Assembly (NCBI RefSeq): GCF_014635585.1 | Contig: NZ_BMDC01000002.1 | Coordinates: 248,001-312,000, forward strand | DNA from: Rothia aerolata | GTDB taxonomy: Bacteria > Actinomycetota > Actinomycetes > Actinomycetales > Micrococcaceae | Reading direction: 5' to 3' | DNA: 64,000 bases | Shown here: piece by piece, positions 1-64,000 of the stretch | Position numbering within the stretch: the first letter of the stretch is position 1 | Layout: every line of letters starts with the position of its first letter | Translations under genes and position numbers: made by a program | The notes under the pieces: generated by a model | Seen by the model: the letters and a program-made list of their open reading frames with translations, nothing else | What the model was told of the DNA's origin: nothing | The model's database searches: none

Positions 1-1044
1 ACCGCCTGCCTCTCCCACGACCTGGGGCACCCACCCTTTGGCCACAACGGCGAGACAGCCCTGAACAAACTTGCCTCAGACGCCGGAGGCTTCGAGGGCA
101 ACGCCCAAACCCTGCGCCTGCTAACCCGCCTGGAGCCCAAGGTCATTCGTCATGACGGGGGCTCAGCCGGTCTCAACCTCACCCGAGCCACCCTCGATGC
201 AACCTGCAAGTACCCCTGGACCCTCGATGAGGCACCCGCCCGCCCCGACGGCCGTCCTAACAAAAAATTCGGCGTCTACCCCGACGACCGGCGGGTCTAC
301 GACTGGTTCCGCGCAGAAGCCGCAGCAGCCGGCGCGAACCCCAAGCAGAAGTGCATGGAGGCAATGGTCATGGACCTAGCCGACGACATTTCCTATTCGG
401 TGCACGATGTTGAAGACGCGGTGTTCGGCGGCCACGTGCAGTTAGAGGAGCTGCGCAACGTAAAGAACCGCGAGAAAGTTTTTGAGAAAACCCGCCAGTG
501 GTACCTGCCGCGGGCAAGCGACGATGAGCTCGACGCCGCGTTGACCCGGCTGGAATCGCTGGATTGCTGGGTGCCCTATATGAGCGGCACCAGGGCATCG
601 ATGGCGGCTTTCAAGGCACTGACTTCTAAGGTGATCGGGCGATTCGCCGCCACCTCGATGGAGACAACCCGCGAGAAATTCGGCTACGACCGACCGCTGA
701 CCCGCTACTCGGCGCAGCTGATAGTTCCCGAGAAAACCGAGCACGAAATCGCCGTGATGAAGGGCATCGCCACCACTTTTGTGATGACCGTTCGCGACGC
801 CCAGCCCCACTATGAAAACCAGCAGGAGATTCTGACTCTGCTGGTTGAGGCGCTTCTGGATAACCCCGACTACCTCGATCCGGTTTTTGCCGCCGATCTG
901 CGGGAGCTGGGGCCCAATGACGACGTCGCCCGACTGCGACTGGTGATTGACCAGGTGGCCTCGCTGACCGACCGGTCTGCGGTGAACCTCTATAAACGAA
1001 TTACAGGCAATCACTGGGGCCTGGGAGATAAGCCGCTCTGGTAG
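1..1044 (+). CDS. dgt: Deoxyguanosinetriphosphate triphosphohydrolase-like protein, 3' part
   Basis: The gene is cut by the window start; 347 codons are visible in frame 1 and end at TAG 1042. The first residues contain the HD-domain signature SHDLGHPPFGHNGE, which supplies metal-binding His and Asp residues. A later MDLADDISYSVHDVEDA segment carries the second conserved Asp cluster. The family hydrolyses dGTP, or dNTPs more broadly, to the nucleoside plus triphosphate in the cytosol. In many actinobacteria dgt lies directly before dnaG; here about 6.4 kb of gentisate genes separate them. Family assignment is secure; substrate preference cannot be read from the sequence. Confidence 0.93.
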   Translation, partial: TACLSHDLGHPPFGHNGETALNKLASDAGGFEGNAQTLRLLTRLEPKVIRHDGGSAGLNLTRATLDATCKYPWTLDEAPARPDGRPNKKFGVYPDDRRVYDWFRAEAAAAGANPKQKCMEAMVMDLADDISYSVHDVEDAVFGGHVQLEELRNVKNREKVFEKTRQWYLPRASDDELDAALTRLESLDCWVPYMSGTRASMAAFKALTSKVIGRFAATSMETTREKFGYDRPLTRYSAQLIVPEKTEHEIAVMKGIATTFVMTVRDAQPHYENQQEILTLLVEALLDNPDYLDPVFAADLRELGPNDDVARLRLVIDQVASLTDRSAVNLYKRITGNHWGLGDKPLW

Positions 1045-1045
1045 C

Positions 1046-1102
1046 CGAACGGTGGATTTTAGGCTTAATTTTCGCAAAATTAAGCCTAAAATCCACCGCT
1101 CG
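1046..1102. repeat. Palindromic repeat H1 (left border of gentisate cluster)
   Basis: Perfect 22-bp arms (1051-1072 and 1076-1097) around a CGC loop, with further outer pairs to 1046/1102. It lies directly after the dgt stop and may terminate transcription. A copy of nearly the same sequence (H2) lies at 7402-7459, just past the last gentisate gene. Confidence 0.9.
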
Positions 1103-1119
1103 CGCCAAGGGGAAAGAGC

Positions 1120-1812
1120 CTAGAGCCAGCGCGGTGGCTCAAGGTCGGTATCAACACCGGCAGAACCGCGGCCCGAAGCCCAGCGGGCCAGCCCGGCGAG
1201 ACTTCCCCGAATCTCGGTGGAACCGGTTCCGTAACGCTCCCCAGAATCGGTGTCGATCAGGGTGAAATCAGCCTGATCGCCCCACTTGGCAAGAATCTCG
1301 GGAATTAGAGTCTGAAGAATAATTGTGGGAATCTGCTCAAAGGTGGCCCCCTTATTCAGGTCGAAAGCGTGAATCCAGACTTCCCGCGAGCGCATCCAGA
1401 GCATCTCTTCAGCCGGGACTGTGCGGCCCTGAGCTGTGCGCACCTGGTGGCCCCAGGCGGCGTCGTCCATCGAATTCCAAGCCGCAGTTAGCCGCGCAAC
1501 CGTGTGATCGTGCAGGTTAAAGAGCGCAGCCGGTGGCAGGGTGGTGCCGTACTCGATTTCCTCGTTGCGGGCGGTGGGGGAGGAATACATGGGAGTCTCC
1601 ACCCCCGTGGTTGCCCACTCCACCAGGTTGCACAGCGCCGCGGCGTTATAGCTGACGTGGGAAATGATGTGGGCCCGTGTCCATCCCTCGAGATTGGTTT
1701 CTTCGCCCAGTTCATCCTCGGTGATATGCGATACTTGCTGCGTGTAGTGGGCGGTACCGCGTAGCGCCAAAGTCATGCGTTCTTCTCGGGGGAGATCATG
1801 AAAACTTGCCAC
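1120..1812 (-). CDS. Mycothiol-dependent maleylpyruvate isomerase
   Basis: 230 aa, GTG start at 1812 preceded by AAAGGAG. The protein belongs to the DinB-like mycothiol-dependent maleylpyruvate isomerase family. His52, Glu144 and His148 (motifs AHIISH and SREVWIH) fall at the residue numbers I recall for the metal ligands of the Corynebacterium glutamicum enzyme. It would isomerise maleylpyruvate, the ring-cleavage product of gentisate, to fumarylpyruvate using mycothiol. It is the last gene of the leftward operon behind the dioxygenase and the hydrolase, which makes this family member a genuine pathway enzyme. Cytosolic. Confidence 0.9.
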   Translation of the reverse strand: MASFHDLPREERMTLALRGTAHYTQQVSHITEDELGEETNLEGWTRAHIISHVSYNAAALCNLVEWATTGVETPMYSSPTARNEEIEYGTTLPPAALFNLHDHTVARLTAAWNSMDDAAWGHQVRTAQGRTVPAEEMLWMRSREVWIHAFDLNKGATFEQIPTIILQTLIPEILAKWGDQADFTLIDTDSGERYGTGSTEIRGSLAGLARWASGRGSAGVDTDLEPPRWL

Positions 1813-1841
1813 CGGTCGGCTCCTTTGCTGGTGAAAACGGT

Positions 1842-2669
1842 TTATTCGAAGACGGTCTTGTTAGCGATTGAGCCTAGGCCTTCAATGCTGACCTCTACGA
1901 CGTCTCCATTACCAATGTAGCGCTTGGGGTCGCGGGCGTGGCCGACTCCGCCGGGGGTGCCGGTGATAATGACGTCGCCGGGGTTGAGCGGGTAGATGTG
2001 AGAGATGTATTCGATGAGGTCGGCGGGTTTGAAGACCAGGTCATCGGTGGGGGTGGTCTGCATCTTCTCACCGTTGAGGAAGGTTGCCAGCTCGCCACCG
2101 AATTCGAAGGAGTCGGTGGTTGTCATCCAGGGGCCGAAGCCGGCTGACTTCTCGAAGCTTTTGCCCTGGTGCCACTGAACGGAGCGGTACTGATAGTCGC
2201 GCATGGTGTAGTCGTTCATCACGGCGTAGCCGGCAATGTAACCTTCAGCGTCGGCGGCTTTCACGCGGCGGGCGTACTTGCCAACGATCACTGCCAGTTC
2301 TCCCTCCCAGTCCAGCTGGGAGTTGGCGTAGTCGGGCACCTGCACGTCATCGTAGGGGCCGATGAGAGCTTCGGGGTACTTGGTGAAGAGGGTGGGGTAG
2401 GTGGGGAGCTCCCGCCCCATTTCCTTGATGTGGTTAGCGTAGTTGAGACCAACGCACACGATCTTGGAGGGGGCGGGCACAACGGCGTCAAGGTCCTTCT
2501 CCTCAAAGGTGACCTTCTCGCCGTTGGCGGTCTCGGCTACCTTATACCAGTCGTCCTGCTTCAGCAGGTCGCCCACGCTGGCGTAGCCGTCTACCAGCAC
2601 GCCTGAGTGATCAGATTCAACCCTGACGGTTGCGGTGGAGCCCTTGTGGCGGATTGTTGCTAGACGCAT
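1842..2669 (-). CDS. Fumarylacetoacetate hydrolase family protein, probable fumarylpyruvate hydrolase
   Basis: 275 aa, ATG at 2669 with a GGAAGGAA ribosome site overlapping the end of the dioxygenase gene (2-bp gap). The C-terminal FAH fold is clear: [16 protein letters not shown], the metal-site [11 protein letters not shown] around residue 120, and the ending [14 protein letters not shown]. In the gentisate pathway it would cleave fumarylpyruvate to fumarate and pyruvate. Its position between gentisate dioxygenase and maleylpyruvate isomerase supports this over the many other FAH-family activities. Cytosolic, metal dependent. Confidence 0.9.
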
Positions 2670-2671
2670 TC

Positions 2672-3769
2672 TTAGATTCCTTCCGGGGAGTATGAACGGA
2701 ACAGGTTGAGCTTTTCAAAGATGGGGAAGTCGCTGAAGCAGAAGAGGTCTGCGCCCTCGCTGCCTGCCTCGAGGTGCCACTTCTTCCAGGAGGGCACCAC
2801 GACGACGTCGCCGTGGTTGATCTCGAAGGGCTTCTCGTCGATAACGATGGTTGCGCTACCCTCGAAAACTTGGAAGACGCGGTTGCCTACTTCGTGGATG
2901 GGCAGGGTTGAGGCGCCTGCGCGCAAGCGGTGGAATTCGGCGCGGATGGTTTGCATGACGTCGCCGCCGGTGGAGGGGTTGGAGAAGCGAATGGCAGCGT
3001 GGCCGGGGGAGACAACTCCGGCAAAACCTGCATCTTCAAGGGCTAGCTGGTCGCGCAAAGCGGCGTCGGTGTGTTCCCAGGCGTAGCGGCCAATGGGAGA
3101 TGACGGTTTAGCGCCGGGGAAGGCCAGGGGTCGCAGACCCGGATGAGCCCAGAGCCGCTCGGAGCGGGAGGTTTCCGGGGTTGCCTCATCGGTGAGGTGT
3201 TCGGTGCCGAATTCGAAGAAACCGGTATCCATTTTGTACTGGAAAGGAATATCCAGACCGTCCAGCCATGCCATAGGTTCGCTGGCGATGTTGTGGTGGC
3301 CGTGGAAGTTCCAGCCGGGGGTCAGCAGAAAGTCACCTCGGCGCATGGGGGTGGCATCGCCGTTGACCACGGTCCATACCCCTTCGCCCTCGATCACAAA
3401 ACGGAAAGCGTTTTGTGAGTGGCGGTGCTCGGGGGCGTTCTCCCCGGGAGCTAGATACTGAATTGCAGCCCAGAGGGTGGGAGCAACATGGGTTTCGCCG
3501 TGAAGGCCGGGATTGGCCAGACCGATGGCGCGGCGTTCACCACCGCGGCCCACCGGAACGAGCTCGCCCGAGCGCTCGGCCAGCTTGTGCAGGGTAGACC
3601 AGTCCCACTTGTAAGGAACTGCTTCTGGGGTGGGGTGCTCGGGCATGAGGTTGCCGATCTGGTTCCAGAGCGGCTTCATGTGCATCTGGTCCATCTGAGC
3701 GTACATGTCGTTGAGTTCTGCCTGCTCTTCGGGAGTGGGCAGCGGAACGTTCATAGAATCTTGGTGCAT
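2672..3769 (-). CDS. Gentisate 1,2-dioxygenase
   Basis: Bicupin dioxygenase that opens the ring of gentisate with O2 and Fe(II) to give maleylpyruvate. The N-terminal cupin carries the metal motif [17 protein letters not shown] near residue 115, followed by [13 protein letters not shown]; a second cupin occupies the C-terminal third. The frame stays open to 3853, but I place the start at ATG 3769 (MHQDSMNV, 365 aa) because AAAAGGA lies seven bases upstream, whereas upstream starts lack a ribosome site. This leaves a 108-bp promoter gap behind the IclR gene containing an operator-like palindrome. It is followed at 2 bp by the hydrolase gene. Confidence 0.93.
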
Positions 3770-3859
3770 ATCGAATTCCTTTTCCACAATCTCCATTGAC
3801 GTATGGAAATGCCGAGTACGGAGTCCAAGATAGTTAGGAGCTATGTAGCTCACAATTAC

Positions 3860-3876
3860 TTTCCGCTCAGCGGAAT
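3860..3876. promoter_or_regulatory. Candidate GenR/IclR operator 1
   Basis: TTTCC-N7-GGAAT, with the core TTCCGCTCAGCGGAA a perfect palindrome. It lies in the gap between the IclR gene and the start of gentisate dioxygenase, and the same pattern recurs at 4654-4670. Confidence 0.6.
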
Positions 3877-3877
3877 A

Positions 3878-4627
3878 CTAAAGGTAATCTTTACTAATAC
3901 TTGCCAGGGTGTTGTTGGCTTCTCTGCTGAGCCGGATGAGGGAGCTGGCGTAGGCGGGGTAGTTTTTCTTGAACCTGTTTCTGGGGATAGAGATAGCGAT
4001 ACCTCCCAATATGTCGCCCACCTCGTTGGTGAGGGCGCAACCTACCGCTGAGAGTTCTTCTTCAGTGTCTCCGTCATTAATTCCAAATCCCTGCGAGCGT
4101 GCCTTTTGAATGATTTTGCGCAGGTTGCTAAATTCGCTTTCGTTCAGCTGGGGGTGCAGGCTCCGAAGTTCGGAGGTGGAGAGGTGGGTGAGCATGTGCT
4201 GGCCCGCAGCGCTTTTGGAAGCGGGTAGCGTGATTCCCACCCGCTTGCCCACCCGAATCAGGTGGGTACCTTCAACGCTGTGAACAAAAGTCACCTGGGC
4301 GCGTTCTCGAATCACCAGATGGCAGGTTTCCCCGGTTTCCTTAGCTAGCTTTTGCAGGAAGGGATGAACAATACCGCGAAGGCGATCTCCCTCTACTTTC
4401 CGCTTGTGCCCCAGAGAAAGGGAAGGGCCCACGATGTACCTTTTATCTTCGGTTTCTACCGCAAATTCGTGAAACACCAGCATCTGCAGGGTGCGGTGGG
4501 CGGTGGAGACACCTATCTCCAGTTCTTTAGCTGCCTGGGAGACGGTGAGCTGCTGTTTTTCTTGGAGGAGGAGGATTAATCGCAGGGTGTTGTCTGCTGA
4601 TTGAAGGAACTCTTTGGGGCGATCCAC
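3878..4627 (-). CDS. IclR-family transcriptional regulator of gentisate genes
   Basis: 249 aa, GTG start at 4627 with only a weak purine-rich ribosome site. An N-terminal winged helix-turn-helix (LTVSQAAKELEIGVSTAHRTLQML, written in two parts: LTVSQAAKELE and IGVSTAHRTLQML) is followed by an IclR effector-binding domain with CHLVIRERAQVTFVHSVEG and GFGINDGDTEEELSAVGC. It stands between the catabolic operon (same strand, downstream) and the divergent transporter/hydroxylase genes, the position of GenR in Corynebacterium. It probably senses gentisate or 3-hydroxybenzoate. Two matching palindromes lie at the two promoters it could control. Confidence 0.9.
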   Translation of the reverse strand: MDRPKEFLQSADNTLRLILLLQEKQQLTVSQAAKELEIGVSTAHRTLQMLVFHEFAVETEDKRYIVGPSLSLGHKRKVEGDRLRGIVHPFLQKLAKETGETCHLVIRERAQVTFVHSVEGTHLIRVGKRVGITLPASKSAAGQHMLTHLSTSELRSLHPQLNESEFSNLRKIIQKARSQGFGINDGDTEEELSAVGCALTNEVGDILGGIAISIPRNRFKKNYPAYASSLIRLSREANNTLASISKDYL

Positions 4628-4653
4628 GGCATAAACTTTCTTCTGAAAATATC

Positions 4654-4670
4654 TTTCCAGTCTGCGGAAT
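4654..4670. promoter_or_regulatory. Candidate GenR/IclR operator 2
   Basis: TTTCC-N7-GGAAT again, in the 84-bp divergent region between the IclR gene and the AAHS transporter. Same half-sites and spacing as the site at 3860. Confidence 0.6.
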
Positions 4671-4711
4671 ATTATTGCACGTGTTTTGGGTCACCCTAAA
4701 AAATGTGACGC

Positions 4712-6058
4712 ATGGCTAATCACGTAACAACTCAGGATGAGGTCTCGAATCCTCACCCCGCGGCGTCCTCGGACTCAGCAAAGACGCTGACCGAACCCCG
4801 CCGCTCAGAATTTTCAATTTTCGGTCTCAGCGGTCGCCCGCTGGTAGCAGCCCTGGTGGGCTGGTTCTTCGTGGTCTTTGACGGCTACGACCTCATTGTC
4901 TACGGAACCGTTCAGTCCCACATTATGGAGGAGTGGAGCCTCACTCCGGCACAGGCGGGAACTCTAGGCTCAACCGCCTTTTTGGGCATGATGATTGGCG
5001 CGGTAGCCCTGGGGCGAATCTCCGACGCTATGGGCCGAAAATTCGCCATCATTTTCTCGGTGGTGGTGCTCTCGGTCTTTACCATTCTCTGCGCCTTCAG
5101 CCACAATCCGGTTCTCTTTGGTCTCTTCCGCCTCTTCGCCGGCTTCGGCCTGGGCGGTTTGGTGCCCTCGGTCAACGCTATGGTTTCTGACCTGGCTCCG
5201 GTGCGATACCGGGCCCTCTGGGCAACCTGGACTATGTCCGGTGTTCCTATCGGTGGCTCAATTGCAGCGGTGGTAGCAATTTTCGTGGTGCCCACCCACG
5301 ATGAATGGGGCTGGCGCTTTATGTTCCTCTTCGCCGCTATTCCGCTCATCATCGGTCTTCCCCTGGCACTGAAAACTTTCCCGCAGCAGGAGAAAGCAGC
5401 CGCTGAGGCAGAGAAGGCAGCTAAGAAGGCTCGCCCGGGCTTTGGCTCCCTCTTCAGCCTTGAGTACCGTTTCGCTACCGTAATGTTCGTTCTGGCAACC
5501 GTATTTACTCTGCTGGCCTGGTACGGTCTGGGTACCTGGTTGCCCAAGCTGATGCAGCAGTCGGGCTATAACTTTGGCGCAGCCCTGGTCTTTACGCTGG
5601 TACTGAACCTCGGCGCCGTCATTGGATCATTTATCACCGGCTGGATCGGCGACACCTTCGGCCCCCTGCGCTCCGCTATTATCTCGGCTTCGGTGGCCGC
5701 GGTAGCTCTCTTCTGCCTGCTGCTGCACCCGCCGGTTGGCCTGGTCTACATTATTCTGGTGCTGGCGGGCGTGGGCACCCACGGTACCCAGGTTCTGATT
5801 ATCGCCGCAATTGCTACCTACTATCCCCAGGATCTGCGCGGCACCGGCCTTGGCTTTGCCCTCGGTTTTGGACGAATCGGCGCGGTAGCAGCTCCCCAGC
5901 TTGCGGGCCTTCTGCTGGGCCTGCAGTGGGCTAACGAAAGCGCCGGCGTTGCCTCTAACTACGTTCTCTTCGCCGGTTCCGCCGCGGTTTCGGCTGTGCT
6001 GCTGACCTTGCTTTCCCTAGGACGGCGCCGCTCGGCTCACGTGCGCGAGGCTGCTTAG
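4712..6058 (+). CDS. MFS aromatic acid:H+ symporter (AAHS family)
   Basis: 448 aa with about 12 membrane segments after a 40-residue cytoplasmic N-terminus. The loop between helices 2 and 3 holds GRISDAMGRK, the MFS signature; FDGYDLIVYGTV in helix 1 is typical of the AAHS group (PcaK, BenK, GenK). It should import 3-hydroxybenzoate and/or gentisate by proton symport. It is transcribed away from the IclR gene and is followed at 32 bp by the 3-hydroxybenzoate hydroxylase, so the two form a rightward operon. Substrate is inferred from context. Confidence 0.88.
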   Translation: MANHVTTQDEVSNPHPAASSDSAKTLTEPRRSEFSIFGLSGRPLVAALVGWFFVVFDGYDLIVYGTVQSHIMEEWSLTPAQAGTLGSTAFLGMMIGAVALGRISDAMGRKFAIIFSVVVLSVFTILCAFSHNPVLFGLFRLFAGFGLGGLVPSVNAMVSDLAPVRYRALWATWTMSGVPIGGSIAAVVAIFVVPTHDEWGWRFMFLFAAIPLIIGLPLALKTFPQQEKAAAEAEKAAKKARPGFGSLFSLEYRFATVMFVLATVFTLLAWYGLGTWLPKLMQQSGYNFGAALVFTLVLNLGAVIGSFITGWIGDTFGPLRSAIISASVAAVALFCLLLHPPVGLVYIILVLAGVGTHGTQVLIIAAIATYYPQDLRGTGLGFALGFGRIGAVAAPQLAGLLLGLQWANESAGVASNYVLFAGSAAVSAVLLTLLSLGRRRSAHVREAA

Positions 6059-6090
6059 TGGGGAGCTGGTTTTAAGGAAAGGAGTTAACC

Positions 6091-7395
6091 ATGAATCAGA
6101 AAAGCCTACACGGCCAAAAAATAGCAATTTCAGGAGGAGGAATCGGTGGTGCTGCTGCGGCACTGGCTCTGGCACTCCGGGGCGCGGAGGTAACGCTCTT
6201 TGAACGCGCCAAGGTATTCAAGGAGGTCGGTGCTGGACTTCAAATCGGGCCCCACGGCTGGAAAATGCTGGATAAATGGGGTGTCAGCCAGAGGATTACT
6301 GATTTGGGGTTTCAGCCTAAAGATATGATTTTCCGCGATGCCGTGGACGGTTCTGACTTGGTAACTCTCACCTTCGACGAAGAATTTGAGAACCGCTATG
6401 GAGGAAAATACATAGTTATTCATCGTTCTGACTTGCTGACTACCCTAATTGAGGCAGCCCGAGAAAATGGAGCAACCCTTCACAACGGAATCAAAGTCGA
6501 AGATACCTTCAACGAAGAAAGCGGCACAGGCGTTGAGCTTTCTCTTTCCACCGGAGATATTTTTAAGGCTGATGTTTTTCTTGCTTTTGACGGAGTGCAC
6601 TCAGTCCAAAGGGCTAAGATGCACGGCGATAAACCGGTGCCCTCGTCCTATGTTGCTTATCGAGGAACTTCTTCGCTAGTAGAGGATGAAGAGATGAAAG
6701 GGCTTAAATCAGTTATTGGATACATAGGCCCTCACTGCCACTTCATTCAGTACCCTCTGCGGGGAGGAAATCTTCTTAACCAGGTGGCGGTTTTTGAGTC
6801 CAAGCGGTACCTGGACGGTCTGAAGATTGGAAACGTACCTGAAGACTGGGGTAATAACGAGGAACTCGACTCAGCCTACGACCACTGCACCGATTTTATT
6901 CAATCGCGTTTGCCCTTGATGTGGCGCGATAAATGGTGGCAGATGGCTGATCTTGAAGCTGTGGACACATGGGTAAACGGTCGCATTATTTTGTTAGGGG
7001 ATGCGGCCCACGCGCCCCTTCAATACCTAGCTTCTGGTGCTGTGATGGCAATGGAAGACGCTGAATGCGTTGCCCAGTATGCAGAGGATTTCGTCAGGGC
7101 TCACGGCGCGGTGGATTGGGATAGGGTTCTCCTTGAGGTGGAAACAGAGCGCGTTAACAGGTGCCGTCGAGTGCAGAACCTTGGGCGATTCTGGGGCGAA
7201 ATTTGGCATGTGGACGGCGCTGCCCGCTTACTTCGCAATGAGCTGTTTCGTAATGCCGAAAACAACTGGTATCGATACGTTGACTGGCTCTGGGGGTACG
7301 ACGTCACCGATCGAACCTATGTCCAAGATCCTTCGAAGGGAGATTTGCCTGAGGGACTGGAAGACTACAGATACGCTCTAGCTGGAACAGGCTAG
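6091..7395 (+). CDS. FAD-dependent 3-hydroxybenzoate 6-monooxygenase
   Basis: 434 aa; GGAAAGGAG upstream of ATG 6091. N-terminal dinucleotide-binding motif SGGGIGG at residues 14-20, then [17 protein letters not shown], and the FAD ribityl motif [13 protein letters not shown] near residue 300, all typical of class A flavoprotein hydroxylases. Salicylate 1-hydroxylase relatives look similar, but the adjoining gentisate genes favour para-hydroxylation of 3-hydroxybenzoate to gentisate with NADH and O2. By eye the codon use is more A/T-rich at third positions than in dnaG or the transporter, which may indicate separate acquisition. Confidence 0.85.
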
Positions 7396-7401
7396 TAGAG
7401 C

Positions 7402-7459
7402 CGAACGGTGGATTTTAGGCTTAATTTTGCGAAAAAAGAGCCTAAAATCCACCGTTCGC
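7402..7459. repeat. Palindromic repeat H2 (right border of gentisate cluster)
   Basis: Arms 7402-7422 and about 7440-7459 repeat the H1 sequence (CGAACGGTGGATTTTAGGCT and its complement). The central part differs slightly. It lies just after the hydroxylase stop and may act as its terminator. Confidence 0.9.
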
Positions 7460-7503
7460 GCGGGTGAAAGTGCCCATTTGACCGCTTCGCTACACTTATA
7501 TGC

Positions 7504-9411
7504 GTGGCAGGTTTGATTCGACGTGAAGACATAGACGAGGTACGCTCCCGCACCGATATTCGCGAAATTGTTGAGGGCTACGTGACCCTCAAGAGCGCGG
7601 GTATCGGCTCCTTTAAGGGGCTGTGCCCTTTTCATGACGAGCGCACCCCCTCTTTCCACGTGCGTCCGCAGATGGGCACCTATCACTGCTTTGGCTGCGG
7701 CGAGTCAGGCGACGTTATCTCTTTCGTCATGGCTATGGACCATACCTCTTTCGCTGAGACCGTCGAAAAGCTAGCCGCCCGGATTAACTACGAGCTCCAC
7801 TATGAGCAGGGCTCGGGCATGAGCCGCGAAGAGGTGGGCCGCCGTCAGCGCCTGCTGGATGCCCATAAAATTGCCGCGGAGTTTTATCAGCGTAACCTCT
7901 ATACCCCGGCGGCTCGCGAAGCGCAGAAGTTCCTGGGCGCTCGCGGCTTTGACCCACAGGCCACCCGGACCTTTGGCGTGGGTTTTGCACCGCGCGGCTG
8001 GGACCATCTGCTCAAGTACCTGCGCAACAAAGGGTTTACCGATGAAGAGCTAGAGGCAACCGGCATGTTTTCCCGTGGAAACCGCGGCCTCTACGACCGT
8101 TTTCGCGGCAGAATTATGTGGCCGATTCGCGGTATTGCCGGGGAAGTGATTGGCTTTGGCGCCCGCAAGCTCTATGACGACGATCAGGGGCCCAAGTACC
8201 TCAATACCCCCGAAACCCAGCTCTATAAGAAGTCCCAGGTGCTCTACGGCCTAGACCTTGCCAAGCGTAATATCGCCAAGAAGAAGCAGATTGTGGTGGT
8301 TGAGGGCTACACTGATGTAATGGCCGCCCACCTCGCCGGCATAGATACCGCCGTGGCAACCTGCGGCACCGCCTTTGGTGCCGGCCATATTAAGGTGGTG
8401 CGTCGTTTAATATCCGACGACGGCAGCGGGGGAGAGGTCATCTTCACCTTCGACGGCGACGCCGCCGGGCAGAAAGCCGCCCTGCATGCCTTTGAAGAAG
8501 ACCAAAAGTTCGTGGCCCAGACCTACGTGGCTGTTGCCAAAGACGGCATGGACCCCTGCGATCTTCGCCTGGCCCGAGGCGACGCCGCCGTGCGCTCGCT
8601 GGTGGCCAACCGGCGTCCTCTCTTTGAATTCGCTCTCCAGGCGACCATCGGCAATTACGACTTGCAGACCCTCGAGGGGCGGGTGCGCGCCATGCGCGCC
8701 GCAGCTCCCATTCTGGCGGGTATTAAAGACCGCGCGCTCCGGCCCGCCTATATTCGGGAGGTCGCAGGCTGGCTGGGCATCGACACCGACGAGGTTCAGC
8801 GGGCGGTTACCTACGCAGTGAATCACCCGCAGGTGAGCGCGCGGGAGCGGGCACAGGCAGAGCAGGACGCGCGGCAGGCGGCAGAGCGCGAAGAGCAGGC
8901 GGCCGCCGTCCGAGAAGAAAATCCTTTTGAGATTCCCGATCTAGCTGACCCGGTTGCTCGAATGGAACGGGAGGCGCTGGAAGTCGTGATTCAGCTGCCC
9001 CACTACCTGTCGGTGAGCCAGTGGCAGGAGCTTGCCCAGGTGCAGTTCCGCTACCGGATGCACGGCGGCCTTGCTGAAGGAATTATTGGCGCTGCCTCTG
9101 AGATAGTGCCCCAGCCCGGTAGTACCTGGGTCAACTCTGTGCGTTCCCACGCGCCTGAGCAGGTGCATGCCCTGCTGGCAGAGCTGACCGTCTCACCCAT
9201 CCCCGCCCGCACCGAGGAGCAGCTCGCGCGCTACGTGCACGATATTCTGAACCGGCTTTTTGAGCAGCAAATTAACAGACAAAAGTCTGACCTTCTCATG
9301 GAGCTACAGCGCCTCAACCCTTCAACCGATTCCGGGGAATTCAGCCGGATTCAAAGGGAACTGCTCGACCTTGAGCTGCGCCGCCGCACCATCATGGAAG
9401 GGCAGGATTAG
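7504..9411 (+). CDS. dnaG: DNA primase
   Basis: 635 aa, GTG start at 7504 without a clear ribosome site. CHC2 zinc finger with Cys41, His44, Cys62 and Cys65; the catalytic core follows, with the Toprim VVVEGYTDVMA at about residue 263 and FTFDGDAAGQKA near 315 providing the acidic metal ligands. The C-terminal 150 residues would bind DnaB helicase. It makes RNA primers for lagging-strand synthesis. An ATG at 7500 is out of frame. In relatives dgt precedes it directly; the H2 hairpin may insulate it from the gentisate genes. Confidence 0.97.
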   Translation: MAGLIRREDIDEVRSRTDIREIVEGYVTLKSAGIGSFKGLCPFHDERTPSFHVRPQMGTYHCFGCGESGDVISFVMAMDHTSFAETVEKLAARINYELHYEQGSGMSREEVGRRQRLLDAHKIAAEFYQRNLYTPAAREAQKFLGARGFDPQATRTFGVGFAPRGWDHLLKYLRNKGFTDEELEATGMFSRGNRGLYDRFRGRIMWPIRGIAGEVIGFGARKLYDDDQGPKYLNTPETQLYKKSQVLYGLDLAKRNIAKKKQIVVVEGYTDVMAAHLAGIDTAVATCGTAFGAGHIKVVRRLISDDGSGGEVIFTFDGDAAGQKAALHAFEEDQKFVAQTYVAVAKDGMDPCDLRLARGDAAVRSLVANRRPLFEFALQATIGNYDLQTLEGRVRAMRAAAPILAGIKDRALRPAYIREVAGWLGIDTDEVQRAVTYAVNHPQVSARERAQAEQDARQAAEREEQAAAVREENPFEIPDLADPVARMEREALEVVIQLPHYLSVSQWQELAQVQFRYRMHGGLAEGIIGAASEIVPQPGSTWVNSVRSHAPEQVHALLAELTVSPIPARTEEQLARYVHDILNRLFEQQINRQKSDLLMELQRLNPSTDSGEFSRIQRELLDLELRRRTIMEGQD

Positions 9412-9525
9412 CCTGTGATTGAGGTTACCCAGAAAATTCCACTTTCGATTTGCGCGGGCAAAAAAACCTGTGTAGAGTAATTACTCGTTGCGGCGATGAG
9501 AGATCAAAGCCGGAACGGCAAACAT

Positions 9526-9598
9526 TCCCCCGTAGCTCAATTGGCAGAGCATTCGACTGTTAATCGAAGGGTTACTGGTTCGAGTCCAGTCGGGGGAG
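9526..9598 (+). tRNA. tRNA-Asn (GUU)
   Basis: Complete cloverleaf: acceptor TCCCCCG/CGGGGGA, D stem GCTC/GAGC, anticodon stem TTCGA/TCGAA with loop CTGTTAA, T stem ACTGG/CCAGT with TTCGAGT loop, G discriminator at 9598. CCA is not encoded. Its 3' end and terminator are duplicated 135 bp downstream. Confidence 0.97.
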
Positions 9599-9664
9599 CA
9601 AAACACATGGTCGGTTCTTCGGAGCCGGCCATTTTTGTATGCCCAGTAACCCGCTACGCGGATT
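9575..9664 (+). repeat. tRNA-Asn 3' end plus terminator, copy 1
   Basis: From the T arm of the tRNA through the terminator hairpin to CGCTACGCGGATTCA. It is repeated almost identically at 9710-9799, offset exactly 135 bp. Confidence 0.95.
9607..9637 (+). terminator. tRNA-Asn terminator
   Basis: Eleven-pair stem ATGGTCGGTTC/GGAGCCGGCCAT with G-U pairs and a short loop, followed by five or more T. Confidence 0.8.
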
Positions 9665-9709
9665 CACCGGGCTCTGATGTGCTCGCGCGCTCGCACCCGC
9701 CCGGCTCAT

Positions 9710-9799
9710 CTGGTTCGAGTCCAGTCGGGGGAGCAAAACAGATGGTCGGTTCTTCGGAGCCGACCATTTTTGTATGCCCAGTAACCCGCTACGCGGACT
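9710..9799 (+). repeat. tRNA-Asn 3' end plus terminator, copy 2
   Basis: Near-exact copy of 9575-9664 lacking the 5' half of the tRNA. It looks like an attachment-site duplication or tandem duplication scar. Terminator hairpin at 9742-9767 is followed by T5. Confidence 0.93.
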
Positions 9800-9941
9800 C
9801 AGGGTATAAGCAGAGATGTGTGCCCCACCCCGGGCGTGTCACCCGAGAAAGCGGCAGAAAAGCGCCTCATCTAACATGCTGGGTATCTGCCAGGAATAGG
9901 CAAGCGCGCCGAGTCGCCGCTTCCGTTGCATATCGCCGAGT

Positions 9942-9988
9942 GGCCATTTTTAGACCGTTTTCCTCCAATTTTCGGTATAAAAATGGCC
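9942..9988. repeat. Hairpin with GGCCATTTTTA arms
   Basis: GGCCATTTTTA at 9942-9952 pairs with TAAAAATGGCC at 9978-9988; after one mismatch ACCG pairs with CGGT, leaving a 15-nt pyrimidine-rich loop. The GGCCATTTTT arm echoes the tRNA terminator. Confidence 0.8.
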
Positions 9989-10041
9989 TCTCGGGAAAGC
10001 ATGGTAGTGGTAAGGTGCAAGTTTCTTCTTGTCGGACTATC

Positions 10042-10107
10042 TAGGGTACAAGCGTGGTCCCTGAGTACAAGTATTGTCTTGTACTCAGGGACCACGCTTG
10101 TACCCTA
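10042..10107. repeat. Perfect 30-bp inverted repeat, 6-nt loop
   Basis: 10042-10071 is the exact reverse complement of 10078-10107, with loop TATTGT. The arm contains GTACAAGCGTGGTCCCTGAG. A fragment of the right arm, GCTTGTACC, recurs at about 10114-10123. No T tract follows, so it is not an ordinary terminator. Confidence 0.95.
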
Positions 10108-10251
10108 AGGACTGTGCTTGTACCTGTGGCTCTTCAGCGGGAATCTACGTGTACCGAGAGCTTGTTTCAGCGTAAAATCCAGGAATGCCCTATATCGCAG
10201 GTGCTTGAGTTTTGGGTGGGAGAGGGCCAAGGTCAGCTTCTGAGCCTAACC

Positions 10252-10277
10252 TTCAGAGCCGGCCATTTTTGTATGCC
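10252..10277 (+). repeat. Third fragment of tRNA-Asn terminator tail
   Basis: Reads TTCAGAGCCGGCCATTTTTGTATGCC (shown as TTCAGAGCCGGCC and ATTTTTGTATGCC), matching 9619-9643 with one substitution. Confidence 0.8.
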
Positions 10278-10429
10278 TGGGAACTAGCGCGGGACTTTTT
10301 CTCTGCTGGCACCGTCTGAGAAGAGAGTCATAAATATTTTTCCTTTATGGTTGATGTGTAAAACTCCCTGTGAGCGGGGAGCTGATAAGCTAGTACCAAA
10401 AGCACACTTACTTTTAGAGAGGTATGGGT

Positions 10430-11611
10430 ATGGCCACAAACGGTAAGCCCGAGGGTGTTGCGGCAGATGCTGTTAACCCTGAGCATGTTGATGTTGACGA
10501 CGTGCGCGAGACCAACACCGCTGTTGACGAAAAGACTCAGCGACTGAACACTAACACCGCTGGCGCCGGTGCTACCGGTGCGCCTACCCAGGCTCCCGTG
10601 GCAAGCGAGCGCGTTGAGAAGGCACAGGGCACTCAGAACCCTGTTGATCCTTTTGCGGCGGAGAAGGCTCAGGATTTGCGCGGTCAGAACGTGCCGGTAG
10701 CTGGCATGGCCGGCAACCAGGCTCGTCACGAGTCGGTGCAGACTGAAAGCGTTCGGGCTGAGCGCAGGTCACCTCTGGTTGGCGGTCTGAAGTCCAAGTT
10801 CAACGGGCTGAAGGCAAGCGTTGCAAGCACTGCCGACGCCGCTAAGGTGATGGGTCGTCTGACCCCCAAGCAGCTTAAAGACGAAGTTCAGATTGCCAAG
10901 CTTGAGATGATTACCAAGGGCAAGGCCCTGGGTAAGGGCGCAGCCGTCGCCGGTGTGGGTCTTTTCTTCGGCTTGATTGCTCTGATTGCTCTGGTGTCAG
11001 CTGCAATTCACGGTCTGGGGCAGGTTATGCCTACCTGGCTGGCAGCCCTTCTGCTGGCTCTGGTGTGCCTGATTCTGATGGCAATTCTTGCTTTCGCCGG
11101 TTACAAGATGATTATGAAGCAGATGCCGCTCAAGCCCGAGTCAGCTCTCTTCAACGTTCTCTACGACCTGGGTGTGCTCAAGCACGGTTCTGACATGACT
11201 TCTTCCCGCGTTAAGCGTGAGCAGGCTGAAAAGGCTCGCGAGAAGGAAGAGAAGAAGGCCGCTAAGGCTGAGGCTGAGAAGCAGAAGGAAGGCCACGAGT
11301 CAACTGCTTCAACCGCTAACCAGGAGCAGCTGGAACTGCGCACCAAGCAGCGCCGCGAGCACCTGAAGTCTCTACGCGATGATGTTGATACCTACGGTAA
11401 CAACGTTAAGGCAGATGCCAAGGGTCTGGTAGACGGTGCCAAGACCAGCGCAGCGAACATTCCTCACACTGCTGCTGACGGTTCCCGTCGTCTGGTGCAG
11501 AACGCATCTGATACCGAGACTCTGAAGGCACGTTGGGGTTCATTCGCAACTTTGGCAGCTTCAATTAGCGCTTTCTTCGTATTCTTGGGCAAGCTGATTC
11601 GTCGCAAGTAA
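10430..11611 (+). CDS. Actinobacterial holin-X-like (phage holin superfamily III) membrane protein
   Basis: 393 aa from ATG 10430; an ATG at 10424 is also in frame but sits only 2 bases from GAGAGG, so the downstream one fits better. The first 125 residues are hydrophilic and low-complexity. A central block LTPKQLKDEVQIAKLEM is followed by two strong membrane helices (residues about 168-225), the pattern of actinobacterial DUF1469/holin-X proteins. A Lys/Glu/Ala-rich coiled-coil tail follows and ends with a third short hydrophobic stretch and RRK. These proteins are chromosomal envelope proteins rather than proven phage holins. Function unknown. A terminator follows. Confidence 0.7.
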   Translation: MATNGKPEGVAADAVNPEHVDVDDVRETNTAVDEKTQRLNTNTAGAGATGAPTQAPVASERVEKAQGTQNPVDPFAAEKAQDLRGQNVPVAGMAGNQARHESVQTESVRAERRSPLVGGLKSKFNGLKASVASTADAAKVMGRLTPKQLKDEVQIAKLEMITKGKALGKGAAVAGVGLFFGLIALIALVSAAIHGLGQVMPTWLAALLLALVCLILMAILAFAGYKMIMKQMPLKPESALFNVLYDLGVLKHGSDMTSSRVKREQAEKAREKEEKKAAKAEAEKQKEGHESTASTANQEQLELRTKQRREHLKSLRDDVDTYGNNVKADAKGLVDGAKTSAANIPHTAADGSRRLVQNASDTETLKARWGSFATLAASISAFFVFLGKLIRRK

Positions 11612-11622
11612 TACGGGATTCT

Positions 11623-11660
11623 TAATCGGGCTCTTCCTCACAGGAAGGGCCCGATTTTTC
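11623..11660 (+). terminator. Terminator after holin-like gene
   Basis: AATCGGGCTCTTCCT pairs with AGGAAGGGCCCGATT, followed by a T run. Confidence 0.85.
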
Positions 11661-11748
11661 ATACCTAAGGACGATGTTGCGGGTGACTTCCTCCGCTTGC
11701 GGTAGGTCTGTTTGAACGCGCCTGGCTCTACCGGTAGGCTCATGTTCT

Positions 11749-12957
11749 ATGACTGATAAGCCCCTGAAAATTATGATTGGCGCAGATACTTACCCGCCTG
11801 ATATTAACGGTGCTGCCCAGTTTGGGCAGCGTTTAGCTCATGCGATGCGAGATCGGGGGCACGAGGTTCACGTGGTGGCGGCTAATCCCCGCGAGGCCAA
11901 GAACGAGACTTTGGAGGTGGACGGCGTCACCGAGCACCGCCTGGTCTCCCACCATCCGCCCACCCACCCCTATATCCGTATCTGCACGCCCTGGGGTATT
12001 TGGAAGAGGGTTGGACAGATTCTTGACCGGGTTAAGCCCGATGTAGTGCATGTGCAGTGCCACTATATTGTGGGGCGGGTTTTGGTCTTGCAGGCACAAA
12101 AGCGGGGTATACGCATTGTGGCGACCAACCACTTTATGCCTGAAAACCTTGACCCCTTCCTGCCCTTTCCCCGCTGGTTCAATGACGCTTTTGCCAAGTT
12201 CAGCTGGGGCGATATGCGCAGGATTCTTGAGCGGGCACAAGTTGTCACCACCCCCACCCCCATTGCGGCTCAGGCAATGAAAGATTCGGGGCATTTCCGC
12301 AGGCCTGTGATACCGGTATCTAACGGTATTGAGGCTTCAGACTATGAGCTGCACGAGGCAGAGGTTATCGAAAAGGATACCTCTCTGATGCGGATTTTCT
12401 TTGCCGGTCGCCTGGCGGTTGAGAAGAACATCGATGTTCTCATTGAAGCTCAGTCTAAGCTACCCGCTCGCCTGGACAACGTGATTCTAGAGGTTGCCGG
12501 TACCGGAGAAATCCTTGAGAGCCTTCAGCAGAAAGCTCGAGACTGCGGGGTGGAAGACCGGGTAAAGTTCCTGGGCTATGTCTCTGATGAAGAGTTGCGA
12601 GCCGGCTATCTACGTTCCAATGTTTTCTGTCAGCCCGGTACTGCCGAGCTTCAGTCTCTGGTAACGCTTGAGGCTATGAGTGCTTCTAAGCCGGTGGTTT
12701 TAGCGAACGCTCTGGCCCTGCCCCACCTGGTGAGGGAAGGGGAGAACGGCTACCTGTTCGAGCCTGGAAACTCCGATGACCTGGCTGAAAAGCTGACCCG
12801 AATTTTGGATCTTCCCAAGCCTGAACGAAAGGCAATGGGGGCTAAGAGTCATGAGATGGTTTTGGCGCACTCAGCGCAGAAGACCTGGGATACTTTTGAG
12901 TCTCTCTACCGGGATAACAGCCTCTACTACGAGTTTGTGGTGGGGCAGTCCACCTAG
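11749..12957 (+). CDS. Glycosyltransferase family 4 protein
   Basis: 402 aa. GT-B fold: the N-terminal domain begins MIGADTYPPDINGAAQFGQRLA, the usual acceptor-side Gly-rich loop, and the donor domain has FFAGRLAVEKNIDVLIEA and the E-x7-E region PGTAELQSLVTLEAMSASKPVV. It resembles the lipid-directed mannosyl/glucosyl transferases of actinobacteria (PimB/MgtA-like enzymes), so it may glycosylate a membrane lipid on the cytoplasmic face. The precise donor and acceptor cannot be deduced. It stands alone between a terminator and a tRNA. Confidence 0.8.
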   Translation: MTDKPLKIMIGADTYPPDINGAAQFGQRLAHAMRDRGHEVHVVAANPREAKNETLEVDGVTEHRLVSHHPPTHPYIRICTPWGIWKRVGQILDRVKPDVVHVQCHYIVGRVLVLQAQKRGIRIVATNHFMPENLDPFLPFPRWFNDAFAKFSWGDMRRILERAQVVTTPTPIAAQAMKDSGHFRRPVIPVSNGIEASDYELHEAEVIEKDTSLMRIFFAGRLAVEKNIDVLIEAQSKLPARLDNVILEVAGTGEILESLQQKARDCGVEDRVKFLGYVSDEELRAGYLRSNVFCQPGTAELQSLVTLEAMSASKPVVLANALALPHLVREGENGYLFEPGNSDDLAEKLTRILDLPKPERKAMGAKSHEMVLAHSAQKTWDTFESLYRDNSLYYEFVVGQST

Positions 12958-13057
12958 TTCCATCGGACACACGGAAAGTGCTCTCTGAGGGAATTTAGAG
13001 AAATAGCTCGGCTTCCGGTACCCTAGAAGAGTTGTTTGCACGCAGGGCGAGGAACAC

Positions 13058-13131
<74 letters not shown>

Positions 13132-13139
13132 CACAAAAC

Positions 13140-13177
13140 ACCCCGTTTGACTAGGTGAACTGTCAGGCGGGGTTCTT
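13140..13177 (+). terminator. Terminator of CAU tRNA
   Basis: ACCCCG (13140) pairs with CGGGGT (13168-13173) across a partly paired loop; TTCTTTG follows. Confidence 0.6.
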
Positions 13178-13336
13178 TGCTATTAGGCTACAAGGCCGAA
13201 AATCTTGTACCTGCTCATCGGCTGCCTTCGCCGTCTCTCATGGACTCATTTCTCTGTTTGCACTTGTCAAAAGTGCTTTCATCTCTAGTATGTGACTAAT
13301 CACACAGTAAATGTCCCCGTGATGATGGGAAGTACA

Positions 13337-15139
13337 ATGAAGACACATGGCACCCTCCGGTGCAGAATTCTTACGCTGTCAATGGCGGCGGTTTTAGTCG
13401 TGGGAGGGTGCTCGTCCTCCGGCTCGGGGAACGCCCAGGAATCATCTCCCGCACCCCAAGCAACTACAGCCCAAGGAGCTCCCATTAGCCTGACTTCTGA
13501 TGAACATGCCCAGCGTTCGCACCTGAGCACCGCCCACGGCTGGTCAAACGATGTTCAGACCATCGTGAAAAACCAAGATGCCGAGGGTAATACCTACTAT
13601 GACGTGTATTTTCTGCACTCGGCTGACGGTGCTACCAACCCCTTTGGCGAGGCTGGGCAAGACTGGGTTCACACCACCACCAGCGATTTTGTGCATTATT
13701 CAGAGCAGAATTCTGCCATTGCCGCCCAGGGCGGCCATAAGACCGAGGGCTGGAAATCTGCCTGGACTGGTTCTGTGATTACCAGTGACGGTTCGATTGC
13801 CGGCACTGAACCCGGTCAGAAGGTCGCCTTCTTCACGGGGCTCAAGAAAACTGACGAGAGCCAAAATACCTATGCCGCAGCCTCCACGGACAACGGTAAA
13901 ACCTTTACCCAGGTGCTTAACGAGGGCAGGCCCGTTATTGAAGCGGATCAGTCGGAAAACGGCGAAGACTTCAGAGACCCCAATGTTTTCTACTTCGAGG
14001 GCAAGTTGCTCATGTACGTGGCTGAGGGGTCTGTTCTAGGCGTCTATCAGTCATCCGATGGAGTGAACTGGTCTAAGGCAGATGAGACCGCCGAGTCAAA
14101 GGTGATGCCCCAATCCTTTTACTCGGGTAGAGACTGGAACGAGTCTAACCAACCAGTGGAGTGCCCCGTGGTAGAGACCCTGCGAACGGCGGACGGACGC
14201 GAGAAGCAGGTACTTTTCTTTGGCGCTAAGGACGACGCTGAGGGAGAGACCACGGGCACCTACTACACCGTGGGTCACCTGGACGAGAACGGCCTCTTTG
14301 TTCAAGAGACCGAAGTACAGAGGCTTGACCAGGGCTCGGACTACTACGGTTCTAACACCACGGGAACCGACGACATCTCGGAGTCCAACGATTCAATTAT
14401 TGGTCTGGGCTGGGTAGGAAACTGGAACTACTTCACCCAGGGAGTGCATAGCGACCAGGAGGCTCAGTCTGACTATGCTCAGCGGCTGGGCTCCTACTCT
14501 TCTGCCCGAACCCTCACCCTGAACAATGATTTATCCGTGAGCTCTGAACTGGTGAATAACTTTGGTTTGGAGAACCAGCGGTCTTACTCCGCTACCGCTG
14601 ACGCTCCGGCGACCCTCAGCGCTGAAAAACAGAGCGCAGGTAGCGATACCAACGGCGATATCTACCTCCTCTATGACTTGCCGCACCAGGTAGACCACCA
14701 GTACGCTAAGATTAATTTCTCCAAAGAGGGTGGTGACTACGACAAGCGTATTTATATCGACATTTGGCAGGGGTCTGACTACGTGCGCCTCAACCTGGAT
14801 CCCACCAATGGCTGGTACAACGTCAAAAGCTACAGCGCAGAGCTGAAGAACGGTAAAGAGGGGGATAAAGCGTCGTCCTACTATTACGACGGCAAACTCG
14901 GTGAGGGTCGGGGCTACTCTGCCCAGACCGGAATGGAGAAGACCGATGAGTTCACCATTGAAGTGGTCACCGACCGTAGCTCTGTGGAGTTTTTCTTGCC
15001 CAACGGTCAGGTTTACACGGTCTCCCGCTTCAACACCTCGGGTCAACAGGACCTCAAGGTGCTGACCGAAGACGGCTCGAATATCTCCGCTGAGATTGAA
15101 ATTTCCGATACCGCTGTCACCGGTACAAATCTAGGCTGA
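13337..15139 (+). CDS. Glycoside hydrolase family 32 lipoprotein (levanase/inulinase/sucrase type)
   Basis: 600 aa from ATG 13337. An in-frame GTG at 13292 exists, but the downstream ATG gives a proper lipoprotein signal: basic start, hydrophobic core, lipobox VGGC with Cys25. A Ser/Gly-rich linker follows. GH32 motifs are visible: GWSND with nucleophile Asp72 (variant of WMNDPN), FRDPN with Asp214 and ECP with acid/base Glu275. The C-terminal beta-sandwich ends with VVTDRSSVEFFLPNG. It should hydrolyse beta-fructans or sucrose outside the membrane. It overlaps the convergent M23 gene by 9 bp. No transporter or regulator for sugars adjoins it. Confidence 0.87.
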   Translation: MKTHGTLRCRILTLSMAAVLVVGGCSSSGSGNAQESSPAPQATTAQGAPISLTSDEHAQRSHLSTAHGWSNDVQTIVKNQDAEGNTYYDVYFLHSADGATNPFGEAGQDWVHTTTSDFVHYSEQNSAIAAQGGHKTEGWKSAWTGSVITSDGSIAGTEPGQKVAFFTGLKKTDESQNTYAAASTDNGKTFTQVLNEGRPVIEADQSENGEDFRDPNVFYFEGKLLMYVAEGSVLGVYQSSDGVNWSKADETAESKVMPQSFYSGRDWNESNQPVECPVVETLRTADGREKQVLFFGAKDDAEGETTGTYYTVGHLDENGLFVQETEVQRLDQGSDYYGSNTTGTDDISESNDSIIGLGWVGNWNYFTQGVHSDQEAQSDYAQRLGSYSSARTLTLNNDLSVSSELVNNFGLENQRSYSATADAPATLSAEKQSAGSDTNGDIYLLYDLPHQVDHQYAKINFSKEGGDYDKRIYIDIWQGSDYVRLNLDPTNGWYNVKSYSAELKNGKEGDKASSYYYDGKLGEGRGYSAQTGMEKTDEFTIEVVTDRSSVEFFLPNGQVYTVSRFNTSGQQDLKVLTEDGSNISAEIEISDTAVTGTNLG

Positions 15140-15715
15140 GAAGTCAGCACCAATCGGTAGGAGTACACTGGGATTCTCTAGACCGAGAAAGATCAGGGGA
15201 TTGAGGTAGTCATCGGACTCGTCGCGTACGCCCCAGTGAATGCAGCTCTGCGGGCAGTGTTCTATAGCAGGGTCGAGATGGGCAATAACCTGACCCGCCT
15301 CGACCCTGCTTCCGACTGGCAGGGGATTGACCACCGGTTCAAAGCTGGATTTGCGCCCGTCTGTGTGCTCAAGGGTAATTACCGTTCGATCTACCACCTT
15401 GCCCGAGAAGCTCACCACACCGTCTGCGGGAGCTCTAATCTCATCTGTGGTCATGGAAAGATCGACGCCGCGGTGGCCGGCCTGCCACTTATGGGCGGGT
15501 TTGTCGAACTTGCGCAAAACCTCTACCTGTCCACCGGCGGGATTATCCCAGCGGGGTAGGGGAGCTGCTTGAGCTAGATCAGGTAGGGCCGTGGCGAGCC
15601 CGACCACAAGCAGAGTCAGCCACAGGGCAGGCAAAAAGTAGAGTGGACGCCGCGGCTTCAGCTTCTGCGGGAGCAGAGGCCAAAAGTTTCTCAAAGTACA
15701 CGCTGTAATCTTCAC
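15131..15715 (-). CDS. Secreted M23 family (LytM-like) peptidase
   Basis: 194 aa. Membrane helix at residues 27-43 followed by LAQA-APL, a plausible signal-peptidase site. LytM core: HRGVDL gives zinc ligands His81 and Asp85; the usual H-x-H is CIHWGV, so Cys158 replaces the catalytic His while His160 is kept. Short M23 proteins divergent from rpsB are common in actinobacteria. It may cut peptidoglycan peptides or act as a non-catalytic regulator. The long upstream region (15716-16287) holds DnaA boxes and a folded element. Confidence 0.85.
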   Translation of the reverse strand: MKITACTLRNFWPLLPQKLKPRRPLYFLPALWLTLLVVGLATALPDLAQAAPLPRWDNPAGGQVEVLRKFDKPAHKWQAGHRGVDLSMTTDEIRAPADGVVSFSGKVVDRTVITLEHTDGRKSSFEPVVNPLPVGSRVEAGQVIAHLDPAIEHCPQSCIHWGVRDESDDYLNPLIFLGLENPSVLLPIGADFSA

Positions 15716-15807
15716 CTCTTAACCTGCCTTTCATCTGGGTGAGATGAAGTAGTTCTATGGCAAAGCGAAGCAGAAAACAGCCGCGGGTGGGGCCTCTCGG
15801 TCAAATC

Positions 15808-15898
15808 TGTGGATAAAACCCCGAAAAAAATGGGTTATCCACAAAAAATTTGTATCTACTCTCTCACAGTCGGCGTCAAAGTGAGTCGCTGTGGAAAA
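15808..15898. promoter_or_regulatory. DnaA-box cluster
   Basis: TGTGGATAA at 15808-15816 and TTATCCACA at 15835-15843 are two perfect, inverted DnaA boxes; TGTGGAAAA at 15890-15898 differs by one base. The sequence between and after them is A/T-rich. It lies between the M23 gene and rpsB, in a 572-bp gap without genes. Confidence 0.7.
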
Positions 15899-16003
15899 CT
15901 CGAGGGGCAAAGACCCCGCCACCAGCCCTGCCCAAACCAGTAGCTATGCGGTATAGTTGATGATTGCAGTTTGCCCTGCGCGGGATACTCCTGTGCCCGG
16001 GCA

Positions 16004-16031
16004 AGATTTTTCGACTACATACGAAAAATCT
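16004..16031. repeat. Inverted repeat AGATTTTTCG/CGAAAAATCT
   Basis: Ten-bp perfect arms around ACTACATA. It could terminate transcription in either direction between the M23 gene and rpsB. Confidence 0.65.
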
Positions 16032-16065
16032 CGGCACCGCTCTAAGCGGGCTGATCTGACAACGC

Positions 16066-16173
16066 GTAATGCAAAGCCTCCACGAAAAGATGGGGGGCGA
16101 AGGGACTTTCGGTCCGGCAACAGCCGGTGAAGGCCCGAGACCAACCGCCAGCGCGGGGCCATCTGAGCATTAC
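16066..16173 (+). ncRNA. Candidate structured RNA in the rpsB upstream region
   Basis: Nested long-range complementarity: GTAATGC (16066) with GCATTAC (16167), then AGATGG (16088) with CCATCT (16159). Inside lie hairpins GGAC/GTCC (16103), CCGGC-AACA-GCCGG (16114-16127) and GGCCC/GGGCC (16132/16156), some mutually exclusive. A further GTACC-GCCC-GGTAC hairpin follows at 16183. It matches no riboswitch I can name. The strand is assumed from rpsB; it could serve the M23 gene instead. Confidence 0.4.
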
Positions 16174-16287
16174 CAGGGGAGTAGTACCGCCCGGTACAAA
16201 AACTCCACATGTAAACCGATAACTACTATGCGCGTGTACGGCTAGCCTGGAATCAGGGGTCGGCACGGCAACCAAAAAGGAGACGAC

Positions 16288-17088
16288 ATGCCCGTCGTAA
16301 CTATGCGTCAGCTTCTTGATTCCGGTGTTCACTTCGGTCACCAGACCCGCCGCTGGAACCCCAAGATGAAGCGCTTCATTTTCACCGAGCGCAACGGCAT
16401 CTACATCATCGACCTGCAGCAGTCCCTGGCCTTCATCGACCAGGCATACGAGGCTGTAAAGTCAACCGTTGCTCACGGCGGCACCATCCTGTTCGTAGGC
16501 ACCAAGAAGCAGGCTCAGGAAGCAATTGCTGAGCAGGCAACCCGCGTGAACATGCCCTACGTTAACCACCGCTGGCTCGGTGGTATGCTCACCAACTTCG
16601 AGACCGTTTCCAAGCGTATTGAGCGCATGAAGGAACTCGAGCAGATCGACTTTGACGACGTTGCAGGTTCACAGTTTACCAAGAAGGAACTGCTGCTTCT
16701 GCGTCGCGAGCACGAGAAGCTGGAGAAGACCCTGGGCGGTATCCGCAACCTGACCAAGGCTCCCTCCCTGATCTGGATTGTTGACACCAAGAAGGAGCAC
16801 CTGGCTGTTGACGAGGCACAGAAGCTCAACATCCCCGTTGTAGCAATCCTCGACACCAACTGCGATCCCGATGAGGTTTCCTTCCCCATCCCCGGCAACG
16901 ACGACGCTATCCGCTCCGTCAACCTGCTGACCCGCGTTATCGCAGACGCAGCTGCTGAGGGCCTGCTCGAGCGCAACAACAAGAAGTCAGGCAAGGGCAA
17001 CTCCACCGAAGAGCCCATGGCTGAGTGGGAGCGCGAGCTCCTCGAGCAGCACGAAGCTGCACAGGCTGAAGAAGCAAAGGCTGAGTAA
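16288..17088 (+). CDS. rpsB: 30S ribosomal protein S2
   Basis: 266 aa; AAAAAGGAGACGAC precedes ATG 16288. Opens [25 protein letters not shown] (in pieces: [25 protein letters not shown]) and contains [12 protein letters not shown] and DTNCDPDEV, hallmarks of S2. It joins the small subunit head/platform with S1. A Glu/Ala-rich tail of about 30 residues is typical of actinobacteria. It heads rpsB-tsf-pyrH-frr-cdsA, with a hairpin before tsf. Codon use is strongly biased to C-ending codons, as expected for high expression. Confidence 0.98.
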
Positions 17089-17103
17089 GACCTTTGAATA
17101 AGC

Positions 17104-17144
17104 CGGACGGCGCTCGCCCGCTTGCGTGGGCGCCGTCCGCTTTT
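17104..17144 (+). terminator. rpsB-tsf intergenic hairpin (attenuator)
   Basis: CGGACGGCGC...GCCCGC pairs with GTGGGCGCCGTCCG, followed by CTTTTC. Strong enough to reduce read-through from rpsB into tsf. Confidence 0.7.
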
Positions 17145-17211
17145 CGTAGCCGCGGCTCAGGCAGCCGCGAGCACCCCAATCTTTGACCAAAAATCAATCA
17201 AGGAGTTCACT

Positions 17212-18042
17212 ATGGCGAACTACACCGCAGCAGACATCAAGGCCCTGCGCGAGAAGACCGGCGCAGGTATGCTCGACGTCAAGAAGGCTCTTGACGAGGC
17301 AAACGGCGACCAGCAGAAGGCACAGGAAATCATTCGCGTGAAGGGCCTCAAGGGCATCACCAAGCGCGAAGGCCGTGCAACCGCTGAGGGCCTGGTAGCA
17401 GCAACCGTTGAGAACGGTGTTGGCTACATGGTTGAGGTTAACTCCGAGACCGACTTCGTTGCTAAGTCAGACCCCTTCATCGAATTCGGTAACAACGTTC
17501 TGGCAGCAGCAGTTGCTTCTAACGCTACGACCGTTGAAGAACTGAACGCAGCATCCTACAACGGCAAGACCGTCGAGGAAATGACCACCGACGCCGGTGC
17601 TCTGCTGGGCGAAAAGATCGTTGTTCGCCGCATTGCTCGCGTTGAGGGCGAGAACGTTGCTAAGTACATGCACAAGACCTCCAAGGATCTGCCCGCTCAG
17701 GTTGGCGTTCTGCTGGCTGTCAAGGGTGCTAACACCGATGAGGTTGCTCACGACGTAGCGGTTCACATTGCTGCTATGAGCCCCAAGTACCTGAACTCTG
17801 ACTCAATCCCCGCTGAGGACGTTGAGGCTGAGAAGCGCGTTGCAGAAGAAACCGCAGCTTCCGAGGGCAAGCCCGAGCAGATCATCCCCAAGATCGTTGA
17901 GGGTAAGCTCAAGGCTTTCTACAAGGAGAACACCCTGCTGGACCAGGACTTCGCAAAGGATTCCTCTAAGTCCGTTGCTAAGGTTCTCGAGGAAAACGGC
18001 GCTGAAGCAACCGCTTTCGTACGTTTCCGCGTAGGCAACTAA
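17212..18042 (+). CDS. tsf: Elongation factor Ts
   Basis: 276 aa from ATG 17212 (MANYTAADIKALREKTGAGM) with AAGGAG upstream; the frame is open further upstream, but that extension covers the rpsB hairpin and is not coding. The UBA-like N-terminus, TGAGMLDVKKAL and the MVEVNSETDFVAKSD motif that contacts EF-Tu are present. It recycles EF-Tu-GDP to EF-Tu-GTP. Located in the usual place between rpsB and pyrH. Confidence 0.98.
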   Translation: MANYTAADIKALREKTGAGMLDVKKALDEANGDQQKAQEIIRVKGLKGITKREGRATAEGLVAATVENGVGYMVEVNSETDFVAKSDPFIEFGNNVLAAAVASNATTVEELNAASYNGKTVEEMTTDAGALLGEKIVVRRIARVEGENVAKYMHKTSKDLPAQVGVLLAVKGANTDEVAHDVAVHIAAMSPKYLNSDSIPAEDVEAEKRVAEETAASEGKPEQIIPKIVEGKLKAFYKENTLLDQDFAKDSSKSVAKVLEENGAEATAFVRFRVGN

Positions 18043-18098
18043 GTTCTTTCCCGGTTCGGTGTGGGCTCATGTGATGCAACACCGAATCGATAAAGAGT

Positions 18099-18129
18099 AA
18101 GGGGAGTGCCCAACAGGGTGCTCCCCTTT
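18099..18129 (+). terminator. tsf terminator
   Basis: AAGGGGAG...CTCCCCTT stem with inner pairs and a short A-rich loop, ending in TTTG. pyrH then has its own strong ribosome site and probably its own promoter. Confidence 0.75.
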
Positions 18130-18204
18130 GTCGTATGCTGTTAGACGAGGTACATTCGTGTGCCAAAAATTTTTATCTAAAACTCTTTGGGGAGGTCTTC
18201 CGAA

Positions 18205-18948
18205 ATGGCAGATGTAGCATCAAACCCGATCCACCACGATGACACCGGACGCCGCCGCGTTCTGTTGAAGCTCTCGGGTGAGGTTTTCGGCGGAGGCCGT
18301 GTTGGTATTGATACCGAGGTAATCCGCGGCATCGCAGAACAGATTGCTGCCACCGTTGGTCAGGTTGAGACCTCTATTGTGATTGGCGGAGGTAACTTCT
18401 TCCGCGGAGCAGAACTGTCGCAGGCAGGCATGGACCGCTCTCGCGCTGACTACATGGGTATGCTCGGCACCGTGATGAATTCCCTGGCCCTGCAGGATTT
18501 CCTGGAACAGGCAGGAATTGATACCCGCGTACAGTCAGCCATCACCATGCCCCAGGTAGCTGAAACCTACATTCCCCGTCGGGCAATCCGCCATATGCAA
18601 AAAGACCGCGTGGTCATCTTCGGCGCCGGTGCCGGCCTGCCCTACTTCTCCACCGACACCGTAGCTGCCCAGCGTGCCCTAGAAATCCACGCCGACGAAG
18701 TGCTGGTAGCCAAGAACGGTGTTGATGGAATCTACACTTCAGACCCCAACAAAGACCCTAACGCCGAACGCCTCTACAACCTCACCTACGACGAAGCGAT
18801 GAAGCGCAACATCCGCGTGATGGACCAAACCGCTTTCTCCCTCTGCCGCGACAACAACGTTGCCATGCGAGTCTTCGGTATGCAGGGGGAGGGGAACGTG
18901 ACCAAGGCGCTTCTCGGCGAAGAAATGGGTACTCTGGTTACCAAGTAA
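18205..18948 (+). CDS. pyrH: UMP kinase
   Basis: 247 aa from ATG 18205; GGGGAGG at 18189-18195 decides this over the upstream TTG. Amino-acid-kinase fold: [12 protein letters not shown] phosphate loop, [13 protein letters not shown], and the uridylate-kinase [17 protein letters not shown] (as [11 protein letters not shown]). It phosphorylates UMP to UDP, feeding pyrimidine nucleotide synthesis. Ends [10 protein letters not shown]; the last 34 bp of the gene, stop included, occur a second time at 19012-19045. Confidence 0.97.
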
Positions 18949-19011
18949 GAGCCTCGGAGCATTCCGCAGAATTGTTCTTTCCTCGCGCGCTCGGAAAATT
19001 CTGCTCCATCC

Positions 19012-19045
19012 CGGCGAAGAAATGGGCACCCTGGTTACCAAGTAA
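19012..19045 (+). repeat. Duplicate of the pyrH 3' end
   Basis: 32 of 34 bases match 18915-18948 (CGGCGAAGAAATGGG through CCAAGTAA), stop codon included. The 63 bp between the copies contain a palindrome, GCAGAATT...AATTCTGC, with GGAGC/GCTCC outer pairs. Confidence 0.95.
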
Positions 19046-19168
19046 TTCAATCATGTCTAATGTCCGTGCAGTGCGCCTGTGCGGGCATTAGTCATATAAA
19101 TCTACTAGACTGGTTAAAGCTGTAAACCCGGCACCAGCGTGCCGAACCAAACCAAAGGAGATCCCACG

Positions 19169-19726
19169 GTGATCGAAGAAACTCTTGCTGATGCAGGCGA
19201 AAAGATGGAAAAGTCCATTGTGGCGCTGCAGAACGACTTTGCTAACGTGCGCACCGGCCGCGCCAACCCCTCCCTCTTCTCTTCGATCAACGTCGAGTAC
19301 TACGGAACTCCCACCCCGCTGCAGCAGCTGGCTTCTTTCCAGACTCCTGAGGCTCGCACCATTCTGATTACCCCCTACGACAAGTCAGCTCTCAAAGACA
19401 TCGAAGATGCCCTGCGCAACTCCGATCTCGGCGCTAACCCCGCCAACGACGGCAACGTCATCCGCGTGGTCATGCCCGAAATGACCGAGGAACGTCGCAA
19501 GGAATACATCAAGATGGTCAGCCACAAGGCAGAGGACGCCCGCGTGGCCGTGCGCAACGTCCGCCGTCACGCGAAGACCGCCATCGACAAGTTCGTCAAG
19601 GACGGCGAAATCGGCGAGGACGAGGGCGCTCGCGGCGAAAAGGACCTCGACGCTCTGACCAAGAAGCATGTAGAGCGGGTGGACGACCTGCTCAAGCGCA
19701 AGGAAAACGAGCTGCTCGAGGTCTAA
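19169..19726 (+). CDS. frr: Ribosome recycling factor
   Basis: 185 aa from GTG 19169 (MIEETLADAGEKMEKS) with AAAGGAG at 19154; the upstream in-frame ATG lacks a ribosome site. Motifs VRTGRANPSLF, YYGTPTPLQQLA and the C-terminal helix RKENELLEV are diagnostic. With EF-G it splits post-termination ribosomes. cdsA starts 4 bases after its stop, so they are translated from one message. Confidence 0.98.
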   Translation: MIEETLADAGEKMEKSIVALQNDFANVRTGRANPSLFSSINVEYYGTPTPLQQLASFQTPEARTILITPYDKSALKDIEDALRNSDLGANPANDGNVIRVVMPEMTEERRKEYIKMVSHKAEDARVAVRNVRRHAKTAIDKFVKDGEIGEDEGARGEKDLDALTKKHVERVDDLLKRKENELLEV

Positions 19727-19730
19727 ACCT

Positions 19731-20585
19731 ATGAGCTCTGAACCTTCACAGGCATCTGCGCCTGCACAGAAACAGTCGAAGGCAGGGCGAAATTTACCGG
19801 CAGCTATTGGCGTTGGGGTGGTTCTCGGCGCGGTGGTAGTGATTGGACTTTTCTTTCAGCCCTGGGTTCTGGTAGTCACCGCGGCTTTCGCGGCGGCACT
19901 GGGCAACTGGGAGGTTGTGAGCAGTCTCAACCAGAAGAGGGGCATGGGAATTCCCATTTACCCCGCTGTGGCAACCGCCTTCGCTATGCCTTTCTTTGCC
20001 TATATCGGTGGGGGGCAGTGGCTGATCTTTGCTGTGGTAGCCTCGATTTTGGTGCTGATTGGCTGGCGCCTTTTCGGGACTAAAGACGGCATGATCATGT
20101 CGGTGATGGGCTCGGTCTTTGCCATGGGCTGGGTGCCCTTCATGCTGGCGCTGGCCATGTTGCTCTTCCGTAGCGAGAACGGCACGGCGGCAATTTTCCT
20201 CTGTATTATCATGGCCATCGGTAACGACACCTGGGGCTATGTTGCCGGGGTGCTCTGGGGTAAACACCCGATGGCGCCCAGAATTTCTCCCAAGAAAACC
20301 TGGGAGGGCTTCGCAGGCTCTATGGTGGGCTCCATTATTGTTGCGGTGGTTTCCTGCATTCTGCTGGGCATGCCCTGGTGGTTTGGTGTGATTTTGGCGG
20401 TTACTCTGGTGGTTACGGCAACCACCGGTGATCTGGCCGAGTCAATGGTGAAGCGGGAGATCGGTATCAAAGATATGTCCCACATTCTGCCGGGCCACGG
20501 CGGCGTGATGGATCGCTTGGATTCGATTGTTTTCTGCCTGGCTATAGGCTCCGTGATCTTCACGATTTTTGCTCCGGTGCTCTAG
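19731..20585 (+). CDS. cdsA: Phosphatidate cytidylyltransferase
   Basis: 284 aa with about eight membrane helices. The CDP-diglyceride synthase signature SPKKTWEGFAGSMVGS and the C-terminal KDMSHILPGHGGVMDRLDS are complete. It converts phosphatidic acid and CTP to CDP-diacylglycerol in the membrane, the precursor of phosphatidylglycerol, cardiolipin and phosphatidylinositol. Position behind frr is the standard bacterial order. Confidence 0.96.
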   Translation: MSSEPSQASAPAQKQSKAGRNLPAAIGVGVVLGAVVVIGLFFQPWVLVVTAAFAAALGNWEVVSSLNQKRGMGIPIYPAVATAFAMPFFAYIGGGQWLIFAVVASILVLIGWRLFGTKDGMIMSVMGSVFAMGWVPFMLALAMLLFRSENGTAAIFLCIIMAIGNDTWGYVAGVLWGKHPMAPRISPKKTWEGFAGSMVGSIIVAVVSCILLGMPWWFGVILAVTLVVTATTGDLAESMVKREIGIKDMSHILPGHGGVMDRLDSIVFCLAIGSVIFTIFAPVL

Positions 20586-20673
20586 GAGTCCCAGCATTTT
20601 TTGATACGGTTTTGTCACAATGGGGGTGCGGTGGTTTTCACCGTGCCCCCTGTGTAGTTAGAGGATTGAGACG

Positions 20674-21267
20674 ATGAAGCATCGCGGTGCGCGCACGATG
20701 AGCGAATTCAATACCGTAGGCGAGAAGCAACTGGGCTATAGCTGTGCCGAGGTCGATGATTTTTTTGCCGCTTTGGCCGATGATTTTGAGCTTCTGCGCA
20801 GCGGAGGAAGCCGTCAGGACGTCGCTACCTCGACTTTGATTCGCCAGCGCAGCTTTTCAGGCCAGGCAGGCGGTTACGTTCCGCAGGAGGTTGACGCCGC
20901 CCTCGACCGGGTTGAGGATCGTTTTGTGGTCTTTGAGAAAGAACGGGTGATTGCCCGTGAGGAGATCTCTGCCTGGAATGCTCGGCTGGAATCTGATGCG
21001 GAGCTGATTATGGGGCGGCTGAACAGGCCGGAGAGGCAGCGCTTCCGCCGTCCGTCAGAAAAACTGACCCGGGGTTATTTTGTGGGAGACGTCGATGCCC
21101 TGTGCGAGAGTTTGAAGGCTCATTTTCTCAGCGATGAAGAACTTTCACCGGCAATGATCCGGGAGGCAGTATTTTCTTCGGCAACCGGAGAGATCAGCTA
21201 TGAGGAAACCCAGGTTGATGCTTTTCTTGACCGCTGTGTTTCTCTGATCTTGGCAATCAAGGCCTAG
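20674..21267 (+). CDS. DivIVA-domain repeat protein
   Basis: 197 aa; AGAGG nine bases before ATG 20674. It contains at least four copies of a short DivIVA-like unit (LGYSCAEVDDFFAAL, GGYVPQEVDAALDRVEDRF, RGYFVGDVDALCESL, ISYEETQVDAFLDRC), each of the form G/S-Y-x3-V-D-x-hydrophobic. The repeats are spread along the protein rather than followed by one long coiled coil as in Wag31. It may recognise curved or polar membrane or a polar partner. The 5-gene operon ends here with a terminator; exact function unknown. Confidence 0.75.
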   Translation: MKHRGARTMSEFNTVGEKQLGYSCAEVDDFFAALADDFELLRSGGSRQDVATSTLIRQRSFSGQAGGYVPQEVDAALDRVEDRFVVFEKERVIAREEISAWNARLESDAELIMGRLNRPERQRFRRPSEKLTRGYFVGDVDALCESLKAHFLSDEELSPAMIREAVFSSATGEISYEETQVDAFLDRCVSLILAIKA

Positions 21268-21279
21268 GCTAACAAACAG

Positions 21280-21313
21280 GAGGCACCCGCTGAGACGGGT
21301 GCCTCTTCTTTTT
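21280..21313 (+). terminator. Terminator after DivIVA-repeat gene
   Basis: GAGGCACCCG/CGGGTGCCTC, loop CTGAGA, then TTCTTTTT. Confidence 0.92.
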
Positions 21314-21403
21314 AAGCAGACACAGCAAATGTGAGCCAGAATATATTTGTATGTGTTACATCTCATAGTGTACTTTAGACTTCAACTCAACAAGGAGGTT
21401 GTG

Positions 21404-21778
21404 ATGAGTGAAGCATCTGTACGCTCTGATGATCCGGTGAACCCCACCGATAACATCGACTTCACCCGTGCCCAGGTCAGCCCAGCTTTTGCTGACTTGC
21501 GAAAGAAGCACCGGAGCTTCGTTTTCCCCCTGGCTGCGGCTTTTCTCATTTGGTATTTGCTCTATGTGGTTTTGGCTATTTATGCCCCGGGCTTTATGGC
21601 AACACCGGTGGTAGGAAACGTCAATATCGGCATAATTCTCGGTCTTTTGCAGTTTGCCACCACCTTTGCTATTACCGGCTGGTATGTGGCTTTTGCCAAT
21701 AAAACTCTTGACCCCCGCGCCGCTGCCCTGCGCGACGAGATGGAATCTGGCGTCTACGCCGCAGAACGGAAAGGATAG
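21404..21778 (+). CDS. DUF485 membrane protein
   Basis: 124 aa from ATG 21404, directly behind AAGGAGG at 21392-21398; the longer in-frame start has no ribosome site. Two membrane helices after LRKKHRSFVFPLAAAFL, the DUF485 pattern. The stop is 3 bases from the symporter start, the usual pairing of a small DUF485 protein with acetate/monocarboxylate symporters of the ActP type. Probably an accessory subunit. Confidence 0.88.
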   Translation: MSEASVRSDDPVNPTDNIDFTRAQVSPAFADLRKKHRSFVFPLAAAFLIWYLLYVVLAIYAPGFMATPVVGNVNIGIILGLLQFATTFAITGWYVAFANKTLDPRAAALRDEMESGVYAAERKG

Positions 21779-21781
21779 GCT

Positions 21782-23413
21782 ATGTACCTCGCTGATACTT
21801 CCTCGGTAGTTCTGGCGGCAGAATCCACCGGCGAGACCGTGGGAACGCCCTGGATTAACATGACGATTTTTGGTGCCTTTGTGCTGGTGACCATGATTGT
21901 TGTGCTCCGCGCCAGTAAAAATAACAAGACCGCGGCAGACTACTATGCAGGTGGCCGTTCCTTCAGTGGAACCCAGAACGGCCTGGCGATCGCCGGTGAC
22001 TACCTCTCGGCGGCGTCATTCCTGGGTATTGTGGGCGCTATCGCTGTTCAGGGCTACGACGGATTCCTCTACTCCATCGGATTCCTGGTGGCCTGGCTAG
22101 TGGCCCTGCTTCTGGTGGCAGAGCCGCTGCGCAACACGGGTAAGTTCACCATGGCGGATGTGCTTTCCTTCCGTCTGAGGCAGCGCCCGGTGCGTATTGC
22201 CGCCTGTATTTCTACCCTGGCTGTGACCCTCTTCTACCTGCTGGCCCAGATGGCGGGTGCGGGTGCTCTGGTGTCTTTGCTCATGGGTATTTCGTCGAAG
22301 GCTGGTCAGTCGCTGGTGATTATCGTGGTGGGCGTGCTGATGATTCTCTACGTGTTGGTAGGTGGTATGAAGGGCACCACCTGGGTACAGATTATTAAAG
22401 CCTGCTTGCTGATTGCTGGTGTGGCTGTGATGACGGTCTGGATTTTGGGTCTTTACGGCTTCAACCTCTCATCCCTGCTGGGTAGCGCTGTTGAATCCAC
22501 CGGTAACTCAAAAATTCTTGAGCCCGGCCTCAAGTACGGCGCCTCGGAAATCACTAAGATTGACTTCATCTCGCTGGGCCTGGCCCTGGTCTTCGGTGCG
22601 GCGGGCCTGCCCCACGTGCTGATGCGCTTCTATACCGTGCCCACCGCTAAAGAGGCCCGTAAATCGGTGGTCTGGGCGATTGTTCTGATCGGTCTCTTCT
22701 ACCTCTTTACCCTGGTGCTTGGCTACGGTGCCGCTGCCCTGGTGGGGGTTGAGGCTATTGGCAATGCGCCCGGCGGTGTCAATTCGGCAGCGCCCCTGCT
22801 TGCCTTTGAGCTGGGCGGCTCTGTGTTGATGGGTATTATCGCAGCGGTAGCTTTTGCAACTATTCTTGCGGTGGTGGCTGGTCTTGCAATTACCGCCTCA
22901 GCCTCTTTCGCCCATGATATTTACACCAATGTGATCTGCAAGGGTAAGGCTGACCCCCGCAAGGAGATTCGGGTGGCTAAGACTACCGTGGTGGTTATTG
23001 GTCTGCTGGCTATCGCCGGTGGTATTGGTGCCCAGGGCCAGAACGTTGCCTTCCTGGTGGCTCTTGCTTTCGCGGTGGCTGCCTCTGCTAACCTGCCCAC
23101 CATCATCTACTCGCTCTTCTGGAAGGGCTTCAAAACCCGCGGTGCTGTGTGGTCGATGTATGGCGGTATGGGAATCTCAATTCTTCTCATTATCTTCTCA
23201 CCGGTGATGTCGGGTTCCGAGACCTCGATGATTCCCGGTGCTGATTTCGCTCTCTTCCCCCTAAGCAACCCCGGTATTATCTCCATTCCGGCGGCCTTCC
23301 TGCTGGGTTGGCTCGGCTCCTTGGGCGGCCAGCGTGAAGATGAAATCAAGCAGGCCGAGATGGAGGTCCGCTCGCTGACCGGTATTGGTGCTGAGGGGGC
23401 GATTGACCACTAG
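21782..23413 (+). CDS. Solute:sodium symporter, monocarboxylate (acetate/pyruvate) type
   Basis: 543 aa, about 13 membrane helices. SSS-family signatures: DYYAGGRSFSGTQNGLAIAGDYLSAASFLG (as YYAGGRSFSGTQNG and GDYLSAASFLG) and GAAGLPHVLMRFYTVPTAKEARKS (as GLPHVLMRFYTVPT). It is close in type to ActP and corynebacterial MctC, which take up acetate, propionate and pyruvate. DUF485 partner upstream and terminator downstream define a two-gene operon. Substrate is inferred from family. Confidence 0.88.
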   Translation: MYLADTSSVVLAAESTGETVGTPWINMTIFGAFVLVTMIVVLRASKNNKTAADYYAGGRSFSGTQNGLAIAGDYLSAASFLGIVGAIAVQGYDGFLYSIGFLVAWLVALLLVAEPLRNTGKFTMADVLSFRLRQRPVRIAACISTLAVTLFYLLAQMAGAGALVSLLMGISSKAGQSLVIIVVGVLMILYVLVGGMKGTTWVQIIKACLLIAGVAVMTVWILGLYGFNLSSLLGSAVESTGNSKILEPGLKYGASEITKIDFISLGLALVFGAAGLPHVLMRFYTVPTAKEARKSVVWAIVLIGLFYLFTLVLGYGAAALVGVEAIGNAPGGVNSAAPLLAFELGGSVLMGIIAAVAFATILAVVAGLAITASASFAHDIYTNVICKGKADPRKEIRVAKTTVVVIGLLAIAGGIGAQGQNVAFLVALAFAVAASANLPTIIYSLFWKGFKTRGAVWSMYGGMGISILLIIFSPVMSGSETSMIPGADFALFPLSNPGIISIPAAFLLGWLGSLGGQREDEIKQAEMEVRSLTGIGAEGAIDH

Positions 23414-23459
23414 CGACATGCCCGCAAGGGAAACTTTTTGAAGAAAGTTTTAAAAAATT

Positions 23460-23495
23460 GAAAATCCCCGAAAACCCGTGTTTCCGGGGATTTTC
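23460..23495 (+). terminator. Terminator after symporter
   Basis: GAAAATCCCCG/CGGGGATTTTC around a partly paired loop AAAACCCGTGTTT; T-rich on both sides. Confidence 0.85.
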
Positions 23496-23642
23496 TCTGC
23501 TTTTTCGGAGCAACTGCCCACCAAAATGGGGTATGTGAGTCAAACCATGAAGCATACTGATTAAAAAGTATGTAGACTGATTAATGGTTGAAGCGGAAGA
23601 TATAGGCGAGCGAATCGCCTCTAACCCGAAAAGGAAAAAATA

Positions 23643-23906
23643 ATGGGAATTATTGGTTGGATCGTACTCGGCCTTATCGCGGGCGCACTGGCAAAGCTCA
23701 TCATGCCCGGTAAGCAGGGCGGTGGCATCATCGTCACCATGCTTCTGGGTGTTGTAGGCGCATTCATCGGTGGTTGGCTGGGCGGCCTGCTCGGCATCAC
23801 CGGCGGTACCGATGCATTTAGCTTCAACATCGGTACCCTGGTTACCGCAGTTGTTGGCGCACTGATTGTTCTGTTCGTCTACGGACTGGTGACCAAGCGC
23901 CGCTAA
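23643..23906 (+). CDS. GlsB/YeaQ/YmgE family stress-response membrane protein
   Basis: 87 aa, three membrane helices rich in glycine: MGIIGWIVLGLIAGALAKLIMPGKQGG (as IIGWIVLGLIAGALAKLIMP), then TMLLGVVGAFIGGWLGG. This is the transglycosylase-associated/GlsB family, small envelope proteins linked to stress responses. AAAAGGAAAAAAT precedes ATG 23643. Single-gene unit with its own terminator. Confidence 0.9.
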   Translation: MGIIGWIVLGLIAGALAKLIMPGKQGGGIIVTMLLGVVGAFIGGWLGGLLGITGGTDAFSFNIGTLVTAVVGALIVLFVYGLVTKRR

Positions 23907-23948
23907 GCGATGAGCTGGCCTGCTCCATGAGATAAATCATGGGCAAAG

Positions 23949-23987
23949 ATCTCCCCACCACTGAAGAAGTGGTGGGGAGATTTTTTG
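23949..23987 (+). terminator. Terminator after glsB-like gene
   Basis: ATCTCCCCACCACT/AGTGGTGGGGAGAT, loop GAAGA, then TTTTTT. Confidence 0.95.
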
Positions 23988-24069
23988 TGCCGGAGTAGAC
24001 TGAAAATAACGTGTCTAGACCGGCTTCCCCTGGTGATCTCCAGGGGTGCCCCCTATCCCAAAGGGGAAT

Positions 24070-25884
24070 ATGAAAAGCGTTCTGCGAATCCTCCAAGCCA
24101 CCCGAGAGCTCAACCGCTACTACCTCGGAATCATTGTGTGTGCGGTGCTCACCTCAGCTACCGCCCTGCTGTCTCCCTTTATTATTAAAGGCGCTACCGA
24201 CACGGTCGTAGCCTATCTGGGTGGCGACCAAAGCCGCGGCGTCGACGTCATTATCTGGTTTGCCGTGGCCTACCTGGCGGCGCAGCTTTTCAACACCCTC
24301 TTCAGTAACATCGGCGGCTACCTGGGCGACGTCATGAGCCAGAAGATGCGCACCATGCTCTCGGTTCGCTATTTCGAGAAGCTGCTCGTCCTGCCGCTTT
24401 CATACTTTGACGAAGAACTGACCGGCACCATCATTTCCCGCTTGAACCGAACCATTATGGAAATTACCCGGTTCATTCAGATGTTCTCCAACACCTTTGC
24501 TTCGCTGCTGATTACCACGGTTTCGGTGCTGGTGATTTCGGGTATCTACTACTGGCCGCTGGCGGTTCTGCTGATTATCATCTTCCCCGTGTATTTCTGG
24601 CTGACCAGCCGCACCAGCGTCAAGTGGCAGGTCTGGGAGGGTGAGAAAAACAAGGATATTGACGTCGCTTCGGGCCGCTTCAACGAGGTGATCGGCCAGA
24701 TTCGCGTGGTGAAGTCCTTTGGCCAGGAGCGTCGGGAGCTGGGACTCTTCCGCAAGCTCTTCTTCCGCACGGTGGGCACCACCGCCCAGCAGTCGCGCTA
24801 CTGGCACAAGATGGACATCTACCGTCTGGCCTTTCTCAACATCGTTTTCTTTATTCTCTACCTCATCATTTTTGTGCGCACCATGAACGGTGACTTCAGC
24901 ATCGGCGATATGGTGCTGCTGATTCAGCTGATGGGCATGGCGGTTCAGCCCATTACCTCTTTGAGCTGGGTGGTCGATGCATCTCAGCGTGCTATCGCCG
25001 GTTCTAAAGACTACTTTGAGGTTATGGAACGACCGGTGGACGCCCGCGCCCTTGAGCTGACCCGCGGTGAAGAATCTGCGCAGAAGCCCAGGGAGATTAG
25101 GGCGGAAGTGGGTGAAGAACTCATCCGCTTCAACAACGTCACCTTCGGCTATGAGGGGGAGGACGACGTGCTCCACGGCATTGACCTCTCCATCAAACGC
25201 GGCGAAAAAATTGCTTTCGTGGGCGAATCTGGCGGCGGAAAATCAACCCTGATGGCCCTGCTGGAGGGACTCTACGACCCGCGCAGCGGCTCGGTCACCG
25301 TAGACGGTATGGATATTGTGGACGGCGATTTGGAGCAGCTGCGCTCGCAGATTGGCATGGTCTTCCAGGATGCTTCGCTGTTCTCCGGCACCATCGCTGA
25401 AAATATCTCCTACGCCCGACCCAACGCCAGCGAGAAAGAGATCCGGGAGGCGGCAATCAAAGCGAACGCCGATAAGTTTATTCGGGGCTTCAAAGACGGC
25501 TATCAGTCGATTATCGGCGAGCGCGGTCTGAAACTCTCCGGCGGCCAGAAGCAGCGGGTTTCGGTGGCCCGGGCAATCCTCAAGGATGCTCCCATTCTTA
25601 TTCTGGACGAAGCGACCTCTGCCCTGGACACCAAGGCTGAGCGGGCAGTACAGAAGGGACTGGACGAGCTAATGGAGGGGCGGACCTCGCTGATTATCGC
25701 CCACCGGCTCTCCACGATTTCTGCGGTAGACCGCATTGTGACTCTCAGGGACGGTCGGATTGATGAGGTGGGTACTCCCGCCGAGTTGGCTGTCTCGGGT
25801 GGTATCTATGCGGAGCTGCTGGGCCTGCAGTCGGGGTCCAAGGCCGATAAGAAGCGCCTGAAGAATTTTGACATCGTGGGCTAG
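24070..25884 (+). CDS. ABC transporter, fused permease and ATPase
   Basis: 604 aa from ATG 24070, behind AAAGGGG; a GTG at 24046 is in frame but lies upstream of that site. Type IV exporter half: six-helix domain (residues 1-310) with LPLSYFDEELTGTIISRL, then an ATPase with Walker A GESGGGKST (about 383), LSGGQKQRVS (about 488), ILILDEATSALD and the AHRLST switch. It should act as a homodimer to export a lipid, peptide or drug. No neighbour points to the substrate. Confidence 0.9.
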   Translation: MKSVLRILQATRELNRYYLGIIVCAVLTSATALLSPFIIKGATDTVVAYLGGDQSRGVDVIIWFAVAYLAAQLFNTLFSNIGGYLGDVMSQKMRTMLSVRYFEKLLVLPLSYFDEELTGTIISRLNRTIMEITRFIQMFSNTFASLLITTVSVLVISGIYYWPLAVLLIIIFPVYFWLTSRTSVKWQVWEGEKNKDIDVASGRFNEVIGQIRVVKSFGQERRELGLFRKLFFRTVGTTAQQSRYWHKMDIYRLAFLNIVFFILYLIIFVRTMNGDFSIGDMVLLIQLMGMAVQPITSLSWVVDASQRAIAGSKDYFEVMERPVDARALELTRGEESAQKPREIRAEVGEELIRFNNVTFGYEGEDDVLHGIDLSIKRGEKIAFVGESGGGKSTLMALLEGLYDPRSGSVTVDGMDIVDGDLEQLRSQIGMVFQDASLFSGTIAENISYARPNASEKEIREAAIKANADKFIRGFKDGYQSIIGERGLKLSGGQKQRVSVARAILKDAPILILDEATSALDTKAERAVQKGLDELMEGRTSLIIAHRLSTISAVDRIVTLRDGRIDEVGTPAELAVSGGIYAELLGLQSGSKADKKRLKNFDIVG

Positions 25885-25897
25885 CCGCCAGCGCTGG

Positions 25898-25930
25898 GGG
25901 AGCCGGTAGTTATCTACCGGCTCCCTTTTT
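25898..25930 (+). terminator. Terminator after ABC exporter
   Basis: GGGAGCCGGTAG-TTAT-CTACCGGCTCCC followed by TTTTT. Confidence 0.95.
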
Positions 25931-26010
25931 CGTTTTTTCAAGCGTCCTATCAGGAATCATAGATAAGATATTTTTATTGCAGAAACTGCACTAATTTATG
26001 AGAGGAAATT

Positions 26011-27027
26011 ATGAAGAAATTATTGGGCACCGTTGCACTTGCTAGCTCAGTAGCCTATGTCCTGAAACGCCACACTTACGTCACCAACCACGTAGCCTAC
26101 GATCTGCGAAACATTTATTCCTATCTTCCCCTAGCAATTCCCAGCCCTAGGATTATGGGGATGATTCCTGCTTCTCAGGCTACTGTTATACCCGAGCGAC
26201 AGTTGGTGACCGGAACGACTAAACGTAGCATTGTCGGTAATTCCCCCGACGCTGACAAACAGCCCTTTGAAGCAATTCTTATTGAGCCTGAGCACCGCAG
26301 CGACCTTGACGGCGCTGTACTCTGGATTCACGGTGGAGGCCACGTTGTTGGAACTGCCGGGATAGATGTGGATAGGGCAAGTTATCTGGCTTTTCAACTG
26401 GGAATACCTGTGCTGTCTGTTGACTATCATCAGTCCAACGCAGGCGGTCAGTTTCCGGGTGACCATAATGAATGCTACGCGGCTCTACGCTGGTTACAGT
26501 CTCGTGCAGATGAGATGAACTTCAATCCCCAGAAGATTGCGGTGAGCGGTAGCAGTGCTGGTAGAGGCCTAGCCGCCGGGATTGTTCAGCGCGCCGCCGA
26601 TGAAGGCAACGATGTTGCTTTCCAGGCCCTTGTATACCCCATGCTGGATCACGAGACGACCTACCGCAGCCGCGAAAATGATAAGGGCCGCGGTAAAATC
26701 ACCTGGACCCACAATGCCAATGTTGGAGCTTGGGAAACTTACTTGCGAGATGTCGACCGAGATAATTTACCTGCCTACGCTTCTCCTGCCCAGTATGAAC
26801 CGGTAGAAAAACTACCGGCAACCTGGATTGGGGTGGGAGATATTGACCTGTTCTTTGAAGAAGATAAGGCTTACGCTGAACGTCTTAGTGCAGCCGGTGT
26901 AGAGACTGAATTCTACATCGCAGACGGTATGTACCACGGTGCCGATGCTTTGGCCCCCGAGTCTCCCACAGCACAGAAGATGGTTGATTCGCTGATTGCC
27001 GCAATTCGGAGAGGTTTGAGTTCCTAG
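26011..27027 (+). CDS. Alpha/beta hydrolase, HSL-like esterase
   Basis: 338 aa; GAGAGGAAATT precedes ATG 26011. The oxyanion motif HGGGH (residues 107-111) and G-S-S-A-G with nucleophile Ser182 place it in the hormone-sensitive-lipase group; GDIDLFFEED and MYHGAD supply Asp and His near 278 and 308. The usual GDSAGG is here GSSAGR. An N-terminal hydrophobic stretch could be a signal or membrane anchor. Natural substrate unknown. It is more A/T-rich in third positions than dxr next door. Confidence 0.82.
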   Translation: MKKLLGTVALASSVAYVLKRHTYVTNHVAYDLRNIYSYLPLAIPSPRIMGMIPASQATVIPERQLVTGTTKRSIVGNSPDADKQPFEAILIEPEHRSDLDGAVLWIHGGGHVVGTAGIDVDRASYLAFQLGIPVLSVDYHQSNAGGQFPGDHNECYAALRWLQSRADEMNFNPQKIAVSGSSAGRGLAAGIVQRAADEGNDVAFQALVYPMLDHETTYRSRENDKGRGKITWTHNANVGAWETYLRDVDRDNLPAYASPAQYEPVEKLPATWIGVGDIDLFFEEDKAYAERLSAAGVETEFYIADGMYHGADALAPESPTAQKMVDSLIAAIRRGLSS

Positions 27028-27063
27028 ATGGGAACGGGCATCGCTCGCCGGTAGACTGGAAGC

Positions 27064-28377
27064 ATGAAATTTGGTGCTTCAATTTTCCGAGATTCCTCCC
27101 GTGACCGTCTGACTGCCGAGCTCACAGAGTTCCTGAAAGGCTCCCGTACCGTTACACTGCTGGGCTCCACCGGCTCTATCGGAACCCAGGGTTTGCAGGT
27201 GATTGAGCACCTCAACTCTTTGGCGGGGGTGCCCTCCCACTCAGAGAGCGCCCCTCTGCGCGTGCTGGCTCTGTCTGCCGGCGCCCGCTCCCTGCAGCTG
27301 TTGGCAGAGCAGACGGTGAAGTTTCGGCCCGAGCTGGTAGCGACATCGGGCAGCAAGGACGACGCCGCCCGGCTAGCCGAGCTCATTGCGGATTCCGCTC
27401 GCTCTGCCGGGCTGACCGGCTACTCACCGCGAATTACCCACGGCGAGACTGCCTCGACCGAAGCGGCGCAGGCCGGCGCCGACGTCGTCCTTAACGGCAT
27501 TACCGGTTCTATTGGCCTGCAGCCGACCCTGGCGGCGCTTCAGACGGGCTCCCAGGTGGCGTTGGCCAACAAGGAATCGCTCATTGCAGGCGGTGCGCTG
27601 GTGAGGGCTGCTGTAGACGCTTCACCGCTGGAGCAGCCCATGGTTCCCGTGGACTCTGAGCATTCAGCGCTGGCGCAGGCTCTGGCCTCAGGCCACGACT
27701 CCGAGGTAGATCGGCTGATTCTCACCGCCTCGGGTGGACCCTTCCGCGGCATGACCCGCGAGCAGCTGCACGAGGTGACTCCCGCTCAGGCGCTGGCCCA
27801 CCCCACCTGGGATATGGGGCTGGTGGTAACCACCAATTCGGCGTCCATGGTGAACAAGGCGCTTGAGGTGTTAGAAGCCCACCACCTTTTTGGTGTAGAC
27901 CTTGACCGTATCGATGTGACCGTGCACCGTCAGTCAATCGTTCACTCGATGGTGCAGTTCGTCGATGGCTCGACTATTGCGCAGGCATCACCGCCGACCA
28001 TGTTGCTGCCGATTGCGCTGGGACTGACCTGGCCCCACCGAATTTCGGGAGTGGCGGCTCCCTGCGACTGGACTACCGCCAGCGAATGGACCTTCGAACC
28101 GCTGGACTCTGAGGCCTTTCCCGCCGTAGAAATGATTAAGGTAGCTGGCAAGCGGGGTGGGACCTTTCCGGCAGTCTTCAACGCAGCCAACGAAGAGACG
28201 GTGGCGGCCTTTCACGCGGGAAAAATCCGCTTCACCGAGATTATTGACGCGGTTGAGAGAACCCTGCAGGAACACGAAAACTCGAGCGCCAAAACTGAAG
28301 AGAAGGATCTAACACTAGAGGCTGTGCTTGAGGCAGAGCGCTGGGCGAGGGTGCGGACGAATGAGCTGCTGAAATAA
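27064..28377 (+). CDS. dxr: 1-deoxy-D-xylulose-5-phosphate reductoisomerase
   Basis: 437 aa. NADPH site VTLLGSTGSIGTQGLQV near residue 37, ALANKESLIAGG, the metal site VPVDSEHSALAQ and the substrate loop SASGGPFRG (here TASGGPFRGM). It makes 2-C-methylerythritol 4-phosphate, the second step of the MEP isoprenoid route; ispG for a later step is at 34745. About 35 residues precede the usual start of the family, so translation could begin later, but ATG 27064 is the first plausible codon. Confidence 0.96.
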   Translation: MKFGASIFRDSSRDRLTAELTEFLKGSRTVTLLGSTGSIGTQGLQVIEHLNSLAGVPSHSESAPLRVLALSAGARSLQLLAEQTVKFRPELVATSGSKDDAARLAELIADSARSAGLTGYSPRITHGETASTEAAQAGADVVLNGITGSIGLQPTLAALQTGSQVALANKESLIAGGALVRAAVDASPLEQPMVPVDSEHSALAQALASGHDSEVDRLILTASGGPFRGMTREQLHEVTPAQALAHPTWDMGLVVTTNSASMVNKALEVLEAHHLFGVDLDRIDVTVHRQSIVHSMVQFVDGSTIAQASPPTMLLPIALGLTWPHRISGVAAPCDWTTASEWTFEPLDSEAFPAVEMIKVAGKRGGTFPAVFNAANEETVAAFHAGKIRFTEIIDAVERTLQEHENSSAKTEEKDLTLEAVLEAERWARVRTNELLK

Positions 28378-28413
28378 GTTGGAATGGGTTTGGGCGGGGT
28401 GGTTCTGCCCGGC

Positions 28414-28500
28414 GACGCCCTTAAACGCACGCTTCGCGATTCCGCTCACTTTTGAGTGCTCGCAAGCTCGCACCCGTATCGCTTCATCCCGATGCCAGTT
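28414..28500 (+). repeat. Constant-loop palindrome PE1a (long form)
   Basis: Loop 28417-28497 begins (G)CCCTTAAACGC and ends CCCGATGCCA, flanked by GAC and GTT, with an insert of about 58 nt (ACGCTTCGCGATTCCGCTCA ... CGCTTCATC) almost identical to that at 58707-58765. The flanking arms (CTGCCCGGCGAC; GTTGGCTGGGTCTGG) no longer pair with each other. The left one matches the arms of PE1b instead. Confidence 0.85.
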
Positions 28501-28561
28501 GGCTGGGTCTGGCTTTGTTCCGCCTGTGCAAGGGTAAGCGACCTCGCGGACCAGACCGTGA

Positions 28562-28627
28562 GGGTGCCTCTGCCCCGGCGACTGGCTCGGGGCTGGCGTT
28601 AAGGGTGTCGCCGGGGCAGAGGCACCC
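28562..28627 (-). repeat. Constant-loop palindrome PE1b (short form, inverted)
   Basis: Perfect 21-bp arms 28562-28582 and 28607-28627 (GGGTGCCTCTGCCCCGGCGA and complement). Read on the minus strand the 24-nt loop is ACCCTTAACGCCAGCCCCGA plus GCCA, the short constant loop with small changes. It stands in the convergent gap between dxr and pflA. Confidence 0.93.
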
Positions 28628-28676
28628 GCACACACCACCGCTCGTGGCATTTTATGCTGGGCTCCGCAGGAGGTAT

Positions 28677-29546
28677 TTAGTAAACAGTGAGGCCGCGGGC
28701 TCGGAACTGGTCGCGGATCCGCTCGACCTCTTGCTTGCTGGGCGGGTGTACGTCCTTGAGCTTGTAGTCCAGACCCAGGGTTTCCCACTTGTCGGTTCCC
28801 ATCTGGTGGAAGGGGAGCACCTCCACGCGGGTCACCGAGTTGGGCCAGCGGCAGACAATATCCGCCACGTTCTCCACGTTTTCGTAGGAGTCTGTGTAGC
28901 CGGGAACCGCCACAAAGCGAATCCAGACCTCTTTGCCAAGCTCGTTGAGCCGGTCGCCAAAGTCAATGGTGGGCTGTAGCGCGCGGCCGGTGAGATTATG
29001 GTAGGTTTCTTCGTCGCCGGATTTTACGTCGAGCAGAACCAGGTCAACGGATTCCAGAAAATCATCGCTGGCGTGAGCGCCCAGGAAGCCCGAGGTGTCA
29101 ATGCAGGTGTGGATTCCCATGGACTTTGCGCTCATCAGAATGTTCCAGGCGAAGGCGCGCTGCATGAGCACCTCTCCGCCGGAGATAGTGATGCCGCCGC
29201 CAGTGGACTTGAAGACCTTGCGGTAGCGCTTGATACGTTTGATAAGATCTTCAGCCTCGATGGGCTGGCCGTCTTTCATGTTGAACGTATCGGGGTTGTG
29301 GCAGTAGAGGCAGCGGAGAGGGCAGCCGTTCATGAAAATGGTCATGCGGGTGCCGGGACCGTCTACCGCAGTAACGAGCTCCCAGGAGTGGACAGAACCG
29401 AGTTTACCCTCGCGCATACGGGTGAGCTGCTCACTGCGTTCCAGGTCGGTCATTTCGCCCAGGCCCCAGGTGCCCGCACCGATATGGCGAGACGCCGGGG
29501 GAGCAAAATCCTGCTCCCCAGGCGTTTCTACCAGATGTGTAGTCAT
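28677..29546 (-). CDS. pflA: Pyruvate formate-lyase activating enzyme
   Basis: 289 aa. Radical-SAM cluster motif C-x3-C-x2-C at Cys75, Cys79 and Cys82 (NGCPLRCLYCHNPDT), then GGGITISGGEVLMQ and GSDEETYHNLTG-like DVKSGDEETYHNLTG. It uses SAM and a 4Fe-4S cluster to abstract hydrogen from the radical glycine of PFL under anoxia. About 45 residues precede the family's usual start. It is the last gene of pflB-grcA-pflA, 26 bp after the glycyl-radical subunit gene. A signal for read-through or a separate promoter in between is not evident. Confidence 0.95.
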   Translation of the reverse strand: MTTHLVETPGEQDFAPPASRHIGAGTWGLGEMTDLERSEQLTRMREGKLGSVHSWELVTAVDGPGTRMTIFMNGCPLRCLYCHNPDTFNMKDGQPIEAEDLIKRIKRYRKVFKSTGGGITISGGEVLMQRAFAWNILMSAKSMGIHTCIDTSGFLGAHASDDFLESVDLVLLDVKSGDEETYHNLTGRALQPTIDFGDRLNELGKEVWIRFVAVPGYTDSYENVENVADIVCRWPNSVTRVEVLPFHQMGTDKWETLGLDYKLKDVHPPSKQEVERIRDQFRARGLTVY

Positions 29547-29572
29547 TTGATTTATTCTACGGGTTTGTGTTC

Positions 29573-29830
29573 TTATGCGCCGTGATGGAAGGTACGGGAG
29601 AGAACATCCAGCTGCTGCTCGCGGGTCAGGCGAACGAAGTTCACTGCGTAGCCTGAAACACGAACGGTCAGGTTGGGGTAGTTCTCGGGGTGCTCCATTG
29701 CGTCTTCCAGAGTTTCCCGGTTGAGAACGTTAATGTTTGCGTGGTAGAGGCCGGAACCGGCCATGACCGGGTTGTTCGCGCGGTTTGCCTTCATATCTGC
29801 CAGGCGCTCATCAAAAGTCTTGACTGCCAT
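29573..29830 (-). CDS. grcA: Separate glycyl-radical subunit of pyruvate formate-lyase (GrcA-like)
   Basis: 85 aa from ATG 29830 with AAAGGAG upstream. Residues about 29-85 match the C-terminal tail of full-length [23 protein letters not shown], then [13 protein letters not shown] with the radical Gly in SGYA, ending [14 protein letters not shown]. The first 25 residues ([20 protein letters not shown]) have no PFL counterpart. Its gene starts 31 bp after the pflB stop. Because PflB here lacks this domain, the small protein should be a required partner rather than a rescue factor like E. coli YfiD. Confidence 0.92.
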
Positions 29831-29861
29831 GGTTATTACTCCTTTGTTTCTTATGGGGTGG

Positions 29862-31982
29862 TTAGTCTTCTTCGGGCACAAAGCCGGCGTCAAGAATACC
29901 AACCAGGTTCTTGATCTGATCTTCCTTGGTGCGGCCCAGTGCGGTGGGGGTAATGGTGTTGGTCAGGGAGATGCCGTCGAGGGCGTCCTGGTAATCCAGC
30001 TTGCCCACCGAGAGCATAGAGGCAACCATACCGTGGGTATCGTAACCGTTCTCGGGGTTTGCACCGGGGGAGAAGGGGGTACCTGCGCGGTGGCCGGAGG
30101 GGAAGCTACCGGTTGCCTTACCGTAGACCACGTTCGAGGTAATGGTCAGCACCGACTGGGTGGGAATAGCATCGCGGTACATCGGGATTGCCTTGATCTT
30201 AGACATCACGGTGTGAACGATGGTTGCTGCGATGTCGTCTGCGGCGTCGTCGTCATTACCGTAGGTGGGGAAGTCACCCTCGGTGATGTAGTCAACGATC
30301 AGGCCGGTCTCATCGCGAACCGGGGTCACCTTGGCGTACTTGATAGCTGACAGCGAGTCGGCAACAATCGACAGGCCGGCGATGCCGCAGCCCATTGCGC
30401 GGATGATGTCGGAGTCGTGCAGGGCCATCTCGATGGACTCGTAGGCGTACTTGTCGTGGCTGTAGTGAATGATGTTCAGAGCCTCAACGTAGGTGCCAAT
30501 CACCCAGTCGAGCATGTGCTCGTACTTATCCCAGACCTCGTCGAAGTCCAGCGGGCCGTCGCCGGAAATGGGCTCGTAACCCTCAACAACCTGCTTGCCG
30601 GTCATCTCATCGCGGCCACCGTTCATGGCGTAGAGCAGGGCCTTAGCGGCGTTCACGCGAGCACCGAAGAACTGCATCTGCTTGCCGACCTTCATGGGGG
30701 AGACACAGCAGGCAATAGCGGCGTCATCGCCCCACTGGTTACGAATCTGCGGGTCAGACTCGTACTGGATGGAGGAGGTCTCAATGGAAATAGCAGAGCA
30801 GAATTCCTTGTAGCCTGCGGGCAGGTTCTCGTCCCAGAAGATGGTGATATTCGGCTCGGGGGCGGGGCCCAGGTTACGCAGGGTCTGGAGCAGGCGGAAG
30901 GAGGTCTTGGTAACCAGGGTGCGACCGTCGTCAGCGAAGCCACCGTCAGACCAGGTTGCCCAGTAGGGGTCGCCGGAGAAAATCTGATCGTAATCAATGG
31001 TGCGCAGGAAGCGGGTGATGCGCAGCTTAATCACCAGAGCATCAATCATTTCCTGGGCGTCTGACTCGGTAATCAGACCAGCCTTGAGGTCACGCTCAAA
31101 GTAGGCGTCGAGGAATCCGGAGAGGCGGCCGATGGACATAGCGGCGCCGTCCTGGGACTTCACCGAAGCCAGGTAACCGAAGTAGGTCCACTGAACAGCT
31201 TCCTGGGCGGTCTGGGCGGGGCGGGAAATATCGAAACCGTACTTAGCCGCCATGTTCTTCAGACGACCCAGAGCCTTAATCTGCTCAGCGTGCTCCTCGC
31301 GGTAGCGGGCCCAGTGCTCGGAGAAGCCCTGGTCGGCTACGCGATCCTTGTCCTTCTGCTTCTCAGAAATCAGGAAGTCAACACCGTAGAGGGCGACGCG
31401 GCGGTAGTCGCCGATAATGCGGCCGCGACCGTAGGCATCGGGCAGACCGGTGATGATGTGGGAGGAACGAGCCGCACGAATACGAGGAGTGTAAATATCG
31501 AACACTGCATCGTTGTGGGTCTTGCGGTACTGGGTGAAAATCTTCTTAATCTCGGGGTTGGGTTCCTTGCCCGCTTCCTTAATAGCGGTCTCCACCATGC
31601 GCCAACCGCCGTTGGGCATCATAGCGCGCTTGAGCGGAACATCGGTCTGTAGACCCACGATGACGTCGTCGTCAGCGGAGATGTAGCCCGCATCAAAAGC
31701 GTCAATCTCAGCGGGGGTCTCGGTGTCTACATCGTAGACGCGCTGCTTACGCTCAACGGAGAGGTAGTCCTTCTCCAGGGTGTCCCACACGCGCAGAGTC
31801 TTCTCGGTGGGGCCTGCCAGGAAGGACGCGTCGCCCTCGTAGGGGGTGTAGTTGCGCATGATGAAATCACGAACATCAACGTGATTCTGCCACTCTCCGC
31901 CGACGAAACCCTTCCATGCCTCAGCCTTGGGGTCATTAGAGTCGAATTCGGATGCCTGAGCACGATCCGCGGTTACGGTCAT
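29862..31982 (-). CDS. pflB: Pyruvate formate-lyase, catalytic subunit lacking the glycyl-radical domain
   Basis: 706 aa from ATG 31982 (MTVTADR), nine bases after GAGGAG; the in-frame GTG at 31991 abuts that site. From [20 protein letters not shown] onward it parallels E. coli PflB. The catalytic Cys-Cys pair is in ACCVSPMK near residue 423. The protein stops after [26 protein letters not shown], the point where other PFLs continue into the radical-glycine tail; that tail is the next gene. It converts pyruvate and CoA to formate and acetyl-CoA anaerobically. Confidence 0.95.
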
Positions 31983-32385
31983 TGTCTGCACTCCTCAATG
32001 AGTTTTCGATGGAAACTTGTTTTTCAAGTTCGGGCTTGTTTTAAATCCTAGTCAAAATCAGATACTAAGGTGAAGTGATGAGTGTCTTAGGGAGGGAATG
32101 ACCTATACAAAATCCCCGGAATCATACGGATTCAGGCCCCTTCTATGCACCTAAATTATTTAAAAAGCAAGGGAAAATTAATCGGAATTTTTACTATTAC
32201 GTTTATGTATTTTGCACCTAAAGAATGAGGTGGTTGTGACCTTTAGTAATTCATTCACTTGCGGGTGAGTCTTATTCAAAAGGTCACACACGACAGCGCT
32301 CTCGGGCTGGAGACCCCACCTTTGAATAACCCAGGTACCCCATCGCAGGTAGTCTTTCAGGACTTCCCTAGCTAAACGTGGTTGT
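31983..32385. other. Divergent pflB / site-2 protease promoter region
   Basis: 403 bp without a gene. The 180 bp next to pflB are A/T-rich and suitable for a regulated promoter. The half nearer the protease gene contains the spaced inverted repeat at 32235-32288. No recognisable FNR or Rex palindrome was found by eye. Confidence 0.5.
32235..32288. promoter_or_regulatory. Spaced inverted repeat TGTGACCTTT/AAAGGTCACA
   Basis: Ten-bp perfect half-sites at 32235-32244 and 32279-32288, centres 44 bp (about four helical turns) apart. TGTGA/TCACA are CRP/FNR-type half-sites, but each arm here would be half of a site. Confidence 0.45.
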
Positions 32386-33726
32386 ATGGTCTGCATGGGA
32401 ATTGTGCTCTTCATTGTTGGCGTGCTGCTGATGGCGGTGGCTATTGCTCTATCCATCGCCCTGCATGAGATTGGCCACCTGGTGCCCGCCAAGCTCTTTG
32501 GCGTGCGGGTGCCGCAGTACATGATTGGTTTCGGCAAGACCGTGTTCTCCCGGAAGATAGGGGAGACCGAGTACGGGGTCAAGGCTGTTCCTCTGGGCGG
32601 CTATATTTCGATGATTGGCATGTACCCGCCGGAGAAGGGTGCCGCCAAGCCCGGTCGGCTGGCTGACCTTTACCGCCAGGCGCGAGAGGCAGATGCTGAG
32701 CGGATTACCAAAGCTGATCAGGGCCGCCTGTTTTATCAGCTGCCGGTCGTCAAGCGCATCATCATTATGCTGGGCGGGCCCACCATGAACCTGCTGATAG
32801 GTATTGTTGCCATGGCGGTGCTGATCATGGGCTTTGGCCAGCAGCAGCCCACCACCGCGATTGCCACTATTTCTCAGTGCGTGCAGTCGGTGAGCTCTAC
32901 CAATGTTGATCAGGAAGCCGGAACCGAGTGTGACGCCGCTGATCCGGCTTCTCCCGCCAGCGCAGCGGGTCTGAAGCCCGGCGATGAGATTGTTGGTTTT
33001 GCCGGCGAGTCCGTGACCTCCTGGGACCAGCTCTCTGAAGAAATCAAAACCCACGCCAATCAAGAAACCCCGGTCACCGTGGTCAGAGATGGTCGGCAGG
33101 TAGAGCTGACGATCACCCCCATGCTGACCACCCGCCCCATTCTCAACGACCTCTCTGGCCAGTTCGAGAAGAACGCAGACTGCACCTATCAGACCGAGGA
33201 CGTCGGTTTTATCGGCATTAGCCCCACTACCGAGCTAAAGCCCGGCTCAGTGTCTGAGGTGCTCCCCGCCGTCGGACAGTCGATGCAGCAGATGGGCTCT
33301 GCCCTGGTGAAGCTGCCGGTCAAGGTCTACGGCGTTGCTGAAACCCTGGTCACCAACGGGCAGCGGGCTGAGGACTCCCCGGTCTCAGTGGTGGGTGTGG
33401 GCCGGGTTGCCGGCGAAATCGCCGCCACCGACCAGATTGATCTGCACTCTAAGGCGGCCTCACTGGTTTCGCTGGTTGCCACCATGAACCTGATGCTCTT
33501 CCTCTTTAACCTGGTTCCGCTTTTGCCGCTGGACGGCGGCCACGTGCTGGGTGCCCTCTGGGAGGGCGCTCGCAAGCTCTTCGCCAAAATCTTCCGCAGG
33601 CCGCAGCCCGGCCCCTTTGACCCGGTGAAACTTCTGCCGCTGACCTGGGTGGTAGCGGGGGCCTTCCTGGGTATGTCGGTGATTCTGATTGCCGCCGACC
33701 TCTTCAAGCCGATTACAGTCTTTTAG
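32386..33726 (+). CDS. M50 site-2 protease (Rip1/RseP-like)
   Basis: 446 aa. First membrane helix carries the zinc motif HEIGH (residues 27-31); a PDZ domain follows (AASPAGLKPGDEIVGFAGESV-like: SAAGLKPGDEIVGFAG), and the third metal ligand lies in LLPLDGGHVLGALWEG near residue 381. It cleaves anti-sigma factors or other membrane substrates inside the bilayer. Actinobacteria typically have dxr, this protease, ispG and the GNAT gene in sequence; here dxr is separated by the pfl genes. Start could also be ATG 32395. Confidence 0.93.
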   Translation: MVCMGIVLFIVGVLLMAVAIALSIALHEIGHLVPAKLFGVRVPQYMIGFGKTVFSRKIGETEYGVKAVPLGGYISMIGMYPPEKGAAKPGRLADLYRQAREADAERITKADQGRLFYQLPVVKRIIIMLGGPTMNLLIGIVAMAVLIMGFGQQQPTTAIATISQCVQSVSSTNVDQEAGTECDAADPASPASAAGLKPGDEIVGFAGESVTSWDQLSEEIKTHANQETPVTVVRDGRQVELTITPMLTTRPILNDLSGQFEKNADCTYQTEDVGFIGISPTTELKPGSVSEVLPAVGQSMQQMGSALVKLPVKVYGVAETLVTNGQRAEDSPVSVVGVGRVAGEIAATDQIDLHSKAASLVSLVATMNLMLFLFNLVPLLPLDGGHVLGALWEGARKLFAKIFRRPQPGPFDPVKLLPLTWVVAGAFLGMSVILIAADLFKPITVF

Positions 33727-33747
33727 GCTTCGCTCATTTTGTCTGTT

Positions 33748-33846
33748 GCCGTGAGAACGGTCGCCAGCTGACCCTCTCGCGGGCTCGCTAGCGCTCGTAC
33801 CGCGATTCACGCCAGCCCCAGCCAGCTGGCGACCTGTTCTCACGGC
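33748..33846. repeat. Constant-loop palindrome PE6 (diverged form)
   Basis: Arms 33748-33770 and 33823-33846 (GCCGTGAGAAC-GGTCGCCAGCTG) are complementary apart from a single-base bulge. The 52-nt loop ends ACGCCAGCCCCAGC, close to the ACGCCAGCCCCGATGCCA end of the short form. It lies in the convergent gap between the site-2 protease and MOSC genes. Confidence 0.85.
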
Positions 33847-33860
33847 TCCCGACCGGGGAT

Positions 33861-34520
33861 TTAGCGAAGCAGCCTGGCCAGCTGGTCGTGGTGGTGCTTG
33901 GGCAGGCAAGCGGCCTCATAGACCTTGCGTGCCAGCTCCTTATCTCCCATCTTGGCGGCAAAAGCCTCGCCCATCGTGATTCCGTGGGCCGGCGGCGTCC
34001 TAAAAATCAGTTCGTCGCCGGGGCGGATTTCGCCCGGTTCCACCACGCGCAGGTAGGCGCCGCAGTCGCCGTGGGCGGTGAAGGTCTTGACCCAGCCTTT
34101 TTGCCCCAGCCATTCGGCGAAGGTGCGGCAGGGCTGGCGGGGCACGCTGACCTCTAGCAGGGCGGTGCCTATTTCTACCCGCTGATTAATGACAACCTCG
34201 CTCCAAGAGATTCCTTTGGTGGTGAGGTTTTCGCCGAAGGTGCCGTTGGTATAGGGGGAGCCGTTCAGCTTGCCCCAGTAGTCCAGCTCCTCGCGGGCAA
34301 AGGCGTAGACCGCCTTGTCTGCCCCGCCGTGGTGCTTGGTGTCGCCCACAACGTCGCCGCGCACACCGGGTCCGTCGCCGTAGTTCGGACCGGGAATGAA
34401 GACTTCGAGGACGGCGCGGGGCTGCTTGCAGATGCCGGTGAGGCGGTCTTCGCCGGTGGGGCAGGGGAAAGGGGCAGCGATATTGGTGGAGAGCACGCGG
34501 GGCTGGGAAGAAGCTGTCAT
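33861..34520 (-). CDS. MOSC domain protein (YiiM-like)
   Basis: 219 aa from ATG 34520 (MTASSQPRVLS); a longer in-frame start at 34544 is less likely. Sequence KHHGGADKAVYAFAREELDYW, GTFGENLTTKGI and PRQPCRTFAEWLGQKGW (with the conserved Cys that binds sulfur or molybdenum cofactor) define the MOSC/YiiM group. Such proteins help detoxify N-hydroxylated compounds through the molybdenum cofactor or bind thiols. Partner enzymes are not in the window. Confidence 0.88.
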   Translation of the reverse strand: MTASSQPRVLSTNIAAPFPCPTGEDRLTGICKQPRAVLEVFIPGPNYGDGPGVRGDVVGDTKHHGGADKAVYAFAREELDYWGKLNGSPYTNGTFGENLTTKGISWSEVVINQRVEIGTALLEVSVPRQPCRTFAEWLGQKGWVKTFTAHGDCGAYLRVVEPGEIRPGDELIFRTPPAHGITMGEAFAAKMGDKELARKVYEAACLPKHHHDQLARLLR

Positions 34521-34744
34521 GGTTTTTAATGTAATCGGTGCCACCTGCCAAAGCGAGAAGCTTTCGCTATTCGATCAGCCCAACTCCCGCTAGCTGAGAC
34601 AAAATTTCCGCCACAGACCCGTGTGATATGCCAGGCACGAGAAGCCTGGCTCTTGGGACTTACCTGCCCTGTAGTGCACAATAGAAAGCGATATCAATCG
34701 ACTTTCACAGGGTCGGTTGAACGAAAAGTCTTTGGAGGAATATC

Positions 34745-35917
34745 TTGGCTCCGGTCAATCTAGGAATGCCCAAACCCGCACCGCAGACCCTGGCTCCGCG
34801 CCGTAAAACCCGCCAGTTTAAGGTGGGCAAGGTGGGCGTTGGCTCAGACTCACCCATCTCGGTGCAGTCTATGACCACCACCAAAACCCACGACATTGGC
34901 TCCACCCTGCAACAGATTGCAGAGCTCACCGCAGCCGGTGCAGACATGGTGCGCGTGGCCTGCCCCACCGATAAGGACGCCGAAGCGCTACCCATTATCG
35001 CCCAGCAGTCTCAGATTCCGGTGATTGCCGATATTCACTTCCAGCCCAAGTACGTTTACCAGGCAATCCAGGCAGGGTGCGGCGCTGTGCGCGTGAACCC
35101 CGGTAACATCCGTAAGTTTGACGACCAGGTGAAGGAAATCGCCCAGATGGCAAGCGACCACGGCGTTTCGCTACGCATCGGCGTCAATGGCGGTTCACTG
35201 GATAAGCGCCTGCTGGAAAAGTACGGTAAGGCAACTCCCGAGGCCCTGGTTGAGTCGGCTGTGTGGGAGGCCTCCCTCTTTGAAGAACACGGTTTCCGCG
35301 ACTTCAAGATTTCTGTGAAGCACAATGACCCGGTGGTGATGGTTGAGGCCTACAAGCAGCTGGCAGAAAAGGGCGACTGGCCCCTGCACCTGGGCGTGAC
35401 CGAGGCCGGCCCCGCCTGGCAGGGCACCATCAAGTCAGCAACCGCCTTCGGCGCCCTGCTTTCCCAGGGTATTGGCGATACCATTCGCGTTTCGCTGTCT
35501 GCGCCCCCGGTGGAAGAAATCAAGGTGGGCCTGAAGATTCTTGAATCCCTTAACCTGCGCCAGCGCCAGCTAGATATTGTCTCCTGCCCCTCCTGCGGCC
35601 GTGCCCAGGTGGACGTGTGGGAGCTGGCCGAGAGTGTCACCAAGGGTCTTGAAGGCATGAAGGCCCCCCTGCGTGTTGCTGTGATGGGCTGCGTGGTGAA
35701 CGGCCCCGGTGAAGCTCGCGAGGCAGATTTGGGCGTGGCATCGGGCAACGGCAAGGGCCAGATTTTTGTCAAGGGCGAGGTTATTAAGACTGTGCCCGAG
35801 GCAGAGATTGTCGAAACCCTCATCACCGAAGCCCACCGTATTGCCGATGAAATGATCGCCAACGGTGAGTGGCCCCCCGACGGCACCGAACAGTCGGTGG
35901 ATGTAACCGTTCACTAG
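34745..35917 (+). CDS. ispG: 4-hydroxy-3-methylbut-2-enyl diphosphate synthase
   Basis: 390 aa, TTG start at 34745 behind GGAGGA. TIM-barrel start [19 protein letters not shown]; 4Fe-4S ligands in CPSCGR (Cys about 281 and 284) and [10 protein letters not shown] (about 316). It reduces MEcPP to HMBPP in the MEP pathway together with dxr in this window. The 200-bp upstream gap has a GCCAGGC/GCCTGGC hairpin at about 34630 and probably its own promoter. Confidence 0.97.
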
Positions 35918-35948
35918 CCGCAACCAACCGAGAAAGCTACCGATTCCT

Positions 35949-37103
35949 GTGTTTTCACTCTTTCAGCGTTCCATCTCAGACACGCTGATTCGCCCGCTGA
36001 CCACCGACGATTGGGGCCAGCTGGATGCCATGATTGCCCAGGACCCGGTAGCTTTTCTCTATGCCGCCGAGCACCTTGACCACTTTGGCCTCCCCGCCCC
36101 CTCAGCCCTGGCCAGCCGAAGCGGCCACGGTTTCATGGGGATTTTTGTTCCCGCCGAAAAAAGCCGACCCGTGGCAAATCCCGGTCTTGAGCCCTCTCCT
36201 GCTCCGGCGCGGAACCTTGACCTCGGGTACACCCTGGGGGCGGCGTCGTCCAGCATTGCAGAGCGGCTACCCGCCACCGCGCGCAGGGCCGCCCAGAAGT
36301 TTCTCTCACCCCTCTCACAGATTAACGAGGGTGACCAGTCGCATGCCCCAGCGACCGAGCCCGCTCCGCCCGGGGGCCAGCTCAAACTGGTGGGTGCCTT
36401 CTGGCTGGGATCAAACCTGGTGCCCCTGGTGGTGCCCGAGCAGTTCCGGGCGGCGGTGGCTACCGCCATCACGCGCTCACACCGTAGCCTGGCCTCGATT
36501 TTTGGCTACGCCGACGACGTTCTACCCCTGTGGGAGCTCATCGCCGGAAAACTGCCCCTGCCCCTGTCGGTGCGCGAGAACCAGCCGCTGATGGTGCTGC
36601 CCGACTCCGCGAACCTTGCGGCCGTAGGGCGGGCGAGTCTGTACCGCGAGGGGCTGCAGGCGCCGCAGCTGTCTGAGGACGGCGCTCGCTGGGCAAGAAC
36701 CTCAGACCGCCGCTCCCTGCTGAAGGCCTCGGTGGCCATGTTTACCGAGGAAGTAGGTTATGACCCGCTCTCCCGGGACCCCGCCGGTTACACCCGCCGG
36801 GTGGATGAGTTTGTTCGCACCGGCCGCACCGTCGTGGCAACCAACACCGAGGGCGTGGTGGTCTTTAAAGCAGATTTGGGCCTGGCCTTTGGCGAGCGCT
36901 GCCAGATACAGGGTGTCTGGTTGCACCCCGCCTACCGGGGGCGGGGCCTGTCAACGCCCCTGCTGGCGCAGGCATTTGAGCTGATCAAACCGCGCTTTCC
37001 GCAGATTAGCCTCTACGTTAACGACTTCAACACCCGCGCCCGAAAACTCTACGAATCCATTGGCATGGAACAGATTGGCACCTTTGCAACCGTTGTCTTC
37101 TAG
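35949..37103 (+). CDS. GNAT family N-acetyltransferase with DUF4081
   Basis: 384 aa, GTG start. The N-terminal DUF4081 region (residues 1-230) is followed by a GNAT domain with the acetyl-CoA motif HPAYRGRGLSTPLL and the C-terminal NDFNTRARKLYESIGM. Its position directly after ispG is conserved in actinobacteria (Rv2867c in Mycobacterium tuberculosis, from memory). Substrate unknown. The run-on spacing of 31 bp suggests co-transcription with ispG. Confidence 0.88.
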   Translation: MFSLFQRSISDTLIRPLTTDDWGQLDAMIAQDPVAFLYAAEHLDHFGLPAPSALASRSGHGFMGIFVPAEKSRPVANPGLEPSPAPARNLDLGYTLGAASSSIAERLPATARRAAQKFLSPLSQINEGDQSHAPATEPAPPGGQLKLVGAFWLGSNLVPLVVPEQFRAAVATAITRSHRSLASIFGYADDVLPLWELIAGKLPLPLSVRENQPLMVLPDSANLAAVGRASLYREGLQAPQLSEDGARWARTSDRRSLLKASVAMFTEEVGYDPLSRDPAGYTRRVDEFVRTGRTVVATNTEGVVVFKADLGLAFGERCQIQGVWLHPAYRGRGLSTPLLAQAFELIKPRFPQISLYVNDFNTRARKLYESIGMEQIGTFATVVF

Positions 37104-37206
37104 GAGCTGCTTTTAGCAGATTAGCTTTTAGCGGTACACTGAAAAAGACTGTGCCCGCGCCGGCCAAAAATGCCGAAGATAGCGGGGGAGACCCAAGAAG
37201 AAACGG

Positions 37207-39015
37207 ATGACTCAGGTGACTATTTCTCGCCTCTCACAACTATTCGTGCGCACCCTGCGCGACAACCCGGCAGACGCCGAAGTCGCAAGCCACAAGCTGC
37301 TGGTTCGTGCCGGTTACATTCGCCGCACTGCCCCCGGTATTTACACCTGGTTGCCGCTGGGCCTGAAGGTTCTGGGCAAGGTAGAGAACGTCGTGCGGGA
37401 AGAAATGAACGCTATCGGTGCCCAGGAAGTTCACTTTCCGGCCCTGCTTCCCCGCGAACCCTACGAGGCAACCAACCGTTGGGACGAGTACGGCGATAAC
37501 CTCTTCCGCCTGAAAGACCGCCGCGGTGCAGATATGCTACTGGCACCCACCCACGAAGAAATGTTCACCCTGCTGGTCAAGGATCTCTACAGCTCCTACA
37601 AAGACCTGCCGGTCTACCTTTACCAGATTCAGACCAAGTACCGCGATGAGGCCCGCCCCCGCGCAGGCCTGCTGCGCGGCCGAGAATTCGTCATGAAGGA
37701 TTCCTACTCCTTCACCATGGACGACGAGGGCCTGGAAGAGGCTTACTTCGCCCACCGCAAGGCCTACCAGAAGATTTTTGAACGCCTGGGCCTGGAAATT
37801 GTGATTGTCAAGGCCCAGTCCGGCGCTATGGGCGGTTCCCGCTCCGAGGAATTCCTGCATCCAACCCCCATCGGTGAAGACACCTTCGTGCGCACCGAGG
37901 GCGGCTACGCGGCCAACGTTGAGGCGGTGACCACCGTGGTCCCAGAGCCCGTGGATGCCTCCAACACCCCCGCCGCAACCTTTGAGGCCACCCCCGATTC
38001 ACCCACCATCGAAACCCTGGTGAGCCAGTCCAACGCGCTGCACCCCCGCTCAGACCGGGAATGGACCGCCGCAGACACCCTCAAGAACGTGATTCTGGCC
38101 GTAATCGCTCCCGACGGCGAGCGCCACCTGGTAGCTATCGGCGTTCCCGGCGACCGCGAGGTTGATCTGGGCCGGGTAGAGGTTAACGTGGGTGCCCTGC
38201 TGGGCATTGGCGGTGAAGTCGAGGTCGAGGCCGCGAATGATGAGGACTTCAAGAAGTTCCCCCAGCTGGTCAAGGGCTACATTGGCCCCGGCTCCTCTCT
38301 GGACAACAAGATTCTGGGCAAGGAATCTGCCACCGGCATCCCCTTCTTCCTCGACCCCCGCCTGGTAGAGGGCTCGGCCTGGATTACCGGCGCCAACGAG
38401 TTCGAAAAGCATGCCTACAACATGGTGGTGGGCCGTGACTTCGAGGGCGACGGCGTTATCGAAGCCTGCGAGGTACGCGAGGGCGACCCCGCCCCCGATG
38501 GCTCCGGCCCCCTGATCGCCGCCCGCGGTATTGAGATGGGCCACATCTTCCAGCTGGGTCGCAAGTACGCCGAAGCGCTGGAACTGAAGGTTCTAGACAA
38601 CAACGGCAAGCTCCAGACCGTCACCATGGGCTCCTACGGCGTGGGTGTAACCCGTGCCCTGGCCGCCATCGCCGAGAAGAACCACGACGAGAAGGGCCTC
38701 ATCTGGCCCCGCAACATCGCCCCCTACGACGTACACATCGTGGCCACCGGCAAGGGAAATGAAGTGCTGGACGGCGCTGCGGAGCTGGCTGAGAAGCTCT
38801 CGGCAGCCGGCCTGGACGTGCTCTTCGACGACCGCCCCAAGGTCTCACCCGGCGTAAAGTTCGGTGACGCCGAACTGCTGGGTGTACCCACCTCCGTAGT
38901 GGTCGGCCGAGGCTTTGCAGACGGCAAGATCGAAATCAAAGACCGTGCCAGCGGAGAAGCACGCGAAATTTCTCTGGAAAACGCGGTCGAGGAAATCCTG
39001 GCGGAGGTTCGTTAG
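37207..39015 (+). CDS. proS: Proline--tRNA ligase, bacterial type
   Basis: 602 aa. Class II motifs: motif 1 around [14 protein letters not shown], motif 2 [22 protein letters not shown] (as [16 protein letters not shown]), motif 3 [14 protein letters not shown]. The insertion between motifs 2 and 3 is the editing domain that clears Ala-tRNA-Pro. It is followed by a constant-loop palindrome that may end transcription. ATG 37207 has AGAAGAAA upstream. Confidence 0.97.
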
Positions 39016-39027
39016 CTCAATCGCTTC

Positions 39028-39094
39028 GGAGGGCGCCGCACATCAACCTCCCTTAAACGCCAGCCCCGATGCCAGTTGATGCGCGGCGTCCTCC
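39028..39094 (+). repeat. Constant-loop palindrome PE2 (short form)
   Basis: Arms 39028-39047 and 39075-39094 match at 18 of 20 positions (GGAGGGCGCCGCACATCAAC). The 27-nt loop 39048-39074 reads CTCCCTTAAACGC-CAGC-CCCGATGCCA, identical to those at 46369 and 48772. Confidence 0.95.
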
Positions 39095-39208
39095 TACGCG
39101 CTTGGACTTCGCCCCGGCAGGCCGTCGAATCGCCGGCTGGCTAGGGCCGGCGACGTTGTCTGCCTGCAGGATACTGAGTCTCAACTTATCGGCTAGGAGA
39201 GGAAGCAC

Positions 39209-39988
39209 ATGGGCATCGAAAGTCTCGACCCCGCCACCATCGCGCTCGTCCTTGCCGCCGGCCTCTTCGCCGGGTGGGTGGACGCCGTCGTCGGCGGTGG
39301 CGGTCTCGTGCAGCTCCCCGCCGTCCTCATGATTCCCGGCCTCACCCCGGTTCAAGCCCTGGCGGTGAACAAGCTGGGTTCCTCCTGCGGCACCGCCGCC
39401 AGCGCCCTCACCTACTACCGGCGCACCACCAGCGATATCCGCACGGCCCTGCCCACCGCGGCGGTTGCACTGTGCGCCAGCTTCTGCGGGGCAATCGTGG
39501 CAACCCTGATACCGGCCTCCGCTTTCAAACCCATTATTCTCTTTGCCCTCATCGCGGTGCTGGCCTTTACCGTTCTCAAACCCGGGGCCGGCGAGCTGAC
39601 CCGCATGAAGCACACCGGGCGCAAGCACACCGCAATCGCCCTTGCCATTGGCCTGGTGATTGGCTTCTATGACGGCGTTTTGGGGCCCGGCACCGGCTCC
39701 TTCCTCATGATTTCCATGATTACCCTGCTGGGCTACAACTTTCTGCTAGCCACCGCCCAAACCAAAATCGTGAACCTGGCAACCAACATTGGAGCCCTGA
39801 TTTTCTTTGCCGTCTCGGGCAACGTCATCTGGGCCATTGGCCTGCTACTTGGGGCAGCCAACCTGGTGGGTGGCTACCTGGGCGCCCGCACCGCCATAGC
39901 CCGCGGTAACGGCTTTATCCGCATCATGATGATCTGCGTGGTATCAGCCCTGATTCTCAAGCTGGGCTTTGATATTTTCTTCGCCTAA
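39209..39988 (+). CDS. TSUP family transporter (TauE/SafE)
   Basis: 259 aa with about eight membrane helices in two similar halves. GLFAGWVDAVVGGGGLVQLPAVL (as AGWVDAVVGGGGLVQLP) and GFYDGVLGPGTGSFLM are the repeated TSUP motifs. The family moves sulfite, sulfonates or organic acids. GAGAGGAAGCAC precedes ATG 39209. It stands alone; no sulfur genes adjoin. Confidence 0.9.
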   Translation: MGIESLDPATIALVLAAGLFAGWVDAVVGGGGLVQLPAVLMIPGLTPVQALAVNKLGSSCGTAASALTYYRRTTSDIRTALPTAAVALCASFCGAIVATLIPASAFKPIILFALIAVLAFTVLKPGAGELTRMKHTGRKHTAIALAIGLVIGFYDGVLGPGTGSFLMISMITLLGYNFLLATAQTKIVNLATNIGALIFFAVSGNVIWAIGLLLGAANLVGGYLGARTAIARGNGFIRIMMICVVSALILKLGFDIFFA

Positions 39989-39995
39989 GCCGCGC

Positions 39996-40877
39996 CTAAC
40001 CCGCCGGTTTCTGGGAGGAGATACTTTCTACCAGCAGCTCCTTGAAGAGTTTGCTATCGACCGGTACCTGAGGGTCAGCCAACACAACCGCCGCGTTGAC
40101 GGTCAGAGCATCACGGGCCCCTTCCAGTACCTGGCTCGGCTGCTGGGAACGGTCAATGCCGAAGTTGGGGGAGTTGGCTGGTAGTTGCCAGGTGCAGGCG
40201 ATGGCATCGTCAAGCTGCCGGTTAGTCTCCTGCGCATCGGCTAGGGCAGCACCGCTCGCTTTCTTTTCCTTCTCGTCCAAGGAATCGGTGCTGGAACGCG
40301 CGTCAAAGACCTGCGCCGTATAGAGGTAGTAGTCACCCGTCTGGGCAAGAACCTGTACGCTTTCGGGAGCTTCACCCGCTGAATCGCTGGGCAGGCAGGC
40401 CGCTGGCTCCTGCTCCTCCTCTAACCAGCTGGGTACTTTCACCTCGGTACCGCGCGTCTGCTGATCGTAGATAACCAGCGACTCAATTGTGCCCACGGCC
40501 GCAGCCCGCGCGTCGTCCTGCCCCGAAGTCAGCAAATCCCGATAGATTTTCTGCGCCGTTACATCAATATCGCTCATGCCGGCTTCAACCGAGTCTAGGT
40601 TTACGTCCTCGGCGTAGGGGGTGCCCTCTCGCCCTAGCTCTCGGGCAGATTCGGGGTAGTCCTCAAGCAGGGAATCCACCAGACCTTCCAAGCCGCTATC
40701 GGGCCGGGCTCCATACTCAGCCGTGGCCTTGAGTAGGTAGAGCTCGTGGGTGACCCGCGCGGGGAAAGCCAGCTCTTCCCGCGTTTGCTGTTCTTGGGTC
40801 TGGGAATAAAAACCCAGTGCACCGAGACCGATAATCCCTACAGCCGCCACTGACGAAACCAGGCTAGAAGTTTTCAT
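39996..40877 (-). CDS. Uncharacterised membrane-anchored exported protein
   Basis: 293 aa. One N-terminal hydrophobic helix (SSVAAVGIIGLGALGF) with no lipobox, so a signal anchor or uncleaved signal; the rest is acidic and mostly helical, containing EPAACLPSD and AIACTWQLP, two lone Cys that might form a disulfide. I do not recognise the family with certainty; genes beside rimP in other actinobacteria often encode DUF4439-type helical proteins, which it could distantly resemble. Convergent with the TSUP gene (7 bp apart) and divergent from rimP. Confidence 0.7.
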   Translation of the reverse strand: MKTSSLVSSVAAVGIIGLGALGFYSQTQEQQTREELAFPARVTHELYLLKATAEYGARPDSGLEGLVDSLLEDYPESARELGREGTPYAEDVNLDSVEAGMSDIDVTAQKIYRDLLTSGQDDARAAAVGTIESLVIYDQQTRGTEVKVPSWLEEEQEPAACLPSDSAGEAPESVQVLAQTGDYYLYTAQVFDARSSTDSLDEKEKKASGAALADAQETNRQLDDAIACTWQLPANSPNFGIDRSQQPSQVLEGARDALTVNAAVVLADPQVPVDSKLFKELLVESISSQKPAG

Positions 40878-40997
40878 GAGCCCCTACTCCCCACCACGAA
40901 TGAAAGACCAAAACAACGGCTCCCATTCTTTCACACAGACTCCCGCCCTGCCTGTAGGCTTAGAAGCAGAAGACCCGCTAACTTTGAGCCCAGAAAG

Positions 40998-41582
40998 ATG
41001 AAAATGCCCAAAGAAGAAATGAACGCCCGCGAGCGTCGCGCGGCCGAGCGCCTGGCCCAAGGCGTAACCGCACCCAGCGAAAAGAAGAGCTTTCTCTCGG
41101 TTGAGGCTCTCAAGGCAGAACTGATTCCGGTGATTGAAGAGTTCGGTTGCGTGCTGGAATCCATAGCGGCCAAGGGCGCCGGAAACAACCGAACCCTCGA
41201 AATCGTGGTGGACTACCGCGAGGGAACCGACTTTCTGCCCCTGGATACCGTCGCCGAGATTTCTCAGGCGCTCTCGGCGAGGCTCGATGCGATTGATGAC
41301 GGCGATGCGCCCTACATGCTGGAGGTGTCATCTCCCGGGGCAACCCGCCCTCTCGAAGAGGAGCGGCACTGGCACCGGTCGGTGGGCCGCCTGCTTAACA
41401 TTGCTCCTGCAGACGGGGGAGAGAAGTACCTGGCCCGGTTGGTTTCTGTCACCGACGAGGGCCCGGAGCTAGCCCGGAAAAAGAATACCAAGAAGGGGCA
41501 GAAAGTCTCCTACCATCCGGCAGAGATTCTTGCCTGGAACTCAATTTCTAGTGCAAAAGTTGAAATCGAATTCAACCACTAG
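40998..41582 (+). CDS. rimP: Ribosome maturation factor RimP
   Basis: 194 aa. Core FGCVLESIAAKGAGNNRTLEIVVDYREG (in part: NRTLEIVVDYREG), LDTVAEISQALSARLDA and YMLEVSSPGATRPL are the RimP signature. The first 33 residues are a charged extension rich in Lys, Glu and Arg. It assists 30S assembly. First gene of the rimP-nusA-ylxR-infB series; a small CACCATTC/GAATGGTG hairpin lies between rimP and nusA. Confidence 0.95.
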   Translation: MKMPKEEMNARERRAAERLAQGVTAPSEKKSFLSVEALKAELIPVIEEFGCVLESIAAKGAGNNRTLEIVVDYREGTDFLPLDTVAEISQALSARLDAIDDGDAPYMLEVSSPGATRPLEEERHWHRSVGRLLNIAPADGGEKYLARLVSVTDEGPELARKKNTKKGQKVSYHPAEILAWNSISSAKVEIEFNH

Positions 41583-41707
41583 GCACACCATTCGTTAGAA
41601 TGGTGGCTAAGAACAAGAATTTGTGCGGGAAAGCTCGCGTGAATTGACCAAGCACGGTGCCGGGATACGTTAGTGTCCCGGCCCTGTTCTACTGAGAAAG
41701 GCCTGCC

Positions 41708-42733
41708 ATGGATATCGACCTGAGCAACCTGCGACTGCTTGAAAAAGAACGCGACATTTCAATTGACGAACTTATCCCCATGATTGAGGGTGCCCTGCTG
41801 CTGGCCTACCAGAAGCAGCCCGGCGCTATCAAGGGTTCCCGCGCAGAGATTGATCGGAAAACCGGTGTGGTGACCATCTGGGCACCCGAGCTCGATGAGA
41901 ACGATGAGAAGATTGGCGAGTTCGATGACACTCCCAACAACTTCGGCCGTATCGCAGCCTCCACCGCCCGCCAGATTATTTTCCAGCGCCTGCGCGATGC
42001 TGAAGACTCCCACCTGCTGGGTGAATTCCGCGACCGTGAAGGCCAGCTGGTCTCCGGCGTTATTCAGCAGGGCCCCAACCCCCGCATGGTGCACGTAGAT
42101 TTGGGCACCGTAGAGGCTGTGCTTCCCCAGTCAGAGCAGGTACCCGGTGAGCGCTACCCGCATGCCTCCCGCCTGCGTGCCTACATCCTGGAGGCCCGCC
42201 GCGGCCCCAAGGGTCCCTCCATCGTGCTCTCTCGCTCGCACCCCAACCTGGTGCGCCGTCTTTTTGAGCACGAGGTGCCCGAAATTCAGGATGGTTCGGT
42301 AGAAATCATGGCAATTGCCCGCGAGGCAGGCCACCGCACCAAGATTGCTGTCAAGGCGAACAAGCCTGGTATCAACCCCAAGGGATCCTGCATCGGTGAG
42401 ATGGGCTCTCGCGTGCGCGCTGTGATGGGTGAGCTCAACAACGAGAAAATCGACATTGTTGACTACTCCGACGACCCCACCGAGTTTATTGCCGCCGCCC
42501 TTTCACCGGCCAAGATCAAGTCGGTGAGCGTGCTCGACCCCAAGACCTTCTCGGCCCGCGCCATTGTTCCCGATGACCAGCTTTCCCTGGCCATCGGTAA
42601 GGAAGGTCAGAACGCGCGTCTGGCCGCCAAACTGACTGGCTGGCGCATCGACATCCTCTCGGAGTCCCGCTATAACCAGGCAACCGCCGAACTTCAAGCG
42701 GCTGCTGAAGAGTCCGAACAGGGTGCGAACTAA
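41708..42733 (+). CDS. nusA: Transcription termination/antitermination factor NusA
   Basis: 341 aa; GAAAGGCCTGCC precedes ATG 41708. N-terminal RNA-polymerase-binding domain, S1 domain (LVSGVIQQGPNPRMVHVDLG), then two KH domains ending PDDQLSLAIGKEGQNARLAAKLTGW (as LSLAIGKEGQNARLAAKL). The acidic repeats of proteobacterial NusA are absent, as is normal in actinobacteria. Ends SEQGAN. Confidence 0.97.
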   Translation: MDIDLSNLRLLEKERDISIDELIPMIEGALLLAYQKQPGAIKGSRAEIDRKTGVVTIWAPELDENDEKIGEFDDTPNNFGRIAASTARQIIFQRLRDAEDSHLLGEFRDREGQLVSGVIQQGPNPRMVHVDLGTVEAVLPQSEQVPGERYPHASRLRAYILEARRGPKGPSIVLSRSHPNLVRRLFEHEVPEIQDGSVEIMAIAREAGHRTKIAVKANKPGINPKGSCIGEMGSRVRAVMGELNNEKIDIVDYSDDPTEFIAAALSPAKIKSVSVLDPKTFSARAIVPDDQLSLAIGKEGQNARLAAKLTGWRIDILSESRYNQATAELQAAAEESEQGAN

Positions 42734-42850
42734 GTCACTTACTTGCGCTAGCCACCCTGAAAAAGGATAGACTGGAGGGTAGGCTTCACAGACAGTCGAT
42801 ACCTCTGTGGCACTACTGTGCCCTGAAACAGCAGAAAAGGAGGGGCAACC

Positions 42851-43120
42851 CTGAACGTTCCCCAACGCACCTGCATCGGCTGTAAAGAAGTAACCGACCA
42901 AAGAAAACTTGTCAGAATAGCGTGCGAAACTACCGAAGCGGGGCAGACCCGAGCGGTGGTTGACCACCTACGAGACCGACCCGGTCGAGGAGCCTGGATT
43001 CACAACGATTCCACCTGCCTGGAAAACGCCCTCAAGAAGGGTGCTTTCAACAGGGCCTTCCGAACCCGGGTCAACGCCACCGAACTCACACTCGATTCAC
43101 TCCCGGTGATCAAAGCATAG
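42851..43120 (+). CDS. ylxR: YlxR family RNA-binding protein, CTG start
   Basis: 89 aa between nusA and infB, the conserved site of ylxR (DUF448). It opens with (M)NVPQRTCIGCKEVTDQRKLV, the family motif, and continues RPGRGAWIHNDSTCLENALK and KGAFNRAFR. The in-frame stop at 42824 leaves no ATG, GTG or TTG before the motif. AAGGAGG at 42837-42843 sits seven bases before CTG 42851, so CTG appears to be the initiator; a downstream GTG at about 42956 would delete half the domain. YlxR proteins are reported to influence RNase P or transcription. Confidence 0.88.
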   Translation: MNVPQRTCIGCKEVTDQRKLVRIACETTEAGQTRAVVDHLRDRPGRGAWIHNDSTCLENALKKGAFNRAFRTRVNATELTLDSLPVIKA

Positions 43121-43376
43121 GGTCAATCGAGGTGGTTCCCGTCTGCCCCAGGGCAGAAGGCCAGGCGAACCCATGTAAGTCAACTAGTTTGACGACTTTG
43201 TATTTTCGAAAGCGAGTCAGAAAACTGATGGAAACCCAATGAGTGCCGCACGATGAGTACCAACCTGTGCTCACACACCGGCAAAAAATTAGGTAGAACC
43301 GTGCCCCGGTACCTGCCTATTCATCTCAAGTACTGAAGGTTCGCACCGTCCTGGTGCGAGCCAGGACAGGAGAAAT
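43121..43376 (+). other. ylxR-infB intergenic region
   Basis: 256 bp without a gene. It contains a TCTGCCCCAGGGCAGA hairpin near 43141 and GGTTCGCACC-GTCCT-GGTGCGAGCC (written in parts) just before the infB ribosome site AGGAG. A secondary promoter or infB leader regulation is possible. Confidence 0.5.
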
Positions 43377-46253
43377 GTGGCAAAGCCCCGCGTACACGAG
43401 ATTGCGAAAGATCTCGGAATTACGTCTAAAGAAGCGCTCGCAAAGCTGAAAGACCTTGGCGAGTTCGTCAAGGGCGCTTCTTCAACCGTTGAGCCGCCCG
43501 TAGAAAAGAAACTGCGAGCAGCTTTCCCCAAGGCCGAATCAGCAGCTGCTGAGTCAGCTCCGGCCCAGGCTGAATCTAAGCCTGCTCCCAAGCCAGCGGC
43601 TAAGCCCGCTGCCCCCAAGCCCGGCGCGAACGCTCCTAAGCCCGGTGCAGCCGCCGCTGCGCCCAAGCCCGCCCCCGCGGCGTCCGGCTCGGCTGAAAAG
43701 CCCGCAGCACCTAAGCCTGCCCCCAAGAGCGGCCCCCGCCCCGGCAACAATCCTTTCTCCACCGGCGATGCAGCTAAGCCTGCGCCCAAGCCCGGTGCAG
43801 CAGCGCCCAAGCCCGTGGCTCCTAAGCCCGGCGCAGCTGCTCCCAAGCCGGCAGCACCCAAGCCCGGTGCTAAGCCCGGCCCCCGCCCCGGTAATAACCC
43901 CTTTGCAACCTCCCAGGGCATGGGTAAGCGCAATGACGGCGGCAACCGTAACGAGCGCTCCGGCGGCCCCCGCCCCGGTGGTCGTAACCAGCGCGGTGGC
44001 CAGGGTGGTCCCCGCCCCGGTGGCAACAACGGCGCGCCCCGCCCCGCAGGCGGTCGCAACCAGCGCCCCGCTAACGCTTCGCAGGGCGGCCCCCGCCCCG
44101 GTGGTAACAGCGGCGAGCGTAACAACGCGCCCCGTCCCGCAGGTGGCGGCAACCGCCCCTCACCCAACATGATGCCCAAGATGAGCGCCAACGTAGGTGG
44201 CGGCGCACCTTCGGGTGGTCGCGGTGGCAACGGCGGCGGCAACGGTCCGCGCCGTGGTGGCCCCGGTGGTGGCTTCAACCGTGGCCCCGGTCGTGGTGGC
44301 CCCGGTGGCGGTCGCGGCAATGCCCAGGGCGCTTTCGGCCGCGGTGGCGGCAAGCGAGGCAAGAAGTCCAAGGCAGCTAAGCGCCGCGAGCAGGAGCAGC
44401 TGCAGGCACCTTCAGTAGGTGGCGTAGTTGTTCCCCGCGGCGACGGCGAGACCCAGATTCGCATGCGCCGCGGTGCATCGATCATGGACTTTGCAGAGAA
44501 GATCAATGCAAACCCCGCATCGCTGATTACCGTGCTCTTCCACCTGGGTGAAATGGCTACCCAGACCCAGTCGCTGGACGAAGAAACCTTCGAGCTTCTC
44601 GGTGCTGAGCTGGGCTACAAGGTGGTTATTGTCTCTCCCGAGGACGAGGAGCGCGAGCTGCTCGAATCCTTCGACATTGACCTTGAGGCCGAGGCCGAGA
44701 ACGAAGACGACGACGTTCTGGAATTCCGCCCGCCGGTAGTGACCGTGATGGGTCACGTTGACCACGGTAAGACCCGCCTGCTCGATGCAATCCGTAACAC
44801 CAACGTGATTGAGGGCGAAGCCGGTGGCATTACCCAGCACATCGGTGCTTACCAGATTCACACCACCGTTGAGGGTGAAGACCGCAAGATTACCTTCATC
44901 GATACCCCCGGTCACGAGGCCTTCACCGCCATGCGTGCCCGCGGTGCCAAGGTCACCGATATTGCGGTGCTCGTGGTTGCTGCGGACGACGGCGTGATGC
45001 CCCAGACCGTCGAAGCGCTCAACCACGCCCAGGCAGCAGACGTGCCGATTGTGGTTGCGGTGAACAAGATCGATAAGGAAGGCGCATCGCCCGATAAGAT
45101 TCGCGGCCAGCTGACCGAATACGGTCTGGTTCCCGAAGAGTACGGTGGCGACACCATGTTCATTGACGTTTCAGCTCGTCAGGGCCTGAATATCGACGAA
45201 CTGCTCGAGGCAATCTGCCTGACCGCAGACGGTGCCCTGGAGTTGAAGGCTAACCCCAATAAGGAAGCCCGCGGTGTTGCAATCGAAGCCAACCTCGATA
45301 AGGGCCGCGGCGCCGTCTCCACCGTTCTGGTGCAGTCCGGTACCTTGCACGTTGGCGACGCTATCGTTGCCGGTGTGGCCCACGGCCGCGTGCGTGCAAT
45401 GTTCGACGAGAACGGCCAGGCAGTCGAGTCTGCTGGCCCCTCCCGCCCCGTTCAGGTGCTGGGTCTCTCCACCGTGCCCCGCGCAGGCGACACCTTCCTC
45501 TCCACCGAAGAAGAGCGCACTGCCCGCCAGATCGCTGAAAAGCGTGAGGCAGCAGACCGCAACGCCCAGCTGGCCAAGCGCCGCAAGCGCGTGACCCTGG
45601 AATCCTTCGATGCCGCCGTGGCTGAGGGCAACATGGACACCCTCAACCTGATCATCAAGGGCGACGCCTCCGGTGCTGTGGAAGCTTTGGAAGAGTCCAT
45701 CATGAAGATCGACGCCGGTGGCGACGAAGTTCAGATCCGCGTTATCCACCGCGGCGTTGGCGCTATCACCCAGAACGACGTGAACCTGGCAACCGTTGAT
45801 AACGCCGTCATCATCGGCTTCAACGTTCGCCCGGCCGAGCGCGTGGCTGAGGTCGCTGAGCGCGAGGGAGTAGAAATGAAGTTCTACTCCGTGATCTACC
45901 GCGCCATCGAAGAGGTCGAGGCAGCTGTCAAGGGTATGCTCAAGCCCGAATACGAAGAGGTTGACCTTGGTTCCGCCGAGATCCGCGAAGTATTCCGCTC
46001 CTCCAAGTGGGGTAACATCGCCGGTTCGATCGTTCGCTCGGGCATCATCAAGCGCAACGCCAAGGCCCGCCTGGTACGCGACGGCAACGTGGTTCAGGAC
46101 AACCTGACCATCGAGTCCCTGCGCCGCTTCAAGGACGACGCCACTGAGGTTCGCGAAGGCTACGAGTGCGGTATCGGCCTCGGTTCCTTCAACGACATCA
46201 AGGAAGGCGACATCATCGAGACCTGGGAGCTTCGCGAGAAGCCCCGCGTCTAG
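43377..46253 (+). CDS. infB: Translation initiation factor IF-2
   Basis: 958 aa, GTG start at 43377 after AGGAGAAAT. IF2-N domain ([20 protein letters not shown]), then about 290 residues of Pro/Ala/Lys repeats (PKPGA units) changing into Gly/Arg/Asn repeats (PRPGG, GGRNQR), a second IF2-N, and the GTPase with [12 protein letters not shown] near residue 459, [15 protein letters not shown] and NKIDKEG. It delivers initiator tRNA to the 30S subunit. The long low-complexity linker is typical of actinobacterial IF-2. Confidence 0.98.
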
Positions 46254-46273
46254 GCTAATGAGCTAACGCGTTT

Positions 46274-46305
46274 GAGGGCGGGCTGGCGTGTGCTAGCCCG
46301 CCCTC
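46274..46305 (+). terminator. Hairpin after infB
   Basis: GAGGGCGGGCT/AGCCCGCCCTC with a ten-base loop; no T tract follows, so it may be a pause or processing hairpin. Confidence 0.6.
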
Positions 46306-46348
46306 TGACGTGTGGGCTACTGAGAAAGCTGTTGTAGTTCATGCTTTC

Positions 46349-46415
46349 GCGGGCGGCGGTCGCTCGACCTCCCTTAAACGCCAGCCCCGATGCCAGTCGA
46401 CCGCCCGCCGCCCAC
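46349..46415 (+). repeat. Constant-loop palindrome PE3 (short form)
   Basis: Arms 46349-46368 and 46396-46415 pair at 17 of 20 positions (GCGGGCGGCGG...CTCGAC). The 27-nt loop 46369-46395 is identical to PE2 and PE4. The closing pair is GAC/GTC here instead of AAC/GTT, a compensated change. Confidence 0.92.
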
Positions 46416-46507
46416 TCAAGCTACCGCCCGTCGTCCGCCCTCGCATACCTTCACCGGTTGGTAGACTGGTGACCAAGTACGTTTTCAATCAATCTCAAGG
46501 AGAAACC

Positions 46508-46948
46508 ATGGCCGATCCGGCTCGCGCAGCCCGCCTCGCCGACCGCATCAAAGTAATTGTTGCCCAGGCACTCGAACGCCGCGTCAAAGATCCCCGTTTG
46601 GGTTTCATCACCGTCACCGACGCCCGCGTCACCAACGACCTCCAGCACGCCACCGTCTATTACACGGTCTACGGCACCGCCGAGGAACAGACCTCCACCA
46701 AGGCCGCCCTCGAATCCGCCAAGGGCATTCTGCGCTCTGAGGTGGGCAAAAACATCACCACCCGCCTGACCCCCACCCTGACCTTCGTTCCCGATGAGGT
46801 GCCCGTCAACGCCGCCCACATCGAGGACCTCCTGCGCAAGACCAAGGCCCGCGACGAAGAACTGGCCGAGGCCTCTGCCGGCGCCACCTACGCCGGTGAG
46901 GCTGACCCCTATAAGAAGCCCTCTGAAGACGAGGCCGACGAAGCGTAG
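46508..46948 (+). CDS. rbfA: Ribosome-binding factor A
   Basis: 146 aa from ATG 46508, behind AAGGAGAAACC. The frame is open back to 46310, but that stretch crosses PE3 and is not coding. KH-like fold: ARLADRIKVIVAQALERRVKDPRLG (in part) and VTNDLQHATVYYTVYG, then HIEDLLRKT. Acidic tail of about 30 residues. It matures the 16S 5' end on the 30S subunit. Its TAG overlaps the GTG of truB by one base. Confidence 0.96.
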   Translation: MADPARAARLADRIKVIVAQALERRVKDPRLGFITVTDARVTNDLQHATVYYTVYGTAEEQTSTKAALESAKGILRSEVGKNITTRLTPTLTFVPDEVPVNAAHIEDLLRKTKARDEELAEASAGATYAGEADPYKKPSEDEADEA

Positions 46949-47943
46949 TGGCTAAGAAAGCACATTCAGGCCCCTCGGGGCTGGTGGTGGTCGATAAACC
47001 AGCGGGTATCACCAGCCACGACGTCGTCTCTCAGCTCCGTCGCCTGGCGCAGACCCGCAAGGTCGGCCACGCCGGTACCCTCGATCCCATGGCAACCGGT
47101 GTGCTGATTCTGGGGATTGGCAAAGCAACCAAGCTGCTGACCTACATTGTGGGGGAGTCCAAGACCTACACGGCAACCATGCGCCTGGGCCAGGCTACGG
47201 TCACCGACGACGCCGAGGGCGAGTTCACCGCGCTAGCCTCCGCCGATGCCGTAGCGGCTGTGACCGAGAGCCAGATTGCTGAGCACGTTGCCGAACTGAC
47301 CGGCGACATCATGCAGGTTCCCTCGTCGGTCTCAGCCATTAAGGTCAACGGTGTGCGCTCCTACGCCAAAGTGCGCGGCGGTGAAGAGGTCAAACTTGAG
47401 CCCCGCCCCGTGACTATCTCAGAGTTCAGCGTGCACTCTATCGACCGGGTGGAGACACCGCAGGGAGCCGCTATTGACTGTCGCGTGACCGTCTCCTGCT
47501 CCTCGGGCACCTACATCCGCGCCCTGGCCCGCGATTTGGGAGAGAAACTGGGCATTGGCGGTCACCTGACCGCCCTGCGCCGTACCCGAATCGGTGAAAT
47601 CACCGAAGAGAAAGCGCTGACCCTCGAGGCTCTCGAAGCGCTGAAGGGCGAGCTGGGGGAGCTGCCGATGCTTTCGCTGGAGGACGCCGCTACCCGGCTC
47701 TTCGCCGTGCGGCAGCTGACTGCCGCCGAGGCAACCGACCTCTCCAACGGCCGTCGTATCACCCACAACCCAACCGGCGCTCAGTCGCCGGAGGCAGATC
47801 AGCCCAGCGACGCCGTCCACGCCGCCTACGCTCCGGACGGCAGACTGGTTGCCCTGACCAAGAACACGACCTTCCGCGGTAGCTACCTCGCCGCGCCCGA
47901 GCTCGTTTTTGAAGCCGGACAGACCTTTGGAGAGACAGAATGA
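46948..47943 (+). CDS. truB: tRNA pseudouridine(55) synthase
   Basis: 331 aa, GTG start overlapping the rbfA stop. GLVVVDKPAGITSHDVV, the catalytic Asp in GHAGTLDPMATGVL (about residue 46) and SCSSGTYIRALARDLG define TruB. It makes pseudouridine 55 in the tRNA T loop. A C-terminal domain of about 60 residues resembles the TruB C-terminal RNA-binding region. The next gene starts within its stop (ATGA). Confidence 0.96.
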   Translation: MAKKAHSGPSGLVVVDKPAGITSHDVVSQLRRLAQTRKVGHAGTLDPMATGVLILGIGKATKLLTYIVGESKTYTATMRLGQATVTDDAEGEFTALASADAVAAVTESQIAEHVAELTGDIMQVPSSVSAIKVNGVRSYAKVRGGEEVKLEPRPVTISEFSVHSIDRVETPQGAAIDCRVTVSCSSGTYIRALARDLGEKLGIGGHLTALRRTRIGEITEEKALTLEALEALKGELGELPMLSLEDAATRLFAVRQLTAAEATDLSNGRRITHNPTGAQSPEADQPSDAVHAAYAPDGRLVALTKNTTFRGSYLAAPELVFEAGQTFGETE

Positions 47944-48314
47944 TTGCTGGTTACGACCTCTGGTTCTGGCTAACCTGCCTGCTGGGCGGGTTAGCTTTCC
48001 TTGCCAGTTTCTGGCAGTTTCTGCGGGGCCGGGCGCCCAACGATATCTCCCAGGGCTCGGCCATTGTTCTGCAGACATGGCTGTTTATCTACTTCATCGG
48101 CTCCATCGTGATGCAAATTCTCACCGATGGCCCCAGTGGTGACTGGCTTGAATACTACGGCTACCTGCTGACCGCCATGGTGATTCCAGCCGGAGCCGTT
48201 ACCTGGTCGCTGAGCGAAAAATCCTGCTGGGGCACCCTGATTCTCGCCCTGGTGGGACCGGTGCTGATTGTAATGGTTCAGCGCATGAACGTGATTTGGT
48301 ACTACTACAACTAG
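47940..48314 (+). CDS. Small membrane protein of unknown function
   Basis: 124 aa, four predicted membrane helices, ATG overlapping the truB stop by 4 bp, so translationally coupled. Trp/Tyr-rich ends (MIAGYDLWFWLTCLLGG; NVIWYYYN). No family recognised. Co-transcribed with truB and the following membrane-protein gene. Confidence 0.8.
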   Translation: MIAGYDLWFWLTCLLGGLAFLASFWQFLRGRAPNDISQGSAIVLQTWLFIYFIGSIVMQILTDGPSGDWLEYYGYLLTAMVIPAGAVTWSLSEKSCWGTLILALVGPVLIVMVQRMNVIWYYYN

Positions 48315-48326
48315 AAAGAGACTGCT

Positions 48327-48740
48327 ATGGCGCCCTCCGCGCAGCGCAAGAACACCGGCTTTGGCCGCCTGCTCATTGTTATCTACTGGATTTTCTCCCT
48401 CTCCGCAGGAGCCCGGGCCGCCTACCAGTTGCTCCGCCGCTTTGACGAAGCACCGGTATCGATTACCCTCTCAGCTATTTCAGCGGTGATCTATATTGTG
48501 GCAACGGTCTTTCTCGCCAAGAAAGACGCCGTTTCTTGGAAAATCGCAACGGCAGCGCTCTCGGTTGAGCTGGTGGGCGTGATTGGTGTGGGAATTTTCT
48601 CTTTCATCAGGCCAGAGCTCTTTCCGCTGGCATCTGTCTGGTCTCACTTCGGCCAGGGCTACGGCTATGTGCCGCTGGTGCTGCCCATTGTGGGCCTGTG
48701 GTGGCTCTTCCATACCCGCAAAGCCTCGTTGGCTCAGTGA
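48327..48740 (+). CDS. Small membrane protein of unknown function
   Basis: 137 aa with four membrane helices; starts RKNTGFGRLLIVIYWIFSLSAGARAAYQL, sequence features common to uncharacterised actinobacterial membrane proteins (as GFGRLLIVIYWIFSLSAG). 12 bp downstream of the preceding small membrane gene and followed at 9 bp by palindrome PE4, which probably ends the operon. Function unknown. Confidence 0.8.
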   Translation: MAPSAQRKNTGFGRLLIVIYWIFSLSAGARAAYQLLRRFDEAPVSITLSAISAVIYIVATVFLAKKDAVSWKIATAALSVELVGVIGVGIFSFIRPELFPLASVWSHFGQGYGYVPLVLPIVGLWWLFHTRKASLAQ

Positions 48741-48749
48741 GAGTTTTTC

Positions 48750-48820
48750 ATGGGGCATCGCATCAATCAACCTCCCTTAAACGCCAGCCCCGATGCCAGT
48801 TGATTGATGCGATGCCCCAT
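48750..48820 (+). repeat. Constant-loop palindrome PE4 (short form, perfect)
   Basis: Perfect 22-bp arms 48750-48771 and 48799-48820 (ATGGGGCATCGCATCAATCA and complement) around the same 27-nt loop as PE2 and PE3 (48772-48798). Confidence 0.97.
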
Positions 48821-48907
48821 TATCCGCTACACATTATCCACCACATAAATTCTGCGCCGAGGCAGTTTAGTGCGTAATATGGGAGCGAACCCTGAATAAG
48901 GAGAAAC

Positions 48908-49870
48908 GTGGAACTGTACCGAGAACTCAGTGAGGTGCCCGCCGATTTTGGGCCCTCGGTGGTGACCATAGGTAACTTTGACGGCGTGCACACCGGCCAC
49001 GCCGAGGTTTTGGGTACCGTGGTGCGGCTGGCCCGCGAGAACAAGCTGGTCTCGGCAGCTATCTCCTTTGACCCCCACCCCTCGCAGGTGCACCGGCCAG
49101 AATCAGCCCACATCGAGATTATGGGCCAGCAAGACCGCCAGCGCTTCTTTCGGGAACTCGGCCTCGACTGCTACCTGCTCATCCACTACACCCTCGAATT
49201 TTCCCGGCAGAGCCCCGAAGAGTTCGTGCGCTCTGTTCTGGTAGAAACCCTGAACGCCCGCTACGTGGTTATCGGCGACGACGTCCGCTTCGGCCACAAG
49301 AACTCCGGCGACCTCTCCACCATGCAGCAGCTGGGAGAAAAGTACGGCTTTACCGTGGTAGCCATTGCAGACCTCATGGCAGATGAAACCCACCGCACCT
49401 CATCCACCCGCATCCGCGAGCTACTCGAAGCCGGAAACGTAGAAGAGGCAGGCCGCCTACTGGGCCGGCCCCACCTGATGACCGGCGAAATCATCCACGG
49501 CGAAGCCCGCGGCAGAGAACTGGGCTTTCCCACCGCCAACATGGCTTTCGACTCCAGCGGCTACGTACCGGCGGACGGCGTCTACGCGGGCTGGCTCATT
49601 GACGAAAACGGCACCCGCCACCCGGTAGCCACCTCGGTAGGCACCAACCCCACCTTTGAGGGCGTCAACCGCCGCACGGTAGAAGCCCACGTGATTGGCC
49701 GCCCCGAAGAGCCGGTAGAAAACTTCAACCTCTACGGGCAGAAAGTCTCCCTGGAATTCACACACCACCTTCGCCCCATGGTTGCCTACACCGGGGTGGA
49801 GGCGCTGATTGAACAGATGAACCAGGACGTGGACGACGCTAAGCGCCTGCTCGGCCTCGACTCCGAATAG
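48908..49870 (+). CDS. ribF: Bifunctional riboflavin kinase/FAD synthetase
   Basis: 320 aa, GTG start with AAGGAG seven bases upstream. N-terminal nucleotidyltransferase: VVTIGNFDGVHTGHAEVL and SSTRIRELLEAGNVEEAGRLLGRP (as SSTRIRELLEAGNVEEA); C-terminal flavokinase: GEARGRELGFPTANM and GVYAGW, NPTFEG. It converts riboflavin to FMN and FAD. No FMN riboswitch precedes it. It ends the rimP-ribF block and is convergent with the aldo/keto reductase. Confidence 0.97.
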   Translation: MELYRELSEVPADFGPSVVTIGNFDGVHTGHAEVLGTVVRLARENKLVSAAISFDPHPSQVHRPESAHIEIMGQQDRQRFFRELGLDCYLLIHYTLEFSRQSPEEFVRSVLVETLNARYVVIGDDVRFGHKNSGDLSTMQQLGEKYGFTVVAIADLMADETHRTSSTRIRELLEAGNVEEAGRLLGRPHLMTGEIIHGEARGRELGFPTANMAFDSSGYVPADGVYAGWLIDENGTRHPVATSVGTNPTFEGVNRRTVEAHVIGRPEEPVENFNLYGQKVSLEFTHHLRPMVAYTGVEALIEQMNQDVDDAKRLLGLDSE

Positions 49871-49880
49871 TTCGCTTTGT

Positions 49881-50206
49881 GCGGGAAAAGCTCGGTGCCT
49901 GCTTCCGATTAGGTTTGCGCAGGTCGCGAGAAGCTCCTAGCGCCTGATTCCCTCACCCCGCCCGCGATCGCAGAGCGATCGTAGGCGGGGTTCAGTCCAT
50001 ACGGCGCGTCGGAGCTCCCCGTGCCCTTCCGCCAGCGGCTCTCCGCGGGGAGCGGGGAAACGCGGCAGCGCCGTCTGGACTGAGCTCTACCCGAGGGCGC
50101 TCAGCGCCCTCCAGTGGAGCGAGGGAAGCAGGCGCCGAGCGTTTTCCCGTGACCCAACGTTGTCCTCTGAAAATCAGGCGCTAGGAGCTCCCCGAGCCTG
50201 ACGCAA
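49881..50206. repeat. Interlocked palindromes in the ribF/aldo-keto reductase gap
   Basis: Within this 374-bp convergent gap: arm A 49881-49906 pairs with A' 50124-50150; B 49915-49949 pairs with B' 50172-50206; C 49992-50007 pairs with C' 50068-50083; simple hairpins lie at 49957-49990, 50014-50053 and 50094-50112. The order A-B-C-C'-A'-B' makes A/A' and B/B' cross. A resembles B, so A with B' is an alternative pairing. Confidence 0.85.
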
Positions 50207-50244
50207 CAGATGGAATCAGACACCGAGCTGCCACCGCGGCGTCC

Positions 50245-51072
50245 TTAGAACTCCTCGTGGTCGCGCGGGTCAAACCCGAAGCCCGAATTCCCGGTGTTGA
50301 GCATTCGGATTTGCTCCATGTGATCGTCCGAGAGTTCCCAGTCAAAGACCTCCAGGTTGGCGCGCAGCCGGTCAATGTTCGATGACTTGGGAATGGGCAA
50401 CAGGTTGTTCTGAACCTCCCAGCGCAGGATAACCTGGGCGATGGTCTTGCCGGTTTCCTTGGCGATGTCTGCCAGAGTCTGACTCTGTAGCAGGTCGGTC
50501 TTGCGGCCCAGGGGAGCCCAGCACTCGGTGAGAATGGCCTTCTGGTAGTTGTAGTCGCGCAGGGTCTCCTGCTGGAAGTAGGGGTTGAGTTCCACCTGGT
50601 TGACTACCGGGGTCTCACCGGTTTCTTCGATGAGGCGGTCAAGGTGCTCGGGCAGAAAGTTGGAGACGCCGATGGACTTGACCAGGCCCTCGTCGCGGGC
50701 AGAGATAAGACCGCGCCAGGTATCAACGTACTTATTCTGCGAGGGGTTGGGCCAGTGGATTAGTACCAGGTCAAGGTAGTCCAGCTTCATGCGTTCCAGC
50801 GAGCCGCGCACCGATTCAATGGCGGCGTCAAAACCGTGGTCGGCGCCGGGAACCTTAGTGGCCACGAAGAGTTCCTCGCGGTCAACGCCCGAGCGATTTA
50901 CCGCGTTACCCACGGTTTCTTCATTCTCGTAGCGCACGGCGGTATCAATCAGGCGGTAGCCGGCGCGGATTGCCTCGCCGATGACTACTTCGCCCTCTGA
51001 GCCCTTGAGCCCGTAGGTTCCCAGACCGATGGGCGGAATGCTCTTGCCGTCGCGCAGGGTATGGTTCTGCAT
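50245..51072 (-). CDS. Aldo/keto reductase
   Basis: 275 aa from ATG 51072 (MQNHTLRDGK) after AAAGGAAAA; the frame remains open further upstream into mtnN but that part is not coding. TIM-barrel AKR: GLGTYGLKG, GYRLIDTAVRYENEETVG with catalytic Asp and Tyr, LVLIHWPNP with the His, and GVSNFLPEHLDRL; NADPH site IPKSSNIDRLRANLEVF. Resembles AKR5 2,5-diketo-gluconate reductases. Physiological substrate unknown. It is 10 bp downstream of mtnN and likely the third gene of luxS-mtnN. Confidence 0.9.
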   Translation of the reverse strand: MQNHTLRDGKSIPPIGLGTYGLKGSEGEVVIGEAIRAGYRLIDTAVRYENEETVGNAVNRSGVDREELFVATKVPGADHGFDAAIESVRGSLERMKLDYLDLVLIHWPNPSQNKYVDTWRGLISARDEGLVKSIGVSNFLPEHLDRLIEETGETPVVNQVELNPYFQQETLRDYNYQKAILTECWAPLGRKTDLLQSQTLADIAKETGKTIAQVILRWEVQNNLLPIPKSSNIDRLRANLEVFDWELSDDHMEQIRMLNTGNSGFGFDPRDHEEF

Positions 51073-51082
51073 GATTTTTCCT

Positions 51083-51820
51083 TTACTTTTGAGTGACTTC
51101 TTCAATAATTCGCAGGGCTGCCCGGGCTGAACGCGGGCCCACGATATCGACTCCCAGGTGGAAGTCTTGGTCCGCCGCGGGGCCGCACAAGTCCGAGATA
51201 CCGCGGGCTGCGATAAAGGGAATACCCACCGACTCGCAGACCTGAGCAATTGCGGTGGTTTCCATGTCGGTGGAGACTGCCTGCGGGAAAACCTCCCGGG
51301 TATCTGCCACATTGTGGGCTGTCACAAAGGAGCCGCCGGCCAGCATGGTGCCCCGGTGGGCGGCACCTTCTGTATAGTCGGCGGCAACCGCCGCGGCGAC
51401 GTCCTGCAGAAAAGCCGGGGTCGAGAAGCGCTCGGGCATACCGGGCACCTGCCCGCGCGCGTAGCCAAAGGCGGTGGCGTCGGCGTCGGTGTAGGTGTAG
51501 TCAGTGCCCAGGGCGATGTCGCCCACGTTGACGTCGGCGCGCAGCCCGCCCGCGGTACCGGCAGAGACGACGACGGCGGGTGCCGGGGCTACCTGCAGGG
51601 CGGCGGTGATCGCGGCGGCGGCATTGACCAGGCCGATCTTCGAGCGAACCAGCAGAATCTTCAGTTCCCGCTCGCCGCTTGTGTACAGGCGTGGGTAGAA
51701 CTGGGCCAGGCCAAAGGTGAAGGTTTCTCCGGCGGAATCGGTGAGGTCGAAGAAGGGGGCGGCCTCTTCGTCCATAGCTACCTGAACAATAGCCTCAGCA
51801 TTGAAAGTGGGCAGGGACAC
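51083..51820 (-). CDS. mtnN: 5'-methylthioadenosine/S-adenosylhomocysteine nucleosidase
   Basis: 245 aa, GTG start at 51820 that shares one base with the luxS stop. VVSAGTAGGLRADVNVGDIALG is the phosphorylase-fold loop, METTAIAQVCESVGIPF contains the catalytic Glu and ribose-binding Met-Glu, and ARGISDLCG provides the catalytic Asp. It removes adenine from SAH or MTA, giving S-ribosylhomocysteine for LuxS. The one-base overlap couples both steps of the activated methyl cycle. Confidence 0.93.
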   Translation of the reverse strand: MSLPTFNAEAIVQVAMDEEAAPFFDLTDSAGETFTFGLAQFYPRLYTSGERELKILLVRSKIGLVNAAAAITAALQVAPAPAVVVSAGTAGGLRADVNVGDIALGTDYTYTDADATAFGYARGQVPGMPERFSTPAFLQDVAAAVAADYTEGAAHRGTMLAGGSFVTAHNVADTREVFPQAVSTDMETTAIAQVCESVGIPFIAARGISDLCGPAADQDFHLGVDIVGPRSARAALRIIEEVTQK

Positions 51821-52287
51821 TAGGCCATCACCTTCTCCCAGCTATCACGCTGAGCAAGGAAGTCCCGCACGGCAGTCTGGGCTTCTTCCAGAGAGTGGTT
51901 GGCACCCCAGCCGCACTGAACCTCATTAGCAGCGGGAACCTCGTCAGCGTCGAGAAGATCCTGCATGGTTTTCTCTAGGATGGGGAAGAATTCTTCGGGC
52001 TCGAGCCCCTGGGTGAGCGCGTAGAAGCCGGTCTGGCAGCCCATGGGCGAAAAATCGATGAGGGCATCGGTGTGGTTGCGCATGTGGTGGGCGGTCATGT
52101 GCTCAATAGAATGGATTGCCTTCATGCCCAGGTGAGCCTTGTTGGGCTGGGTAAAGCGCACATCGTATTTCACCAGCTCCACACCGGGGGCAACCTCTTT
52201 GCGGCCGGCCACGCGAACGTAGGGGGCTGCAACCGCGGTGTGGTCAAGATCGAACGATTCAACGTTGGTTTTCTGTGTATCAGTCAT
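51820..52287 (-). CDS. luxS: S-ribosylhomocysteine lyase
   Basis: 155 aa from ATG 52287 ([12 protein letters not shown]). Metal ligands in HSIEH (His59, His63; catalytic Glu62), the catalytic Cys84 in MGCQTGFY, and the C-terminal Cys of NEVQCGW. It cleaves S-ribosylhomocysteine to homocysteine and DPD, the AI-2 precursor. First gene of luxS-mtnN-aldo/keto reductase. AI-2 signalling in the organism is possible, but metabolic detoxification alone would explain the pair. Confidence 0.96.
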
Positions 52288-52415
52288 ACTTACTATTCTT
52301 TCGCACATTTGCCCTGCCGGGCTAGCCACGTTACTGTGTCGTAATTTTGTTGAATTTTCAGCTTTCTTTCGGAGAGCGGGTCTAAGGTGAGAGCGGTTAA
52401 CTAGAAAGGATGATC

Positions 52416-52718
52416 ATGAACGCTCTTGTTCCTACCGCTTCAGCAACCGCAGGTTTGATTGGTGGCTATTCTCTGGCCCGTATCACCGGTGTTCGCGCTG
52501 TGGGTGGCATTGGCCTGGCTGCCGGAGGCGCCGCAGCATTTTGCGGCTGGAAGGCCAACCGCGGTGCCGGTGTAGCCGCCGCTCTGACCGGCGTTTACCT
52601 GGGTGCCTTTGGCTACTCCCACGCGCTGGCTAAGAAAATTGGCGCTTGGCCCTCGGTGCTGACCGTCACCGGAGCAACCGCGGCTGCTTCGCTGGCTTTT
52701 GGCGGCCCGAAGAAGTAA
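52416..52718 (+). CDS. Small glycine/alanine-rich membrane protein
   Basis: 100 aa from ATG 52416, with AAAGGA five bases upstream (an in-frame ATG lies at 52410). Four short hydrophobic segments rich in Gly and Ala (GLIGGYSLARITG, VGGIGLAAGGAAAF, GVAAALTGVYLGAFGYSH) suggest a compact membrane protein. No family recognised. A G/C-rich hairpin follows at about 52725-52768. Confidence 0.75.
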   Translation: MNALVPTASATAGLIGGYSLARITGVRAVGGIGLAAGGAAAFCGWKANRGAGVAAALTGVYLGAFGYSHALAKKIGAWPSVLTVTGATAAASLAFGGPKK

Positions 52719-52839
52719 CCTGCCCGCCCCTCTCCGTCAGGAGCCGGCTTCTGAGCAGGGGGAGGGGCCCGTTTCGCCCTGCCCGCTGTCAGCAGGTAAT
52801 CTTTGACCTAGACAGCAATTCAACAGATGGTGGTAGACA

Positions 52840-54300
52840 ATGGCAGAAAAGTCACGCTTGACCGGCGACCGGCCGGCTCAGAGACAGGGTTCATCCCTCG
52901 CACAGACTGAAGCCCAGCATATGGCCGAGCACCGAGCCCTCAAGCGTGGCCTCACCCTCCGGCACGTACTCTTTATCGCACTGGGCTCAGCCATTGGCAC
53001 CGGCCTCTTCTACGGTTCAGCTTCGGCTATTCAGCTGGCGGGGCCCTCCGTTTTGCTGGCCTACGTGATCGGCGGTGCCGCCGTCTTTATGGTGATGCGG
53101 GCGATGGGTGAGATGGCTCTGGCCCACCCGGTGGCGGGCTCTTTTTCCGAGTACGCCACCCTCTATTTGGGCAGGGGAGCCGGTTTCGTTACAGGCTGGA
53201 CTTTCGCGCTGGAAATGGCCTTTGTTGCCATTGCAGACGTGACCGCCTTTGCCACCTACATGAAACTGTGGTTTCCCACCACTCCCAGCTGGGTCTGGAT
53301 TTCCAGCCTGATTTTGGTGATTCTTGCCATTAACCTCTCCAAGGTCAAGGCCTTTGGTGAGACTGAATTCTGGATGACCCTCATTAAGGTCGCCGCCATC
53401 ATCGCCATGATCGCCGGCGGCGTCATCCTACTCATCTTTGGCGCCACCATGACCGGCGGCGACATTCAGCCCTCGGTCACCAACCTCTGGGACGAAGGCG
53501 GCTTCTTCCCCCACGGCATCACCGGCTTCCTCGCCTGCTTTACCGTGGTCATGTTTGCTTTCGGCGGCGTGGAAACCGTGGGCATCGCCGCGGGGGAGAC
53601 AGAAAATCCCAAGGTCTCTATTCCTAAGGCAATCAACACCCTGCCGGTACGTATTCTGCTCTTCTATATTCTGACCCTGGCAGTCATTATGTCCCTCTAC
53701 CCCTGGCACGAGATTTCGGGGGAGACCTCGCCTTTCGTGCAAATTTTTGAGGGCCTGGGTATTCCCGCGGCAGCCCACATTCTCAACGTCGTGGTGGTTA
53801 CCGCCGCCGTCTCGGCCATGAACGCTGACTTCTACGCCGCCGGCCGTATGCTCTACGGCCTGGCCCAGCGAGGCATGGCCCCCAAATCTTTCAATAAGGT
53901 GGCTAAGAACGGCACCCCCTTCATGACTGTCATCTGCATGGGCGTGGTCATGGTGGTGGGCGTGCTGGTCAATATCTTCTTTGAAAACGCCTTCATGCTG
54001 GTTGCGGCCGTTGCCACCTTCGCCACCGTGATGGTCTGGGTAATGATTCTGCTGGCCCACATCGCTTTCAAGAAGAAAACCAGTCACCCCACCGACTTTC
54101 CCGTGCCCGGCTGGCCCTTTGCCTCCTACCTGGCGCTGGCCTTTATGGTTTTTGCGGTGGTGCTCTTCGCCTTCTTTGAAGATACCCAGCTGGCGCTGAT
54201 TGCAGGCCTGGTCTGGTGCCTGCTGCTTGCCGTGGTGTACGCGGTGTTTTTGAGGGGGAAGAAGGACGACGCCGCCGGCGCCGAAGCGGCGCGCCCTTAA
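52840..54300 (+). CDS. Amino acid permease (APC superfamily)
   Basis: 486 aa, 12 membrane helices after a 40-residue N-terminus. GSAIGTGLFYGSASAIQLAGPSVLLAYVIGG (as GSAIGTGLFYGSASA) is the APC helix-1 motif; EMALAHPVAGSFSEYA and FGGVETVGIAAGETENP match the AroP/ProY/GabP subfamily. It would import an amino acid by proton symport; the specific substrate is not evident. Stands alone between small membrane gene and rpsO. Confidence 0.9.
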   Translation: MAEKSRLTGDRPAQRQGSSLAQTEAQHMAEHRALKRGLTLRHVLFIALGSAIGTGLFYGSASAIQLAGPSVLLAYVIGGAAVFMVMRAMGEMALAHPVAGSFSEYATLYLGRGAGFVTGWTFALEMAFVAIADVTAFATYMKLWFPTTPSWVWISSLILVILAINLSKVKAFGETEFWMTLIKVAAIIAMIAGGVILLIFGATMTGGDIQPSVTNLWDEGGFFPHGITGFLACFTVVMFAFGGVETVGIAAGETENPKVSIPKAINTLPVRILLFYILTLAVIMSLYPWHEISGETSPFVQIFEGLGIPAAAHILNVVVVTAAVSAMNADFYAAGRMLYGLAQRGMAPKSFNKVAKNGTPFMTVICMGVVMVVGVLVNIFFENAFMLVAAVATFATVMVWVMILLAHIAFKKKTSHPTDFPVPGWPFASYLALAFMVFAVVLFAFFEDTQLALIAGLVWCLLLAVVYAVFLRGKKDDAAGAEAARP

Positions 54301-54464
54301 GTGGCGTTCGTCCTGCTGAACATCACTAAACATCATGTATAGTGGAGACCGCATGTGACTGCAGTCCGTGGTTGTCACCTGCAGCGGCCGACTTTTAGGC
54401 CCTCACCCCGGCACCAAAAATGGTGATCGGGCCGTAACACGGCACTAACTCTAGGAGTTATACA

Positions 54465-54734
54465 GTGGCACTTGATCCCGCCATCAAGCAGGAAATTATG
54501 AAGGAATACGCAACTCACGAAGGTGACACCGGTTCACCCGAGGTGCAGATTGCAGTTCTGTCTCGTCGTATCACCGACCTGACCGAGCACCTGAAGTTCC
54601 ACAAGCACGACCACCACTCACGTCGTGGTCTGATGATCCTCGTTGGTCGTCGCCGTAACATGCTCGGTTACCTCAAGCGTGTTGACATCGAACGCTACCG
54701 TGCTCTGATTGAGCGCCTGGGTCTGCGTCGATAA
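54465..54734 (+). CDS. rpsO: 30S ribosomal protein S15
   Basis: 89 aa, GTG start at 54465, AGGAG upstream. [28 protein letters not shown] (in part [17 protein letters not shown]) and [19 protein letters not shown] are diagnostic. It binds the 16S central domain. The 100-bp leader contains CTGCAG repeats and a GGCCC...CACC-AAAAA-TGGTG...GGGCC hairpin at about 54396-54434, a possible autoregulatory S15 site. A strong hairpin separates it from pnp. Confidence 0.97.
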
Positions 54735-54743
54735 GTAGAGTTT

Positions 54744-54788
54744 GCGAGGGCGGTTCCGCTGGTTTTTCTGGCGGTTCCGCCCTCTCGC
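54744..54788 (+). terminator. rpsO-pnp hairpin
   Basis: GCGAGGGCGG pairs with CCGCCCTCTCGC around a loop with T5; likely a partial terminator or RNase processing site. Confidence 0.7.
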
Positions 54789-54985
54789 TCATTCATTTGA
54801 AGAGTTTTAGCCGGTAAAATTACCGGTGGTCCTATAAATATTCTGCCCGGCGCGGGTGATCGGTTGGCGGTCCTCGGTTGCGGTTTACGGAGCTAGCCCT
54901 GAGTGTACGGGGCAGTGCCGTGTGCTCCAATCGATGATCGATTGCCGAACTCGCGCGGGTAGAAATGAGATGAAATGGAGGAACC

Positions 54986-57226
54986 TTGGAAGGTCCCGAA
55001 ATTCAGTTTGCAGAAGCAATCATTGACAACGGCAAGTTCGGCAAGCGCACCGTGCGCTTTGAGACCGGCCGTTTGGCGAAGCAGGCCGCTGGCTCAGCGC
55101 TGGTGACCATTGACGACGAAACCACCCTGCTCTCGGCTACCGCTATCGGTAAGTCCCCCCGCGACGGTTTCGACTTCTTCCCCCTGACCGTGGATGTTGA
55201 AGAGCGTATGTACGCTGCCGGTAAGATTCCCGGCTCCTTCTTCCGCCGTGAGGGTCGCCCCACCACCGAGGCTATTTTGGCAGCCCGCCTGATTGACCGC
55301 CCCCTGCGCCCGGCCTTCAAGAAGGGTCTGCGCAATGAGGTTCAGGTAGTTGTCTCGGTGCTGACCATTGAGCCCGATGAAATTTACAACACCGTGGCTA
55401 TCAACGCGGCTTCGGCTTCGACCACCCTTTCGGGTGCGCCCTTCTCGGGCCCCATCGGTGGTGTGCGTGTTGCCCTGATTGAGGGCCAGTGGGTAGCTTT
55501 CCCCAAGTTCTCCCAGCTCGAAAAGGCAACCTTTGACATGGCGGTTGCCGGTCGTCTGGTAACCCGCGCTGACGGTAGCGAAGACGTTGCCATCATGATG
55601 GTTGAGGCTGAGGCTACCGATAACTCTTGGAAGCTCATTAAGGAAGAGGGCGGCACCGCCCCCACCGAGGAGATCGTTGCTGAGGGTCTGGAAGCAGCTA
55701 AGCCCTTCATCAAGGCTCTCTGCGATGCTCAGAACGCACTGAAGGAGCAGGCTGGCAAGCCCGCCCTGGATCTGCCCACCTTCGGCTCCCACGGTGAAGA
55801 CGTGGACGCCGCTGTGCGCGAGTACGCCGAGCAGAAGGTAGTGGAGGTTTACTCCATTGCCGGTAAGCAGGAGCGTGAAGAAGCCTCTGCTGATCTACAG
55901 CAGGAAATCGTTGAAGCCCTGGGCGGTGAAGGCAAGGAGTTCGAGGGTCGCGAGGATGAAATCAACGCGGCTTTCAACGCCCTGACCAAGCACATTGTGC
56001 GCCAGCGGATTCTGACCGAGCAGGTTCGTATCGACGGCCGTGGCCTGACCGATATCCGCCAGCTCACCGCTGAGGTTGAGGTTCTGCCCCGAGTTCACGG
56101 TTCCGCTATCTTCGAGCGTGGCGAGACCCAGATTATGGGCGTAACCACCCTGAACATGCTCAAGATGGAGCAGCAGCTGGATTCGCTCTACCCGGTCAAG
56201 TCCAAGCGCTACATCCACCACTACAACTTCCCGCCCTACTCCACCGGTGAGACCGGCCGCGTGGGTTCACCCAAGCGCCGCGAAATCGGCCACGGTGCCC
56301 TGGCTGAGCGCGCTCTGACCCCGGTTCTGCCCTCCCGCGAGGAATTCCCCTACGCGATTCGCCAGGTATCTGAGGCTCTGGGCTCCAACGGCTCAACCTC
56401 CATGGGTTCGGTCTGTGCCTCCACCCTGTCCCTGCTCAACGCCGGTGTGCCCCTGCGTGCTCCCGTGGCAGGTATCGCTATGGGTCTGGTTTCTGATGAG
56501 GTGGACGGCGAAACCCGCTACGCTGCGCTGACCGATATTCTCGGTGCTGAGGACGCCCTGGGCGATATGGACTTCAAGGTGGCGGGTACCTCTGAGTTCG
56601 TCACCGCTATCCAGCTGGATACCAAGCTCGACGGCATTCCTGCCTCTGTGCTGGCCGGTGCGCTGACCCAGGCTCGCGAGGCCCGCCTGCACATTCTCGA
56701 TGTGCTCACCGCTGCTATCGATGCTCCCGACGAGATGAGCGATTTCGCACCCCGTGTGATTTCCGTGAACGTGCCCGTCTCCAAGATTGGTGAGGTCATT
56801 GGCCCCAAGGGCAAGATGATCAACCAGATCCAGGAAGACACCGGTACCGATATCTCTATTGAGGACGACGGCACCGTCTACATCGGCGCAACCGACGGCC
56901 CCTCTGCCGAGGCAGCCCGCGCAGCAATCAACGCCATTGCTAACCCGCAGGTTCCCGAGGTGGGCGAGCGCTACCTGGGCACCGTCGTCAAGACCACCAC
57001 CTTCGGCGCTTTCGTCTCCCTGACTCCGGGTAAGGACGGCCTGCTGCACATCTCCGAGCTGCGCAAGCTCAACGACGGCAAGCGCGTGAACGACGTTGAA
57101 GAGGTTGTCTCCGTGGGCCAGAAGGTTCAGGTGGAGATCACCAAGATTGATGACCGTGGCAAGCTCTCGCTGGCTCCGGTTGTTGCTGACGACGCTGCTG
57201 AGGAATCTGAGGAAGACTCCGAATAG
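54986..57226 (+). CDS. pnp: Polyribonucleotide nucleotidyltransferase
   Basis: 746 aa, TTG start at 54986 behind GGAGGAACC. Two RNase PH domains ([36 protein letters not shown] and [20 protein letters not shown], each shown in part), then KH ([17 protein letters not shown], near residue 600) and S1 ([20 protein letters not shown]). It degrades RNA phosphorolytically. Acidic tail EESEEDSE. The 250-bp leader may carry the usual pnp autoregulation. Confidence 0.97.
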
Positions 57227-57246
57227 TAGCTTCTTGAGCTAGATTC

Positions 57247-57283
57247 AAGGTGCGGGGCTCACTGAGGTGGGCCCCGCACCTTT
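57247..57283 (+). terminator. pnp terminator
   Basis: AAGGTGCGGGGC/GCCCCGCACCTT with a 12-base loop and a short T run. Confidence 0.85.
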
Positions 57284-57309
57284 CCCATGCAAAGTGTAAA
57301 GGAAGATAC

Positions 57310-58641
57310 ATGCCCACCACCCTGTCTCTATCGCTAGCTGACCTCGAGGGTGAGCTTGATTTCCGCACCGGGCGACTGCTTGAGGCCGGCCCCGGAGGAA
57401 ACGAAATTCGCCGGTCGATCCTTCCCGGCGGCGTCCGCATTATCACCGAGCGGATGCCCTCTCTGCACTCTGTGGCTATTGGTTTTTGGGCGGGAGTGGG
57501 TTCCCGCGATGAGGCTCCGGGTATGCTGGGCTCCACCCACTTTCTAGAGCACCTGCTCTTCAAAGGAACCACCACCCGCTCGGCGCTGGATATTGCCCAC
57601 GCCTTTGACGCGGTGGGTGGTGAGTCCAACGCCCTGACCGCCAAGGAGCACACCTGCTACTACGCTCGGGTGCTCAGCGAAGATACACCCATGGCGATTG
57701 ACACCCTGGCCGATATGGTTTCTTCGGCGGTGCTTGACCCCGAGCTGCTAGAGCAGGAACGCGGGGTAATCCTCGAAGAGATTGCAATGGACCAGGATGA
57801 CCCCACCGACGTTGCCTTCGAGAACTTTGTTCAGCAGCTGATGGGGGAGCACCCGCTGGGTCGGCCGATTGGTGGCACTCCCGAAGAGATCCAGGCGGTG
57901 CCCCGCGATAAGGTCTGGGAGCACTACCGAAAGTACTACACCCCCGACCGGCTGGTGATTTCCGCAGCCGGGGGCCTGGAGCACAGCCAGATTGTGGAGC
58001 TGGTGCTCACCGCGCTCGAAAAATACGGCTGGAACCTGCACGAGGGCATCATGCCCGCAGACCGCCGGGTGCGATCCCGGGTGCAGACCACGCCCCTAGC
58101 CCGCGAAAAGGTCATCGAAAAAGGCTTTGAACAGACCAACATCGTGATGGGCTGCCCCGGCCTGATTGCCGGGGACGACCGCCGCTACGCCATGAGCGTG
58201 CTCAACGCTGCCCTGGGCGGAGGAATGTCCTCTCGCCTCTTCCAGGAAATTCGCGAGAAGCGCGGTCTTGCCTACTCCACCTTCTCTTTCTCTGGCTCCT
58301 ACTCCGACGCCGGCTACTTCGGCCTCTACGCCGGTTGCCTGCCCGCCAAGGTGGATCAGGTGATGGAGCTGATGCGCGGTGAGTTCGCCAAGGTAGCAGC
58401 CGAGGGACTAACCGAGGCAGAACTTGCCAAGGTGGTGGGCCAGCTGGGCGGCGCGACGATTATGGGCTCTGAGGACGCCGGCTCCCGCATGTCGCGCCTG
58501 GGCAGGGCAGAACTGGACTCGGGGCTCTATATCGGCCTGGACGAGCTGCTGGAGAGAATCCGTGCGGTGACCCTGGACGAGGTGCGCGATCTCGCAGCCT
58601 ACCTGGCAAGCCAAGAGATGGTCACCACCATCGTGAAGTAA
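57310..58641 (+). CDS. M16 family zinc peptidase
   Basis: 443 aa from ATG 57310 with AAAGGAAG upstream; an earlier in-frame start covers the pnp terminator. Inverted zinc motif H-x2-E-H at His77-Glu80-His81 (STHFLEHLLFKGT), with the downstream Glu in ETPMAIDTL...ERGVILEEIAMDQDD. It is the single-chain, 50-kDa class found after pnp in actinobacteria (processing-peptidase-like). Cytosolic; it degrades peptides. Likely promoter sharing with pnp is limited by the terminator. Confidence 0.92.
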   Translation: MPTTLSLSLADLEGELDFRTGRLLEAGPGGNEIRRSILPGGVRIITERMPSLHSVAIGFWAGVGSRDEAPGMLGSTHFLEHLLFKGTTTRSALDIAHAFDAVGGESNALTAKEHTCYYARVLSEDTPMAIDTLADMVSSAVLDPELLEQERGVILEEIAMDQDDPTDVAFENFVQQLMGEHPLGRPIGGTPEEIQAVPRDKVWEHYRKYYTPDRLVISAAGGLEHSQIVELVLTALEKYGWNLHEGIMPADRRVRSRVQTTPLAREKVIEKGFEQTNIVMGCPGLIAGDDRRYAMSVLNAALGGGMSSRLFQEIREKRGLAYSTFSFSGSYSDAGYFGLYAGCLPAKVDQVMELMRGEFAKVAAEGLTEAELAKVVGQLGGATIMGSEDAGSRMSRLGRAELDSGLYIGLDELLERIRAVTLDEVRDLAAYLASQEMVTTIVK

Positions 58642-58674
58642 GCTCTGACACCTCATCAAAGGTTAAGTATCCAG

Positions 58675-58794
58675 CCCGAGCGCGCTGGCCAACCTCCCTT
58701 AAACGCACGCTTCGCGATTCCGCTCACTCCTGAGTGCTCGCAAGCTCGCACCCGTGTCGCTTCATCCCGATGCCAGTTGGCCAGCGCGCTCGGG
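58675..58794 (+). repeat. Constant-loop palindrome PE5 (long form, perfect arms)
   Basis: Perfect 19-bp arms 58675-58693 and 58776-58794 (CCCGAGCGCGCTGGCCAAC and complement), extended further out by TCAAAGGT (58656) with ACCTTTGA (58806). The 82-nt loop begins CTCCCTTAAACGC and ends CCCGATGCCA as in the short form, with the same insert of about 58 nt as PE1a (about 3 differences). Confidence 0.96.
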
Positions 58795-58835
58795 ATGTCT
58801 CTGTGACCTTTGAAGAAGCTATAAAGAGGCTGCGG

Positions 58836-60881
58836 CTACCAGGCCTTTCCGGTTGCCGGGGCCAGCGGCTCTCCGGGCTCCTCGCTCGGGGAGCTTTTTT
58901 CTGCTCCACCCTCGGCGGGGTCAGCCTGCTGGTCAGGCTGGTCGCCGGGTAGCTCGCCGTCCATAGTCTCAGCCGCCTTCTCTACCGCCTGCGCGATAGT
59001 CTGCGCGTAGACCTTCTGACCGGCAGCCTCGGGGTGCACGCCGTCGGAGACCATGTACTCGGGGTGGCCCTCAGACGCCTGCTTCCAGTCCGCCAGGAAG
59101 ACAACCTCGGGGTGGTCAGCGGCTGCCTGCCTCAGCAGCACGTTAGATTCCTCTACCCAGCTGAGGTTAGCCGGAGCCTGGCCGGTCACGAAGACCAGGC
59201 GGCGCTCGCCGTGAGGGGAGAGGGCCTTAATGGTTTCGTCCACCTGCTGTTGGCTCATGGTGGAGTTGGTGGATAGCGAAATCACCACGATATCGCCGAG
59301 GGTGCCGTCTGCTGCCTGCTCTTCGAGGGCGGGTAGCTCGTTGACTAACATGCGCGATACCTGGGCGTCGATGACGGCGTGGGGTAGGGCCTGCTGTAGG
59401 GCATCGGCGGAGGCCAGGGTCACCGAATCGCCAATAATCGAGACCGCCAGGGTCTTCTTCTCAGGCTCGGTAGCTTGCTCAGATTCGGGGGAGTCGGCGG
59501 GCTCGCTGGGCTTGTCTGAGGGCTCAATGCGCACAGCTCCTTCGGGATTACCCGGGTGGGCAGCGGCAGCTCCATCTGCGACAACCCGCTCTGCCTCGGT
59601 CATGGTGGGGGCAGTGGCAACAGCCGCAGCGGTGGCGGCACCGGTCAGCACCAGGGCAGCTGCCGCAGCGATGGGAGCGCCCTTTTTCGCCCCGCGCATG
59701 GAGGTGGCCCAGGCGGCCAGTGCGCCACGGAAACCGAGCCTGCGCACCGGCTCTTCAACGTACATATAAGATAGGCCAGCGATAATCAGCGTCAAGAGCA
59801 GAACCAGCACGTGAACCCAGGCGCTGGCTTCGGCGCCAAAGATGTAGCGGGAGAGCACGTGCAGGGGCCAGTGCCAGAGATAGATGCCGTAGGAACGTTT
59901 ACCCAGCCAGACAAAGACGGGGTTGTTCAGCACAGCCCGCAGTAGATTAGCTGCCGGGTTATGCACGTCGGCCAAAAGAGCCTGAATGACGCCGATTGCC
60001 AGCAGAGAGGCGAGAAAGAGCCCCCAGGGCATAAGGAAGCTCGAGCGCTCGTTGAGCACCAGCGCCAGAGGAAGAACGGCGAAGAGGCTCAGCCAGCCGG
60101 CGGCCGCGCGGAGAGCCCCCGCCCATCTTTCGCCATAGCCCACGATGGGGTAGAGGCGGGAGTCCGCCGGGGGATACATGCTCCAGGGAATAAGGAAGGC
60201 AAGGAGCACCCCGAGCATCAGGCCAAAGAGGTGGCTGTCGGTGCCGTAGTAGATTCGGCTGGGGTTGGTTCCCACCAGCGCCAGAGCCGCAGCCAGGCCC
60301 AGGGAAAGAAGAGCCAGTACAGCGGGCACCAGCACCCGCGAGCGCCACCGGCTGATCAACATAAAGACAAAAACCAGAATAACCGGCCAGAAGATATAGA
60401 ACTGTTCTTCAACCGCCAGCGACCAGAAGTTGGTGAAGAGCTCCGGGGAAGTCTCGGCGAAGTAGTCGTTGCCCGAGGCGATGTAGAGCCAGTTAGAGGA
60501 GAAGGTGAAGGCACCGAGAATCTGCCGACCCAGGCCCACTTTGACGTCGCCGCCCACCAGCAAGGCCAGGGTTCCCACCATCGCCACCAGCACCACAATG
60601 GCGGGCAACAGACGGCGGGCACGGCGCACCCAGAACTGCACGATGTTCATCTTGCCGGTAAAGGCGCCCTCGCGCAGCAGCAGGGCGGTGATGAGAAAGC
60701 CGGAGATCACGAAGAAGATATCCACACCCATCATGCCGCCGGGCAGGGCCGTGGGCCAGAGGTGGTAGACCAAGACGAGGGCCACGGCAATCGCTCGCAG
60801 ACCGTCTAGCCCCTTCAGGAAGAAGTGCTTTCTGCCCTCTGCAGGATCAACGCTGGAGTAGAACACGTGATCTTGATTCAT
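58836..60881 (-). CDS. Membrane acyltransferase 3 with C-terminal SGNH domain (OafA/YrhL type)
   Basis: 681 aa; AGAGG upstream of ATG 60881. Residues 20-385 form about ten membrane helices, with GLRAIAVALVLVYHLWP (catalytic His) and GVDIFFVISGFLITALLL, the acyltransferase-3 signature. A Ser/Glu-rich linker leads to an SGNH hydrolase-like domain: block I IIGDSVTLAS and block V SDGVHPEAAG. It should O-acetylate an extracytoplasmic glycan such as peptidoglycan or another wall polymer. Acceptor unknown. Confidence 0.92.
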   Translation of the reverse strand: MNQDHVFYSSVDPAEGRKHFFLKGLDGLRAIAVALVLVYHLWPTALPGGMMGVDIFFVISGFLITALLLREGAFTGKMNIVQFWVRRARRLLPAIVVLVAMVGTLALLVGGDVKVGLGRQILGAFTFSSNWLYIASGNDYFAETSPELFTNFWSLAVEEQFYIFWPVILVFVFMLISRWRSRVLVPAVLALLSLGLAAALALVGTNPSRIYYGTDSHLFGLMLGVLLAFLIPWSMYPPADSRLYPIVGYGERWAGALRAAAGWLSLFAVLPLALVLNERSSFLMPWGLFLASLLAIGVIQALLADVHNPAANLLRAVLNNPVFVWLGKRSYGIYLWHWPLHVLSRYIFGAEASAWVHVLVLLLTLIIAGLSYMYVEEPVRRLGFRGALAAWATSMRGAKKGAPIAAAAALVLTGAATAAAVATAPTMTEAERVVADGAAAAHPGNPEGAVRIEPSDKPSEPADSPESEQATEPEKKTLAVSIIGDSVTLASADALQQALPHAVIDAQVSRMLVNELPALEEQAADGTLGDIVVISLSTNSTMSQQQVDETIKALSPHGERRLVFVTGQAPANLSWVEESNVLLRQAAADHPEVVFLADWKQASEGHPEYMVSDGVHPEAAGQKVYAQTIAQAVEKAAETMDGELPGDQPDQQADPAEGGAEKSSPSEEPGEPLAPATGKAW
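58877..58900 (+). terminator. Plus-strand terminator inside the convergent acyltransferase gene
   Basis: GCTCC-TCGCTCGG-GGAGC followed by TTTTTT, in the orientation to stop rightward transcription from the M16 gene. Confidence 0.55.
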
Positions 60882-61048
60882 GGAGCCTCTTTCACCCGGG
60901 TGTGGTACCTGCCAAAACAGATGTATGGCAACTGTATAAGTTTAGACCGTGGTTCTCAGATTACGGGCGGTTTCGCGCTCGGTTCCTTCCGGAGAGCCGG
61001 GCGGGTTAGAGTGGTGAACAAACAAGTAGACCTGAGAAGGAGTTTTAG

Positions 61049-61801
61049 ATGGCAGACGTGGTGAAGGTCGCTATCGCTGGTGCCGCCGGCCGAATGGGTG
61101 CTGAGGCGGTTAAGGCGGTTGAGGGCGCTGACGATATGGAGCTGGTGGCCACCCTCACCCGTGAGGATTCCCTGGAGAAGCTGGTGACCTCCGGTGCCGA
61201 GGTACTGGTGGATCTGACTGTTCCCTCATCGACCGAAGCCAATGTTCACTTTGCGGTGGAGCACGGTATTCACGCGGTGGTCGGTACCACCGGCTGGAGT
61301 GAAGAGAAGCTCGAGACCCTGCGCAAGAAGCTAGAAGACCACCCCGAGGTGGGTGTTCTGATTGCTCCCAACTTTGCCATCGGCGCTATTCTGGCTACCG
61401 AGTTTGCTGCCAAGGCGGCCCGCTACTTCGAGTCGGTGGAGGTCATTGAGATGCACCACCCCAATAAGGTTGACGCTCCCTCGGGTACCGCCGCCCACAC
61501 CGCCTCCAAGATTGCCGCCGCCCGCGCTGAAGCCGGCGTGGCGGCGTCCCCCGACGCTACCGAAACCGATCAGGGCGGCTCGCGCGGAGCCGATGTAGAC
61601 GGCGTGCGCGTGCACGCGGTGCGCCTGCGCGGGCTGACTGCCTCCCAGGAGATTCTGCTGGGTGACCAGGGCCAGCAGCTGGTGATTCGCCACGACTCCT
61701 TCGACCGGGTTTCCTTTATGCCCGGTGTTCTGCTGGGTGTGCGTGAGGTGGCCAAGCACCCCGGTCTCACCCACGGCCTTGATCATTACCTGGGCCTGTA
61801 A
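61049..61801 (+). CDS. dapB: 4-hydroxy-tetrahydrodipicolinate reductase
   Basis: 250 aa; GAAGGAG upstream of ATG 61049. Dinucleotide site VAIAGAAGRMG, the DapB motif EVIEMHHPNKVDAPSGTA (substrate-binding His and Lys) and the C-terminal ILLGVREVAKHPGLTHGLDHYLGL (in part). It reduces HTPA to tetrahydrodipicolinate for diaminopimelate and lysine synthesis. dapA follows after one intervening small membrane gene. Confidence 0.97.
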   Translation: MADVVKVAIAGAAGRMGAEAVKAVEGADDMELVATLTREDSLEKLVTSGAEVLVDLTVPSSTEANVHFAVEHGIHAVVGTTGWSEEKLETLRKKLEDHPEVGVLIAPNFAIGAILATEFAAKAARYFESVEVIEMHHPNKVDAPSGTAAHTASKIAAARAEAGVAASPDATETDQGGSRGADVDGVRVHAVRLRGLTASQEILLGDQGQQLVIRHDSFDRVSFMPGVLLGVREVAKHPGLTHGLDHYLGL

Positions 61802-61804
61802 TCG

Positions 61805-62410
61805 ATGGGGTCGCTGAAGGTTTTTACCGCAATCGCGGTGGTACTGGTAGCACTGACGGTTATCGTGCTACCGGTGCCGGCCTCGGTGAGGCTCTTTCTG
61901 CTGGTCTCGCTGGCTTTCTGTGCCGTCTTCGTTTTTGTTGAGGCCACGGGAAAGGGAAAGACCTTTGCCGCGCTGACGGTCGCTGCCCTGACCTTTTACC
62001 TGGTGGTGACCGTTCAGCGGGGTCTCTTTCTGCTGGAGGACCCCTCGCTGGCTTCGGTTCTGCTGGGGCTGGGCATGATTGTGCTTCCGCTCATCGGCGG
62101 CTGGGCCATGGTACGCGAGATTATTTTTGGTTCGAAAGTGCAGCAGATGGCCAAGGAGATGGACGCCGCCGGGGAACTGCCCGAGGACACCCTGCCCCGC
62201 TCTGCCTCGGGGCGTGTAGACCGGGCGGCAGCCGATGCTGAATTTGAGAAATTCCGCCTTCCCCTGGAGGAAGATCCTGGCAACTGGAAAAACTGGTTCA
62301 ATATCTCCACCCTCTACGGAGCGGCGGGCGACCGCAAACGCGCCCGCAAGTCCATGCGCACCGCCATTGCCCTGCGGGCGGGAAAAACCGATGTTGACAT
62401 GAGTGTTTGA
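61805..62410 (+). CDS. Membrane protein with C-terminal TPR-like helix pair
   Basis: 201 aa starting 3 bp after dapB. Three to four membrane helices in residues 1-105, then a soluble tail in which NWKNWFNISTLYGAAGDRKRARKSMRTAIAL (as WFNISTLYGAAGDRKRA) looks like a single tetratricopeptide hairpin. Such a gene between dapB and dapA occurs in other actinobacteria. Function unknown; co-transcription with dapB and dapA is likely. Confidence 0.78.
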   Translation: MGSLKVFTAIAVVLVALTVIVLPVPASVRLFLLVSLAFCAVFVFVEATGKGKTFAALTVAALTFYLVVTVQRGLFLLEDPSLASVLLGLGMIVLPLIGGWAMVREIIFGSKVQQMAKEMDAAGELPEDTLPRSASGRVDRAAADAEFEKFRLPLEEDPGNWKNWFNISTLYGAAGDRKRARKSMRTAIALRAGKTDVDMSV

Positions 62411-62474
62411 TTCAATAGGGTCAAACAAGGAAAAAATACGGCGAAACACTGATAAACCGGGTAGGCTTTTGAAT

Positions 62475-63410
62475 ATGTCTGAGTCATCACGAAACACTAA
62501 AGGTACTTTTGCAGACCCCATCTTTGGCCGTTTGCTCACCGCTATGGTTACTCCCTTCACATCAGACGGTGCTGTGGATGAGCAGAAGACCGCCGAGCTG
62601 GCAGAAGATTTGGTGGCTCGCGGCCATGACGGCCTGATTGTCTGCGGTACCACCGGTGAGTACTCCACCATGACCGATGAGGAAAACGAACAGGTTTTCC
62701 GCATCGTTAAAGAAGCGGTGGGTCAGAAGGCAAAGATTGTTGCCGGGGTTGGCTCCAACGATACCGCCCACACCCTGCACCTGACTAAGCTGGCAGAGGG
62801 CGTTGGCGTTGACGGTCTGCTGGTGGTGACTCCCTACTACAACAAGCCCACCCAGGCTGGCCTGAAGGCCCACTTCACTGCGGTGGCCGATGCCGCCGAG
62901 ACCCCCGTGATGCTCTACGACATTCCCGGCCGTGCCGGTATTCCCATCCAGCCCGATACCTACAAGGCTCTGGCGGAACACAAGAATATTGTGGCGGTCA
63001 AAGACGCCAAGGCAGACTTTGGTGCGGCAACCGAGGTCATGGCAGCTACCGACCTGCAGTTCTACTCGGGGGACGACGGCTTGACCCTTCCCTGGCTGAG
63101 CATGGGAGCTGTTGGTCTGGTGGGTGTGACCACCCACGTGGCACCCGAGCTCTTCCGCCAGCTAATTGACGCTACTGTTGGCCAGGATTTGGCCCGCGCC
63201 CAGGAGCTTCACCTCAAGCTTGCCCCCGTGGTAGCCGCAACTATGACCCGCGTTCCCGGTTGCGTCTCCGCAAAGAAAATTCTTTCCTGGCAGGGAAAGC
63301 TGGACTCAGCTTTCGTTCGCCTGCCGCACGTGGAACCTACCACCGAAGAAGAGGCGCTCATTCGAGCAGACCTTGAAAACTCGGTGGTGGCAGACACCCT
63401 CATTCGATAG
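62475..63410 (+). CDS. dapA: 4-hydroxy-tetrahydrodipicolinate synthase
   Basis: 311 aa from ATG 62475 (MSESSRNT); the frame is open to 62403 and neither start has a strong ribosome site, but this gives the usual length. TAMVTPF, GTTGEYSTMTDEE with the catalytic Thr pair, YYNKPTQAGL, YDIPGRAGI with the catalytic Tyr, and the Schiff-base Lys in VAVKDAK. It condenses pyruvate and aspartate semialdehyde, first step of the DAP route. Confidence 0.97.
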   Translation: MSESSRNTKGTFADPIFGRLLTAMVTPFTSDGAVDEQKTAELAEDLVARGHDGLIVCGTTGEYSTMTDEENEQVFRIVKEAVGQKAKIVAGVGSNDTAHTLHLTKLAEGVGVDGLLVVTPYYNKPTQAGLKAHFTAVADAAETPVMLYDIPGRAGIPIQPDTYKALAEHKNIVAVKDAKADFGAATEVMAATDLQFYSGDDGLTLPWLSMGAVGLVGVTTHVAPELFRQLIDATVGQDLARAQELHLKLAPVVAATMTRVPGCVSAKKILSWQGKLDSAFVRLPHVEPTTEEEALIRADLENSVVADTLIR

Positions 63411-63429
63411 ATAAGAAAAAGCTGGTGAA

Positions 63430-63475
63430 GCGGGCTCACGAACCATAGATATGGGAGGTTCGTGAGCTCGCTTTT
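63430..63475 (+). terminator. dapA terminator
   Basis: GCGGGCTCACGAACC pairs with GGTTCGTGAGCTCGC at 14 of 15 positions, followed by TTTT. Confidence 0.85.
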
Positions 63476-63497
63476 ACCGTGAAAAGAAAGGCCCTCG

Positions 63498-64000
63498 ATG
63501 GCAATTATTGAATCTGAGCTACGGATGCCCAGAAAACTGAAAAAAGATACCCTGCGCGTGGTACCGCTGGGTGGTCTGGGCGAAGTCGGCCGTAACATGA
63601 CCGTCTACGAAATCAACGGCAAGCTGCTGGTGGTTGACTGCGGCGTGCTCTTTCCCGAAGAATCTCAGCCCGGCGTTGACTTGATTCTGCCCGATCTGAA
63701 CTACATCAAGGATCGCCTCAACGATATTGTTGCTGTGGTGCTGACCCACGGCCACGAAGACCATATCGGCGCCGTGCCCTACCTGCTCAAGCGTCGTCCT
63801 GACATTCCCCTGATCGGCTCCGAACTCACCCTGGCGTTGATCGAGGCTAAGCTGGCCGAGCACCGCATCAAACCCTACACCCTCACCGTCAAGGAAGGCC
63901 AGGTGGAGACCTTCGGCCCCTTCGAGTGCGAGTTCGTGGCGGTCAACCACTCCATTCCCGATGCGCTGGCAGTATTCCTGCGTACCCCCGCCGGTAAGGT
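63498..64000 (+). CDS. rnj: Ribonuclease J, 5' part
   Basis: The first 167 codons are visible; the gene runs off the window. ATG 63498 follows AAAGAAAGG. Beta-lactamase fold: RVVPLGGLGEVGRNMT, LLVVDCGVLFPE and the metal motif H84-G-H86-E-D88-H89 (LTHGHEDHIGAVPYLL). RNase J has 5'-exonuclease and endonuclease activity in rRNA and mRNA processing. The dapB-dapA-rnj order is standard in actinobacteria. Confidence 0.96.
   Translation, partial: MAIIESELRMPRKLKKDTLRVVPLGGLGEVGRNMTVYEINGKLLVVDCGVLFPEESQPGVDLILPDLNYIKDRLNDIVAVVLTHGHEDHIGAVPYLLKRRPDIPLIGSELTLALIEAKLAEHRIKPYTLTVKEGQVETFGPFECEFVAVNHSIPDALAVFLRTPAGK

Follow-up and report, generated by a model that had tools for sequence, protein, structure and literature searches.

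Intergenic hairpins of Rothia with a conserved core and arms that differ from place to place

MITEs, the non-autonomous elements of DDE transposons, and REP elements are the nearest known kinds of repeat to the Rothia hairpins described here. One form of these hairpins, in which the copies share their arms, is like a MITE: it is ∼120–180 bp long, occurs in many intergenic copies, has terminal inverted repeats and is accompanied by short target duplications. The other form, whose arms are unique to the copy, differs from MITEs in that terminal repeats were not seen on both sides of it in R. aerolata, and in that its internal arms have undergone paired changes around a constant core. In REP elements it is the stem that is conserved, together with a tag at one of the ends (PMC3733652). 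The Rothia elements resemble REP and BIME sequences with their RAYT (TnpA-REP) in being small, multicopy, intergenic palindromes, here with facing pairs (six in the R. aerolata genome). They differ in keeping the tip while the stem varies by locus, and in that the Y1 transposase (PF01797) is absent from the R. aerolata genome; it is present in 3 of 35 Rothia genomes, and the search for this family yielded no transposase or other enzyme tied to the elements. The nearest known process is the template-switch correction of quasipalindromes, a mutation process in which, according to passages of PMC7202029 and PMC8604942, one arm is corrected from the other to give a perfect palindrome. Such correction acts at an existing place, whereas the Rothia elements are copies at new places with a constant core.

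In integron attC sites it is the outer ends that carry conserved letters; in the Rothia elements, by contrast, conservation lies at the hairpin tip. The attC sites are likewise hairpins with unrelated stem sequence and are recognised by structure (parts of PMC2727003). The LIMP palindromes in the mitochondria of Lobosphaera incisa have an invariant 7-nt loop and palindromic stems and are always intergenic, but their stems repeat one fixed pentanucleotide (both from passages of PMC4524435), whereas the Rothia stems are locus-specific. Among the matches listed by a literature search that covered few subscription papers, no such Rothia repeats were described.

Elements in the window and in the genus

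The window, the whole 64-kb stretch of DNA analysed here, belongs to the 2.46-Mb genome of R. aerolata (seven contigs) and contains seven element sites, all of them read directly (Table 1). Three core types occur in this genome: a 27-nt short loop, an 81–82-nt long loop whose ends are nearly identical to those of the short loop, and a second short type of ∼24 nt.

Table 1. Element sites in the window, with their cores, arms and neighbouring genes.
Position	Strand	Element	Core	Arms and ends	Context
28417–28497	+	Long core	81 nt	No matching arms	Spacer between dxr (27064–28377) and a radical SAM gene (28677–29546, minus strand)
28558–28631	-	Hairpin	Second type, 24 nt, 28583–28606	25-nt arms, 96% complementary	
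32269–32332	-	Truncated copy		Terminal repeats GTCTTATTCA / TGAATAACCC both present; one shared-type arm	
39026–39096	+	Hairpin	Short, 27 nt, 39048–39074	Locus-specific, 19/22 pairs	Follows proS (37207–39015), precedes a TauE-family gene (39209–39988)
46343–46421	+	Hairpin	Short, 27 nt, 46369–46395	26-nt arms, 81% complementary	infB–rbfA spacer, past a separate hairpin (46261–46318)
48750–48820	+	Hairpin	Short, 27 nt, 48772–48798	22/22 paired	Precedes a ribF-like gene (48908–49870)
58653–58816	+	Long-core copy	58694–58775	Shared-type	Spacer between genes for an M16 peptidase and an acyltransferase

The constant 27-nt loop that a sequence-only reading of this DNA had described at three sites was borne out. 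The loop, CTCCCTTAAACGCCAGCCCCGATGCCA, stands at all three short-core sites of Table 1, against 0.01 matches expected in shuffles of the window. With up to three mismatches it is matched 39 times in the R. aerolata genome, compared with 0 matches for the reversed pattern. At the loops starting at 39048, 46369 and 48772, Watson–Crick pairs account for 19, 17 and 22, respectively, of the 22 pairs nearest the loop. The inverted copy with an altered loop that had been placed near 28562 is likewise present, as the second-type hairpin. As for the two long-loop copies, the one near 58.7 kb is indeed paired (21 of 22 inner pairs; its 41-nt arms are 80% complementary over their length), and the one at 28417 is not: its left side is similar to the arm of the neighbouring copy. 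These two neighbours, at 28417 and 28558, are oriented face to face. The truncated copy, which the sequence-only reading did not include, has neither a core nor a second arm. An Rfam scan of the window at the gathering threshold returned only two tRNAs, and no element matched a described RNA family.

The long-loop end is matched 21 times in the R. aerolata genome, one match being a remnant within another copy. The 5' half of the loop, with up to two mismatches, gave 60 matches, not all of which were inspected singly; none of those inspected contained a gene, and a mobile gene between the loop halves was therefore rejected. A covariance model built from 25 R. aerolata copies picked for ungapped stems yielded, at an E value of 0.01, 72 matches in this genome (one being the same place on the opposite strand); of the 35 Rothia genomes, 15 had matches, R. 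aerolata included. A few of the weakest model matches are ordinary hairpins without a core (L171, L182 and L192). A longer core was matched in 12 of the 12 related genomes searched. With each species represented by a single genome, an exact scan gave one named match, Rothia terrae, and the same sequence occurs in G030, also of the genus Rothia. When 149 genomes of the family were searched with stricter filters and at most 31 candidates per genome were scored, matches came from four genomes; a single match, L256, lay outside the genus and proved to be an ordinary hairpin. An exact-pattern search of viral contigs gave no match, nor did the plasmids and phages searched.

Complementary arms of two kinds

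Matching arms, taken as a stem score of at least 12, were found at 69 of 73 R. aerolata copies, comprising 39/39 with the short core, 17/21 with the long core and 13/13 with the second type. The mean stem score of the 39 short copies was 19.8, as against 6.0 when arms were re-paired between loci. In the 25 copies of the model, 96.2% of stem cells were paired (58.8% in shuffles), and double changes numbered 198 (53.7 in shuffles). The same held for 108 short-type copies from 14 genomes, a set in which near-identical matches were merged and which contains some half copies and pieces of the long type: the mean score was 16.7 compared with 3.4 for controls, and 96 of the 108 reached 12, compared with 16 of 1067 controls. 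The outcome that would have refuted the sequence-only reading, namely that most copies of the loop at other places are without complementary flanks, was thus not observed. The four unpaired long-loop copies of R. aerolata, together with half copies (L139, L247 and L248), indicate that the core can occur without a matching stem. Two of the 60 matches to the 5' half of the loop fell outside the other sets: L139 is a truncated long core, and L140 is a long core that has decayed and has no matching arms.

The arms had been described as unrelated between loci. This is correct for 27 of the 60 short- and long-core copies in R. aerolata; the remaining 33, the 58.7-kb copy among them, share one arm family (CAGCCCGAG...), whose size depends on the criterion (33 by one, 31 by the other). 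The shared arms are often flanked by terminal repeats (GAGGCTTATTCA / TGAATAAGCCTC), and in a partial count such repeats stood on both sides of 10/31 shared-arm copies and 0/29 unique-arm copies of R. aerolata. Across several genomes, 27 copies, all of the shared-arm form, carry GGCTTATTCA-like ends, a count that omits weaker overlapping matches and L258 and may include a few mutual orthologues. Ten of these 27 have a 3-bp direct repeat beside their ends, as compared with 0.4 expected (0 of 20,000 permutations); the length and offset of the repeat were chosen from 128 combinations, and the result applies to the shared-arm form only. Divergence within the shared-arm set of R. aerolata was 0.033 for the loop, 0.25 and 0.29 for the arms and 0.47 for the outer flank; selection on the loop could be an alternative reading of its low value. 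In nine shared-arm copies of R. aerolata, 193 of 249 differing stem positions, counted over copy pairs and not over events, were paired in both copies. It is well supported that the shared-arm form, made up of the core, the shared arms and the terminal inverted repeats (GAGGCTTATTCA), spread whole in the manner of a MITE, with a 3-bp target duplication.

The second form has the same core, but its arms are unlike those of every other copy known. The arm likeness among the 27 unique-arm copies of R. aerolata is at the level of shuffled sequence (best match 9.19 compared with 8.76), and 11 of the 17 short loops among them are perfect. Two of these copies, L004 and L011, are similar to each other. 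When 15 singleton arms were compared with ∼258 kb of R. aerolata sequence in overlapping pieces, most matched only the arms of their own element and some (14–19 nt) had a few more matches.

The longer core matched in the related genomes shows the same pattern in G033, where 14 of 15 matches were analysed. The mean stem score was 17.8, as opposed to 2.1 for re-paired arms (maximum 11, 182 pairs), and divergence was 0.59 in the arms and 0.13 in the core. Eleven of the 14 copies have locus-specific arms with scores of 13–26, and three (L271, L282 and L291) have arms of the shared type. Because G033 repeats the pattern with a different core, the rule extends beyond a single loop sequence and a single genome. 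Shared arms are found in most long-core copies of G020 and G026, with a mean arm divergence of 0.25 and 0.23, respectively.

The same place in different species

At eight orthologous places, divergence averaged over loci was ∼0.07 for the left arm, ∼0.04 for the right arm and ∼0.04 for the loop. For 31 pairs of different places within one genome it was 0.52 and 0.49 for the arms, which is near random for the measure used, and 0.08 for the loop; this contrast of paralogues with orthologues draws on different species. Arms that are alike at orthologous places and unrelated between places were thus not transported in unaltered form when the element moved. The arms are a property of the locus, and the core is a property of the family.

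When orthologues were compared at six loci, 22 stem positions varied and none of them was paired throughout, the set omitting loci e and g (internal stem bulges), L193, L185 and duplicate rows. Over the 108 copies, more loop errors went with a poorer stem (Spearman −0.40, p 2e-5); for the R. aerolata copies alone this relation was not significant (Spearman −0.16, p 0.27). At 586 stem positions we counted seven G-T and eight A-C mismatches. Hence there is no excess of G-U, and no strand is favoured as a selected RNA would predict. Compensation within a genome, loss of pairs between orthologues, the missing G-U excess and a weak strand preference together point to a symmetry that dates from the birth of the copy and is followed by neutral decay. 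The symmetry of the stem thus looks like a property of copy birth and not of a selected RNA.

Places that are empty in one species were compared without polarity, so that gain and loss are both possible at every one of them. A species that lacks the element at locus d, L142/L244 or L295/L310 lacks both arms there as well, from which it follows that the arms are part of the inserted or deleted unit. L296/L314 resembles these cases and is less clean. The 'empty' species at locus a carry, in the same spacer, a long-core hairpin with other arms; at L143/L245 the terminal repeats are retained, and arms and core differ; L294 is shared by G033 and G032. Locus e and L199/L246 each have one arm and no loop, a state that fits a copying of the flank but also a deletion. 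Copying of the target flank, first suggested by these two places, was later weakened since G026 seems to retain loop remnants at locus e, since G005 and G028 are not sisters in a tree of 30 loci, and since both arms are absent at the other empty places. Of the mobile cassette with an inverted duplication of flanking DNA that the sequence-only reading had offered, the mobile core tied to an inverted duplication is supported; the derivation of the duplication from flanking DNA is not.

Origin of the arms

The explanation that we favour, with about even confidence, is a small, non-autonomous, mobile DNA hairpin of Rothia whose core must be kept and whose arms are remade by fold-back copying. Its MITE-like form has, with good support, spread as a whole unit with terminal inverted repeats and a 3-bp target duplication. 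Copying would proceed by way of a folded single strand, with one arm acting as the template for the other by fold-back or template switch. Whether one arm had changed or had come from elsewhere, a near-perfect new inverted repeat would then result at birth, and the copy would afterwards decay as neutral spacer DNA. Possible, if doubtful, is a reading in which a core of roughly 27–80 nt spreads alone and a fresh, near-perfect inverted repeat of 20–30 bp is written at each new place by fold-back and copying of one arm, the tip being all that is passed on.

It is unlikely that the copies represent several old subfamilies of whole elements, each with its own arms, which diverged after ordinary MITE copying and have a common core through gene conversion or strong selection. 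Such a history would accommodate the 33 arm-sharing copies of R. aerolata, many of them with terminal repeats and target duplications, the similar long-type copies of G020 and G026, and the loops of R. aerolata, which diverge far less than its arms and flanks. It is harder to reconcile with the 27 copies of R. aerolata and 11 of G033 whose arms are unlike any other examined while their cores are alike; moreover, gene conversion would have to end at the edge of the core every time, and between orthologues loop and arms change at about an equal rate.

The location of the elements bears on a further alternative. The gene-context set comprised 54 elements, five of which were removed for overlap with an ORF; it includes one of the 21 long-core copies and uses ORFs called here. 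The copies had been said always to follow plus-strand genes; genome-wide, however, the loop is found on either strand relative to its neighbours, and in tandem gene contexts its strand agrees with the genes in 16 cases and opposes them in 11, which is little preference. Some copies, in the infB–rbfA spacer and at L142, sit past another hairpin. Of the 32 R. aerolata copies with a co-oriented upstream gene, 28 start 6–47 nt past the stop codon, and the core sits at the centre of the palindrome. Palindrome-targeting insertion elements have been described. These observations would suit a core that is a tiny insertion aimed at the tip of ordinary gene-end hairpins, with old terminator stems as its arms. 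We nevertheless consider this improbable. A T-rich stretch, as expected of an intrinsic terminator, follows only 7 of 49 R. aerolata copies; a score of at least 15 is reached by 4/48 ordinary gene-end hairpins in the window and 17/268 in G032, compared with 37/39 element arms under closely similar scoring; and no arms are present where the element is missing at locus d, L142/L244 and L295/L310. The suggestion that the arms are ordinary, pre-existing terminators is unlikely for the same reasons.

Also improbable is a functional hairpin, of RNA or DNA, whose loop is bound by a host factor and whose stems drift under pairing selection: the very strong covariation, the compensated arm changes in shared-arm copies of R. 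aerolata, the near-invariant loop of that species and the location near gene ends would agree with it, but the mismatches include no G-U excess over A-C, the loop strand is split 16 to 11, orthologous stems lose pairs with no variable position kept paired, and presence differs between related species, so that a recognition site displayed on RNA is not supported either.

Conservation of the stem or the ends is what normally identifies a repeat family; in these hairpins it is the tip that stays constant, and the stem, though symmetric, is not inherited. Because of this combination, repeat finders and methods for RNA structure would both misread the elements, and covariation of such strength would usually pass as proof of a functional RNA. 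Comparing the copies within a genome with one place across species separates the two causes and could serve elsewhere. If fold-back copying is right, these Rothia hairpins would provide a natural system for the origin of long perfect palindromes in bacteria.

Facing copies and tandem repeats

Closely spaced pairs of element copies that face each other were found six times in the genome containing the window. The order was the same in all six, a plus-strand core being followed by a minus-strand core, and in five of the six a core of the second type was partnered with a short or a long core. At loci b and c (stretches L184 and L188), the 3′ half of the core together with the right arm is repeated as tandem direct repeats.

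Motifs inside the short cores

Cores of the short types contain the direct repeat GCCAG-n5..7-GCCAG. The short core of this genome begins with CCTCCCTTAA, which is similar to the anti-Shine-Dalgarno sequence.

A possible further hairpin repeat

The arm of the perfect hairpin near 10 kb, TACAAGC.TGGTCCCTGAGTACAAG, is similar to the sequence adjoining the truncated long core in stretch L139. Together, this hairpin and the L139 flank possibly represent a third hairpin repeat.

Facing pairs (by stretch) and other hairpins
Feature	Window position	Structure	Setting
Facing pair, L124
Facing pair, L126
Facing pair, L129
Facing pair, L130	28.4 kb
Facing pair, L132
Facing pair, L001
Long hairpin of CGAACGGTGGATTTTAGGCTTAATTTT repeat (not the element)	1046-1102	27-nt arms, 3-nt loop	beside gene end
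Long hairpin of CGAACGGTGGATTTTAGGCTTAATTTT repeat (not the element)	7402-7458	27-nt arms, 3-nt loop	beside gene end
Perfect hairpin	10042-10107	30 bp
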